The notes under the pieces: model-generated
The model's database searches: none
Seen by the model: the letters and a program-made list of their open reading frames with translations, nothing else
What the model was told of the DNA's origin: nothing
Program-made: the position numbers and the translations under genes
Assembly: GCF_963576545.1 (NCBI RefSeq)
Contig: NW_026870481.1
Coordinates: 294,182-358,181 of the forward strand
Source of the DNA: Limanda limanda
Taxonomy: Eukaryota > Chordata > Actinopteri > Pleuronectiformes > Pleuronectidae
DNA: 64,000 nucleotides
Direction: 5' to 3'
Shown: positions 1 to 64,000 of the stretch, in pieces
Numbering within the stretch: position 1 is the first letter of the stretch
Layout: every line of letters begins with the position of its first letter

Positions 1-42
1 CTAAATGGGGTAGCGCGCATCGATCGGTACCATCCTTGAGCT

Positions 43-138
43 TCTCCGACTTTCGGAAGGGTTAGGGTTAGGGTTAGGGATGAAAGCACATAGGAGAAAG
101 AGATATTCTTGAATAACTTTTTTTGTGAAGGTCGGAGA
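43..138 (+). other. Imperfect inverted repeat enclosing the telomere block (example copy)
   Basis: TCTCCGACTTTC at 43-54 is complementary to GAAGGTCGGAGA at 127-138: 11 Watson-Crick pairs and one T/G position (51 with 130). The arms flank the telomere-type block and most of the core. In B the equivalent segment CGACCTTC (536-543) is an 8-bp perfect complement of GAAGGTCG (608-615). The pairing potential therefore persists in both monomer types although their cassettes differ. Confidence 0.7.
59..79 (+). other. Telomere-type block (GGGTTA)3GGG, G-quadruplex motif (example copy)
   Basis: The A monomer has four GGG tracts separated by TTA, which is the classical telomeric quadruplex-forming sequence. 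Copies recur about every 163 bp in A runs (222-242, 385-405 and so on). Each full block holds two overlapping matches to YTAGGGTTR, the DNA site of vertebrate TRF1/TRF2 Myb domains. One degenerate copy at about 3,427-3,447 reads TTAGGGGTAGGG. Whether it folds or binds shelterin-like proteins in its own organism is unknown. Confidence 0.93.
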
Positions 139-144
139 GACTTA
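100..144 (+). other. Invariant 45-bp core shared by A and B (example copy)
   Basis: Both monomer types contain this block starting GAGATATTC and ending GAGAGACTT(G); other examples are 263-307 in A and 581-625 in B. It contains the near-palindrome TATTC-TT-GAATA, a T7 tract, and GAAGGTCGGAGA. It is the least variable part of the array. Changes are few: C for the first T of the T-tract (AACCTTTTTTG) in the left 12 kb, loss of 2 bp after the T-tract at 24-36 kb, T9 versions near 37.67 and 37.99 kb, and GAATTAC at 27,476 and 31,944. Cassettes of 118 bp (A) or 110 bp (B) separate successive cores. A protein-binding or structural role is possible but is inference only. Confidence 0.85.
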
Positions 145-163
145 CAAGTAGGCTGTACCCCCA

Positions 164-326
164 CTAAATGGGGTAGCGCGCATCGATCGGTACCATCCTT
201 GAGCTTCTCCGACTTTTGGAAGGGTTAGGGTTAGGGTTAGGGATGAAAGCACATAGGAGAAAGAGATATTCTTGAATAACTTTTTTTGTGAAGGTCGGAG
301 AGACTTGCAAGTAGGCTCTACCCCCA
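164..326 (+). repeat. Type A monomer, representative 163-bp copy
   Basis: One full A unit, taken from CTAAATGGGG to the next CTAAATGGGG. In order it holds a GC-rich start with overlapping palindromes (GCGCGC, ATCGAT, CGATCG, GGTACC), a pyrimidine-rich CTTCTCCGAC arm, the telomere-type block at 222-242, a short AAAGCACATAGGAGAAA stretch, the shared core at 263-307, and the exit segment CAAGTAGG..CCCCCA leading into the next A. When a B unit follows, the exit segment is replaced by GAAAGTGGTTGCATCTGGA. This copy has the TTTTGG variant at 217 in place of TTTCGG, one of the recurrent CpG-type changes common in the left third of the window. Confidence 0.95.
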
Positions 327-339
327 CTAAATGGGGTAG
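318..339 (+). other. 7-bp inverted repeat at the entrance of A monomers (example copy)
   Basis: CTACCCC at 318-324 and GGGGTAG at 333-339 are perfectly complementary with an 8-nt spacer CACTAAAT. A further two pairs (GC with GC) are possible beyond one mismatch. The element forms wherever an A or B exit segment is followed by an A unit, and is lost at A-to-B junctions. From about 14.75 kb rightwards many copies read GGGGTTG, which breaks one pair. CTTTACCCC copies (for example near 20,010, 46,703 and 48,784) would replace one pair with a wobble. Confidence 0.7.
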
Positions 340-489
340 CGCGCATCGATCGGTACCATCCTTGAGCTTCTCCGACTTTCGGAAGGGTTAGGGTTAGGGT
401 TAGGGATGAAAGCACATAGGAGAAAGAGATATTCTTGAATAACTTTTTTTGTGAAGGTCGGAGAGACTTGGAAAGTGGTTGCATCTGGA

Positions 490-644
490 CTAATTTGGGT
501 CCTGCGGATCGATTGGTACCATCCCCGAGCTTGTACGACCTTCGGAAGAGGTCGACCGACGAAATTCCCCCAAATCTGAGGAGATATTCTTGAATAACTT
601 TTTTTGTGAAGGTCGGAGAGACTTGCAAGTAGGCTCTACCCCCA
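490..644 (+). repeat. Type B monomer, representative 155-bp copy
   Basis: B runs from CTAATTTGGG to the next CTAAAT. It aligns with A at its start (CTAAtttGGG), at the ATCGAT..GGTACCATCC stretch, at CTTCGGAAG, and through the shared core at 581-625. In place of the telomere block and the AAAGCACATAGG stretch it has AGGTCGACCGACG and AAATTCCCCCAAATCTGAG. About 123 copies are present. Two B units are never adjacent, apart from the chimeric units followed by B. Common subtypes differ at CTGCGGAT, which also occurs as CTGCAAAT (about 5.8-36 kb and sporadically later) and CTGCAGAT (from about 32 kb rightwards). A and B are best read as diverged duplicates of one ancestral monomer. Confidence 0.94.
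536..557 (+). other. B-specific palindrome and hairpin (example copy)
   Basis: In B, CGACC at 536-540 is complementary to GGTCG at 550-554. The second arm is part of the perfect 8-bp palindrome GGTCGACC at 550-557. The palindrome marks nearly every B unit and is absent from A. Exceptions are GGTCAACC near 26,797, GGTCGAACG near 13,385 and ATGTCGACC near 36,816. Confidence 0.7.
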
Positions 645-801
645 CTAAATGGGGTAGCGCACATCGATCGGTACCATCCTTGAGCTTCTCCGACTTTCGG
701 AAGGGTTAGGGTTAGGGATGAAAGCACATAGGAGAAAGAGATATTCTTGAATAACCTTTTTTGTGAAGGTCGGAGAGACTTGCAAGTAGGCTCTACCCCC
801 A
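645..801 (+). repeat. Type A monomer, short 157-bp variant with two TTAGGG units
   Basis: This A unit has GGG followed by two TTAGGG units rather than three, so it is 6 bp shorter. Further short units start at 1927, 2728, 4817, 9637, 12044, 12364 and 12684, and more lie near 13.5, 18.6, 20.8, 22.8, 24.2, 25.8, 26.0, 27.1, 28.8 and 30.8 kb and through 31.5-35.6 kb. They are absent or rare to the right of about 36 kb. I saw no A unit with one or with four or more TTAGGG units. Confidence 0.93.
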
Positions 802-3679
802 CTAAATGGGGTAGCGCGCATCGATCGGTACCATCCTTGAGCTTCTCCGACTTTTGGAAGGGTTAGGGTTAGGGTTAGGGATGAAAGCACATAGGAGAAA
901 GAGATATTCTTGAATAACTTTTTTTGTGAAGGTCGGAGAGACTTGGAAAGTGGTTGCATCTGGACTAATTTCGGTCCTGCGGATCGATTGGTACCATCCC
1001 CGAGCTTGTACGACCTTCGGAAGAGGTCGACCGACGAAATTCCCCCAAATCTGAGGAGATATTCTTGAATAACTTTTTTTGTGAAGGTCGGAGAGACTTG
1101 CAAGTAGGCTCTACCCCCACTAAATGGGGTAGCGCACATCGATCGGTACCATCCTTGAGCTTCTCCGACTTTCGGAAGGGTTAGGGTTAGGGTTAGGGAT
1201 GAAAGCACATAGGAGAAAGAGATATTCTTGAATAACTTTTTTTGTGAAGGTCGGAGAGACTTGCAAGTAGGCTCTACCCCCACTAAATGGGGTAGCGCGC
1301 ATCGATCGGTACCATCCTTGAGCTTCTCCGACTTTCGGAAGGGTTAGGGTTAGGGTTAGGGATGAAAGCACATAGGAGAAAGAGATATTCTTGAATAACT
1401 TTTTTTGTGAAGGTCGGAGAGACTTGCAAGTAGGCTCTACCCCCACTAAATGGGGTAGCGCGCATCGATCGGTACCATCCTTGAGCTTCTCCGACTTTCG
1501 GAAGGGTTAGGGTTAGGGTTAGGGATGAAAGCACATAGGAGAAAGAGATATTCTTGAATAACTTTTTTTGTGAAGGTCGGAGAGACTTGCAAGTAGGCTC
1601 TACCCCCACTAAATGGGGTAGCGCGCATCGATCGGTACCATCCTTGAGCTTCTCCGACTTTCGGAAGGGTTAGGGTTAGGGTTAGGGATGAAAGCACATA
1701 GGAGAAAGAGATATTCTTGAATAACTTTTTTTGTGAAGGTCGGAGAGACTTGGAAAGTGGTTGCATCTGGACTAATTTGGGTCCTGCGGATCGATTGGTA
1801 CCATCCCCGAGCTTGTACGACCTTCGGAAGAGGTCGACCGACGAAATTCCCCCAAATCTGAGGAGATATTCTTGAATAACTTTTTTTGTGAAGGTCGGAG
1901 AGACTTGCAAGTAGGCTCTACCCCCACTAAATGGGGTAGCGCACATCGATCGGTACCATCCTTGAGCTTCTCCGACTTTCGGAAGGGTTAGGGTTAGGGA
2001 TGAAAGCACATAGGAGAAAGAGATATTCTTGAATAACCTTTTTTGTGAAGGTCGGAGAGACTTGCAAGTAGGCTCTACCCCCACTAAATGGGGTAGCGCG
2101 CATCGATCGGTACCATCCTTGAGCTTCTCCGACTTTTGGAAGGGTTAGGGTTAGGGTTAGGGATGAAAGCACATAGGAGAAAGAGATATTCTTGAATAAC
2201 TTTTTTTGTGAAGGTCGGAGAGACTTGGAAAGTGGTTGCATCTGGACTAATTTGGGTCCTGCGGATCGATTGGTACCATCCCCGAGCTTGTACGACCTTC
2301 GGAAGAGGTCGACCGACGAAATTCCCCCAAATCTGAGGAGATATTCTTGAATAACTTTTTTTGTGAAGGTCGGAGAGACTTGCAAGTAGGCTCTACCCCC
2401 ACTAAATGGGGTAGCGCACATCGATCGGTACTATCCTTGAGCTTCTCCGACTTTCGGAAGGGTTAGGGTTAGGGTTAGGGATGAAAGCACATAGGAGAAA
2501 GAGATATTCTTGAATAACTTTTTTTGTGAAGGTCGGAGAGACTTGCAAGTAGGCTCTACCCCCACTAAATGGGGTAGCGCGCATCGATCGGTACCATCCT
2601 TGAGCTTCTCCGACTTTTGGAAGGGTTAGGGTTAGGGTTAGGGATGAAAGCACATAGGAGAAAGAGATATTCTTGAATAACTTTTTTTGTGAAGGTCGGA
2701 GAGACTTGCAAGTAGGCTCTACCCCCACTAAATGGGGTAACGCGCATCGATCGGTACCATCCTTGAGCTTCTCCGACTTTCGGAAGGGTTAGGGTTAGGG
2801 ATGAAAGCACATAGGAGAAAGAGATATTCTTGAATAACTTTTTTTGTGAAGGTCGGAGAGACTTGCAAGTAGGCTCTACCCCCACTAAATGGGGTAACGC
2901 TCATCGATCGGTACCATCCTTGAGCTTCTCCGACTTTCGGAAGGGTTAGGGTTAGGGTTAGGGATGAAAGCACATAGGAGAAAGAGATATTCTTGAATAA
3001 CTTTTTTTGTGAAGGTCGGAGAGACTTGCAAGTAGGCTCTACCCCCACTAAATGGCGTAGCGCGCATCGATCGGTACCATCCTTGAGCTTCTCCGACTTT
3101 CGGAAGGGTTAGGGTTAGGGTTAGGGATGAAAGCACATAGGAGAAAGAGATATTCTTGAATAACTTTTTTTGTGAAGGTCGGAGAGACTTGGAAAGTGGT
3201 TGCATCTGGACTAATTTGGGTCCTGCGGATCGATTGGTACCATCCCCGAGCTTGTACGACCTTCGGAAGAGGTCGACCGACGAAATTCCCCCAAATCTGA
3301 GGAGATATTCTTGAATAACTTTTTTTGTGAAGGTCGGAGAGACTTGCAAGTAGGCTCTACCCCCACTAAATGGGGTAGCGCACATCGATCGGTACCATCC
3401 TTGAGCTTCTCCGACTTTCGGAAGGGTTAGGGTTAGGGGTAGGGATGAAAGCACATAGGAGAAAGAGATATTCTTGAATAACTTTTTTTGTGAAGGTCGG
3501 AGAGACTTGCAAGTAGGCTCTACCCCCACTAAATGGGGTAGCGCGCATCGATCGGTACCATCCTTGAGCTTCTCCGACTTTCGGAAGGGTTAGGGTTAGG
3601 GTTAGGGATGAAAGCACATAGGAGAAAGAGATATTCTTGAATAACTTTTTTTGTGAAGGTCGGAGAGACTTGAAAAGTG

Positions 3680-6600
3680 GTTGCATCTGGACTAATTTGG
3701 GTCCTGCGGATCGATTGGTACCATCCCCGAGCTTGTACGACCTTCGGAAGAGGTCGACCGACGAAATTCCCCCAAATCTGAGGAGATATTCTTGAATAAC
3801 TTTTTTTGTGAAGGTCGGAGAGACTTGCAAGTAGGCTCTACCCCCACTAAATGGGGTAGCGCACATCGATCAGTACCATCCTTGAGCTTCTCCGACTTTC
3901 GGAAGGGTTAGGGTTAGGGTTAGGGATGAAAGCACATAGGAGAAAGAGATATTCTTGAATAACCTTTTTTGTGAAGGTCGGAGAGACTTGCAAGTAGGCT
4001 CTACCCCCACTAAATGGGGTAGCGCGCATCGATCGGTACCATCCTTGAGCTTCTCCGACTTTTGGAAGGGTTAGGGTTAGGGTTAGGGATGAAAGCACAT
4101 AGGAGAAAGAGATATTCTTGAATAACTTTTTTTGTGAAGGTCGGAGAGACTTGGAAAGTGGTTGCATCTGGACTAATTTGGGTCCTGCGGATCGATTGGT
4201 ACCATCCCCGAGCTTGTACGACCTTCGGAAGAGGTCGACCGACGAAATTCCCCCAAATCTGAGGAGATATTCTTGAATAACTTTTTTTGTGAAGGTCGGA
4301 GAGACTTGCAAGTAGGCTCTACCCCCACTAAATGGGGTAGCGCACATCGATCGGTACTATCCTTGAGCTTCTCCGACTTTCGGAAGGGTTAGGGTTAGGG
4401 TTAGGGATGAAAGCACATAGGAGAAAGAGATATTCTTGAATAACTTTTTTTGTGAAGGTCGGAGAGACTTGCAAGTAGGCTCTACCCCCACTAAATGGGG
4501 TAGCGCGCATCGCTCGGTACCATCCTTGAGCTTCTCCGACTTTTGGAAGGGTTAGGGTTAGGGTTAGGGATGAAAGCACATAGGAGAAAGAGATATTCTT
4601 GAATAACTTTTTTTGTGAAGGTCGGAGAGACTTGCAAGTAGGCTCTACCCCCACTAAATGGGGTAGCGCGCATCGATCGGTACCATCCTTGAGCTTCTCC
4701 GACTTTTGGAAGGGTTAGGGTTAGGGTTAGGGATGAAAGCACATAGGAGAAAGAGATATTCTTGAATAACTTTTTTTGTGAAGGTCGGAGAGACTTGCAA
4801 GTAGGCTCTACCCCCACTAAATGGGGTAACGCGCATCGATCGGTACCATCCTTGAGCTTCTCCGACTTTCGGAAGGGTTAGGGTTAGGGATGAAAGCACA
4901 TAGGAGAAAGAGATATTCTTGAATAACTTTTTTTGTGAAGGTCGGAGAGACTTGCAAGTAGGCTCTACCCCCACTAAATGGGGTAACGCGCATCGATCGG
5001 TACCATCCTTGAGCTTCTCCGACTTTCGGAAGGGTTAGGGTTAGGGTTAGGGATGAAAGCACATAGGAGAAAGAGATATTCTTGAATAACTTTTTTTGTG
5101 AAGGTCGGAGAGACTTGCAAGTAGGCTCTACCCCCACTAAATGGGGTAGCGCGCATCGATCGGTACCATCCTTGAGCTTCTCCGACTTTCGGAAGGGTTA
5201 GGGTTAGGGTTAGGGATGAAAGCACATAGGAGAAAGAGATATTCTTGAATAACTTTTTTTGTGAAGGTCGGAGAGACTTGGAAAGTGGTTGCATCTGGAC
5301 TAATTTGGGTCCTGCGGATCGATTGGTACCATCCCCGAGCTTGTACGACCTTCGGAAGAGGTCGACCGACGAAATTCCCCCAAATCTGAGGAGATATTCT
5401 TGAATAACTTTTTTTGTGAAGGTCGGAGAGACTTGCAAGTAGGCTCTACCCCCACTAAATGGGGTAGCGCACATCGATCGGTACCATCCTTGAGCTTCTC
5501 CGACTTTCGGAAGGGTTAGGGTTAGGGTTAGGGATGAAAGCACATAGGAGAAAGAGATATTCTTGAATAACTTTTTTTGTGAAGGTCGGAGAGACTTGCA
5601 AGTAGGCTCTACCCCCACTAAATGGGGTAGCGCTCATCGATCGGTACCATCCTTGAGCTTCTCCGACTTTCGGAAGGGTTAGGGTTAGGGTTAGGGATGA
5701 AAGCACATAGGAGAAAGAGATATTCTTGAATAACTTTTTTTGTGAAGGTCGGAGAGACTTGGAAAGTGGTTGCATCTGGACTAATTTGGGTCCTGCAAAT
5801 CGATTGGTACCATCCCCGAGCTTGTACGACCTTCGGAAGGGTTAGGGTTAGGGTTAGGGATGAAAGCACATAGGAGAAAGAGATATTCTTGAATAACTTT
5901 TTTTGTGAAGGTCGGAGAGACTTGAAAAGATGTTGCATCTGGACTAATTTGGGTCCTGCGGATCGATTGGTACCATCCCCGAGCTTGTACGACCTTCGGA
6001 AGAGGTCGACCGACGAAATTCCCCCAAATCTGAGGAGATATTCTTGAATAACTTTTTTTGTGAAGGTCGGAGAGACTTGCAAGTAGGCTCTACCCCCACT
6101 AAATGGGGTAGCGCACATCGATCGGTACCATCCTTGAGCTTCTCCGACTTTCGGAAGGGTTAGGGTTAGGGTTAGGGATGAAAGCACATAGGAGAAAGAG
6201 ATATTCTTGAATAACCTTTTTTGTGAAGGTCGGAGAGACTTGCAAGTAGGCTCTACCCCCACTAAATGGGGTAGCGCGCATCGATCGGTACCATCCTTGA
6301 GCTTCTCCGACTTTTGGAAGGGTTAGGGTTAGGGTTAGGGATGAAAGCACATAGGAGAAAGAGATATTCTTGAATAACTTTTTTTGTGAAGGTCGGAGAG
6401 ACTTGGAAAGTGGTTGCATCTGGACTAATTTGGGTCCTGCGGATCGATTGGTACCATCCCCGAGCTTGTACGACCTTCGGAAGAGGTCGACCGACGAAAT
6501 TCCCCCAAATCTGAGGAGATATTCTTGAATAACTTTTTTTGTGAAGGTCGGAGAGACTTGCAAGTAGGCTCTACCCCCACTAAATGGGGTAGCGCACATC

Positions 6601-6723
6601 GATCGGTACTATCCTTGAGCTTCTCCGACTTTCGGAAGGGTTAGGGTTAGGGTTAGGGATGAAAGCACATAGGAGAAAGAGATATTCTTGAATAACTTTT
6701 TTTGTGAAGGTCGGAGAGACTTG
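3680..6723 (+). repeat. Duplicated higher-order block, copy 1 (offset 4,820)
   Basis: The order of monomers and their private variants matches 8,500-11,543 at a constant offset of 4,820 bp. Shared marks include ATCAGTACC at about 3,869, CGCTCGGTACC at about 4,511, two GTAACGC units near 4.83 and 4.99 kb, and the chimeric unit at 5,781. The copies differ at a few points: near 5,633 this copy has GCTCATC where the other has GCGCATC, and near 5,928 it has GAAAAGATG where the other has GAAAAGTGG. The match ends where this copy continues with B (6,743) and the other with A (11,563). Confidence 0.88.
5781..5943 (+). repeat. Chimeric B/A monomer, copy 1
   Basis: The first half is B (CTAATTTGGGTCCTGCAAAT..CGACC) and the second half is A (telomere block, AAAGCACATAGG, core), giving a 163-bp unit. 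The switch lies within TTCGGAAG at 5,832-5,839, which both parents share. It is followed by a normal B unit (5,944), a juxtaposition not otherwise seen. This is the expected product of unequal or ectopic exchange at a short homology. Confidence 0.9.
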
Positions 6724-7223
6724 GAAAGTGGTTGCATCTGGACTAATTTGGGTCCTGCGGATCGATTGGTACCATCCCCGAGCTTGTACGACCTTCGGAA
6801 GAGGTCGACCGACGAAATTCCCCCAAATCTGAGGAGATATTCTTGAATAACTTTTTTTGTGAAGGTCGGAGAGACTTGCAAGTAGGCTCTACCCCCACTA
6901 AATGGGGTAGCGCACATCGATCGGTACCATCCTTGAGCTTCTCCGACTTTCGGAAGGGTTAGGGTTAGGGTTAGGGATGAAAGCACATAGGAGAAAGAGA
7001 TATTCTTGAATAACTTTTTTTGTGAAGGTCGGAGAGACTTGCAAGTAGGCTCTACCCCCACTAAATGGGGTAGCGCGCATCGATCGGTACCATCCTTGAG
7101 CTTCTCCGACTTTCGGAAGGGTTAGGGTTAGGGTTAGGGATGAAAGCACATAGGAGAAAGAGATATTCTTGAATAACTTTTTTTGTGAAGGTCGGAGAGA
7201 CTTGGAAAGTGGTTGCATCTGGA

Positions 7224-7386
7224 CTAATTTGGGTCCTGCAAATCGATTGGTACCATCCCCGAGCTTGTACGACCTTCGGAAGGGTTAGGGTTAGGGTTAG
7301 GGATGAAAGCACATAGGAGAAAGAGATATTCTTGAATAACTTTTTTTGTGAAGGTCGGAGAGACTTGAAAAGTGGTTGCATCTGGA
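7224..7386 (+). repeat. Chimeric B/A monomer, copy 2
   Basis: Same B-to-A switch as the unit at 5,781, with the joint inside TTCGGAAG at 7,275-7,282. It lies in a partial third copy of the surrounding block: offset +1,443 from copy 1 and -3,377 from copy 3, matching from about 6.9 to 8.2 kb. The B unit that follows starts at 7,387. Confidence 0.9.
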
Positions 7387-8499
7387 CTAATTTGGGTCCT
7401 GCGGATCGATTGGTACCATCCCCGAGCTTGTACGACCTTCGGAAGAGGTCGACCGACGAAATTCCCCCAAATCTGAGGAGATATTCTTGAATAACTTTTT
7501 TTGTGAAGGTCGGAGAGACTTGCAAGTAGGCTCTACCCCCACTAAATGGGGTAGCGCACATCGATCGGTACCATCCTTGAGCTTCTCCGACTTTCGGAAG
7601 GGTTAGGGTTAGGGTTAGGGATGAAAGCACATAGGAGAAAGAGATATTCTTGAATAACCTTTTTTGTGAAGGTCGGAGAGACTTGCAAGTAGGCTCTACC
7701 CCCACTAAATGGGGTAGCGCGCATCGATCGGTACCATCCTTGAGCTTCTCCGACTTTTGGAAGGGTTAGGGTTAGGGTTAGGGATGAAAGCACATAGGAG
7801 AAAGAGATATTCTTGAATAACTTTTTTTGTGAAGGTCGGAGAGACTTGGAAAGTGGTTGCATCTGGACTAATTTGGGTCCTGCGGATCGATTGGTACCAT
7901 CCCCGAGCTTGTACGACCTTCGGAAGAGGTCGACCGACGAAATTCCCCCAAATCTGAGGAGATATTCTTGAATAACTTTTTTTGTGAAGGTCGGAGAGAC
8001 TTGCAAGTAGGCTCTACCCCCACTAAATGGGGTAGCGCACATCGATCGGTACTATCCTTGAGCTTCTCCGACTTTCGGAAGGGTTAGGGTTAGGGTTAGG
8101 GATGAAAGCACATAGGAGAAAGAGATATTCTTGAATAACTTTTTTTGTGAAGGTCGGAGAGACTTGCAAGTAGGCTCTACCCCCACTAAATGGGGTAGCG
8201 CGCATCGATCGGTACCATCCTTGAGCTTCTCCGACTTTTGGAAGGGTTAGGGTTAGGGTTAGGGATGAAAGCACATAGGAGAAAGAGATATTCTTGAATA
8301 ACCTTTTTTGTGAAGGTCGGAGAGACTTGCAAGTAGGCTCTACCCCCACTAAATGGGGTAGCGCGCATCGATCGGTACCATCCTTGAGCTTCTCCGACTT
8401 TTGGAAGGGTTAGGGTTAGGGTTAGGGATGAAAGCACATAGGAGAAAGAGATATTCTTGAATAACTTTTTTTGTGAAGGTCGGAGAGACTTGGAAAGTG

Positions 8500-11400
8500 G
8501 TTGCATCTGGACTAATTTGGGTCCTGCGGATCGATTGGTACCATCCCCGAGCTTGTACGACCTTCGGAAGAGGTCGACCGACGAAATTCCCCCAAATCTG
8601 AGGAGATATTCTTGAATAACTTTTTTTGTGAAGGTCGGAGAGACTTGCAAGTAGGCTCTACCCCCACTAAATGGGGTAGCGCACATCGATCAGTACCATC
8701 CTTGAGCTTCTCCGACTTTCGGAAGGGTTAGGGTTAGGGTTAGGGATGAAAGCACATAGGAGAAAGAGATATTCTTGAATAACCTTTTTTGTGAAGGTCG
8801 GAGAGACTTGCAAGTAGGCTCTACCCCCACTAAATGGGGTAGCGCGCATCGATCGGTACCATCCTTGAGCTTCTCCGACTTTTGGAAGGGTTAGGGTTAG
8901 GGTTAGGGATGAAAGCACATAGGAGAAAGAGATATTCTTGAATAACTTTTTTTGTGAAGGTCGGAGAGACTTGGAAAGTGGTTGCATCTGGACTAATTTG
9001 GGTCCTGCGGATCGATTGGTACCATCCCCGAGCTTGTACGACCTTCGGAAGAGGTCGACCGACGAAATTCCCCCAAATCTGAGGAGATATTCTTGAATAA
9101 CTTTTTTTGTGAAGGTCGGAGAGACTTGCAAGTAGGCTCTACCCCCACTAAATGGGGTAGCGCACATCGATCGGTACTATCCTTGAGCTTCTCCGACTTT
9201 CGGAAGGGTTAGGGTTAGGGTTAGGGATGAAAGCACATAGGAGAAAGAGATATTCTTGAATAACTTTTTTTGTGAAGGTCGGAGAGACTTGCAAGTAGGC
9301 TCTACCCCCACTAAATGGGGTAGCGCGCATCGCTCGGTACCATCCTTGAGCTTCTCCGACTTTTGGAAGGGTTAGGGTTAGGGTTAGGGATGAAAGCACA
9401 TAGGAGAAAGAGATATTCTTGAATAACTTTTTTTGTGAAGGTCGGAGAGACTTGCAAGTAGGCTCTACCCCCACTAAATGGGGTAGCGCGCATCGATCGG
9501 TACCATCCTTGAGCTTCTCCGACTTTTGGAAGGGTTAGGGTTAGGGTTAGGGATGAAAGCACATAGGAGAAAGAGATATTCTTGAATAACTTTTTTTGTG
9601 AAGGTCGGAGAGACTTGCAAGTAGGCTCTACCCCCACTAAATGGGGTAACGCGCATCGATCGGTACCATCCTTGAGCTTCTCCGACTTTCGGAAGGGTTA
9701 GGGTTAGGGATGAAAGCACATAGGAGAAAGAGATATTCTTGAATAACTTTTTTTGTGAAGGTCGGAGAGACTTGCAAGTAGGCTCTACCCCCACTAAATG
9801 GGGTAACGCGCATCGATCGGTACCATCCTTGAGCTTCTCCGACTTTCGGAAGGGTTAGGGTTAGGGTTAGGGATGAAAGCACATAGGAGAAAGAGATATT
9901 CTTGAATAACTTTTTTTGTGAAGGTCGGAGAGACTTGCAAGTAGGCTCTACCCCCACTAAATGGGGTAGCGCGCATCGATCGGTACCATCCTTGAGCTTC
10001 TCCGACTTTCGGAAGGGTTAGGGTTAGGGTTAGGGATGAAAGCACATAGGAGAAAGAGATATTCTTGAATAACTTTTTTTGTGAAGGTCGGAGAGACTTG
10101 GAAAGTGGTTGCATCTGGACTAATTTGGGTCCTGCGGATCGATTGGTACCATCCCCGAGCTTGTACGACCTTCGGAAGAGGTCGACCGACGAAATTCCCC
10201 CAAATCTGAGGAGATATTCTTGAATAACTTTTTTTGTGAAGGTCGGAGAGACTTGCAAGTAGGCTCTACCCCCACTAAATGGGGTAGCGCACATCGATCG
10301 GTACCATCCTTGAGCTTCTCCGACTTTCGGAAGGGTTAGGGTTAGGGTTAGGGATGAAAGCACATAGGAGAAAGAGATATTCTTGAATAACTTTTTTTGT
10401 GAAGGTCGGAGAGACTTGCAAGTAGGCTCTACCCCCACTAAATGGGGTAGCGCGCATCGATCGGTACCATCCTTGAGCTTCTCCGACTTTCGGAAGGGTT
10501 AGGGTTAGGGTTAGGGATGAAAGCACATAGGAGAAAGAGATATTCTTGAATAACTTTTTTTGTGAAGGTCGGAGAGACTTGGAAAGTGGTTGCATCTGGA
10601 CTAATTTGGGTCCTGCAAATCGATTGGTACCATCCCCGAGCTTGTACGACCTTCGGAAGGGTTAGGGTTAGGGTTAGGGATGAAAGCACATAGGAGAAAG
10701 AGATATTCTTGAATAACTTTTTTTGTGAAGGTCGGAGAGACTTGAAAAGTGGTTGCATCTGGACTAATTTGGGTCCTGCGGATCGATTGGTACCATCCCC
10801 GAGCTTGTACGACCTTCGGAAGAGGTCGACCGACGAAATTCCCCCAAATCTGAGGAGATATTCTTGAATAACTTTTTTTGTGAAGGTCGGAGAGACTTGC
10901 AAGTAGGCTCTACCCCCACTAAATGGGGTAGCGCACATCGATCGGTACCATCCTTGAGCTTCTCCGACTTTCGGAAGGGTTAGGGTTAGGGTTAGGGATG
11001 AAAGCACATAGGAGAAAGAGATATTCTTGAATAACCTTTTTTGTGAAGGTCGGAGAGACTTGCAAGTAGGCTCTACCCCCACTAAATGGGGTAGCGCGCA
11101 TCGATCGGTACCATCCTTGAGCTTCTCCGACTTTTGGAAGGGTTAGGGTTAGGGTTAGGGATGAAAGCACATAGGAGAAAGAGATATTCTTGAATAACTT
11201 TTTTTGTGAAGGTCGGAGAGACTTGGAAAGTGGTTGCATCTGGACTAATTTGGGTCCTGCGGATCGATTGGTACCATCCCCGAGCTTGTACGACCTTCGG
11301 AAGAGGTCGACCGACGAAATTCCCCCAAATCTGAGGAGATATTCTTGAATAACTTTTTTTGTGAAGGTCGGAGAGACTTGCAAGTAGGCTCTACCCCCAC

Positions 11401-11543
11401 TAAATGGGGTAGCGCACATCGATCGGTACTATCCTTGAGCTTCTCCGACTTTCGGAAGGGTTAGGGTTAGGGTTAGGGATGAAAGCACATAGGAGAAAGA
11501 GATATTCTTGAATAACTTTTTTTGTGAAGGTCGGAGAGACTTG
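8500..11543 (+). repeat. Duplicated higher-order block, copy 2 (offset 4,820)
   Basis: Partner of 3,680-6,723. ATCAGTACC at about 8,689, CGCTCGGTACC at about 9,331, two GTAACGC units near 9.65 and 9.81 kb and the chimera at 10,601 all fall at the same relative positions. It is flanked on the left by the partial copy at about 6.9-8.2 kb. Confidence 0.88.
10601..10763 (+). repeat. Chimeric B/A monomer, copy 3
   Basis: Third copy of the B/A chimera, with the joint inside TTCGGAAG at 10,652-10,659 and a following B unit at 10,764. The identical joint in all three copies indicates one origin and later spread by block duplication. Confidence 0.9.
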
Positions 11544-13796
11544 CAAGTAGGCTCTACCCCCACTAAATGGGGTAGCGCGCATCGATCGGTACCATCCTTG
11601 AGCTTCTCCGACTTTTGGAAGGGTTAGGGTTAGGGTTAGGGATGAAAGCACATAGGAGAAAGAGATATTCTTGAATAACCTTTTTTGTGAAGGTCGGAGA
11701 GACTTGCAAGTAGGCTCTACCCCCACTAAATGGGGTAGCGCGCATCGATCGGTACCATCCTTGAGCTTCTCCGACTTTTGGAAGGGTTAGGGTTAGGGTT
11801 AGGGATGAAAGCACATAGGAGAAAGAGATATTCTTGAATAACTTTTTTTGTGAAGGTCGGAGAGACTTGGAAAGTGGTTGCATCTGGACTAATTTGGGTC
11901 CTGCGGATCGATTGGTACCATCCCCGAGCTTGTACGACCTTCGGAAGAGGTCGACCGACGAAATTCCCCCAAATCTGAGGAGATATTCTTGAATAACTTT
12001 TTTTGTGAAGGTCGGAGAGACTTGCAAGTAGGCTCTACCCCCACTAAATGGGGTAGCGCACATCGATCGGTACTATCCTTGAGCTTCTCCGACTTTCGGA
12101 AGGGTTAGGGTTAGGGATGAAAGCACATAGGAGAAAGAGATATTCTTGAATAACTTTTTTTGTGAAGGTCGGAGAGACTTGCAAGTAGGCTCTACCCCCA
12201 CTAAATGGGGTAGCGCGCATCGATCGGTACCATCCTTGAGCTTCTCCGACTTTTGGAAGGGTTAGGGTTAGGGTTAGGGATGAAAGCACATAGGAGAAAG
12301 AGATATTCTTGAATAACTTTTTTTGTGAAGGTCGGAGAGACTTGCAAGTAGGCTCTACCCCCACTAAATGGGGTAGCGCGCATCGATCGGTACCATCCTT
12401 GAGCTTCTCCAACTTTCGGAAGGGTTAGGGTTAGGGATGAAAGCACATAGGAGAAAGAGATATTCTTGAATAACTTTTTTTGTGAAGGTCGGAGAGACTT
12501 GCAAGTAGGCTCTACCCCCACTAAATGGGGTAGCGCGCATCGATCGGTACCATCCTTGAGCTTCTCCGACTTTCGGAAGGGTTAGGGTTAGGGTTAGGGA
12601 TGAAAGCACATAGGAGAAAGAGATATTCTTGAATAACTTTTTTTGTGAAGGTCGGAGAGACTTGCAAGTAGGCTCTACCCCCACTAAATGGGGTAGCGCG
12701 CATCGATCGGTACCAACCTTGAGCTTCTCCGACTTTCGGAAGGGTTAGGGTTAGGGATGAAAGCACATAGGAGAAAGAGATATTCTTGAATAACTTTTTT
12801 TGTGAAGGTCGGAGAGACTTGGAAAGTGGTTGCATCTGGACTAATTTGGGTCCTGCGGATCGATTGGTACCATCCCCGAGCTTGTACGACCTTCGGAAGA
12901 GGTCGACCGACGAAATTCCCCCAAATCTGAGGAGATATTCTTGAATAACTTTTTTTGTGAAGGTCGGAGAGACTTGCAAGTAGGCTCTACCCCCACTAAA
13001 TAGGGTAGCGCGCATCGATCGGTACCATCCTTGAGCTTCTCCGACTTTCGGAAGGGTTAGGGTTAGGGTTAGGGATGAAAGCACATAGGAGAAAGAGATA
13101 TTCTTGAATAACTTTTTTTGTGAAGGTCGGAGAGACTTGCAAGTAGGCTCTACCCCCACTAAATGGGGTAGCGCGCATCGATCGGTACCATCTTTGAGCT
13201 TCTCCGACTTTCGGAAGGGTTAGGGTTAGGGTTAGGGATGAAAGCACATAGGAGAAAGAGATATTCTTGAATAACTTTTTTTGTGAAGGTCGGAGAGACT
13301 TGGAAAGTGGTTGCATCTGGACTAATTTGGGTCCTGCGGATCGATTGGTACCATCCCCGAGCTTGTACGACCTTCGGAAGAGGTCGAACGACGAAATTCC
13401 CCCAAATCTGAGGAGATATTCTTGAATAACTTTTTTTGTGAAGGTCGGAGAGACTTGCAAGTAGGCTCTACCCCCACTAAATGGGGTAGCGCGCATCGAT
13501 CAGTAGCATCCTTGAGCTTCTCCGACTTTCGGAAGGGTTAGGGTTAGGGATGAAAGCACATAGGAGAAAGAGATATTCTTGAATAACTTTTTTTGTGAAG
13601 GTCGGAGAGACTTGCAAGTAGGCTCTACCCCCACTAAATGGGGTAACGCGCATCGATCGGTACCATCCTTGAGCTTCTCCGACTTTCGGAAGGGTTAGGG
13701 TTAGGGTTAGGGATGAAAGCACATAGGAGAAAGAGATATTCTTGAATAACTTTTTTTGTGAAGGTCGGAGAGACTTGCAAGTAGGCTCTACCCCCA
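11544..13796 (+). repeat. A-rich stretch with many short A variants
   Basis: Up to about 12,040 this continues as a match to 8.17-8.64 kb (offset 3,377). It then holds A units at 12,044, 12,201, 12,364, 12,521 and 12,684, B 12,841, A 12,996, A 13,159, B 13,322, A 13,477 and A 13,634. Four of these have only two TTAGGG units. Private changes include TACCAACC near 12,713, AAATAGGG near 13,000, and CAGTAGC near 13,501. No gene-like or unique sequence is seen. Confidence 0.85.
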
Positions 13797-16700
13797 CTAA
13801 ATGGGGTAGCGCGCATCGATCGGTACCATCCTTGAGCTTCTCCGACTTTCGGAAGGGTTAGGGTTAGGGTTAGGGATGAAAGCACATAGGAGAAAGAGAT
13901 ATTCTTGAATAACTTTTTTTGTGAAGGTCGGAGAGACTTGGAAAGTGGTTGCATCTGGACTAATTTGGGTCCTGCAAATCGATTGGTACCATCCCCGAGC
14001 TTGTACGACCTTCGGAAGAGGTCGACCGACGAAATTCCCCCAAATCTGAGGAGATATTCTTGAATAACTTTTTTTGTGAAGGTCGGAGAGACTTGCAAGT
14101 AGGCTCTACCCCCACTAAATGGGGTAGCGCGCATCGATCGGTACCATCCTTGAGCTTCTCCGACTTTCGGAAGGGTTAGGGTTAGGGTTAGGGATGAAAG
14201 CACATAGGAGAAAGAGATATTCTTGAATAACTTTTTTTGTGAAGGTCGGAGAGACTTGGAAAGTGGTTGCATCTGGACTAATTTGGGTCCTGCGGATCGA
14301 TTGGTACCATCCCCGAGCTTGTACGACCTTCGGAAGAGGTCGACCGACGAAATTCCCCCAAATCTGAGGAGATATTCTTGAATAACTTTTTTTGTGAAGG
14401 TCGGAGAGACTTGCAAGTAGGCTCTACCCCCACTAAATGGGGTAGCGCGCATCGATCGGTACCATCCTTGAGCTTCTCCGACTTTCGGAAGGGTTAGGGT
14501 TAGGGTTAGGGATGAAAGCACATAGGAGAAAGAGATATTCTTGAATAACTTTTTTTGTGAAGGTCGGAGAGACTTGGAAAGTGGTTGCATCTGGACTAAT
14601 TTGGGTCCTGCGGATCGATTGGTACCATCCCCGAGCTTGTACGACCTTCGGAAGAGGTCGACCGACGAAATTCCCCCAAATCTGAGGAGATATTCTTGAA
14701 TAACATTTTTTGTGAAGGTCGGAGAGACTTGCAAGTAGGCTCTACCCCCACTAAATGGGGTTGCGCGCATCGATCGGTACCATCCTTGAGCTTCTCCGAC
14801 TTTCGGAAGGGTTAGGGTTAGGGTTAGGGATGAAAGCACATAGGAGAAAGAGATATTCTTGAATAACTTTTTTTGTGAAGGTCGGAGAGACTTGCAAGTA
14901 GGCTCTACCCCCACTAAATGGGGTAGCGCGCATCGATCGGTACCATCCTTGAGCTTCTCCGACTTTCGGAAGGGTTAGGGTTAGGGTTAGGGATGAAAGC
15001 ACATAGGAGAAAGAGATATTCTTGAATAACTTTTTTTGTGAAGGTCGGAGAGACTTGGAAAGTGGTTGCATCTGGACTAATTTGGGTCCTGCGGATCGAT
15101 TGGTACCATCCCCGAGCTTGTACGACCTTCGGAAGAGGTCGACCGACGAAATTCCCCCAAATCTGAGGAGATATTCTTGAATAACTTTTTTTGTGAAGGT
15201 CGGAGAGACTTGCAAGTAGGCTCTACCCCCACTAAATGGGGTAGCGCGCATCGATCGGTACCATCCTTGAGCTTCTCCGACTTTCGGAAGGGTTAGGGTT
15301 AGGGTTAGGGATGAAAGCACATAGGAGAAAGAGATATTCTTGAATAACTTTTTTTGTGAAGGTCGGAGAGACTTGGAAAGTGGTTGCATCTGGACTAATT
15401 TGGGTCCTGCGGATCGATTGGTACCATCCCCGAGCTTGTACGACCTTCGGAAGAGGTCGACCGACGAAATTCCCCCAAATCTGAGGAGATATTCTTGAAT
15501 AACTTTTTTTGTGAAGGTCGGAGAGACTTGCAAGTAGGCTCTACCCCCACTAAATGGGGTTGCGCGCATCGATAGGTACCATCCTTGAGCTTCTCCGACT
15601 TTCGGAAGGGTTAGGGTTAGGGTTAGGGATGAAAGCACATAGGAGAAAGAGATATTCTTGAATAACTTTTTTTGTGAAGGTCGGAGAGACTTGGAAAGTG
15701 GTTGCATCTGGACTAATTTGGGTCCTGCGGATCGATTGGTACCATCCCCGAGCTTGTACGACCTTCGGAAGAGGTCGACCGACGAAATTCCCCCAAATCT
15801 GAGGAGATATTCTTGAATAACGTTTTTTGTGAAGGTCGGAGAGACTTGCAAGTAGGCTCTACCCCCACTAAATGGGGTAGCGCGCATCGATCGGTACCAT
15901 CCTTGAGCTTCTCCGACTTTCGGAAGGGTTAGGGTTAGGGTTAGGGATGAAAGCACATAGGAGAAAGAGATATTCTTGAATAACTTTTTTTGTGAAGGTC
16001 GGAGAGACTTGGAAAGTGGTTGCATCTGGACTAATTTGGGTCCTGCGGATCGATTGGTACCATCCCCGAGCTTGTACGACCTTCGGAAGAGGTCGACCGA
16101 CGAAATTCCCCCAAATCTGAGGAGATATTCTTGAATAACTTTTTTTGTGAAGGTCGGAGAGACTTGCAAGTAGGCTCTACCCCCACTAAATGGGGTAGCG
16201 CGCATCGATCGGTACCATCCTTGAGCTTCTCCGACTTTCGGAAGGGTTAGGGTTAGGGTTAGGGATGAAAGCACATAGGAGAAAGAGATATTCTTGAATA
16301 ACTTTTTTTGTGAAGGTCGGAGAGACTTGGAAAGTGGTTGCATCTGGACTAATTTGGGTCCTGCGGATCGATTGGTACCATCCCCGAGCTTGTACGACCT
16401 TCGGAAGAGGTCGACCGACGAAATTCCCCCAAATCTGAGGAGATATTCTTGAATAACTTTTTTTGTGAAGGTCGGAGAGACTTGCAAGTAGGCTCTACCC
16501 CCACTAAATAGGGTTGCGCGCATCGATCGGTACCATCCTTGAGCTTCTCCGACTTTCGGAAGGGTTAGGGTTAGGGTTAGGGATGAAAGCACATAGGAGA
16601 AAGAGATATTCTTGAATAACTTTTTTTGTGAAGGTCGGAGAGACTTGAAAAGTGGTTGCATCTGGACTAATTTGGGTCCTGCGGATCGATTGGTACCATC

Positions 16701-17620
16701 CCCGAGCTTGTACGACCTTCGGAAGAGGTCGACCGACGAAATTCCCCCAAATCTGAGGAGATATTCTTGAATAACTTTTTTTGTGAAGGTCGGAGAGACT
16801 TGCAAGTAGGCTCTACCCCCACTAAATGGGGTAGCGCACATCGATCGGTACCATCCTTGAGCTTCTCCGACTTTCGGAAGGGTTAGGGTTAGGGTTAGGG
16901 ATGAAAGCACATAGGAGAAAAAGATATTCTTGAATAACTTTTTTTGTGAAGGTCGGAGAGACTTGCAAGTAGGCTCTACCCCCACTAAATGGGGTAGCGC
17001 GCATCGATCTGTACCATCCTTGAGCTTCTCCGACTTTCGGAAGGGTTAGGGTTAGGGTTAGGGATGAAAGCACATAGGAGAAAGAGATATTCTTGAATAA
17101 CTTTTTTTGTGAAGGTCGGAGAGACTTGGAAAGTGGTTGCATCTGGACTAATTTGGGTCCTGCAAATCGATTGGTACCATCCCCGAGCTTGTACGACCTT
17201 CGGAAGAGGTCGACCGACGAAATTCCCCCAAATCTGAGGAGATATTCTTGAATAACTTTTTTTGTGAAGGTCGGAGAGACTTGCAAGTAGGCTCTACCCC
17301 CACTAAATGGGGTAGCGCGCATCGATCGGTACCATCCTTGAGCTTCTCCGACTTTCGGAAGGGTTAGGGTTAGGGTTAGGGATGAAAGCACATAGGAGAA
17401 AGAGATATTCTTGAATAACTTTTTTTGTGAAGGTCGGAGAGACTTGGAAAGTGGTTGCATCTGGACTAATTTGGGTCCTGCAAATCGATTGGTACCATCC
17501 CCGAGCTTGTACGACCTTCGGAAGAGGTCGACCGACGAAATTCCCCCAAATCTGAGGAGATATTCTTGAATAACTTTTTTTATGAAGGTCGGAGAGACTT
17601 GCAAGTAGGCTCTACCCCCA
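13797..17620 (+). repeat. AB dimer tract (318-bp higher-order unit)
   Basis: A and B alternate strictly in three runs: three dimers at 13,797-14,750, six at 14,914-16,821 and two at 16,985-17,620, separated by single A units at 14,751 and 16,822. A dimer is 163 + 155 = 318 bp, a multiple of three, so the minus-strand frame stays open for up to 744 codons here. This is a length effect, not a gene: the same residues appear in broken frames wherever two A units adjoin. The GGGGTTG variant first appears here, at 14,757-14,763. Confidence 0.9.
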
Positions 17621-18790
17621 CTAAATGGGGTAGCGCGCATCGATCGGTACCATCCTTGAGCTTCTCCGACTTTCGGAAGGGTTAGGGTTAGGGTTAGGGA
17701 TGAAAGCACATAGGAGAAAGAGATATTCTTGAATAACTTTTTTTGTGAAGGTCGGAGAGACTTGCAAGTAGGCTCTACCCCCACTAAATGGGGTAGCGCG
17801 CATCGATCGGTACCATCCTTGAGCTTCTCCGACTTTCGGAAGGGTTAGGGTTAGGGTTAGGGATGAAAGCACATAGGAGAAAGAGATATTCTTGAATAAC
17901 TTTTTTTGTGAAGGTCGGAGAGACTTGGAAAGTGGTTGCATCTGGACTAATTTGGGTCCTGCGGATCGATTGGTACCATCGTCGAGCTTGTACGACCTTC
18001 GGAAGAGGTCGACCGACGAAATTCCCCCAAATCTGAGGAGATATTCTTGAATAACTTTTTTTGTGAAGGTCGGAGAGACTTGCAAGTAGGCTCTACCCCC
18101 ACTAAATGGGGTAGCGCACATCGATCGGTACCATCCTTGAGCTTCTCCGACTTTCGGAAGGGTTAGGGTTAGGGTTAGGGATGAAAGCACATAGGAGAAA
18201 GAGATATTCTTGAATAACTTTTTTTGTGAAGGTCGGAGAGACTTGCAAGTAGGCTCTACCCCCACTAAATGGGGTAGCGCGCATCGATCGGTACCATCCT
18301 TGAGCTTCTCCGACTTTTGGAAGGGTTAGGGTTAGGGTTAGGGATGAAAGCACATAGGAGAAAGAGATATTCTTGAATAACTTTTTTTGTGAAGGTCGGA
18401 GAGACTTGGAAAGTGGTTGCATCTGGACTAATTTGGGTCCTGCGGATCGATTAGTACCATCCCCGAGCTTGTACGACCTTCGGAAGAGGTCGACCGACGA
18501 AATTCCCCCAAATCTGAGGAGATATTCTTGAATAACTTTTTTTGTGAAGGTCGGAGAGACTTGCAAGTAGGCTCTACCCCCACTAAATGGGGTAGCGCAC
18601 ATCGATCGGTACCATCCTTGAGCTTCTCCGACTTTCGGAAGGGTTAGGGTTAGGGATGAAAGCACATAGGAGAAAGAGATATTCTTGAATAACTTTTTTT
18701 GTGAAGGTCGGAGAGACTTGCAAGTAGGCTCTACCCCCACTAAATGGGGTAGCGCACATCGATCGGTACCATCCTTGAGCTTCTCCGACT
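17200..18790 (+). repeat. Duplicated block, copy 1 (offset 2,236)
   Basis: Matches 19,436-21,026. Shared private marks are CATCGTCGAGC near 17,980 and GATTAGTACC near 18,450 in consecutive B units, followed by a two-TTAGGG A unit at 18,583. One difference is TTTTTTTATGAAGG near 17,582, which is TTTTTTTGTGAAGG in the partner. The ends are approximate because the flanking units are too similar to place the joint exactly. Confidence 0.8.
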
Positions 18791-19435
18791 TTCGGAAGGG
18801 TTAGGGTTAGGGTTAGGGATGAAAGCACATAGGAGAAAAAGATATTCTTGAATAACTTTTTTTGTGAAGGTCGGAGAGACTTGCAAGTAGGCTCTACCCC
18901 CACTAAATGGGGTAGCGCGCATCGATCGGTACCATCCTTGAGCTTCTCCGACTTTCGGAAGGGTTAGGGTTAGGGTTAGGGATGAAAGCACATAGGAGAA
19001 AGAGATATTCTTGAATAACTTTTTTTGTGAAGGTCGGAGAGACTTGGAAAGTGGTTGCATATGGACTAATTTGGGTCCTGCAAATCGATTGGTACCATCC
19101 CCGAGCTTGTACGACCTTCGGAAGAGGTCGACCGACGAAATTCCCCCAAATCTGAGGAGATATTCTTGAATAACTTTTTTTGTGAAGGTCGGAGAGACTT
19201 GCAAGTAGGCTCTACCCCCACTAAATGGGGTAGCGCGCATCGATCGGTACCATCCTTGAGCTTCTCCGACTTTCGGAAGGGTTAGGGTTAGGGTTAGGGA
19301 TGAAAGCACATAGGAGAAAGAGATATTCTTGAATAACTTTTTTTGTGAAGGTCGGAGAGACTTGGAAAGTGGTTGCATATGGACTAATTTGGGTCCTGCA
19401 AATCGATTGGTACCATCCCCGAGCTTGTACGACCT

Positions 19436-21026
19436 TCGGAAGAGGTCGACCGACGAAATTCCCCCAAATCTGAGGAGATATTCTTGAATAACTTTTTTTG
19501 TGAAGGTCGGAGAGACTTGCAAGTAGGCTCTACCCCCACTAAATGGGGTAGCGCGCATCGATCGGTACCATCCTTGAGCTTCTCCGACTTTCGGAAGGGT
19601 TAGGGTTAGGGTTAGGGATGAAAGCACATAGGAGAAAGAGATATTCTTGAATAACTTTTTTTGTGAAGGTCGGAGAGACTTGGAAAGTGGTTGCATCTGG
19701 ACTAATTTGGGTCCTGCAAATCGATTGGTACCATCCCCGAGCTTGTACGACCTTCGGAAGAGGTCGACCGACGAAATTCCCCCAAATCTGAGGAGATATT
19801 CTTGAATAACTTTTTTTGTGAAGGTCGGAGAGACTTGCAAGTAGGCTCTACCCCCACTAAATGGGGTAGCGCGCATCGATCGGTACCATCCTTGAGCTTC
19901 TCCGACTTTCGGAAGGGTTAGGGTTAGGGTTAGGGATGAAAGCACATAGGAGAAAGAGATATTCTTGAATAACTTTTTTTGTGAAGGTCGGAGAGACTTG
20001 CAAGTAGGCTTTACCCCCACTAAATGGGGTAGCGCGCATCGATCGGTACCATCCTTGAGCTTCTCCGACTTTCGGAAGGGTTAGGGTTAGGGTTAGGGAT
20101 GAAAGCACATAGGAGAAAGAGATATTCTTGAATAACTTTTTTTGTGAAGGTCGGAGAGACTTGGAAAGTGGTTGCATCTGGACTAATTTGGGTCCTGCGG
20201 ATCGATTGGTACCATCGTCGAGCTTGTACGACCTTCGGAAGAGGTCGACCGACGAAATTCCCCCAAATCTGAGGAGATATTCTTGAATAACTTTTTTTGT
20301 GAAGGTCGGAGAGACTTGCAAGTAGGCTCTACCCCCACTAAATGGGGTAGCGCACATCGATCGGTACCATCCTTGAGCTTCTCCGACTTTCGGAAGGGTT
20401 AGGGTTAGGGTTAGGGATGAAAGCACATAGGAGAAAGAGATATTCTTGAATAACTTTTTTTGTGAAGGTCGGAGAGACTTGCAAGTAGGCTCTACCCCCA
20501 CTAAATGGGGTAGCGCGCATCGATCGGTACCATCCTTGAGCTTCTCCGACTTTTGGAAGGGTTAGGGTTAGGGTTAGGGATGAAAGCACATAGGAGAAAG
20601 AGATATTCTTGAATAACTTTTTTTGTGAAGGTCGGAGAGACTTGGAAAGTGGTTGCATCTGGACTAATTTGGGTCCTGCGGATCGATTAGTACCATCCCC
20701 GAGCTTGTACGACCTTCGGAAGAGGTCGACCGACGAAATTCCCCCAAATCTGAGGAGATATTCTTGAATAACTTTTTTTGTGAAGGTCGGAGAGACTTGC
20801 AAGTAGGCTCTACCCCCACTAAATGGGGTAGCGCACATCGATCGGTACCATCCTTGAGCTTCTCCGACTTTCGGAAGGGTTAGGGTTAGGGATGAAAGCA
20901 CATAGGAGAAAGAGATATTCTTGAATAACTTTTTTTGTGAAGGTCGGAGAGACTTGCAAGTAGGCTCTACCCCCACTAAATGGGGTAGCGCACATCGATC
21001 GGTACCATCCTTGAGCTTCTCCGACT
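19436..21026 (+). repeat. Duplicated block, copy 2 (offset 2,236)
   Basis: Partner of 17,200-18,790 with CATCGTCGAGC near 20,216, GATTAGTACC near 20,686 and a short A unit at 20,819. Just upstream, two B units 318 bp apart (near 19,058 and 19,376) share the private change GCATATGG, evidence of a recent dimer duplication. Confidence 0.8.
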
Positions 21027-23300
21027 TTTGGAAGGGTTAGGGTTAGGGTTAGGGATGAAAGCACATAGGAGAAAGAGATATTCTTGAATAACTTTTTTTG
21101 TGAAGGTCGGAAAGACTTGCAAGTAGGCTCTACCCCTACTAAATGGGGTAGCGCGCATCGATTGGTACCATCCTTGAGCTTCTCCGACTTTCGGAAGGGT
21201 TAGGGTTAGGGTTAGGGATGAAAGCACATAGGAGAAAGAGATATTCTTGAATAACTTTTTTTGTGAAGGTCGGAGAGACTTGCAAGTAGGCTCTACCCCC
21301 ACTAAATGGGGTAGCGCGCATCGATCGGTACCATCCTTGAGCTTCTCCGACTTTCGGAAGGGTTAGGGTTAGGGTTAGGGATGAAAGCACATAGGAGAAA
21401 GAGATATTCTTGAATAACTTTTTTTGTGAAGGTCGGAGAGACTTGCAAGTAGGCTCTACCCCCACTAAATGGGGTAGCGCGCATCGATCGGTACCATCCT
21501 TGAGCTTCTCCGACTTTCGGAAGGGTTAGGGTTAGGGTTAGGGATGAAAGCACATAGGAGAAAGAGATATTCTTGAATAACTTTTTTTGTGAAGGTCGGA
21601 GAGACTTGCAAGTAGGCTCTACCCCCACTAAATGGGGTAGCGCGCATCGATCGGTACCATCCTTGAGCTTCTCCGACTTTCGGAAGGGTTAGGGTTAGGG
21701 TTAGGGATGAAAGCACATAGGAGAAAGAGATATTCTTGAATAACTTTTTTTGTGAAGGTCGGAGAGACTTGGAAAGTGGTTGCATGTGGACTAATTTGGG
21801 TCCTGCGGATCGATTGGTACCATCCCCGAGCTTGTACGACCTTCGGAAGAGGTCGACCGACGAAATTCCCCCAAATCTGAGGAGATATTCTTGAATAACT
21901 TTTTTTGTGAAGGTCGGAGAGACTTGCAAGTAGGCTCTACCCCCACTAAATGGGGTAGCGCACATCGATCGGTACCATCCTTGAGCTTCTCCGACTTTCG
22001 GAAGGGTTAGGGTTAGGGTTAGGGATGAAAGCACATAGGAGAAAGAGATATTCTTGAATAACTTTTATTGTGAAGGTCGGAGAGACTTGCAAGTAGGCTC
22101 TACCCCCACTAAATGGGGTAGCGCGCATCGATCGGTACCATCCTTGAGCTTCTCCGACTTTTGGAAGGGTTAGGGTTAGGGTTAGGGATGAAAGCACATA
22201 GGAGAAAGAGATATTCTTGAATAACTTTTTTTGTGAAGGTCGGAGAGACTTGGAAAGTGGTTGCATCTGGACTAATTTGGGTCCTGCGGATTGATTGGTA
22301 CCATCCCCGAGCTTGTACGACCTTCGGAAGAGGTCGACCGACGAAATTCCCCCAAATCTGAGGAGATATTCTTGAATAACTTTTTTTGTGAAGGTCGGAG
22401 AGACTTGCAAGTAGGCTCTACCCCCACTAAATGGGGTAGCGCACATCGATCGGTACCATCCTTGAGCTTCTCCGACTTTCGGAAGGGTTAGGGTTAGGGT
22501 TAGGGATGAAAGCACATAGGAGAAAGAGATATTCTTGAATAACTTTTTTTGTGAAGATCGGAGAGACTTGCAAGTAGGCTCTACCCCCACTAAATGGGGT
22601 AGCGCGCATCGATCGGTACCATCCTTGAGCTTCTCCGACTTTTGGAAGGGTTAGGGTTAGGGTTAGGGATGAAAGCACATAGGAGAAAGAGATATTCTTG
22701 AATAACTTTTTTTGTGAAGGTCGGAGAGACTTGCAAGTAGGCTCTACCCCCACTAAATGGGGTAGCGCGCATCGATCGGTACCATCCTTGAGCTTCTCCG
22801 ACTTTCGGAAGGGTTAGGGTTAGGGATGAAAGCACATAGGAGAAAGAGATATTCTTGAATAACTTTTTTTGTGAAGGTCGGAGAGACTTGCAAGTAGGCT
22901 CTACCCCCACTAAATGGGGTAGCGCGCATCGATCGGTACCATCCTTGAGCTTCTCCGACTTTCGGAAGGGTTAGGGTTAGGGTTAGGGATGAAAGCACAT
23001 AGGAGAAAGAGATATTCTTGAATAACTTTTTTTGTGAAGGTCGGAGAGACTTGGAAAGTGGTTGCATCTGGACTAATTTGGGTCCTGCAAATCGATTGGT
23101 ACCATCCCCGAGCTTGTACGACCTTCGGAAGAGGTCGACCGACGAAATTCCCCCAAATCTGAGGAGATATTCTTGAATAACTTTTTTTGTGAAGGTCGGA
23201 GAGACTTGCAAGTAGGCTCTACCCCCACTAAATGGGGTAGCGCGCATCGATCGGTACCATCCTTGAGCTTCTCCGACTTTCGGAAGGGTTAGGGTTAGGG
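21027..23300 (+). repeat. A-rich stretch
   Basis: Contains a run of A units (20,976, 21,139, 21,302, 21,465, 21,628) before B at 21,791, then AAB arrangements. Private changes include GCATGTGG in B near 21,784, TTTTATTG in the core near 22,067, GATTGATTGG near 22,290 and GAAGATCGG near 22,555. No other sequence is present. Confidence 0.85.
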
Positions 23301-26300
23301 TTAGGGATGAAAGCACATAGGAGAAAGAGATATTCTTGAATAACTTTTTTTGTGAAGGTCGGAGAGACTTGGAAAGTGGTTGCATCTGGACTAATTTGGG
23401 TCCTGCGGATCGATTGGTACCATCCCCGAGCTTGTACGACCTTCGGAAGAGGTCGACCGACGAAATTCCCCCAAATCTGAGGAGATATTCTTGAATAACT
23501 TTTTTTGTGAAGGTCGGAGAGACTTGCAAGTAGGCTCTACCCCCACTAAATGGGGTAGCGCACATCGATCGGTACCATCCTTGAGCTTCTCCGACTTTCG
23601 GAAGGGTTAGGGTTAGGGTTAGGGATGAAAGCACATAGGAGAAAGAGATATTCTTGAATAACTTTTTTTGTGAAGGTCGGAGAGACTTGCAAGTAGGCTC
23701 TACCCCCACTAAATGGGGTAGCGCGCATCGATCGGTACCATCCTTGAGCTTCTCCGACTTTCGGAAGGGTTAGGGTTAGGGTTAGGGATGAAAGCACATA
23801 GGAGAAAGAGATATTCTTGAATAACTTTTTTTGTGAAGGTCGGAGAGACTTGGAAAGTGGTTGCATCTGGACTAATTTGGGTCCTGCAAATCGATTGGTA
23901 CCATCCCCGAGCTTGTACGACCTTCGGAAGAGGTCGACCGACGAAATTCCCCCAAATCTGAGGAGATATTCTTGAATAACTTTTTTTGTGAAGGTCGGAG
24001 AGACTTGCAAGTAGGCTCTACCCCCACTAAATGGGGTAGCGCGCATCGATCGGTACCATCCTTGAGCTTCTCCGACTTTCGGAAGGGTTAGGGTTAGGGT
24101 TAGGGATGAAAGCACATAGGAGAAAGAGATATTCTTGAATAACTTTTTTTGAAGGTCGGAGAGACTTGCAAGTAGGCTCTACCCCCACTAAATGGGGTAG
24201 CGCGCATCGATCGGTACCATCCTTGAGCTTCTCCGACTTTCGGAAGGGTTAGGGTTAGGGATGAAAGCACATAGGAGAAAGAGATATTCTTGAATAACTT
24301 TTTTTGTGAAGGTCGGAGAGACTTGGAAAGTGGTTGCATCTGGACTAATTTGGGTCCTGCAAATCGATTGGTACCATCCCCGAGCTTGTACGACCTTCGG
24401 AAGAGGTCGACCGACGAAATTCCCCCAAATCTGAGGAGATATTCTTGAATAACTTTTTTTGTGAAGGTCGGAGAGACTTGCAAGTAGGCTCTACCCCCAC
24501 TAAATGGGGTAGCGCGCATCGATCGGTACCATCCTTGAGCTTCTCCGACTTTCGGAAGGGTTAGGGTTAGGGTTAGGGATGAAAGCACATAGGAGAAAGA
24601 GATATTCTTGAATAACTTTTTTTGTGAAGGTCGGAGAGACTTGGAAATAGGTTGCATCTGGACTAATTTGGGTCCTGCGGATCGATTGGTACCATCCCCG
24701 AGCTTGTACGACCTTCGGAAGAGGTCGACCGACGAAATTCCCCCAAATCTGAGGAGATATTCTTGAATAACTTTTTTTGTGAAGGTCGGAGAGACTTGCA
24801 AGTAGGCTCTACCCCCACTAAATGGGGTAGCGCACATCGATCGGTACCATCCTTGAGCTTCTCCGACTTTCGGAAGGGTTAGGGTTAGGGTTAGGGATGA
24901 AAGCACATAGGAGAAAGAGATATTCTTGAATAACTTTTTTTGTGAAGGTCGGAGAGACTTGCAAGTAGGCTCTACCCCCACTAAATGGGGTAGCGCGCAT
25001 CGATCGGTACCATCTTTGAGCTTCTCCGACTTTCGGAAGGGTTAGGGTTAGGGTTAGGGATGAAAGCACATAGGAGAAAGAGATATTCTTGAATAACTTT
25101 TTTTGTGAAGGTCGGAGAGACTTGGAAAGTGGTTGCATCTGGACTAATTTGGGTCCTGCAAATCGATTGGTACCATCCCCGAGCTTGTACGACCTTCGGA
25201 AGAGGTCGACCGACGAAATTCCCCCAAATCTGAGGAGATATTCTTGAATAACTTTTTTTGTGAAGGTCGGAGAGACTTGCAAGTAGGCTCTACCCCCACT
25301 AAATGGGGTTGCGCGCATCGATCGGTACCATCCTTGAGCTTCTCCGACTTTTGGAAGGGTTAGGGTTAGGGTTAGGGATGAAAGCACATAGGAGAAAGAG
25401 ATATTCTTGAATAACTTTTTTTGTGAAGGTCGGAGAGACTTGCAAGTAGGCTCTACCCCCACTAAATGGGGTAGCGCGCATCGATCAGTACCATCCTTGA
25501 GCTTCTCCGACTTTCGGAAGGGTTAGGGTTAGGGTTAGGGATGAAAGCACATAGGAGAAAGAGATATTCTTGAATAACTTTTTTTGTGAAGGTCGGAGAG
25601 ACTTGGAAAGTGGTTGCATCTGGACTAATTTGGGTTCTGCGGATCGATTGGTACCATCCCCGAGCTTGTACGACCTTAGGAAGAGGTCGACCGACGAAAT
25701 TCCCCCAAATCTGAGGAGATATTCTTGAATAACTTTTTTTGTGAAGGTCGGAGAGACTTGCAAGTAGGCTCTACCCCCACTAAATGGGGTAGCGCGCATC
25801 GATCGGTACCATCCTTGAGCTTCTCCATCTTTCGGAAGGGTTAGGGTTAGGGATGAAAGCACATAGGAGAAAGAGATATTCTTGAATAACTTTTTTTGAA
25901 GGTCGGAGAGACTTGCAAGTAGGCTCTACCCCCACTAAATGGGGTAGCGCGCATCGATCGGTACCATCCTTGAGCTTCTCCGACTTTCGGAAGGGTTAGG
26001 GTTAGGGATGAAAGCACATAGGAGAAAGAGATATTCTTGAATAACTTTTTTTGTGAAGGTCGGAGAGACTTGCAAGTAGGCTCTACCCCCACTAAATGGG
26101 GTAGCGCGCATCGATCGGTACCATCCTTGAGCTTCTCCGACTTTCGGAAGGGTTAGGGTTAGGGTTAGGGATGAAAGCACATAGGAGAAAGAGATATTCT
26201 TGAATAACTTTTTTTGTGAAGGTCGGAGAGACTTGGAAAGTGGTTGCATCTGGACTAATTTGGGTCCTGCAAATCGATTGGTACCATCCCCGAGCTTGTA

Positions 26301-28000
26301 CGACCTTCGGAAAAGGTCGACCGACGAAATTCCCCCAAATCTGAGGAGATATTCTTGAATAACTTTTTTTGTGAAGGTCGGAGAGACTTGCAAGTAGGCT
26401 CTACCCCCACTAAATGGGGTTGTGCGCATCGATCGGTACCATCCTTGAGCTTCTCCGACTTTCGGAAGGGTTAGGGTTAGGGTTAGGGATGAAAGCACAT
26501 AGGAGAAAGAGATATTCTTGAATAACTTTTTTTGTGAAGGTCGGAGAGACTTGCAAGTAGGCTCTACCCCCACTAAATGGGGTAGCGCGCATCGATCAGT
26601 ACCATCGTTGAGCTTCTCCGACTTTCGGAAGGGTTAGGGTTAGGGTTAGGGATGAAAGCACATAGGAGAAAGAGATATTCTTGAATAACTTTTTTTGTGA
26701 AGGTCGGAGAGACTTGGAAAGTGGTTGCATCTGGACTAATTTGGGTCCTGCGGATCGATTGGTACCATCCCCGAGCTTGTACGACCTTAGGAAGAGGTCA
26801 ACCGACGAAATTCCCCCAAATCTGAGGAGATATTCTTGAATAACTTTTTTTGTGAAGGTCGGAGAGACTTGCAAGTAGGCTCTACCCCCACTAAATGGGG
26901 TAGCGCGCATCGATCGGTACCATCCTTGAGCTTCTCCGACTTTCGGAAGGGTTAGGGTTAGGGTTAGGGATGAAAGCACATAGGAGAAAGAGATATTCTT
27001 GAATAACTTTTTTTGAAGGTCGGAGAGACTTGCAAGTAGGCTCTACCCCCACTAAATGGGGTAGCGCGCATCGATCGGTACCATCCTTGAGCTTCTCCGA
27101 CTTTCGGAAGGGTTAGGGTTAGGGATGAAAGCACATAGGAGAAAGAGATATTCTTGAATAACTTTTTTTGTGAAGGTCGGAGAGACTTGCAAGTAGGCTC
27201 TACCCCCACTAAATGGGGTAGCGCGCATCGATCGGTACCATCCTTGAGCTTCTCCGACTTTCGGAAGGGTTAGGGTTAGGGTTAGGGATGAAAGCACATA
27301 GGAGAAAGAGATATTCTTGAATAACTTTTTTTGTGAAGGTCGGAGAGACTTGGAAAGTGGTTGCATCTGGACTAATTTGGGTCCTGCAAATCGATTGGTA
27401 CCATCCCCGAGCTTGTACGACCTTCGGAAGAGGTCGACCGACGAAATTCCCCCAAATCTGAGGAGATATTCTTGAATTACTTTTTTTGTGAAGGTCGGAG
27501 AGACTTGCAAGTAGGCTCTACCCCCACTAAATGGGGTAGCGCGCATCGATCGGTACCATCCTTGAGCTTCTCCGACTTTCGGAAGGGTTAGGGTTAGGGT
27601 TAGGGATGAAAGCACATAGGAGAAAGAGATATTCTTGAATAACTTTTTTTGTGAAGGTCGGAGAGACTTGGAAAGTGGTTGCATCTGGACTAATTTGGGT
27701 CCTGCGGATCGATTGGTACCATCCCCGAGCTTGTACGACCTTTGGAAGAGGTCGACCGACGAAATTCCCCCAAATCTGAGGAGATATTCTTGAATAACTT
27801 TTTTTGTGAAGGTCGGAGAGACTTGCAAGTAGGCTCTACCCCCACTAAATGGGGTAGCGCACATCGATCGGTACCATCCTTGAGCTTCTCCGACTTTCGG
27901 AAGGGTTAGGGTTAGGGTTAGGGATGAAAGCACATAGGAGAAAGAGATATTCTTGAATAACTTTTTTTGTGAAGGTCGGAGAGACTTGGAAAGTGGTTGC
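23300..28000 (+). repeat. Tandem duplication of about 4.7 kb, copy 1
   Basis: Matches the directly following 28.0-32.6 kb segment. Ordered shared marks are GGAAATAGG (24,643), CATCTTTGAG (about 25,013), GGGTTCTGC (about 25,634), CTCCATCTTTCGG (about 25,824), GAAAAGGTCGACC (about 26,311), GGTTGTGCGC (about 26,419), CAGTACCATCGTTG (about 26,597), GAATTAC (27,476) and CCTTTGG (about 27,741). A subtype lacking 2 bp after the T7 tract (TTTTTTTGAAGG) begins at about 24,144 and recurs about every 1-2 kb. Breakpoints are approximate. Confidence 0.85.
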
Positions 28001-31000
28001 ATCTGGACTAATTTGGGTCCTGCGGATCGATTGGTACCATCCCCGAGCTTGTACGACCTTCGGAAGAGGTCGACCGACGAAATTCCCCCAAATCTGAGGA
28101 GATATTCTTGAATAACTTTTTTTGTGAAGGTCGGAGAGACTTGCAAGTAGGCTCTACCCCCACTAAATGGGGTAGCGCACATCGATCGGTACCATCCTTG
28201 AGCTTCTCCGACTTTCGGAAGGGTTAGGGTTAGGGTTAGGGATGAAAGCACATAGGAGAAAGAGATATTCTTGAATAACTTTTTTTGTGAAGGTCGGAGA
28301 GACTTGCAAGTAGGCTCTACCCCCACTAAATGGGGTAGCGCGCATCGATCGGTACCATCCTTGAGCTTCTCCGACTTTCGGAAGGGTTAGGGTTAGGGTT
28401 AGGGATGAAAGCACATAGGAGAAAGAGATATTCTTGAATAACTTTTTTTGTGAAGGTCGGAGAGACTTGGAAAGTGGTTGCATCTGGACTAATTTGGGTC
28501 CTGCAAATCGATTGGTACCATCCCCGAGCTTGTACGACCTTCGGAAGAGGTCGACCGACGAAATTCCCCCAAATCTGAGGAGATATTCTTGAATAACTTT
28601 TTTTGTGAAGGTCGGAGAGACTTGCAAGTAGGCTCTACCCCCACTAAATGGGGTAGCGCGCATCGATCGGTACCATCCTTGAGCTTCTCCGACTTTCGGA
28701 AGGGTTAGGGTTAGGGTTAGGGATGAAAGCACATAGGAGAAAGAGATATTCTTGAATAACTTTTTTTGAAGGTCGGAGAGACTTGCAAGTAGGCTCTACC
28801 CCCACTAAATGGGGTAGCGCGCATCGATCGGTACCATCCTTGAGCTTCTCCGACTTTCGGAAGGGTTAGGGTTAGGGATGAAAGCACATAGGAGAAAGAG
28901 ATATTCTTGAATAACTTTTTTTGTGAAGGTCGGAGAGACTTGCAAGTAGGCTCTACCCCCACTAAATGGGGTAGCGCGCATCGATCGGTACCATCCTTGA
29001 GCTTCTCCGACTTTCGGAAGGGTTAGGGTTAGGGTTAGGGATGAAAGCACATAGGAGAAAGAGATATTCTTGAATAACTTTTTTTGTGAAGGTCGGAGAG
29101 ACTTGGAAAGTGGTTGCATCTGGACTAATTTGGGTCCTGCAAATCGATTGGTACCATCCCCGAGCTTGTACGACCTTCGGAAGAGGTCGACCGACGAAAT
29201 TCCCCCAAATCTGAGGAGATATTCTTGAATAACTTTTTTTGTGAAGGTCGGAGAGACTTGCAAGTAGGCTCTACCCCCACTAAATGGGGTAGCGCGCATC
29301 GATCGGTACCATCCTTGAGCTTCTCCGACTTTCGGAAGGGTTAGGGTTAGGGTTAGGGATGAAAGCACATAGGAGAAAGAGATATTCTTGAATAACTTTT
29401 TTTGTGAAGGTCGGAGAGACTTGGAAATAGGTTGCATCTGGACTAATTTGGGTCCTGCGGATCGATTGGTACCATCCCCGAGCTTGTACGACCTTCGGAA
29501 GAGGTCGACCGACGAAATTCCCCCAAATCTGAGGAGATATTCTTGAATAACTTTTTTTGTGAAGGTCGGAGAGACTTGCAAGTAGGCTCTACCCCCACTA
29601 AATGGGGTAGCGCACATCGATCGGTACCATCCTTGAGCTTCTCCGACTTTCGGAAGGGTTAGGGTTAGGGTTAGGGATGAAAGCACATAGGAGAAAGAGA
29701 TATTCTTGAATAACTTTTTTTGTGAAGGTCGGAGAGACTTGCAAGTAGGCTCTACCCCCACTAAATGGGGTAGCGCGCATCGATCGGTACCATCTTTGAG
29801 CTTCTCCGACTTTCGGAAGGGTTAGGGTTAGGGTTAGGGATGAAAGCACATAGGAGAAAGAGATATTCTTGAATAACTTTTTTTGTGAAGGTCGGAGAGA
29901 CTTGGAAAGTGGTTGCATCTGGACTAATTTGGGTCCTGCAAATCGATTGGTACCATCCCCGAGCTTGTACGACCTTCGGAAGAGGTCGACCGACGAAATT
30001 CCCCCAAATCTGAGGAGATATTCTTGAATAACTTTTTTTGTGAAGGTCGGAGAGACTTGCAAGTAGGCTCTACCCCCACTAAATGGGGTTGCGCGCATCG
30101 ATCGGTACCATCCTTGAGCTTCTCCGACTTTTGGAAGGGTTAGGGTTAGGGTTAGGGATGAAAGCACATAGGAGAAAGAGATATTCTTGAATAACTTTTT
30201 TTGTGAAGGTCGGAGAGACTTGCAAGTAGGCTCTACCCCCACTAAATGGGGTAGCGCGCATCGATCAGTACCATCCTTGAGCTTCTCCGACTTTCGGAAG
30301 GGTTAGGGTTAGGGTTAGGGATGAAAGCACATAGGAGAAAGAGATATTCTTGAATAACTTTTTTTGTGAAGGTCGGAGAGACTTGGAAAGTGGTTGCATC
30401 TGGACTAATTTGGGTTCTGCGGATCGATTGGTACCATCCCCGAGCTTGTACGACCTTAGGAAGAGGTCGACCGACGAAATTCCCCCAAATCTGAGGAGAT
30501 ATTCTTGAATAACTTTTTTTGTGAAGGTCGGAGAGACTTGCAAGTAGGCTCTACCCCCACTAAATGGGGTAGCGCGCATCGATCGGTACCATCCTTGAGC
30601 TTCTCCATCTTTCGGAAGGGTTAGGGTTAGGGTTAGGGATGAAAGCACATAGGAGAAAGAGATATTCTTGAATAACTTTTTTTGAAGGTCGGAGAGACTT
30701 GCAAGTAGGCTCTACCCCCACTAAATGGGGTAGCGCGCATCGATCGGTACCATCCTTGAGCTTCTCCGACTTTCGGAAGGGTTAGGGTTAGGGATGAAAG
30801 CACATAGGAGAAAGAGATATTCTTGAATAACTTTTTTTGTGAAGGTCGGAGAGACTTGCAAGTAGGCTCTACCCCCACTAAATGGGGTAGCGCGCATCGA
30901 TCGGTACCATCCTTGAGCTTCTCCGACTTTCGGAAGGGTTAGGGTTAGGGTTAGGGATGAAAGCACATAGGAGAAAGAGATATTCTTGAATAACTTTTTT

Positions 31001-32600
31001 TGTGAAGGTCGGAGAGACTTGGAAAGTGGTTGCATCTGGACTAATTTGGGTCCTGCAAATCGATTGGTACCATCCCCGAGCTTGTACGACCTTCGGAAAA
31101 GGTCGACCGACGAAATTCCCCCAAATCTGAGGAGATATTCTTGAATAACTTTTTTTGTGAAGGTCGGAGAGACTTGCAAGTAGGCTCTACCCCCACTAAA
31201 TGGGGTTGTGCGCATCGATCGGTACCATCCTTGAGCTTCTCCGACTTTCGGAAGGGTTAGGGTTAGGGTTAGGGATGAAAGCACATAGGAGAAAGAGATA
31301 TTCTTGAATAACTTTTTTTGTGAAGGTCGGAGAGACTTGCAAGTAGGCTCTACCCCCACTAAATGGGGTAGCGCGCATCGATCAGTACCATCGTTGAGCT
31401 TCTCCGACTTTCGGAAGGGTTAGGGTTAGGGTTAGGGATGAAAGCACATAGGAGAAAGAGATATTCTTGAATAACTTTTTTTGAAGGTCGGAGAGACTTG
31501 CAAGTAGGCTCTACCCCCACTAAATGGGGTAGCGCGCATCGATCGGTACCATCCTTGAGCTTCTCCGACTTTCGGAAGGGTTAGGGTTAGGGATGAAAGC
31601 ACATAGGAGAAAGAGATATTCTTGAATAACTTTTTTTGTGAAGGTCGGAGAGACTTGCAAGTAGGCTCTACCCCCACTAAATGGGGTAGCGCGCATCGAT
31701 CGGTACCATCCTTGAGCTTCTCCGACTTTCGGAAGGGTTAGGGTTAGGGTTAGGGATGAAAGCACATAGGAGAAAGAGATATTCTTGAATAACTTTTTTT
31801 GTGAAGGTCGGAGAGACTTGGAAAGTGGTTGCATCTGGACTAATTTGGGTCCTGCAAATCGATTGGTACCATCCCCGAGCTTGTACGACCTTCGGAAGAG
31901 GTCGACCGACGAAATTCCCCCAAATCTGAGGAGATATTCTTGAATTACTTTTTTTGTGAAGGTCGGAGAGACTTGCAAGTAGGCTCTACCCCCACTAAAT
32001 GGGGTAGCGCGCATCGATCGGTACCATCCTTGAGCTTCTCCGACTTTCGGAAGGGTTAGGGTTAGGGTTAGGGATGAAAGCACATAGGAGAAAGAGATAT
32101 TCTTGAATAACTTTTTTTGTGAAGGTCGGAGAGACTTGGAAAGTGGTTGCATCTGGACTAATTTGGGTCCTGCAGATCGATTGGTACCATCCCCGAGCTT
32201 GTACGACCTTTGGAAGAGGTCGACCGACGAAATTCCCCCAAATCTGAGGAGATATTCTTGAATAACTTTTTTTGTGAAGGTCGGAGAGACTTGCAAGTAG
32301 GCTCTACCCCCACTAAATGGGGTAGCGCACATCGATCGGTACCATCCTTGAGCTTCTCCGACTTTCGGAAGGGTTAGGGTTAGGGTTAGGGATGAAAGCA
32401 CATAGGAGAAAGAGATATTCTTGAATAACTTTTTTTGTGAAGGTCGGACAGACTTGGAAAGTGGTTGCATCTGGACTAATTTGGGTCCTGCGGATCGATT
32501 GGTACCATCCCCGAGCTTGTACGACCTTAGGAAGAGGTCGACCGACGAAATTCCCCCAAATCTGAGGAGATATTCTTGAATAACTTTTTTTGTGAAGGTC
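28001..32600 (+). repeat. Tandem duplication of about 4.7 kb, copy 2
   Basis: Same ordered marks as copy 1, at offsets of 4,617, 4,780, 4,786 and finally 4,468 bp. The steps equal one extra A unit (+163, near 28.9-29.1 kb), one extra TTAGGG (+6, near 30,620) and the loss of one AB dimer (-318, near 31,470). Changes since the duplication thus occurred in whole repeat units. Private marks near the end are GGTCGGACAG (about 32,446) and CCTTAGG (about 32,526). Confidence 0.85.
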
Positions 32601-33901
32601 GGAGAGACTTGCAAGTAGGCTCTACCCCCACTAAATGGGGTAGCGCGCATCGATCGGTACCATCCTTGAGCTTCTCCGACTTTCGGAAGGGTTAGGGTTA
32701 GGGTTAGGGATGAAAGCACATAGGAGAAAGAGATATTCTTGAATAACTTTTTTTGAAGGTCGGAGAGACTTGCAAGTAGGCTCTACCCCCACTAAATGGG
32801 GTAGCGCGCATCGATCGGTACCATCCTTGAGCTTCTCCGACTTTCGGAAGGGTTAGGGTTAGGGATGAAAGCACATAGGAGAAAGAGATATTCTTGAATA
32901 ACTTTTTTTGTGAAGGTCGGAGAGACTTGGAAAGTGGTTGCATCTGGACTAATTTGGGTCCTGCAAATCGATTGGTACCATCCCCGAGCTTGTACGACCT
33001 TCGGAAGAGGTCGACCGACGAAATTCCCCCAAATCTGAGGAGATATTCTTGAATAACTTTTTTTGTGAAGGTCGGAGAGACTTGCAAGTAGGCTCTACCC
33101 CCACTAAATGGGGTAGCGCGCATCGATCGGTACCATCCTTGAGCTTCTCCGACTTTCGGAAGGGTTAGGGTTAGGGTTAGGGATGAAAGCACATAGGAGA
33201 AAGAGATATTCTTGAATAACTTTTTTTGTGAAGGTCGGAGAGACTTGGAAAGTGGTTGCATCTGGACTAATTTGGGTCCTGCGGATCGATTGGTACCATC
33301 CCCGAGCTTGTACGACCTTCGGAAGAGGTCGACCGACGAAATTCCCCCAAATCTGAGGAGATATTCTTGAATAACTTTTTTTGTGAAGGTCGGAGAGACT
33401 TGCAAGTAGGCTCTACCCCCACTAAATGGGGTAGCGCACATCGATCGGTACCATCCTTGAGCTTCTCCGACTTTCGGAAGGGTTAGGGTTAGGGTTAGGG
33501 ATGAAAGCACATAGGAGAAAGAGATATTCTTGAATAACTTTTTTTGTGAAGGTCGGAGAGACTTGCAAGTAGGCTCTACCCCCACTAAATGGGGTAGCGC
33601 GCATCGATCGGTACCATCCTTGAGCTTCTCCGACTTTCGGAAGGGTTAGGGTTAGGGTTAGGGATGAAAGCACATAGGAGAAAGAGATATTCTTGAATAA
33701 CTTTTTTTGTGAAGGTCGGAGAGACTTGGAAAGTGGTTGCATCTGGACTAATTTGGGTCCTGCAAATCGATTGGTACCATCCCCGAGCTTGTACGACCTT
33801 CGGAAGAGGTCGACCGACGAAATTCCCCCAAATCTGAGGAGATATTCTTGAATAACTTTTTTGTGAAGGTCGGAGAGACTTGCAAGTAGGCTCTACCCCC
33901 A
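32601..33901 (+). repeat. Mixed A and B monomers
   Basis: Includes a 2-bp-deleted A unit ending near 32,790, AB dimers, and a core with a T6 tract near 33,857 where T7 is usual; the T6 shifts the reading frame. Nothing other than the satellite is present. Confidence 0.85.
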
Positions 33902-34531
33902 CTAAATGGGGTAGCGCGCATCGATCGGTACCATCCTTGAGCTTCTCCGACTTTCGGAAGGGTTAGGGTTAGGGTTAGGGATGAAAGCACATAGGAGAAA
34001 GAGATATTCTTGAATAACTTTTTTTGAAGGTCGGAGAGACTTGCAAGTAGGCTCTACCCCCACTAAATGGGGTAGCGCGCATCGATCGGTACCATCCTTG
34101 AGCTTCTCCGACTTTCGGAAGGGTTAGGGTTAGGGATGAAAGCACATAGGAGAAAGAGATATTCTTGAATAACTTTTTTTGTGAAGGTCGGAGAGACTTG
34201 CAAGTAGGCTGTACCCCCACTAAATGGGGTAGCGCGCATCGATCGGTACCATCCTTGAGCTTCTCCGACTTTCGGAAGGGTTAGGGTTAGGGATGAAAGC
34301 ACATAGGAGAAAGAGATATTCTTGAATAACTTTTTTTGTGAAGGTCGGAGAGACTTGGAAAGTGGTTGCATCTGGACTAATTTGGGTCCTGCAAATCGAT
34401 TGGTACCATCCCCGAGCTTGTACGACCTTCGGAAGAGGTCGACCGACGAAATTCCCCCAAATCTGAGGAGATATTCTTGAATAACTTTTTTTGTGAAGGT
34501 CGGAGAGACTTGCAAGTAGGCTCTACCCCCA
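33902..34531 (+). repeat. AAAB higher-order unit, copy 1 (630 bp)
   Basis: Consists of A of 161 bp (2-bp deletion after T7), A of 157 bp ending with the private GCTGTACCCC exit, A of 157 bp, and B of 155 bp with CTGCAAAT. The same four-unit order follows twice more. Confidence 0.92.
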
Positions 34532-35167
34532 CTAAATGGGGTAGCGCGCATCGATCGGTACCATCCTTGAGCTTCTCCGACTTTCGGAAGGGTTAGGGTT
34601 AGGGTTAGGGATGAAAGCACATAGGAGAAAGAGATATTCTTGAATAACTTTTTTTGAAGGTCGGAGAGACTTGCAAGTAGGCTCTACCCCCACTAAATGG
34701 GGTAGCGCGCATCGATCGGTACCATCCTTGAGCTTCTCCGACTTTCGGAAGGGTTAGGGTTAGGGATGAAAGCACATAGGAGAAAGAGATATTCTTGAAT
34801 AACTTTTTTTGTGAAGGTCGGAGAGACTTGCAAGTAGGCTGTACCCCCACTAAATGGGGTAGCGCGCATCGATCGGTACCATCCTTGAGCTTCTCCGACT
34901 TTCGGAAGGGTTAGGGTTAGGGTTAGGGATGAAAGCACATAGGAGAAAGAGATATTCTTGAATAACTTTTTTTGTGAAGGTCGGAGAGACTTGGAAAGTG
35001 GTTGCATCTGGACTAATTTGGGTCCTGCAAATCGATTGGTACCATCCCCGAGCTTGTACGACCTTCGGAAGAGGTCGACCGACGAAATTCCCCCAAATCT
35101 GAGGAGATATTCTTGAATAACTTTTTTTGTGAAGGTCGGAGAGACTTGCAAGTAGGCTCTACCCCCA
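34532..35167 (+). repeat. AAAB higher-order unit, copy 2 (636 bp)
   Basis: As copy 1, but the third A unit (34,850) has three TTAGGG units, making the copy 6 bp longer. GCTGTACCCC is present near 34,838. Confidence 0.92.
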
Positions 35168-35797
35168 CTAAATGGGGTAGCGCGCATCGATCGGTACCAT
35201 CCTTGAGCTTCTCCGACTTTCGGAAGGGTTAGGGTTAGGGTTAGGGATGAAAGCACATAGGAGAAAGAGATATTCTTGAATAACTTTTTTTGAAGGTCGG
35301 AGAGACTTGCAAGTAGGCTCTACCCCCACTAAATGGGGTAGCGCGCATCGATCGGTACCATCCTTGAGCTTCTCCGACTTTCGGAAGGGTTAGGGTTAGG
35401 GATGAAAGCACATAGGAGAAAGAGATATTCTTGAATAACTTTTTTTGTGAAGGTCGGAGAGACTTGCAAGTAGGCTGTACCCCCACTAAATGGGGTAGCG
35501 CGCATCGATCGGTACCATCCTTGAGCTTCTCCGACTTTCGGAAGGGTTAGGGTTAGGGATGAAAGCACATAGGAGAAAGAGATATTCTTGAATAACTTTT
35601 TTTGTGAAGGTCGGAGAGACTTGGAAAGTGGTTGCATCTGGACTAATTTGGGTCCTGCAAATCGATTGGTACCATCCCCGAGCTTGTACGACCTTCGGAA
35701 GAGGTCGACCGACGAAATTCCCCCAAATCTGAGGAGATATTCTTGAATAACTTTTTTTGTGAAGGTCGGAGAGACTTGCAAGTAGGCTCTACCCCCA
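35168..35797 (+). repeat. AAAB higher-order unit, copy 3 (630 bp)
   Basis: As copy 1: 161 + 157 + 157 + 155 bp, GCTGTACCCC near 35,474, B with CTGCAAAT at 35,643. After it the array returns to AB dimers. Confidence 0.92.
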
Positions 35798-38700
35798 CTA
35801 AATGGGGTAGCGCGCATCGATCGGTACCATCCTTGAGCTTCTCCGACTTTCGGAAGGGTTAGGGTTAGGGTTAGGGATGAAAGCACATAGGAGAAAGAGA
35901 TATTCTTGAATAACTTTTTTTGTGAAGGTCGGAGAGACTTGGAAAGTGGTTGCATCTGGATTAATTTGGGTCCTGCAAATCGATTGGTACCATCCCCGAG
36001 CTTGTACGACCTTCGGAAGAGGTCGACCGACGAAATTCCCCCAAATCTGAGGAGATATTCTTGAATAACTTTTTTTGTGAAGGTCGGAGAGACTTGCAAG
36101 TAGGCTCTACCCCCACTAAATGGGGTAGCGCGCATCGATCGGTACCATCCTTGAGCTTCTCCGACTTTCGGAAGGGTTAGGGTTAGGGTTAGGGATGAAA
36201 GCACATAGGAGAAAGAGATATTCTTGAATAACTTTTTTTGAAGGTCGGAGAGACTTGGAAAGTGGTTGCATCTGGACTAATTTGGGTCCTGCGGATCGAT
36301 TGGTACCATCCCCGAGCTTGTACGACCTTCGGAAGAGGTCGACCGACGAAATTCCCCCAAATCTGAGGAGATATTCTTGAATAACTTTTTTTGTGAAGGT
36401 CGGAGAGACTTGCAAGTAGGCTCTACCCCCACTAAATGGGGTTGCGCGCATCGATCGGTACCATCCTTGAGCTTCTCCGACTTTCGGAAGGGTTAGGGTT
36501 AGGGTTAGGGATGAAAGCACATAGGAGAAAGAGATATTCTTGAATAACTTTTTTTGTGAAGGTCGGAGAGACTTGCAAGTAGGCTCTACCCCCACTAAAT
36601 GGGGTAGCGCGCATCGATCAGTACCATCCTTGAGCTTCTCCGACTTTCGGAAGGGTTAGGGTTAGGGTTAGGGATGAAAGCACATAGGAGAAAGAGATAT
36701 TCTTGAATAACTTTTTTTGTGAAGGTCGGAGAGACTTGGAAAGTGGTTGCATCTGGACTAATTTGGGTCCTGCGGATCGATTGGTACCATCCCCGAGCTT
36801 GTACGACCTTAGGAAGATGTCGACCGACGAAATTCCCCCAAATCTGAGGAGATATTCTTGAATAACTTTTTTTGTGAAGGTCGGAGAGACTTGCAAGTAG
36901 GCTCTACCCCCACTAAATGGGGTAGCGCGCATCGATCGGTACCATCCTTGAGCTTCTCCGACTTTCGGAAGGGTTAGGGTTAGGGTTAGGGATGAAAGCA
37001 CATAGGAGAAAGAGATATTCTTGAATAACTTTTTTTGTGAAGGTCGGAGAGACTTGCAAGTAGGCTCTACCCCCACTAAATGGGGTAGCGCGCATCGATC
37101 GGTACCATCCTTGAGCTTCTCCGACTTTCGGAAGGGTTAGGGTTAGGGTTAGGGATGAAAGCACATAGGAGAAAGAGATATTCTTGAATAACTTTTTTTG
37201 TGAAGGTCGGAGAGACTTGAAAAGTGGTTGCATCTGGACTAATTTGGGTCCTGCGGATCGATTGGTACCATCCCCGAGCTTGTACGACCTTCGGAAGAGG
37301 TCGACCGACGAAATTCCCCCAAATCTGAGGAGATATTCTTGAATAACTTTTTTTGTGAAGGTCGGAGAGACTTGCAAGTAGGCTCTACCCCCACTAAATG
37401 GGGTTGCGCGCATCGATCGGTACCATCCTTGAGCTTCTCCGACTTTCGGAAGGGTTAGGGTTAGGGTTAGGGATGAAAGCACATAGGAGAAAGAGATATT
37501 CTTGAATAACTTTTTTTGTGAAGGTCGGAGAGACTTGGAAAGTGGTTGCATCTGGACTAATTTGGGTCCTGCGGATCGATTGGTACCATCCCCGAGCTTG
37601 TACGACCTTCGGAAGAGGTCGACCGACGAAATTCCCCCAAATCTGAGGAGATATTCTTGAATAACTTTTTTTTTGAAGGTCGGAGAGACTTGCAAGTAGG
37701 CTCTACCCCCACTAAATGGGGTTGCGCGCATCGATCGGTACCATCCTTGAGCTTCTCCGACTTTCGGAAGGGTTAGGGTTAGGGTTAGGGATGAAAGCAC
37801 ATAGGAGAAAGAGATATTCTTGAATAACTTTTTTTGTGAAGGTCGGAGAGACTTGGAAAGTGGTTGCATCTGGACTAATTTGGGTCCTGCGGATCGATTG
37901 GTACCATCCCCGAGCTTGTACGACCTTCGGAAGAGGTCGACCGACGAAATTCCCCCAAATCTGAGGAGATATTCTTGAATAACTTTTTTTTTGAAGGTCG
38001 GAGAGACTTGCAAGTAGGCTCTACCCCCACTAAATGGGGTAGCGCGCATCGATCGGTACCATCCTTGAGCTTCTCCGACTTTTGGAAGGGTTAGGGTTAG
38101 GGTTAGGGATGAAAGCACATAGGAGAAAGAGATATTCTTGAATAACTTTTTTTGTGAAGGTCGGAGAGACTTGGAAAGTGGTTGCATCTGGACTAATTTG
38201 GGTCCTGCGGATCGATTGGTACCATCCCCGAGCTTGTACGACCTTCGGAAGAGGTCGACCGACGAAATTCCCCCAAATCTGAGGAGATATTCTTGAATAA
38301 CTTTTTTTGTGAAGGTCGGAGAGACTTGCAAGTAGGCTCTACCCCCACTAAATGGGGTAGCGCGCATCGATCGGTACCATCCTTGAGCTTCTCCGACTTT
38401 CGGAAGGGTTAGGGTTAGGGTTAGGGATGAAAGCACATAGGAGAAAGAGATATTCTTGAATAACTTTTTTTGTGAAGGTCGGAGAGACTTGCAAGTAGGC
38501 TCTACCCCCACTAAATGGGGTAGCGCGCATCGATCGGTACCATCCTTGAGCTTCTCCGACTTTCGGAAGGGTTAGGGTTAGGGTTAGGGATGAAAGCACA
38601 TAGGAGAAAGAGATATTCTTGAATAACTTTTTTTGTGAAGGTCGGAGAGACTTGGAAAGTGGTTGCATCTGGACTAATTTGGGTCCTGCGGATCGATTGG

Positions 38701-38828
38701 TACCATCCCCGAGCTTGTACGACCTTCGGAAGAGGTCGACCGACGAAATTCCCCCAAATCTGAGGAGATATTCTTGAATAACTTTTTTTGTGAAGGTCGG
38801 AGAGACTTGCAAGTAGGCTCTACCCCCA
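35798..38828 (+). repeat. AB-rich stretch
   Basis: Mostly AB dimers, including a four-dimer run between about 37.08 and 38.35 kb. Two successive dimers (cores near 37,670 and 37,987) carry the same T9 tract, in which GTG after T7 has become TTG, so one was copied from the other. The last 2-bp-deleted A unit of the window lies near 36,238. CCTTAGGAAGATG in B near 36,808 is private. Confidence 0.85.
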
Positions 38829-39635
38829 CTAAATGGGGTTGCGCACATCGATCGGTACCATCCTTGAGCTTCTCCGACTTTCGGAAGGGTTAGGGTTAGG
38901 GTTAGGGATGAAAGCACATAGGAGAAAGAGATATTCTTGAATAACTTTTTTTGTGAAGGTCGGAGAGACTTGCAAGTAGGCTCTACCCCCACTAAATGGG
39001 GTAGCGCGCATCGATCGGTACCATCCTTGAGCTTCTCCGACTTTCGGAAGGGTTAGGGTTAGGGTTAGGGATGAAAGCACATAGGAGAAAGAGATATTCT
39101 TGAATAACTTTTTTTGTGAAGGTCGGAGAGACTTGCAAGTAGGCTCTACCCCCACTAAATGGGGTAGTGCGCATCGATCGGTACCATCCTTGAGCTTCTC
39201 CGACTTTCGGAAGGGTTAGGGTTAGGGTTAGGGATGAAAGCACATAGGAGAAAGAGATATTCTTGAATAACTTTTTTTGTGAAGGTCGGAGAGACTTGCA
39301 AGTAGGCTCTACCCCCACTAAATGGGGTAGCGCGCATCGATCGGTACCATCCTTGAGCTTCTCCGACTTTCGGAAGGGTTAGGGTTAGGGTTAGGGATGA
39401 AAGCACATAGGAGAAAGAGATATTCTTGAATAACTTTTTTTGTGAAGGTCGGAGAGACTTGGAAAGTGGTTGCATCTGGACTAATTTGGGTCCTGCGGAT
39501 CGATTGGTACCATCCCCGAGCTTGTACGACCTTCGGAAGAGGTCGACCGACGAAATTCCCCCAAATCTGAGGAGATATTCTTGAATAACTTTTTTTGTGA
39601 AGGTCGGAGAGACTTGCAAGTAGGCTGTACCCCCA
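38829..39635 (+). repeat. AAAAB higher-order unit, copy 1 (807 bp)
   Basis: Four A units (38,829, 38,992, 39,155, 39,318) and B at 39,481. The first A carries GGGGTTG and the third carries GTAGTGCGC, so positions within the unit are recognisable. Confidence 0.92.
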
Positions 39636-40442
39636 CTAAATGGGGTTGCGCGCATCGATCGGTACCATCCTTGAGCTTCTCCGACTTTCGGAAGGGTTAG
39701 GGTTAGGGTTAGGGATGAAAGCACATAGGAGAAAGAGATATTCTTGAATAACTTTTTTTGTGAAGGTCGGAGAGACTTGCAAGTAGGCTCTACCCCCACT
39801 AAATGGGGTAGCGCGCATCGATCGGTACCATCCTTGAGCTTCTCCGACTTTCGGAAGGGTTAGGGTTAGGGTTAGGGATGAAAGCACATAGGAGAAAGAG
39901 ATATTCTTGAATAACTTTTTTTGTGAAGGTCGGAGAGACTTGCAAGTAGGCTCTACCCCCACTAAATGGGGTAGTGCGCATCGATCGGTACCATCCTTGA
40001 GCTTCTCCGACTTTCGGAAGGGTTAGGGTTAGGGTTAGGGATGAAAGCACATAGGAGAAAGAGATATTCTTGAATAACTTTTTTTGTGAAGGTCGGAGAG
40101 ACTTGCAAGTAGGCTCTACCCCCACTAAATGGGGTAGCGCGCATCGATCGGTACCATCCTTGAGCTTCTCCGACTTTCGGAAGGGTTAGGGTTAGGGTTA
40201 GGGATGAAAGCACATAGGAGAAAGAGATATTCTTGAATAACTTTTTTTGTGAAGGTCGGAGAGACTTGGAAAGTGGTTGCATCTGGACTAATTTGGGTCC
40301 TGCGGATCGATTGGTACCATCCCCGAGCTTGTACGACCTTCGGAAGAGGTCGACCGACGAAATTCCCCCAAATCTGAGGAGATATTCTTGAATAACTTTT
40401 TTTGTGAAGGTCGGAGAGACTTGCAAGTAGGCTCTACCCCCA
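39636..40442 (+). repeat. AAAAB higher-order unit, copy 2 (807 bp)
   Basis: Same order and the same subtype marks as copy 1 (GGGGTTG in the first A, GTAGTGCGC in the third A at 39,962), with B at 40,288. Confidence 0.92.
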
Positions 40443-40760
40443 CTAAATGGGGTAGCGCACATCGATCGGTACTATCCTTGAGCTTCTCCGACTTTCGGAA
40501 GGGTTAGGGTTAGGGTTAGGGATGAAAGCACATAGGAGAAAGAGATATTCTTGAATAACTTTTTTTGTGAAGGTCGGAGAGACTTGGAAAGTGGTTGCAT
40601 CTGGACTAATTTGGGTCCTGCGGATCGATTGGTACCATCCCCGAGCTTGTACGACCTTCGGAAGAGGTCGACCGACGAAATTCCCCCAAATCTGAGGAGA
40701 TATTCTTGAATAACTTTTTTTGTGAAGGTCGGAGAGACTTGCAAGTAGGCTCTACCCCCA
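40443..40760 (+). repeat. AB dimer between AAAAB copies
   Basis: A 318-bp AB dimer separates copies 2 and 3 of the 807-bp unit. Its A unit has GCGCAC and GGTACTATCC, a subtype otherwise found in the first 12 kb of the window. It therefore looks like an insertion from elsewhere in the array. Confidence 0.85.
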
Positions 40761-41567
40761 CTAAATGGGGTTGCGCGCATCGATCGGTACCATCCTTGAG
40801 CTTCTCCGACTTTCGGAAGGGTTAGGGTTAGGGTTAGGGATGAAAGCACATAGGAGAAAGAGATATTCTTGAATAACTTTTTTTGTGAAGGTCGGAGAGA
40901 CTTGCAAGTAGGCTCTACCCCCACTAAATGGGGTAGCGCGCATCGATCGGTACCATCCTTGAGCTTCTCCGACTTTCGGAAGGGTTAGGGTTAGGGTTAG
41001 GGATGAAAGCACATAGGAGAAAGAGATATTCTTGAATAACTTTTTTTGTGAAGGTCGGAGAGACTTGCAAGTAGGCTCTACCCCCACTAAATGGGGTAGT
41101 GCGCATCGATCGGTACCATCCTTGAGCTTCTCCGACTTTCGGAAGGGTTAGGGTTAGGGTTAGGGATGAAAGCACATAGGAGAAAGAGATATTCTTGAAT
41201 AACTTTTTTTGTGAAGGTCGGAGAGACTTGCAAGTAGGCTCTACCCCCACTAAATGGGGTAGCGCGCATCGATCGGTACCATCCTTGAGCTTCTCCGACT
41301 TTCGGAAGGGTTAGGGTTAGGGTTAGGGATGAAAGCACATAGGAGAAAGAGATATTCTTGAATAACTTTTTTTGTGAAGGTCGGAGAGACTTGGAAAGTG
41401 GTTGCATCTGGACTAATTTGGGTCCTGCGGATCGATTGGTACCATCCCCGAGCTTGTACGACCTTCGGAAGAGGTCGACCGACGAAATTCCCCCAAATCT
41501 GAGGAGATATTCTTGAATAACTTTTTTTGTGAAGGTCGGAGAGACTTGCAAGTAGGCTCTACCCCCA
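40761..41567 (+). repeat. AAAAB higher-order unit, copy 3 (807 bp)
   Basis: A units at 40,761 (GGGGTTG), 40,924, 41,087 (GTAGTGCGC) and 41,250, then B at 41,413. Identical order to copies 1 and 2. Confidence 0.92.
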
Positions 41568-41619
41568 CTAAATGGGGTAGCGCGCATCGATCGGTACCAT
41601 CCTTGAGCTTCTCCGACTT

Positions 41620-44010
41620 TCGGAAGGGTTAGGGTTAGGGTTAGGGATGAAAGCACATAGGAGAAAGAGATATTCTTGAATAACTTTTTTTGTGAAGGTC
41701 GGAGAGACTTGGAAAGTGGTTGCATCTGGACTAATTTGGGTCCTGCGGATCGATTGGTACCATCCCCGAGCTTGTACGACCTTCGGAAGAGGTCGACCGA
41801 CGAAATTCCCCCAAATCTGAGGAGATATTCTTGAATAACTTTTTTTGTGAAGGTCGGAGAGACTTGCAAGTAGGCTCTACCCCCACTAAATGGGGTAGCG
41901 CGCATCGATCGGTACCATCCTTGAGCTTTTCCGACTTTCGGAAGGGTTAGGGTTAGGGTTAGGGATGAAAGCACATAGGAGAAAGAGATATTCTTGAATA
42001 ACTTTTTTTGTGAAGGTCGGAGAGACTTGCAAGTAGGCTCTACCCCCACTAAATGGGGTAGCGCGCATCGATCGGTTCCATCTTTGAGCTTCTCCGACTT
42101 TCGGAAGGGTTAGGGTTAGGGTTAGGGATGAAAGCACATAGGAGAAAGAGATATTCTTGAATAACTTTTTTTGTGAAGGTCGGAGAGACTTGCAAGTAGG
42201 CTCTACCCCCACTAAATGGGGTAGCGCGCATCGATCGGTACCATCCTTGAGCTTCTCCGACTTTCGGAAGGGTTAGGGTTAGGGTTAGGGATGAAAGCAC
42301 ATAGGAGAAAGAGATATTCTTGAATAACTTTTTTTGTGAAGGTCGGAGAGACTTGCAAGTAGGCTCTACCCCCACTAAATGGGGTAGTGCGCATCGATCG
42401 GTACCATCCTTGAGCTTCTCCGACTTTCGGAAGGGTTAGGGTTAGGGTTAGGGATGAAAGCACATTGGAGAAAGAGATATTCTTGAATAACTTTTTTTGT
42501 GAAGGTCGGAGAGACTTGGAAAGTGGTTGCATCTGGACTAATTTGGGTCCTGCGGATCGATTGGTACCATCCCCGAGCTTGTACGACCTTCGGAAGAGGT
42601 CGACCGACGAAATTCCCCCAAATCTGAGGAGATATTCTTGAATAACTTTTTTTGTGAAGGTCGGAGAGACTTGCAAGTAGGCTCTACCCCCACTAAATGG
42701 GGTAGCGCGCATCGATCGGTACCATCCTTGAGCTTCTCCGACTTTCGGAAGGGTTAGGGTTAGGGTTAGGGATGAAAGCACATAGGAGAAAGAGATATTC
42801 TTGAATAACTTTTTTTGTGAAGGTCGGAGAGACTTGCAAGTAGGCTCTACCCCCACTAAATGGGGTAGCGCGCATCGATCGGTACCATCCTTGAGCTTCT
42901 CCGACTTTCGGAAGGGTTAGGGTTAGGGTTAGGGATGAAAGCACATAGGAGAAAGAGATATTCTTGAATAACTTTTTTTGTGAAGGTCGGAGAGACTTGG
43001 AAAGTGGTTGCATCTGGACTAATTTGGGTCCTGCAGATCGATTGGTACCATCCCCGAGCTTGTACGACCTTCGGAAGAGGTCGACCGACGAAATTCCCCC
43101 AAATCTGAGGAGATATTCTTGAATAACTTTTTTTGTGAAGGTCGGAGAGACTTGCAAGTAGGCTCTACCCCCACTAAATGGGGTAGCGCGCATCGATCGG
43201 TACCATCCTTGAGCTTCTCCGACTTTCGGAAGGGTTAGGGTTAGGGTTAGGGATGAAAGCACATAGGAGAAAGAGATATTCTTGAATAACTTTTTTTGTG
43301 AAGGTCGGAGAGACTTGCAAGTAGGCTCTACCCCCACTAAATGGGGTAGCGCGCATCGATCGGTACCATCCTTGAGCTTCTCCGACTTTCGGAAGGGTTA
43401 GGGTTAGGGTTAGGGATGAAAGCACATAGGAGAAAGAGATATTCTTGAATAACTTTTTTTGTGAAGGTCGGAGAGACTTGAAAAGTGGTTGCATCTGGAC
43501 TAATTTGGGTCCTGCGGATCGATTGGTACCATCCCCGAGCTTGTACGACCTTCGGAAGAGGTCGACCGACGAAATTCCCCCAAATCTGAGGAGATATTCT
43601 TGAATAACTTTTTTTGTGAAGGTCGGAGAGACTTGCAAGTAGGCTCTACCCCCACTAAATGGGGTAGCGCGCATCGATCGGTACCATCCTTGAGCTTCTC
43701 CGACTTTCGGAAGGGTTAGGGTTAGGGTTAGGGATGAAAGCACATAGGAGAAAGAGATATTCTTGAATAACTTTTTTTGTGAAGGTCGGAGAGACTTGCA
43801 AGTAGGCTCTACCCCCACTAAATGGGGTAGCGCGCATCGATCGGTACCATCCTTGAGCTTCTCCGACTTTCGGAAGGGTTAGGGTTAGGGTTAGGGATGA
43901 AAGCACATAGGAGAAAGAGATATTCTTGAATAACTTTTTTTGTGAAGGTCGGAGAGACTTGCAAGTAGGCTCTACCCCCACTAAATGGGGTAGCGCGCAT
44001 CGATCGGTAC
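41620..44010 (+). repeat. Tandem duplication of about 2.4 kb, copy 1 (offset 2,413)
   Basis: Matches the next 2.4 kb. Shared marks are GAGCTTTTCCG (about 41,925), GTAGTGCGC (about 42,386), CACATTGGAG (42,461), CTGCAGAT (about 43,031) and CTTGAAAAGTGG (about 43,478). A private change is GGTTCCATCTTTG near 42,075. Confidence 0.85.
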
Positions 44011-44032
44011 CATCTTTGAGCTTCTCCGACTT

Positions 44033-46420
44033 TCGGAAGGGTTAGGGTTAGGGTTAGGGATGAAAGCACATAGGAGAAAGAGATATTCTTGAATAACTTT
44101 TTTTGTGAAGGTCGGAGAGACTTGGAAAGTGGTTGCATCTGGACTAATTTGGGTCCTGCGGATCGATTGGTACCATCCCCGAGCTTGTACGACCTTCGGA
44201 AGAGGTCGACCGACGAAATTCCCCCAAATCTGAGGAGATATTCTTGAATAACTTTTTTTGTGAAGGTCGGAGAGACTTGCAAGTAGGCTCTACCCCCACT
44301 AAATGGGGTAGCGCGCATCGATCGGTACCATCCTTGAGCTTTTCCGACTTTCGGAAGGGTTAGGGTTAGGGTTAGGGATGAAAGCACATAGGAGAAAGAG
44401 ATATTCTTGAATAACTTTTTTTGTGAAGGTCGGAGAGACTTGCAAGTAGGCTCTACCCCCACTAAATGGGGTAGCGCGCATCGATCGGTACCATCCTTGA
44501 GCTTCTCCGACTTTTGGAAGGGTTAGGGTTAGGGTTAGGGATGAAAGCACATAGGAGAAAGAGATATTCTTGAATAACTTTTTTTGTGAAGGTCGGAGAG
44601 ACTTGCAAGTAGGCTCTACCCCCACTAAATGGGGTAGCGCGCATCGATCGGTACCATCCTTGAGCTTCTCCGACTTTCGGAAGGGTTAGGGTTAGGGTTA
44701 GGGATGAAAGCACATAGGAGAAAGAGATATTCTTGAATAACTTTTTTTGTGAAGGTCGGAGAGACTTGCAAGTAGGCTCTACCCCCACTAAATGGGGTAG
44801 TGCGCATCGATCGGTACCATCCTTGAGCTTCTCCGACTTTCGGAAGGGTTAGGGTTAGGGTTAGGGATGAAAGCACATTGGAGAAAGAGATATTCTTGAA
44901 TAACTTTTTTTGTGAAGGTCGGAGAGACTTGGAAAGTGGTTGCATCTGGACTAATTTGGGTCCTGCGGATCGATTGGTACCATCCCCGAGCTTGTACGAC
45001 CTTCGGAAGAGGTCGACCGACGAAATTCCCCCAAATCTGAGGAGATATTCTTGAATAACTTTTTTTGTGAAGGTCGGAGAGACTTGCAAGTAGGCTCTAC
45101 CCCCACTAAATGGGGTAGCGCGCATCGATCGGTACCATCCTTGAGCTTCTCCGACTTTCGGAAGGGTTAGGGTTAGGGTTAGGGATGAAAGCACATAGGA
45201 GAAAGAGATATTCTTGAATAACTTTTTTTGTGAAGGTCGGAGAGACTTGCAAGTAGGCTCTACCCCCACTAAATGGGGTAGCGCGCATCGATCGGTACCA
45301 TCCTTGAGCTTCTCCGACTTTCGGAAGGGTTAGGGTTAGGGTTAGGGATGAAAGCACATAGGAGAAAGAGATATTCTTGAATAACTTTTTTTGTGAAGGT
45401 CGGAGAGACTTGGAAAGTGGTTGCATCTGGACTAATTTGGGTCCTGCAGATCGATTGGTACCATCCCCGAGCTTGTACGACCTTCGGAAGAGGTCGACCG
45501 ACGAAATTCCCCCAAATCTGAGGAGATATTCTTGAATAACTTTTTTTGTGAAGGTCGGAGAGACTTGCAAGTAGGCTCTACCCCCACTAAATGGGGTAGC
45601 GCACATCGATCGGTACCATCCTTGAGCTTCTCCGACTTTCGGAAGGGTTAGGGTTAGGGTTAGGGATGAAAGCACATAGGAGAAAGAGATATTCTTGAAT
45701 AACTTTTTTTGTGAAGGTCGGAGAGACTTGCAAGTAGGCTCTACCCCCACTAAATGGGGTAGCGCGCATCGATCGGTACCATCCTTGAGCTTCTCCGACT
45801 TTCGGAAGGGTTAGGGTTAGGGTTAGGGATGAAAGCACATAGGAGAAAGAGATATTCTTGAATAACTTTTTTTGTGAAGGTCGGAGAGACTTGAAAAGTG
45901 GTTGCATCTGGACTAATTTGGGTCCTGCGGATCGATTGGTACCATCCCCGAGCTTGTACGACCTTCGGAAGAGGTCGACCGACGAAATTCCCCCAAATCT
46001 GAGGAGATATTCTTGAATAACTTTTTTTGTGAAGGTCGGAGAGACTTGCAAGTAGGCTCTACCCCCACTAAATGGGGTAGCGCGCATCGATCGGTACCAT
46101 CCTTGAGCTTCTCCGACTTTCGGAAGGGTTAGGGTTAGGGTTAGGGATGAAAGCACATAGGAGAAAGAGATATTCTTGAATAACTTTTTTTGTGAAGGTC
46201 GGAGAGACTTGCAAGTAGGCTCTACCCCCACTAAATGGGGTAGCGCGCATCGATCGGTACCATCCTTGAGCTTCTCCGACTTTCGGAAGGGTTAGGGTTA
46301 GGGTTAGGGATGAAAGCACATAGGAGAAAGAGATATTCTTGAATAACTTTTTTTGTGAAGGTCGGAGAGACTTGCAAGTAGGCTCTACCCCCACTAAATG
46401 GGGTAGCGCGCATCGATCGG
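44033..46420 (+). repeat. Tandem duplication of about 2.4 kb, copy 2 (offset 2,413)
   Basis: Partner of 41,620-44,010 with the same marks at +2,413 (CACATTGGAG at 44,874, CTGCAGAT near 45,444). It differs in having TTTTGG near 44,512 and GCGCAC near 45,602. Confidence 0.85.
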
Positions 46421-48303
46421 TACCATCCTTGAGCTTCTCCGACTTTCGGAAGGGTTAGGGTTAGGGTTAGGGATGAAAGCACATAGGAGAAAGAGATATT
46501 CTTGAATAACTTTTTTTGTGAAGGTCGGAGAGACTTGGAAAGTGGTTGCATCTGGACTAATTTGGGTCCTGCGGATCGATTGGTACCATCCCCGAGCTTG
46601 TACGACCTTCGGAAGAGGTCGACCGACGAAATTCCCCCAAATCTGAGGAGATATTCTTGAATAACTTTTTTTGTGAAGGTCGGAGAGACTTGCAAGTAGG
46701 CTTTACCCCCACTAAATGGGGTAGCGCGCATCGATCGGTACCATCCTTGAGCTTCTCCGACTTTCGGAAGGGTTAGGGTTAGGGTTAGGGATGAAAGCAC
46801 ATAGGAGAAAGAGATATTCTTGAATAACTTTTTTTGTGAAGGTCGGAGAGACTTGCAAGTAGGCTCTACCCCCACTAAATGGGGTAGCGCGCATCGATCG
46901 GTACCATCCTTGATTTTCTCCGACTTTCGGAAGGGTTAGGGTTAGGGTTAGGGATGAAAGCACATAGGAGAAAGAGATATTCTTGAATAACTTTTTTTGT
47001 GAAGGTCGGAGAGACTTGCAAGTAGGCTCTACCCCCACTAAATGGGGTAGCGCGCATCGATCGGTACCATCTTTGAGCTTCTCCGACTTTCGGAAGGGTT
47101 AGGGTTAGGGTTAGGGATGAAAGCACATAGGAGAAAGAGATATTCTTGAATAACTTTTTTTGTGAAGGTCGGAGAGAAAGTGGTTGCATCTGGACTAATT
47201 TGGGTCCTGCGGATCGATTGGTACCATCCCCGAGCTTGTACGACCTTCGGAAGAGGTCGACCGACGAAATTCCCCCAAATCTGAGGAGATATTCTTGAAT
47301 AACTTTTTTTGTGAAGGTCGGAGAGACTTGCAAGTAGGCTCTACCCCCACTAAATGGGGTAGCGCGCATCGATCGGTACCATCCTTGAGCTTCTCCGACT
47401 TTCGGAAGGGTTAGGGTTAGGGTTAGGGATGAAAGCACATAGGAGAAAGAGATATTCTTGAATAACTTTTTTTGTGAAGGTCGGAGAGACTTGGAAAGTG
47501 GTTGCATCTGGACTAATTTGGGTCCTGCAAATCGATTGGTACCATCCCCGAGCTTGTACGACCTTCGGAAGAGGTCGACCGACGAAATTCCCCCAAATCT
47601 GAGGAGATATTCTTGAATAACTTTTTTTGTGAAGGTCGGAGAGACTTGCAAGTAGGCTCTACCCCCACTAAATGGGGTAGCGCGCATCGATCGGTACCAT
47701 CCTTGAGCTTCTCCGACTTTCGGAAGGGTTAGGGTTAGGGTTAGGGATGAAAGCACATAGGAGAAAGAGATATTCTTGAATAACTTTTTTTGTGAAGGTC
47801 GGAGAGACTTGGAAAGTGGTTGCATCTGGACTAATTTGGGTCCTGCGGATCGATTGGTACCATCCCCGAGCTTGTACGACCTTCGGAAGAGGTCGACCGA
47901 CGAAATTCCCCCAAATCTGAGGAGATATTCTTGAATAACTTTTTTTGTGAAGGTCGGAGAGACTTGCAAGTAGGCTCTACCCCCACTAAATGGGGTTGCG
48001 CGCATCGATCGGTACCATCCTTGAGCTTCTCCGACTTTCGGAAGGGTTAGGGTTAGGGTTAGGGATGAAAGCACATAGGAGAAAGAGATATTCTTGAATA
48101 ACTTTTTTTGTGAAGGTCGGAGAGACTTGGAAAGTGGTTGCATCTGGACTAATTTGGGTCCTGCGGATCGATTGGTACCATCCACGAGCTTGTACGACCT
48201 TCGGAAGAGGTCGACCGACGAAATTCCCCCAAATCTGAGGAGATATTCTTGAATAACTTTTTTTGTGAAGGTCGGAGAGACTTGCAAGTAGGCTCTACCC
48301 CCA
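46421..48303 (+). repeat. AB dimer module, related to 49.4-50.9 kb
   Basis: Four AB dimers (46.88-48.30 kb) match 49.44-50.87 kb at offset 2,562 and then 2,568. The 6-bp shift is a private deletion at 47,177/47,178, where GAGAGACTTGGAAAG has become GAGAGAAAG. Shared marks are CTGCAAAT near 47,526, GGGGTTG near 47,994 and CATCCACGAGC near 48,180. GATTTTCTCC near 46,913 is private. Confidence 0.85.
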
Positions 48304-49281
48304 CTAAATGGGGTAGCGCGCATCGATCGGTACCATCCTTGAGCTTCTCCGACTTTCGGAAGGGTTAGGGTTAGGGTTAGGGATGAAAGCACATAGGAGA
48401 AAGAGATATTCTTGAATAACTTTTTTTGTGAAGGTCGGAGAGACTTGCAAGTAGGCTCTACCCCCACTAAATGGGGTTGCGCGCATCGATCGGTACCATC
48501 CTTGAGCTTCTCCGACTTTCGGAAGGGTTAGGGTTAGGGTTAGGGATGAAAGCACATAGGAGAAAGAGATATTCTTGAATAACTTTTTTTGTGAAGGTCG
48601 GAGAGACTTGCAAGTAGGCTCTACCCCCACTAAATGGGGTAGCGCGCATCGATCGGTACCATCCTTGAGCTTCTCCGACTTTCGGAAGGGTTAGGGTTAG
48701 GGTTAGGGATGAAAGCACATAGGAGAAAGAGATATTCTTGAATAACTTTTTTTGTGAAGGTCGGAGAGACTTGCAAGTAGGCTTTACCCCCACTAAATGG
48801 GGTAGCGCGCATCGATCGATACCATCCTTGAGCTTCTCCGACTTTCGGAAGGGTTAGGGTTAGGGTTAGGGATGAAAGCACATAGGAGAAAGAGATATTC
48901 TTGAATAACTTTTTTTGTGAAGGTCGGAGAGACTTGCAAGTAGGCTCTACCCCCACTAAATGGGGTAGCGCGCATCGATCGGTACCATCCTTGAGCTTCT
49001 CCGACTTTCGGAAGGGTTAGGGTTAGGGTTAGGGATGAAAGCACATAGGAGAAAGAGATATTCTTGAATAACTTTTTTTGTGAAGGTCGGAGAGACTTGC
49101 AAGTAGGCTCTACCCCCACTAAATGGGGTAGCGCGCATCGATCGGTACCATCCTTGAGCTTCTCCGACTTTCGGAAGGGTTAGGGTTAGGGTTAGGGATG
49201 AAAGCACATAGGAGAAAGAGATATTCTTGAATAACTTTTTTTGTGAAGGTCGGAGAGACTTGGAAAGTGGTTGCATCTGAA
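48304..49281 (+). repeat. Run of six consecutive A monomers
   Basis: A units start at 48,304, 48,467, 48,630, 48,793, 48,956 and 49,119, before B at 49,282; with the similar run at about 61 kb this is among the longest B-free stretches. All six carry the full four-G-tract block. GATCGATACC near 48,816 and CTTTACCCC near 48,784 recur near 61,656 and 61,624. Confidence 0.9.
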
Positions 49282-51160
49282 CTAATTTGGGTCCTGCGGA
49301 TCGATTGGTACTATCCCCGAGCTTGTACGACCTTCGGAAGAGGTCGACCGACGAAATTCCCCCAAATCTGAGGAGATATTCTTGAATAACTTTTTTTGTG
49401 AAGGTCGGAGAGACTTGCAAGTAGGCTTTACCCCCACTAAATGGGGTAGCGCGCATCGATCGGTACCATCCTTGAGCTTCTCCGACTTTCGGAAGGGTTA
49501 GGGTTAGGGTTAGGGATGAAAGCACATAGGAGAAAGAGATATTCTTGAATAACTTTTTTTGTGAAGGTCGGAGAGACTTGCAAGTAGGCTCTACCCCCAC
49601 TAAATGGGGTAGCGCGCATCGATCGGTACCATCCTTGAGCTTCTCCGACTTTCGGAAGGGTTAGGGTTAGGGTTAGGGATGAAAGCACATAGGAGAAAGA
49701 GATATTCTTGAATAACTTTTTTTGTGAAGGTCGGAGAGACTTGGAAAGTGGTTGCATCTGGACTAATTTGGGTCCTGCGGATCGATTGGTACCATCCCCG
49801 AGCTTGTACGACCTTCGGAAGAGGTCGACCGACGAAATTCCCCCAAATCTGAGGAGATATTCTTGAATAACTTTTTTTGTGAAGGTCGGAGAGACTTGCA
49901 AGTAGGCTCTACCCCCACTAAATGGGGTAGCGCGCATCGATCGGTACCATCCTTGAGCTTCTCCGACTTTCGGAAGGGTTAGGGTTAGGGTTAGGGATGA
50001 AAGCACATAGGAGAAAGAGATATTCTTGAATAACTTTTTTTGTGAAGGTCGGAGAGACTTGGAAAGTGGTTGCATCTGGACTAATTTGGGTCCTGCAAAT
50101 CGATTGGTACCATCCCCGAGCTTGTACGACCTTCGGAAGAGGTCGACCGACGAAATTCCCCCAAATCTGAGGAGATATTCTTGAATAACTTTTTTTGTGA
50201 AGGTCGGAGAGACTTGCAAGTAGGCTCTACCCCCACTAAATGGGGTAGCGCGCATCGATCGGTACCATCCTTGAGCTTCTCCGACTTTCGGAAGGGTTAG
50301 GGTTAGGGTTAGGGATGAAAGCACATAGGAGAAAGAGATATTCTTGAATAACTTTTTTTGTGAAGGTCGGAGAGACTTGGAAAGTGGTTGCATCTGGACT
50401 AATTTGGGTCCTGCAGATCGATTGGTACCATCCCCGAGCTTGTACGACCTTCGGAAGAGGTCGACCGACGAAATTCCCCCAAATCTGAGGAGATATTCTT
50501 GAATAACTTTTTTTGTGAAGGTCGGAGAGACTTGCAAGTAGGCTCTACCCCCACTAAATGGGGTTGCGCGCATCGATCGGTACCATCCTTGAGCTTCTCC
50601 GACTTTCGGAAGGGTTAGGGTTAGGGTTAGGGATGAAAGCACATAGGAGAAAGAGATATTCTTGAATAACTTTTTTTGTGAAGGTCGGAGAGACTTGGAA
50701 AGTGGTTGCATCTGGACTAATTTGGGTCCTGCGGATCGATTGGTACCATCCACGAGCTTGTACGACCTTCGGAAGAGGTCGACCGACGAAATTCCCCCAA
50801 ATCTGAGGAGATATTCTTGAATAACTTTTTTTGTGAAGGTCGGAGAGACTTGCAAGTAGGCTCTACCCCCACTAAATGGGGTAGCGCGCATCGATCGGTA
50901 CCATCCTTGAGCTTCTCCGACTTTCGGAAGGGTTAGGGTTAGGGTTAGGGATGAAAGCACATAGGAGAAAGAGATATTCTTGAATAACTTTTTTTGTGAA
51001 GGTCGGAGAGACTTGCAAGTAGGCTCTACCCCCACTAAATGGGGTTGCGCGCATCGATCGGTACCATCCTTGAGCTTCTCCGACTTTCGGAAGGGTTAGG
51101 GTTAGGGTTAGGGATGAAAGCACATAGGAGAAAGAGATATTCTTGAATAACTTTTTTTGT
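48480..51160 (+). repeat. Long-range duplicated block, copy 1 (offset 12,840)
   Basis: Matches 61,320-64,000. Shared order: CTTTACCCC, GATCGATACC, TCTGAACTAA with GGTACTATCCCC in one B (about 49,277-49,315), CTTTACCCC (about 49,425), CTGCAAAT (about 50,095), CTGCAGAT (about 50,411), CATCCACGAGC (about 50,748). Its right part overlaps the block that is also repeated at offset 5,617. Confidence 0.85.
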
Positions 51161-54100
51161 GAAGGTCGGAGAGACTTGCAAGTAGGCTCTACCCCCACTA
51201 AATGGGGTAGCGCGCATCGATCGGTACTATCCTTGAGCTTCTCCGACTTTCGGAAGGGTTAGGGTTAGGGTTAGGGATGAAAGCACATAGGAGAAAGAGA
51301 TATTCTTGAATAACTTTTTTTGTGAAGGTCGGAGAGACTTGCAAGTAGGCTCTACCCCCACTAAATGGGGTAGCGCGCATCGATCGGTACCATCCTTGAG
51401 CTTCTCCGACTTTCGGAAGGGTTAGGGTTAGGGTTAGGGATGAAAGCACATAGGAGAAAGAGATATTCTTGAATAACTTTTTTTGTGAAGGTCGGAGAGA
51501 CTTGGAAAGTGGTTGCATCTGAACTAATTTGGGTCCTGCGGATCGATTGGTACCATCCCCGAGCTTGTACGACCTTCGGAAGAGGTCGACCGACGAAATT
51601 CCCCCAAATCTGAGGAGATATTCTTGAATAACTTTTTTTGTGAAGGTCGGAGAGACTTGCAAGTAGGCTCTACCCCCACTAAATGGGGTTGCGCGCATCG
51701 ATCGGTACCATCCTTGAGCTTCTCCGACTTTCGGAAGGGTTAGGGTTAGGGTTAGGGATGAAAGCACATAGGAGAAAGAGATATTCTTGAATAACTTTTT
51801 TTGTGAAGGTCGGAGAGACTTGCAAGTAGGCTCTACCCCCACTAAATGGGGTAGCGCGCATCGATCGGTACCATCCTTGAGCTTCTCCGACTTTCGGAAG
51901 GGTTAGGGTTAGGGTTAGGGATGAAAGCACATAGGAGAAAGAGATATTCTTGAATAACTTTTTTTGTGAAGGTCGGAGAGACTTGGAAAGTGGTTGCATC
52001 TGGACTAATTTGGGTCCTGCGGATCGATTGGTACCATCCCCGAGCTTGTACGACCTTCGGAAGAGGTCGACCGACGAAATTCCCCCAAATCTGAGGAGAT
52101 ATTCTTGAATAACTTTTTTTGTGAAGGTCGGAGAGACTTGCAAGTAGGCTCTACCCCCACTAAATGGGGTTGCGCGCATCGATCGGTACCATCCTTGAGC
52201 TTCTCCGACTTTCGGAAGGGTTAGGGTTAGGGTTAGGGATGAAAGCACATAGGAGAAAGAGATATTCTTGAATAACTTTTTTTGTGAAGGTCGGAGAGAC
52301 TTGGAAAGTGGTTGCATCTGGACTAATTTGGGTCCTGCAGATCGATTGGTACCATCCCCGAGCTTGTACGACCTTCGGAAGAGGTCGACCGACGAAATTC
52401 CCCCAAATCTGAGGAGATATTCTTGAATAACTTTTTTTGTGAAGGTCGGAGAGACTTGCAAGTAGGCTCTACCCCCACTAAATGGGGTTGCGCGCATCGA
52501 TCGGTACCATCCTTGAGCTTCTCCGACTTTCGGAAGGGTTAGGGTTAGGGTTAGGGATGAAAGCACATAGGAGAAAGAGATATTCTTGAATAACTTTTTT
52601 TGTGAAGGTCGGAGAGACTTGGAAAGTGGTTGCATCTGGACTAATTTGGGTCCTGCGGATCGATTGGTACCATCCACGAGCTTGTACGACCTTCGGAAGA
52701 GGTCGACCGACGAAATTCCCCCAAATCTGAGGAGATATTCTTGAATAACTTTTTTTGTGAAGGTCGGAGAGACTTGCAAGTAGGCTCTACCCCCACTAAA
52801 TGGGGTAGCGCGCATCGATCGGTACCATCCTTGAGCTTCTCCGACTTTCGGAAGGGTTAGGGTTAGGGTTAGGGATGAAAGCACATAGGAGAAAGAGATA
52901 TTCTTGAATAACTTTTTTTGTGAAGGTCGGAGAGACTTGCAAGTAGGCTCTACCCCCACTAAATGGGGTTGCGCGCATCGATCGGTACCATCCTTGAGCT
53001 TCTCCGACTTTCGGAAGGGTTAGGGTTAGGGTTAGGGATGAAAGCACATAGGAGAAAGAGATATTCTTGAATAACTTTTTTTGTGAAGGTCGGAGAGACT
53101 TGCAAGTAGGCTCTACCCCCACTAAATGGGGTAGCGCGCATCGATCGGTACCATCCTTGAGCTTCTCCGACTTTCGGAAGGGTTAGGGTTAGGGTTAGGG
53201 ATGAAAGCACATAGGAGAAAGAGATATTCTTGAATAACTTTTTTTGTGAAGGTCGGAGAGACTTGCAAGTAGGCTCTACCCCCACTAAATGGGGTAGCGC
53301 GCATCGATCGGTACCATCCTTGAGCTTCTCCGACTTTCGGAAGGGTTAGGGTTAGGGTTAGGGATGAAAGCACATAGGAGAAAGAGATATTCTTGAATAA
53401 CTTTTTTTGTGAAGGTCGGAGAGACTTGGAAAGTGGTTGCATCTGAACTAATTTGGGTCCTGCGGATCGATTGGTACCATCCCCGAGCTTGTACGACCTT
53501 CGGAAGAGGTCGACCGACGAAATTCCCCCAAATCTGAGGAGATATTCTTGAATAACTTTTTTTGTGAAGGTCGGAGAGACTTGCAAGTAGGCTCTACCCC
53601 CACTAAATGGGGTTGCGCGCATCGATCGGTACCATCCTTGAGCTTCTCCGACTTTCGGAAGGGTTAGGGTTAGGGTTAGGGATGAAAGCACATAGGAGAA
53701 AGAGATATTCTTGAATAACTTTTTTTGTGAAGGTCGGAGAGACTTGCAAGTAGGCTCTACCCCCACTAAATGGGGTAGCGCGCATCGATCGGTACCATCC
53801 TTGAGCTTCTCCGACTTTCGGAAGGGTTAGGGTTAGGGTTAGGGATGAAAGCACATAGGAGAAAGAGATATTCTTGAATAACTTTTTTTGTGAAGGTCGG
53901 AGAGACTTGGAAAGTGGTTGCATCTGGACTAATTTGGGTCCTGCGGATCGATTGGTACCATCCCCGAGCTTGTACGACCTTCGGAAGAGGTCGACCGACG
54001 AAATTCCCCCAAATCTGAGGAGATATTCTTGAATAACTTTTTTTGTGAAGGTCGGAGAGACTTGCAAGTAGGCTCTACCCCCACTAAATGGGGTTGCGCG

Positions 54101-55210
54101 CATCGATCAGTACCATCCTTGAGCTTCTCCGACTTTCGGAAGGGTTAGGGTTAGGGTTAGGGATGAAAGCACATAGGAGAAAGAGATATTCTTGAATAAC
54201 TTTTTTTGTGAAGGTCGGAGAGACTTGGAAAGTGGTTGCATCTGGACTAATTTGGGTCCTGCGGATCGATTGGTACCATCCCCGAGCTTGTACGACCTTC
54301 GGAAGAGGTCGACCGACGAAATTCCCCCAAATCTGAGGAGATATTCTTGAATAACTTTTTTTGTGAAGGTCGGAGAGACTTGCAAGTAGGCTCTACCCCC
54401 ACTAAATGGGGTTGCGCGCATCGATCAGTACCATCCTTGAGCTTCTCCGACTTTCGGAAGGGTTAGGGTTAGGGTTAGGGATGAAAGCACATAGGAGAAA
54501 GAGATATTCTTGAATAACTTTTTTTGTGAAGGTCGGAGAGACTTGCAAGTAGGCTCTACCCCCACTAAATGGGGTAGCGCGCATCGATCGGTACCATCCT
54601 TGAGCTTCTCCGACTTTCGGAAGGGTTAGGGTTAGGGTTAGGGATGAAAGCACATAGGAGAAAGAGATATTCTTGAATAACTTTTTTTGTGAAGGTCGGA
54701 GAGACTTGCAAGTAGGCTCTACCCCCACTAAATGGGGTAGCGCGCATCGATCGGTACCATCCTTGAGCTTCTCCGACTTTCGGAAGGGTTAGGGTTAGGG
54801 TTAGGGATGAAAGCACATAGGAGAAAGAGATATTCTTGAATAACTTTTTTTGTGAAGGTCGGAGAGACTTGCAAGTAGGCTCTACCCCCACTAAATGGGG
54901 TAGCGCGCATCGATCGGTACCATCCTTGAGCTTCTCCGACTTTCGGAAGGGTTAGGGTTAGGGTTAGGGATGAAAGCACATAGGAGAAAGAGATATTCTT
55001 GAATAACTTTTTTTGTGAAGGTCGGAGAGACTTGGAAAGTGGTTGCATCTGGACTAATTTGGGTCCTGCGGATCGATTGGTACCATCCCCGAGCTTGTAC
55101 GACCTTCGGAAGAGGTCGACCGACGAAATTCCCCCAAATCTGAGGAGATATTCTTGAATAACTTTTTTTGTGAAGGTCGGAGAGACTTGCAAGTAGGCTC
55201 TACCCCCACT
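50110..55210 (+). repeat. Duplicated block of about 5.1 kb, copy 1 (offset 5,617)
   Basis: Matches 55,730-60,830. Shared marks are CTGCAGAT (about 50,411), CATCCACGAGC (about 50,748 and 52,672), GGTACTATCC (about 51,225), TCTGAACTAA (about 51,519 and 53,443) and GATCAGTACC (about 54,105 and 54,424). It is internally repetitive: the order GGGGTTG, CTGCAGAT, CATCCACGAGC, TCTGAACTAA recurs about every 1.9 kb (offset 1,926 between 50,411 and 52,337). Confidence 0.88.
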
Positions 55211-55729
55211 AAATGGGGTAGCGCGCATCGATCGGTACCATCCTTGAGCTTCTCCGACTTTCGGAAGGGTTAGGGTTAGGGTTAGGGATGAAAGCACATA
55301 GGAGAAAGAGATATTCTTGAATAACTTTTTTTGTGAAGGTCGGAGAGACTTGCAAGTAGGCTCTACCCCCACTAAATGGGGTAGCGCGCATCGATCGGTA
55401 CCATCCTTGAGCTTCTCCGACTTTCGGAAGGGTTAGGGTTAGGGTTAGGGATGAAAGCACATAGGAGAAAGAGATATTCTTGAATAACTTTTTTTGTGAA
55501 GGTCGGAGAGACTTGCAAGTAGGCTCTACCCCCACTAAATGGGGTAGCGCGCATCGATCGGTACCATCCTTGAGCTTCTCCGACTTTCGGAAGGGTTAGG
55601 GTTAGGGTTAGGGATGAAAGCACATAGGAGAAAGAGATATTCTTGAATAACTTTTTTTGTGAAGGTCGGAGAGACTTGGAAAGTGGTTGCATCTGGACTA
55701 ATTTGGGTCCTGCGGATCGATTGGTACCA

Positions 55730-58700
55730 TCCCCGAGCTTGTACGACCTTCGGAAGAGGTCGACCGACGAAATTCCCCCAAATCTGAGGAGATATTCTTG
55801 AATAACTTTTTTTGTGAAGGTCGGAGAGACTTGCAAGTAGGCTCTACCCCCACTAAATGGGGTAGCGCGCATCGATCGGTACCATCCTTGAGCTTCTCCG
55901 ACTTTCGGAAGGGTTAGGGTTAGGGTTAGGGATGAAAGCACATAGGAGAAAGAGATATTCTTGAATAACTTTTTTTGTGAAGGTCGGAGAGACTTGGAAA
56001 GTGGTTGCATCTGGACTAATTTGGGTCCTGCAGATCGATTGGTACCATCCCCGAGCTTGTACGACCTTCGGAAGAGGTCGACCGACGAAATTCCCCCAAA
56101 TCTGAGGAGATATTCTTGAATAACTTTTTTTGTGAAGGTCGGAGAGACTTGCAAGTAGGCTCTACCCCCACTAAATGGGGTTGCGCGCATCGATCGGTAC
56201 CATCCTTGAGCTTCTCCGACTTTCGGAAGGGTTAGGGTTAGGGTTAGGGATGAAAGCACATAGGAGAAAGAGATATTCTTGAATAACTTTTTTTGTGAAG
56301 GTCGGAGAGACTTGGAAAGTGGTTGCATCTGGACTAATTTGGGTCCTGCGGATCGATTGGTACCATCCACGAGCTTGTACGACCTTCGGAAGAGGTCGAC
56401 CGACGAAATTCCCCCAAATCTGAGGAGATATTCTTGAATAACTTTTTTTGTGAAGGTCGGAGAGACTTGCAAGTAGGCTCTACCCCCACTAAATGGGGTA
56501 GCGCGCATCGATCGGTACCATCCTTGAGCTTCTCCGACTTTCGGAAGGGTTAGGGTTAGGGTTAGGGATGAAAGCACATAGGAGAAAGAGATATTCTTGA
56601 ATAACTTTTTTTGTGAAGGTCGGAGAGACTTGCAAGTAGGCTCTACCCCCACTAAATGGGGTTGCGCGCATCGATCGGTACCATCCTTGAGCTTCTCCGA
56701 CTTTCGGAAGGGTTAGGGTTAGGGTTAGGGATGAAAGCACATAGGAGAAAGAGATATTCTTGAATAACTTTTTTTGTGAAGGTCGGAGAGACTTGCAAGT
56801 AGGCTCTACCCCCACTAAATGGGGTAGCGCGCATCGATCGGTACTATCCTTGAGCTTCTCCGACTTTCGGAAGGGTTAGGGTTAGGGTTAGGGATGAAAG
56901 CACATAGGAGAAAGAGATATTCTTGAATAACTTTTTTTGTGAAGGTCGGAGAGACTTGCAAGTAGGCTCTACCCCCACTAAATGGGGTAGCGCGCATCGA
57001 TCGGTACCATCCTTGAGCTTCTCCGACTTTCGGAAGGGTTAGGGTTAGGGTTAGGGATGAAAGCACATAGGAGAAAGAGATATTCTTGAATAACTTTTTT
57101 TGTGAAGGTCGGAGAGACTTGGAAAGTGGTTGCATCTGAACTAATTTGGGTCCTGCGGATCGATTGGTACCATCCCCGAGCTTGTACGACCTTCGGAAGA
57201 GGTCGACCGACGAAATTCCCCCAAATCTGAGGAGATATTCTTGAATAACTTTTTTTGTGAAGGTCGGAGAGACTTGCAAGTAGGCTCTACCCCCACTAAA
57301 TGGGGTTGCGCGCATCGATCGGTACCATCCTTGAGCTTCTCCGACTTTCGGAAGGGTTAGGGTTAGGGTTAGGGATGAAAGCACATAGGAGAAAGAGATA
57401 TTCTTGAATAACTTTTTTTGTGAAGGTCGGAGAGACTTGCAAGTAGGCTCTACCCCCACTAAATGGGGTAGCGCGCATCGATCGGTACCATCCTTGAGCT
57501 TCTCCGACTTTCGGAAGGGTTAGGGTTAGGGTTAGGGATGAAAGCACATAGGAGAAAGAGATATTCTTGAATAACTTTTTTTGTGAAGGTCGGAGAGACT
57601 TGGAAAGTGGTTGCATCTGGACTAATTTGGGTCCTGCGGATCGATTGGTACCATCCCCGAGCTTGTACGACCTTCGGAAGAGGTCGACCGACGAAATTCC
57701 CCCAAATCTGAGGAGATATTCTTGAATAACTTTTTTTGTGAAGGTCGGAGAGACTTGCAAGTAGGCTCTACCCCCACTAAATGGGGTTGCGCGCATCGAT
57801 CGGTACCATCCTTGAGCTTCTCCGACTTTCGGAAGGGTTAGGGTTAGGGTTAGGGATGAAAGCACATAGGAGAAAGAGATATTCTTGAATAACTTTTTTT
57901 GTGAAGGTCGGAGAGACTTGGAAAGTGGTTGCATCTGGACTAATTTGGGTCCTGCAGATCGATTGGTACCATCCCCGAGCTTGTACGACCTTCGGAAGAG
58001 GTCGACCGACGAAATTCCCCCAAATCTGAGGAGATATTCTTGAATAACTTTTTTTGTGAAGGTCGGAGAGACTTGCAAGTAGGCTCTACCCCCACTAAAT
58101 GGGGTTGCGCGCATCGATCGGTACCATCCTTGAGCTTCTCCGACTTTCGGAAGGGTTAGGGTTAGGGTTAGGGATGAAAGCACATAGGAGAAAGAGATAT
58201 TCTTGAATAACTTTTTTTGTGAAGGTCGGAGAGACTTGGAAAGTGGTTGCATCTGGACTAATTTGGGTCCTGCGGATCGATTGGTACCATCCACGAGCTT
58301 GTACGACCTTCGGAAGAGGTCGACCGACGAAATTCCCCCAAATCTGAGGAGATATTCTTGAATAACTTTTTTTGTGAAGGTCGGAGAGACTTGCAAGTAG
58401 GCTCTACCCCCACTAAATGGGGTAGCGCGCATCGATCGGTACCATCCTTGAGCTTCTCCGACTTTCGGAAGGGTTAGGGTTAGGGTTAGGGATGAAAGCA
58501 CATAGGAGAAAGAGATATTCTTGAATAACTTTTTTTGTGAAGGTCGGAGAGACTTGCAAGTAGGCTCTACCCCCACTAAATGGGGTTGCGCGCATCGATC
58601 GGTACCATCCTTGAGCTTCTCCGACTTTCGGAAGGGTTAGGGTTAGGGTTAGGGATGAAAGCACATAGGAGAAAGAGATATTCTTGAATAACTTTTTTTG

Positions 58701-60830
58701 TGAAGGTCGGAGAGACTTGCAAGTAGGCTCTACCCCCACTAAATGGGGTAGCGCGCATCGATCGGTACCATCCTTGAGCTTCTCCGACTTTCGGAAGGGT
58801 TAGGGTTAGGGTTAGGGATGAAAGCACATAGGAGAAAGAGATATTCTTGAATAACTTTTTTTGTGAAGGTCGGAGAGACTTGCAAGTAGGCTCTACCCCC
58901 ACTAAATGGGGTAGCGCGCATCGATCGGTACCATCCTTGAGCTTCTCCGACTTTCGGAAGGGTTAGGGTTAGGGTTAGGGATGAAAGCACATAGGAGAAA
59001 GAGATATTCTTGAATAACTTTTTTTGTGAAGGTCGGAGAGACTTGGAAAGTGGTTGCATCTGAACTAATTTGGGTCCTGCGGATCGATTGGTACCATCCC
59101 CGAGCTTGTACGACCTTCGGAAGAGGTCGACCGACGAAATTCCCCCAAATCTGAGGAGATATTCTTGAATAACTTTTTTTGTGAAGGTCGGAGAGACTTG
59201 CAAGTAGGCTCTACCCCCACTAAATGGGGTTGCGCGCATCGATCGGTACCATCCTTGAGCTTCTCCGACTTTCGGAAGGGTTAGGGTTAGGGTTAGGGAT
59301 GAAAGCACATAGGAGAAAGAGATATTCTTGAATAACTTTTTTTGTGAAGGTCGGAGAGACTTGCAAGTAGGCTCTACCCCCACTAAATGGGGTAGCGCGC
59401 ATCGATCGGTACCATCCTTGAGCTTCTCCGACTTTCGGAAGGGTTAGGGTTAGGGTTAGGGATGAAAGCACATAGGAGAAAGAGATATTCTTGAATAACT
59501 TTTTTTGTGAAGGTCGGAGAGACTTGGAAAGTGGTTGCATCTGGACTAATTTGGGTCCTGCGGATCGATTGGTACCATCCCCGAGCTTGTACGACCTTCG
59601 GAAGAGGTCGACCGACGAAATTCCCCCAAATCTGAGGAGATATTCTTGAATAACTTTTTTTGTGAAGGTCGGAGAGACTTGCAAGTAGGCTCTACCCCCA
59701 CTAAATGGGGTTGCGCGCATCGATCAGTACCATCCTTGAGCTTCTCCGACTTTCGGAAGGGTTAGGGTTAGGGTTAGGGATGAAAGCACATAGGAGAAAG
59801 AGATATTCTTGAATAACTTTTTTTGTGAAGGTCGGAGAGACTTGGAAAGTGGTTGCATCTGGACTAATTTGGGTCCTGCGGATCGATTGGTACCATCCCC
59901 GAGCTTGTACGACCTTCGGAAGAGGTCGACCGACGAAATTCCCCCAAATCTGAGGAGATATTCTTGAATAACTTTTTTTGTGAAGGTCGGAGAGACTTGC
60001 AAGTAGGCTCTACCCCCACTAAATGGGGTTGCGCGCATCGATCAGTACCATCCTTGAGCTTCTCCGACTTTCGGAAGGGTTAGGGTTAGGGTTAGGGATG
60101 AAAGCACATAGGAGAAAGAGATATTCTTGAATAACTTTTTTTGTGAAGGTCGGAGAGACTTGCAAGTAGGCTCTACCCCCACTAAATGGGGTAGCGCGCA
60201 TCGATCGGTACCATCCTTGAGCTTCTCCGACTTTCGGAAGGGTTAGGGTTAGGGTTAGGGATGAAAGCACATAGGAGAAAGAGATATTCTTGAATAACTT
60301 TTTTTGTGAAGGTCGGAGAGACTTGCAAGTAGGCTCTACCCCCACTAAATGGGGTAGCGCGCATCGATCGGTACCATCCTTGAGCTTCTCCGACTTTCGG
60401 AAGGGTTAGGGTTAGGGTTAGGGATGAAAGCACATAGGAGAAAGAGATATTCTTGAATAACTTTTTTTGTGAAGGTCGGAGAGACTTGCAAGTAGGCTCT
60501 ACCCCCACTAAATGGGGTAGCGCGCATCGATCGGTACCATCCTTGAGCTTCTCCGACTTTCGGAAGGGTTAGGGTTAGGGTTAGGGATGAAAGCACATAG
60601 GAGAAAGAGATATTCTTGAATAACTTTTTTTGTGAAGGTCGGAGAGACTTGGAAAGTGGTTGCATCTGGACTAATTTGGGTCCTGCGGATCGATTGGTAC
60701 CATCCCCGAGCTTGTACGACCTTCGGAAGAGGTCGACCGACGAAATTCCCCCAAATCTGAGGAGATATTCTTGAATAACTTTTTTTGTGAAGGTCGGAGA
60801 GACTTGCAAGTAGGCTCTACCCCCACTAAA
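55730..60830 (+). repeat. Duplicated block of about 5.1 kb, copy 2 (offset 5,617)
   Basis: Partner of 50,110-55,210. Every listed mark recurs at +5,617 (CTGCAGAT about 56,028, GGTACTATCC about 56,842, TCTGAACTAA about 57,136, GATCAGTACC about 59,722 and 60,041). I found no difference within the block at the marks I compared, so the duplication looks young. It ends where this copy has GGGGTTGTGCGC (about 60,833) and copy 1 has GGGGTAGCGCGC. Confidence 0.88.
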
Positions 60831-61319
60831 TGGGGTTGTGCGCATCGATCGGTACCATCCTTGAGCTTCTCCGACTTTCGGAAGGGTTAGGGTTAGGGTT
60901 AGGGATGAAAGCACATAGGAGAAAGAGATATTCTTGAATAACTTTTTTTGTGAAGGTCGGAGAGACTTGCAAGTAGGCTCTACCCCCACTAAATGGGGTA
61001 GCGCGCATCGATCGGTACCATCCTTGAGCTTCTCCGACTTTCGGAAGGGTTAGGGTTAGGGTTAGGGATGAAAGCACATAGGAGAAAGAGATATTCTTGA
61101 ATAACTTTTATTGTGAAGGTCGGAGAGACTTGGAAAGTGGTTGCATCTGGACTAATTTGGGTCCTGCGGATCGATTGGTACCATCCCCGAGCTTGTACGA
61201 CCTTCGGAAGAGGTCGACCGACGAAATTCCCCCAAATCTGAGGAGATATTCTTGAATAACTTTTTTTGTGAAGGTCGGAGAGACTTGCAAGTAGGCTCTA
61301 CCCCCACTAAATGGGGTAG

Positions 61320-64000
61320 CGCGCATCGATCGGTACCATCCTTGAGCTTCTCCGACTTTCGGAAGGGTTAGGGTTAGGGTTAGGGATGAAAGCACATAGG
61401 AGAAAGAGATATTCTTGAATAACTTTTTTTGTGAAGGTCGGAGAGACTTGCAAGTAGGCTCTACCCCCACTAAATGGGGTAGCGCGCATCGATCGGAACC
61501 ATCCTTGAGCTTCTCCGACTTTCGGAAGGGTTAGGGTTAGGGTTAGGGATGAAAGCACATAGGAGAAAGAGATATTCTTGAATAACTTTTTTTGTGAAGG
61601 TCGGAGAGACTTGCAAGTAGGCTTTACCCCCACTAAATGGGGTAGCGCGCATCGATCGATACCATCCTTGAGCTTCTCCGACTTTCGGAAGGGTTAGGGT
61701 TAGGGTTAGGGATGAAAGCACATAGGAGAAAGAGATATTCTTGAATAACTTTTTTTGTGAAGGTCGGAGAGACTTGCAAGTAGGCTCTACCCCCACTAAA
61801 TGGGGTAGCGCGCATCGATCGGTACCATCCTTGAGCTTCTCCGACTTTCGGAAGGGTTAGGGTTAGGGTTAGGGATGAAAGCACATAGGAGAAAGAGATA
61901 TTCTTGAATAACTTTTTTTGTGAAGGTCGGAGAGACTTGCAAGTAGGCTCTACCCCCACTAAATGGGGTAGCGCGCATCGATCGGTACCATCCTTGAGCT
62001 TCTCCGACTTTCGGAAGGGTTAGGGTTAGGGTTAGGGATGAAAGCACATAGGAGAAAGAGATATTCTTGAATAACTTTTTTTGTGAAGGTCGGAGAGACT
62101 TGGAAAGTGGTTGCATCTGAACTAATTTGGGTCCTGCGGATCGATTGGTACTATCCCCGAGCTTGTACGACCTTCGGAAGAGGTCGACCGACGAAATTCC
62201 CCCAAATCTGAGGAGATATTCTTGAATAACTTTTTTTGTGAAGGTCGGAGAGACTTGCAAGTAGGCTTTACCCCCACTAAATGGGGTAGCGCGCATCGAT
62301 CGGTACCATCCTTGAGCTTCTCCGACTTTCGGAAGGGTTAGGGTTAGGGTTAGGGATGAAAGCACATAGGAGAAAGAGATATTCTTGAATAACTTTTTTT
62401 GTGAAGGTCGGAGAGACTTGCAAGTAGGCTCTACCCCCACTAAATGGGGTAGCGCGCATCGATCGGTACCATCCTTGAGCTTCTCCGACTTTCGGAAGGG
62501 TTAGGGTTAGGGTTAGGGATGAAAGCACATAGGAGAAAGAGATATTCTTGAATAACTTTTTTTGTGAAGGTCGGAGAGACTTGGAAAGTGGTTGCATCTG
62601 GACTAATTTGGGTCCTGCGGATCGATTGGTACCATCCCCGAGCTTGTACGACCTTCGGAAGAGGTCGACCGACGAAATTCCCCCAAATCTGAGGAGATAT
62701 TCTTGAATAACTTTTTTTGTGAAGGTCGGAGAGACTTGCAAGTAGGCTCTACCCCCACTAAATGGGGTAGCGCGCATCGATCGGTACCATCCTTGAGCTT
62801 CTCCGACTTTCGGAAGGGTTAGGGTTAGGGTTAGGGATGAAAGCACATAGGAGAAAGAGATATTCTTGAATAACTTTTTTTGTGAAGGTCGGAGAGACTT
62901 GGAAAGTGGTTGCATCTGGACTAATTTGGGTCCTGCAAATCGATTGGTACCATCCCCGAGCTTGTACGACCTTCGGAAGAGGTCGACCGACGAAATTCCC
63001 CCAAATCTGAGGAGATATTCTTGAATAACTTTTTTTGTGAAGGTCGGAGAGACTTGCAAGTAGGCTCTACCCCCACTAAATGGGGTAGCGCGCATCGATC
63101 GGTACCATCCTTGAGCTTCTCCGACTTTCGGAAGGGTTAGGGTTAGGGTTAGGGATGAAAGCACATAGGAGAAAGAGATATTCTTGAATAACTTTTTTTG
63201 TGAAGGTCGGAGAGACTTGGAAAGTGGTTGCATCTGGACTAATTTGGGTCCTGCAGATCGATTGGTACCATCCCCGAGCTTGTACGACCTTCGGAAGAGG
63301 TCGACCGACGAAATTCCCCCAAATCTGAGGAGATATTCTTGAATAACTTTTTTTGTGAAGGTCGGAGAGACTTGCAAGTAGGCTCTACCCCCACTAAATG
63401 GGGTTGCGCGCATCGATCGGTACCATCCTTGAGCTTCTCCGACTTTCGGAAGGGTTAGGGTTAGGGTTAGGGATGAAAGCACATAGGAGAAAGAGATATT
63501 CTTGAATAACTTTTTTTGTGAAGGTCGGAGAGACTTGGAAAGTGGTTGCATCTGGACTAATTTGGGTCCTGCGGATCGATTGGTACCATCCACGAGCTTG
63601 TACGACCTTCGGAAGAGGTCGACCGACGAAATTCCCCCAAATCTGAGGAGATATTCTTGAATAACTTTTTTTGTGAAGGTCGGAGAGACTTGCAAGTAGG
63701 CTCTACCCCCACTAAATGGGGTAGCGCGCATCGATCGGTACCATCCTTGAGCTTCTCCGACTTTCGGAAGGGTTAGGGTTAGGGTTAGGGATGAAAGCAC
63801 ATAGGAGAAAGAGATATTCTTGAATAACTTTTTTTGTGAAGGTCGGAGAGACTTGCAAGTAGGCTCTACCCCCACTAAATGGGGTTGCGCGCATCGATCG
63901 GTACCATCCTTGAGCTTCTCCGACTTTCGGAAGGGTTAGGGTTAGGGTTAGGGATGAAAGCACATAGGAGAAAGAGATATTCTTGAATAACTTTTTTTGT
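61320..64000 (+). repeat. Long-range duplicated block, copy 2 (offset 12,840), cut by window end
   Basis: Repeats 48,480-51,160 with all subtype marks in order and continues beyond the window. A private change is CGGAACC near 61,495. The last monomer, an A unit of the GGGGTTG subtype starting at 63,875, is cut at its core by the window end. The short stretch 60,831-61,319 just before this block is ordinary A and B monomers with one TTTTATTG core near 61,110. Confidence 0.87.

What the first reader, a model, noticed from the sequence alone, without database searches (positions are those of the whole stretch)
1..64000. Satellite monomer that carries a telomere motif in about two-thirds of its copies
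About 275 of some 400 monomers contain two or three TTAGGG units plus a leading GGG, all in one orientation. This amounts to roughly 0.8 kTTAGGG units spread over 64 kb at nearly nucleosome spacing, unlike a true telomere (contiguous) or an ordinary interstitial telomeric block. I do not recognise this A/B satellite from known families. Dispersed sites of this kind could attract telomere-binding proteins to internal heterochromatin or serve as seeds for chromosome-end healing.
Basis: partly seen in the sequence, partly recalled or inferred. Interest (0 to 1): 0.75.

Follow-up and report, generated by a model that had tools for sequence, protein, structure and literature searches.

The report
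Fish chromosome-end satellite with telomere seeds
About a tenth of this (probably fish) genome is a repeat that lies next to chromosome tips, and two thirds of its units carry a small piece of telomere pointing outward from which a real telomere could start; that it works this way is likely but not proven.

Summary
All 64 kb are an A/B satellite (A mostly 163 bp, B 155 bp); 276 of 399 complete monomers carry 2-3 TTAGGG, all on one strand (805 TTAGGG, 0 CCCTAA). The window is the end of unplaced contig C113 of a 717-Mb assembly, very probably a teleost.

The arrays are chromosome-end repeats, not internal heterochromatin. The satellite box has 445,592 exact copies (about 72 Mb, 10%, extrapolated). 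TTAGGG points outward in 11 of 11 informative places. In contig C30 the array runs into 52 TTAGGG at the contig end, and in C192 into at least 1.5 kb of telomere near the contig start; both joints sit exactly at an A monomer's TTAGGG. That search asked only for such joints; most searches for other joints did not complete.

The array's inner edge shows the likely origin: a 410-428-bp unit whose internal deletion (about 250 bp) put a telomeric remnant directly behind GGAAGG.

Best reading: a subtelomeric (and possibly short-arm) satellite whose A monomers are polar telomere seeds. Seeding is inferred. Closest kinds: the Ectocarpus 98-bp subtelomeric satellite; by position, mouse TLC repeats. New variant of a known kind.

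The parts
1..64000 (+). Whole window: outer part of the A/B satellite (here called TSat) array of contig C113 (G000:C113:294182-358181; array sampled from about 100,000 to the contig end at 358,181)
100..262 (+). Example A monomer, 163 bp, 3 TTAGGG
222..242 (+). Example seed: GGGTTAGGGTTAGGGTTAGGG (G-quadruplex-type sequence; 2 TRF-type YTAGGGTTR sites, motif recalled)
426..580 (+). Example B monomer, 155 bp, no TTAGGG; identical to A over the first 45 bp
581..737 (+). Example short A monomer, 157 bp, 2 TTAGGG

Best explanation
This is a chromosome-end satellite, subtelomeric and possibly also on short arms, of what is very probably a teleost. SHOWN: very abundant, strictly polar arrays; joints between array and telomere at an A monomer's TTAGGG in two contigs; long-form monomers at the inner edge of two arrays. 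INFERRED: it began as an A/B dimer in which A was a 410-428-bp unit ending in a few TTAGGG; an internal deletion of about 250 bp fused GGAAGG to that telomeric end, giving a short A with 1-3 TTAGGG, which then spread outward by unequal exchange and telomere-mediated copying. INFERRED: because every A monomer reads TTAGGG 5'->3' outward, an end that is broken or resected back to an A monomer offers a primer that telomerase can extend or that a telomere can recombine with. The array would then be a reserve of in-register seeds from which a shortened chromosome can be capped again.
For: Outward polarity in 11 of 11 informative places: right ends of C1, C2, C5, C13; C113 and C144 (non-satellite to TSat); C35, C210, C270 (sat2 to TSat); C30 and C192 (telomere tract) (p 0.001). 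21 of 21 contigs with TSat at both sampled ends keep one strand. Array to telomere: C30, 52 TTAGGG to the contig end; C192, at least 256 CCCTAA (1,536 bp) read at C192:3226-4761, then TSat at 12 of 12 sampled points up to its end at 1.257 Mb. In C74 and C332 an A monomer runs into 37 and 32 TTAGGG, then into sat3 at its own GGGTTAGG. Long-form A units at C1:41.7528 Mb and at the inner edge of this array. Few point changes in seed and tail: 4 of 41 sites vary against 30 of 76 in the middle.
Against: The joint query required the seed, so '4 of 4 at a seed' holds by construction. One other joint register was answered (109 places, 100 listed); it shows a place inside TSat contig C192 (1106221) that I could not read. 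The registers BGGG... and HGTTAGGG... were asked and not answered; the remaining three were not asked. The telomere of C3's left end starts in sat4 at AATTGTT|AGGG, without a TTAGGG seed, so seeds are not required in this genome. C192:1-3225 was not read, so that its telomere tract is terminal is inferred. Low variation of seed and tail may only reflect a recent common origin. No functional data.
Confidence: 0.58

Rival explanations
1. Passenger: the TTAGGG is a fossil. The satellite arose beside telomeric remnants, kept some of them with the deletion and was amplified by ordinary unequal exchange. Polarity only reflects descent from one oriented ancestor copied between chromosome ends, and the joints lie where recombination between identical TTAGGG tracts happens to fall.
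For: The long-form unit already ends in 2-4 TTAGGG; neighbouring sat3, sat4 and a 173-bp repeat also carry telomere-like motifs; exact repeats of 1 kb and more show recent local copying.
Against: Does not by itself predict that the array meets the telomere at the seed; explains low seed variation only through recent origin.
Confidence: 0.3
2. Docking platform: TTAGGG in A binds TRF-type proteins and helps to build chromosome-end heterochromatin, clustering or pairing; capping at seeds is a side effect.
For: 528 YTAGGGTTR sites (motif recalled) in 64 kb at 155-163-bp spacing.
Against: No binding data; B monomers and long-form units do without, or with fewer.
Confidence: 0.07
3. Centromeric satellite of this species.
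For: Length near a nucleosome, megabase arrays, and TSat occupies one end of C1, C2, C5 and C13 whose other end is sat3 or sat4, the place that sat2 takes in other chromosomes.
Against: sat2 (177 bp) is at 14 of 38 sampled chromosome ends and lies inward of TSat in 3 of 3 contigs that hold both; TSat meets telomere directly; on C1 and C113 its inner neighbours are telomere-like repeats and arm DNA.
Confidence: 0.04
4. Assembly artefact.
For: The window lies at a contig end in a repeat that is hard to assemble.
Against: The repeat is at a sampled end of 32 of 41 unplaced contigs not chosen for it and of 4 large contigs, with varied monomers and one polarity.
Confidence: 0.01

Closest known systems
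Ectocarpus subtelomeric satellite, about 98 bp (PMC11541908, passages seen)
   Same: Tandem satellite beside the telomere with TTAGGG inside each monomer; its authors cite the idea, from Chlamydomonas, that such motifs are seeds for telomere healing.
   Different: There TTAGGG sits at three separate places in every monomer and arrays hold a few to over 100 copies. Here it is one tract of 2-3 units in two thirds of the monomers, the monomer is 155-163 bp, and arrays hold thousands of copies (about 10% of the assembly). No sequence comparison was made.
Chlamydomonas subtelomeric satellites (name Sultan recalled; the paper was not held; known here only through PMC11541908)
   Same: Telomere-like motifs in subtelomeric satellites, proposed as healing seeds.
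   Different: Green alga; details not seen.
Mouse TLC repeats (PMC12597820, passages seen)
   Same: Tandem repeat between telomere and centromeric satellite on one-armed chromosomes.
   Different: Mouse arrays are 6-60 kb per chromosome, preceded by an L1 and the passages mention no TTAGGG within the monomer; here arrays reach over 1 Mb and join the telomere directly at TTAGGG.
Great-ape StSat and marmoset MarmoSAT (PMC7767330, passages seen)
   Same: Abundant satellites near telomeres.
   Different: AT-rich 32-bp and 171-bp units; no TTAGGG seed mentioned in the passages.
Yeast SiRTAs (PMC10055226, abstract and section list seen)
   Same: Sequences that favour new telomere addition, enriched in subtelomeres.
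   Different: Defined by assay in yeast; here only sequence evidence.
Interstitial telomeric sequences, het-ITS (PMC6410037, PMC9498494, passages seen)
   Same: Large amounts of TTAGGG outside the telomere.
   Different: Those are blocks of telomere-like repeats; here 2-3 units lie within each A monomer.

Membership tests
Subtelomeric satellite with telomeric motif in the monomer (Ectocarpus type) | Tandem array of a satellite monomer | tested here: met
Subtelomeric satellite with telomeric motif in the monomer (Ectocarpus type) | Telomeric motif inside the monomer | tested here: met
   276 of 399 monomers; not in the 123 others
Subtelomeric satellite with telomeric motif in the monomer (Ectocarpus type) | Array adjacent to the telomere | tested here: met
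   C30 at the contig end; C192 with at least 1.5 kb of telomere tract, contig start not read
Subtelomeric satellite with telomeric motif in the monomer (Ectocarpus type) | Almost only at chromosome ends | tested here: inconclusive
   On C1 two exact box copies lie outside the terminal array; the list stops within C1 at 100 places
Subtelomeric satellite with telomeric motif in the monomer (Ectocarpus type) | Sequence homology to the Ectocarpus satellite | not tested
   Ectocarpus monomer not available
Mouse TLC-type repeat | Lies between telomere and centromeric satellite, one polarity | tested here: inconclusive
   TSat outward of sat2 in C35, C210, C270, but that sat2 is centromeric is inferred
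Contiguous interstitial telomeric block (het-ITS) | Long uninterrupted TTAGGG or TTAGGG-like run | tested here: not met
   tracts of 2-3 units in the window
Telomere-addition hotspot (SiRTA-like) | New telomeres form at the site after a break | not testable with these tools
   Only the possible end product, telomere at an A seed, is seen

The most novel reading that the evidence does not exclude
A vertebrate keeps far more telomeric DNA in a satellite than in its telomeres (about 0.9 million TTAGGG units by extrapolation, against some 38,000 if 46 telomeres are 5 kb each), as reserves of hundreds of kilobases to over a megabase of in-register, outward-pointing seeds. Chromosome ends can be cut back anywhere within the array and re-capped at the next A monomer, and array length is set by cycles of loss, seeded re-capping and telomere-mediated copying between ends.
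Probability: 0.33. Interest if true: 0.82.

Novelty: new variant of a known kind. Interest (0 to 1): 0.62.

Why it matters
Seeds for telomere healing inside subtelomeric satellites have been proposed for algae. Here the same layout appears in what is very probably a vertebrate, at very large scale, with assembled array-to-telomere joints and with steps of its origin still readable at the array edge. That makes the idea testable by mapping telomere joints in long reads and by breaking an array. It also raises the question how telomere proteins and telomerase cope when a satellite holds many more TTAGGG units than the telomeres.

Tried and rejected
Rfam at gathering thresholds on the window: 0 matches. 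Protein search with a frame of the array: 17 candidates, none significant. Box 18-mer in bacterial and archaeal contigs: 13 stretches with one match each, taken as chance and not looked into; viral contigs: none. A 1,281-base piece against phage records: no match. A brown-alga origin, suggested by the Ectocarpus paper, was dropped: the start of C113 carries a V-set exon nearest to CD276 and butyrophilins, and a chromosome-end frame has relatives named from Platichthys flesus, Epinephelus lanceolatus, Centropristis striata, Oryzias latipes and Larimichthys crocea. The species was not identified. A first diversity count used an anchor setting that skipped imperfect anchors and was redone.

Not completed: an unbiased list of array-to-telomere joints. 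The place C192:1106221 lies in a TSat contig and was not returned by the seed query; I did not see its sequence.

Full report
WHAT IS THERE. The window is one uninterrupted tandem array. 399 complete monomers fall into A (mostly 163 bp, some 157 or 155) and B (155 bp), which are identical over the first 45 bp and alignable up to GGAAG. A then carries GGGTTAGGGTTAGGG(TTAGGG) and a 20-bp tail; B has a different end. 276 of 399 monomers carry TTAGGG; there are 805 TTAGGG and no CCCTAA, against about 27 and 8 expected from base composition. The order of A and B is irregular, with local repeats of about 30-35 monomers and exact repeats of 1 kb or more at spacings such as 5,617 bp, as recent unequal exchange would leave.

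WHERE IT LIES. The window is G000:C113:294182-358181 and ends at the contig end. The genome has 717,375,683 bases in 336 contigs. The large contigs whose lengths I saw (C1-C16, C20, C22, C23) run from 41.8 to 12.3 Mb; C24 has 0.3 Mb. The start of C113 is not satellite and carries a V-set exon nearest to CD276 and butyrophilins and a BEL/Pao element. With a chromosome-end frame whose named relatives are teleost proteins, the source is very probably a teleost. I do not know the species.

HOW MUCH. The 18-base box GAGATATTCTTGAATAAC has 238,163 + 207,429 = 445,592 exact copies. At the window's rate (396 exact boxes in about 400 monomers) this is about 450,000 monomers, 72 Mb, 10% of the assembly (extrapolated). 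A B-specific 19-mer has 126,885 exact copies. (TTAGGG)3 has 317,062 places. Of 41 unplaced contigs sampled without being chosen for it, 32 have the satellite at a sampled end (for nine of the 41 only the start was sampled). C113, C30, C74, C192 and C332 were chosen for it and are left out of that count.

CHROMOSOME ENDS. I sampled both ends of 19 of the 23 large contigs (not C17, C18, C19, C21). Of 38 ends: sat2 (177-bp repeat) 14, telomere 7, sat4 (about 2,088-bp repeat) 5, TSat 4 (right ends of C1, C2, C5, C13), sat3 (946-bp repeat) 4, unclassified 3, withheld 1. No sampled large contig has sat2 at both ends; the four with TSat at one end have sat3 or sat4 at the other. sat2 is a candidate centromere repeat of one-armed chromosomes; this is inference. 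TSat occurs both outward of sat2 (C35, C210, C270) and outward of arm or telomere-like DNA (C1, C113).

POLARITY. Where an outside can be told, TTAGGG points to it: 4 of 4 large-contig ends, 2 of 2 contigs going from non-satellite DNA into TSat (C113, C144), 3 of 3 with sat2 and TSat, 2 of 2 with telomere tract beside TSat at a contig end (C30, C192). 21 of 21 contigs with TSat at both sampled ends show one strand at the two ends. C74 and C332 were not counted because their inner side cannot be told.

JOINTS WITH TELOMERE. A pattern for an A left flank running into at least six TTAGGG has four places. C30: TSat at 1-300 and at 216,000, then 52 TTAGGG to the contig end. C192: 256 CCCTAA read at 3226-4761 (bases 1-3225 were not read), then TSat at 12 of 12 sampled points to the end at 1.257 Mb. 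C74 and C332: an A monomer, 37 and 32 TTAGGG, then sat3, whose edge holds GGGTTAGG itself. The query could only find such joints. Against a general rule, the telomere at C3's left end starts in sat4 at AATTGTT|AGGG where the unbroken repeat reads AATTGTTTTG: about three bases of fit were enough there. One other register was answered (109 places, 100 listed, among them C192:1106221, unread); two were asked and not answered and three not asked.

ORIGIN. At C1:41,752,800-41,754,800 and at C113:98,000-104,000, the inner edge of the window's own array, A-type units are 410-428 bp long (5 of 5 complete long units seen): nearly the same first 121 bp, then GGGGTCGAACGAGC and about 250 bp more, and an end with CACGG, TTAGGG units and a tail like CTAAAAGCACATAGGAGAAG. 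On C113 they are followed by short A units of 158, 158, 163, 151, 163 and 158 bp with 2, 2, 3, 1, 3 and 2 TTAGGG and the tail ATAAAAGC, alternating with B. Single samples further out show long-form ends again at 110, 116 and 118 kb and a window-type A at 114 kb, so the edge is a mixture. The simplest path is a deletion joining GGAAGG to the telomeric remnant, changes in TTAGGG number, and spread of short A. The direction of time is inferred from edge position. In 524 A monomers from 12 pieces (window and 11 loci) the tract has 0.00027 non-consensus letters per site, the tail 0.00038, the middle 0.0091, the box 0.0019 (the box served as anchor and is not a fair comparison); 4 of 41 tract-and-tail sites vary against 30 of 76 middle sites (p 0.0006, sites taken as independent). 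Unit number does vary (2, 3, rarely 4).

HOW IT MOST LIKELY WORKS. A broken or eroded end resected to an A monomer offers a 3' strand ending in GGGTTAGGG, the natural primer for telomerase (general knowledge) and a match for any telomere. With A in two of three monomers the next seed is a few hundred bases inward at most in the window. Polarity and the two joints are what this predicts; neither proves it. The passenger reading explains most of the same facts and keeps 0.3.

KNOWN KINDS. Ectocarpus has a 98-bp subtelomeric satellite with TTAGGG at three places in each monomer, and its authors cite the seed idea from Chlamydomonas (PMC11541908, passages; PMC12477816, passages, uses the same arrays). 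Mouse TLC repeats have a like position (PMC12597820, passages), StSat and MarmoSAT lie near telomeres (PMC7767330, passages), yeast SiRTAs are enriched in subtelomeres (PMC10055226, abstract), and interstitial telomeric sequences are reviewed in PMC6410037 and PMC9498494 (passages). No paper describing this satellite came up in ten searches of the open-licence library, one of them for its letters (two unrelated papers); subscription papers and repeat databases were not searchable.

VERDICT. A real, very large, polar, telomere-adjacent satellite, very probably of a teleost, with telomere seeds in two thirds of its monomers: new variant of a known kind. Identity and position are well supported, the origin fairly, the seeding function plausibly.

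Noticed in passing
L029, L031, L033, L037, L043, L049 and other contig ends of G000: sat2, a 177-bp tandem repeat (two halves of about 89 bp), at 14 of 38 sampled large-contig ends: candidate centromere repeat.
   Followed up: partly
L024, L027, L050, L118 (sat3); L030, L034, L044, L092, L096 (sat4): Two further chromosome-end tandem repeats with units of about 946 and 2,088 bp, both holding short CCCTAA/TTAGGG motifs with outward polarity where read.
   Followed up: partly
L028:5022-5050 (G000:C3 left end): About 5 kb of telomere starts in sat4 at a site that shares only GTT with the telomere repeat: looks like an old healing event without a seed.
   Followed up: partly
L048:1-1575 minus; similar frames in L026 and L032: Reading frame near chromosome ends with relatives in several teleosts (85% to an unnamed ENA protein, 75% over part of it to Platichthys flesus); a related frame in L032 has a weak GDSL-lipase match below its cut-off. 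Perhaps ORF1 of a non-LTR element that sits near telomeric repeats.
   Followed up: partly
L022 (G000:C113:1-10000): BEL/Pao retrotransposon frames and a V-set immunoglobulin exon at the inner end of the window's contig.
   Followed up: no
G000:C1:68712-69002 (in L026): Divergent satellite copies on the minus strand (pointing outward) near the left end of C1, within a stretch rich in telomeric tracts.
   Followed up: no
window 1-64000: Nested recent duplications: exact repeats of 1 kb or more at spacings 5617, 12840, 3377, 4820 and 4780 bp.
   Followed up: no
G000:C192:1106221-1106255 minus: A tract of at least five TTAGGG inside a satellite contig that the seed-joint query did not return; sequence not read.
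   Followed up: no
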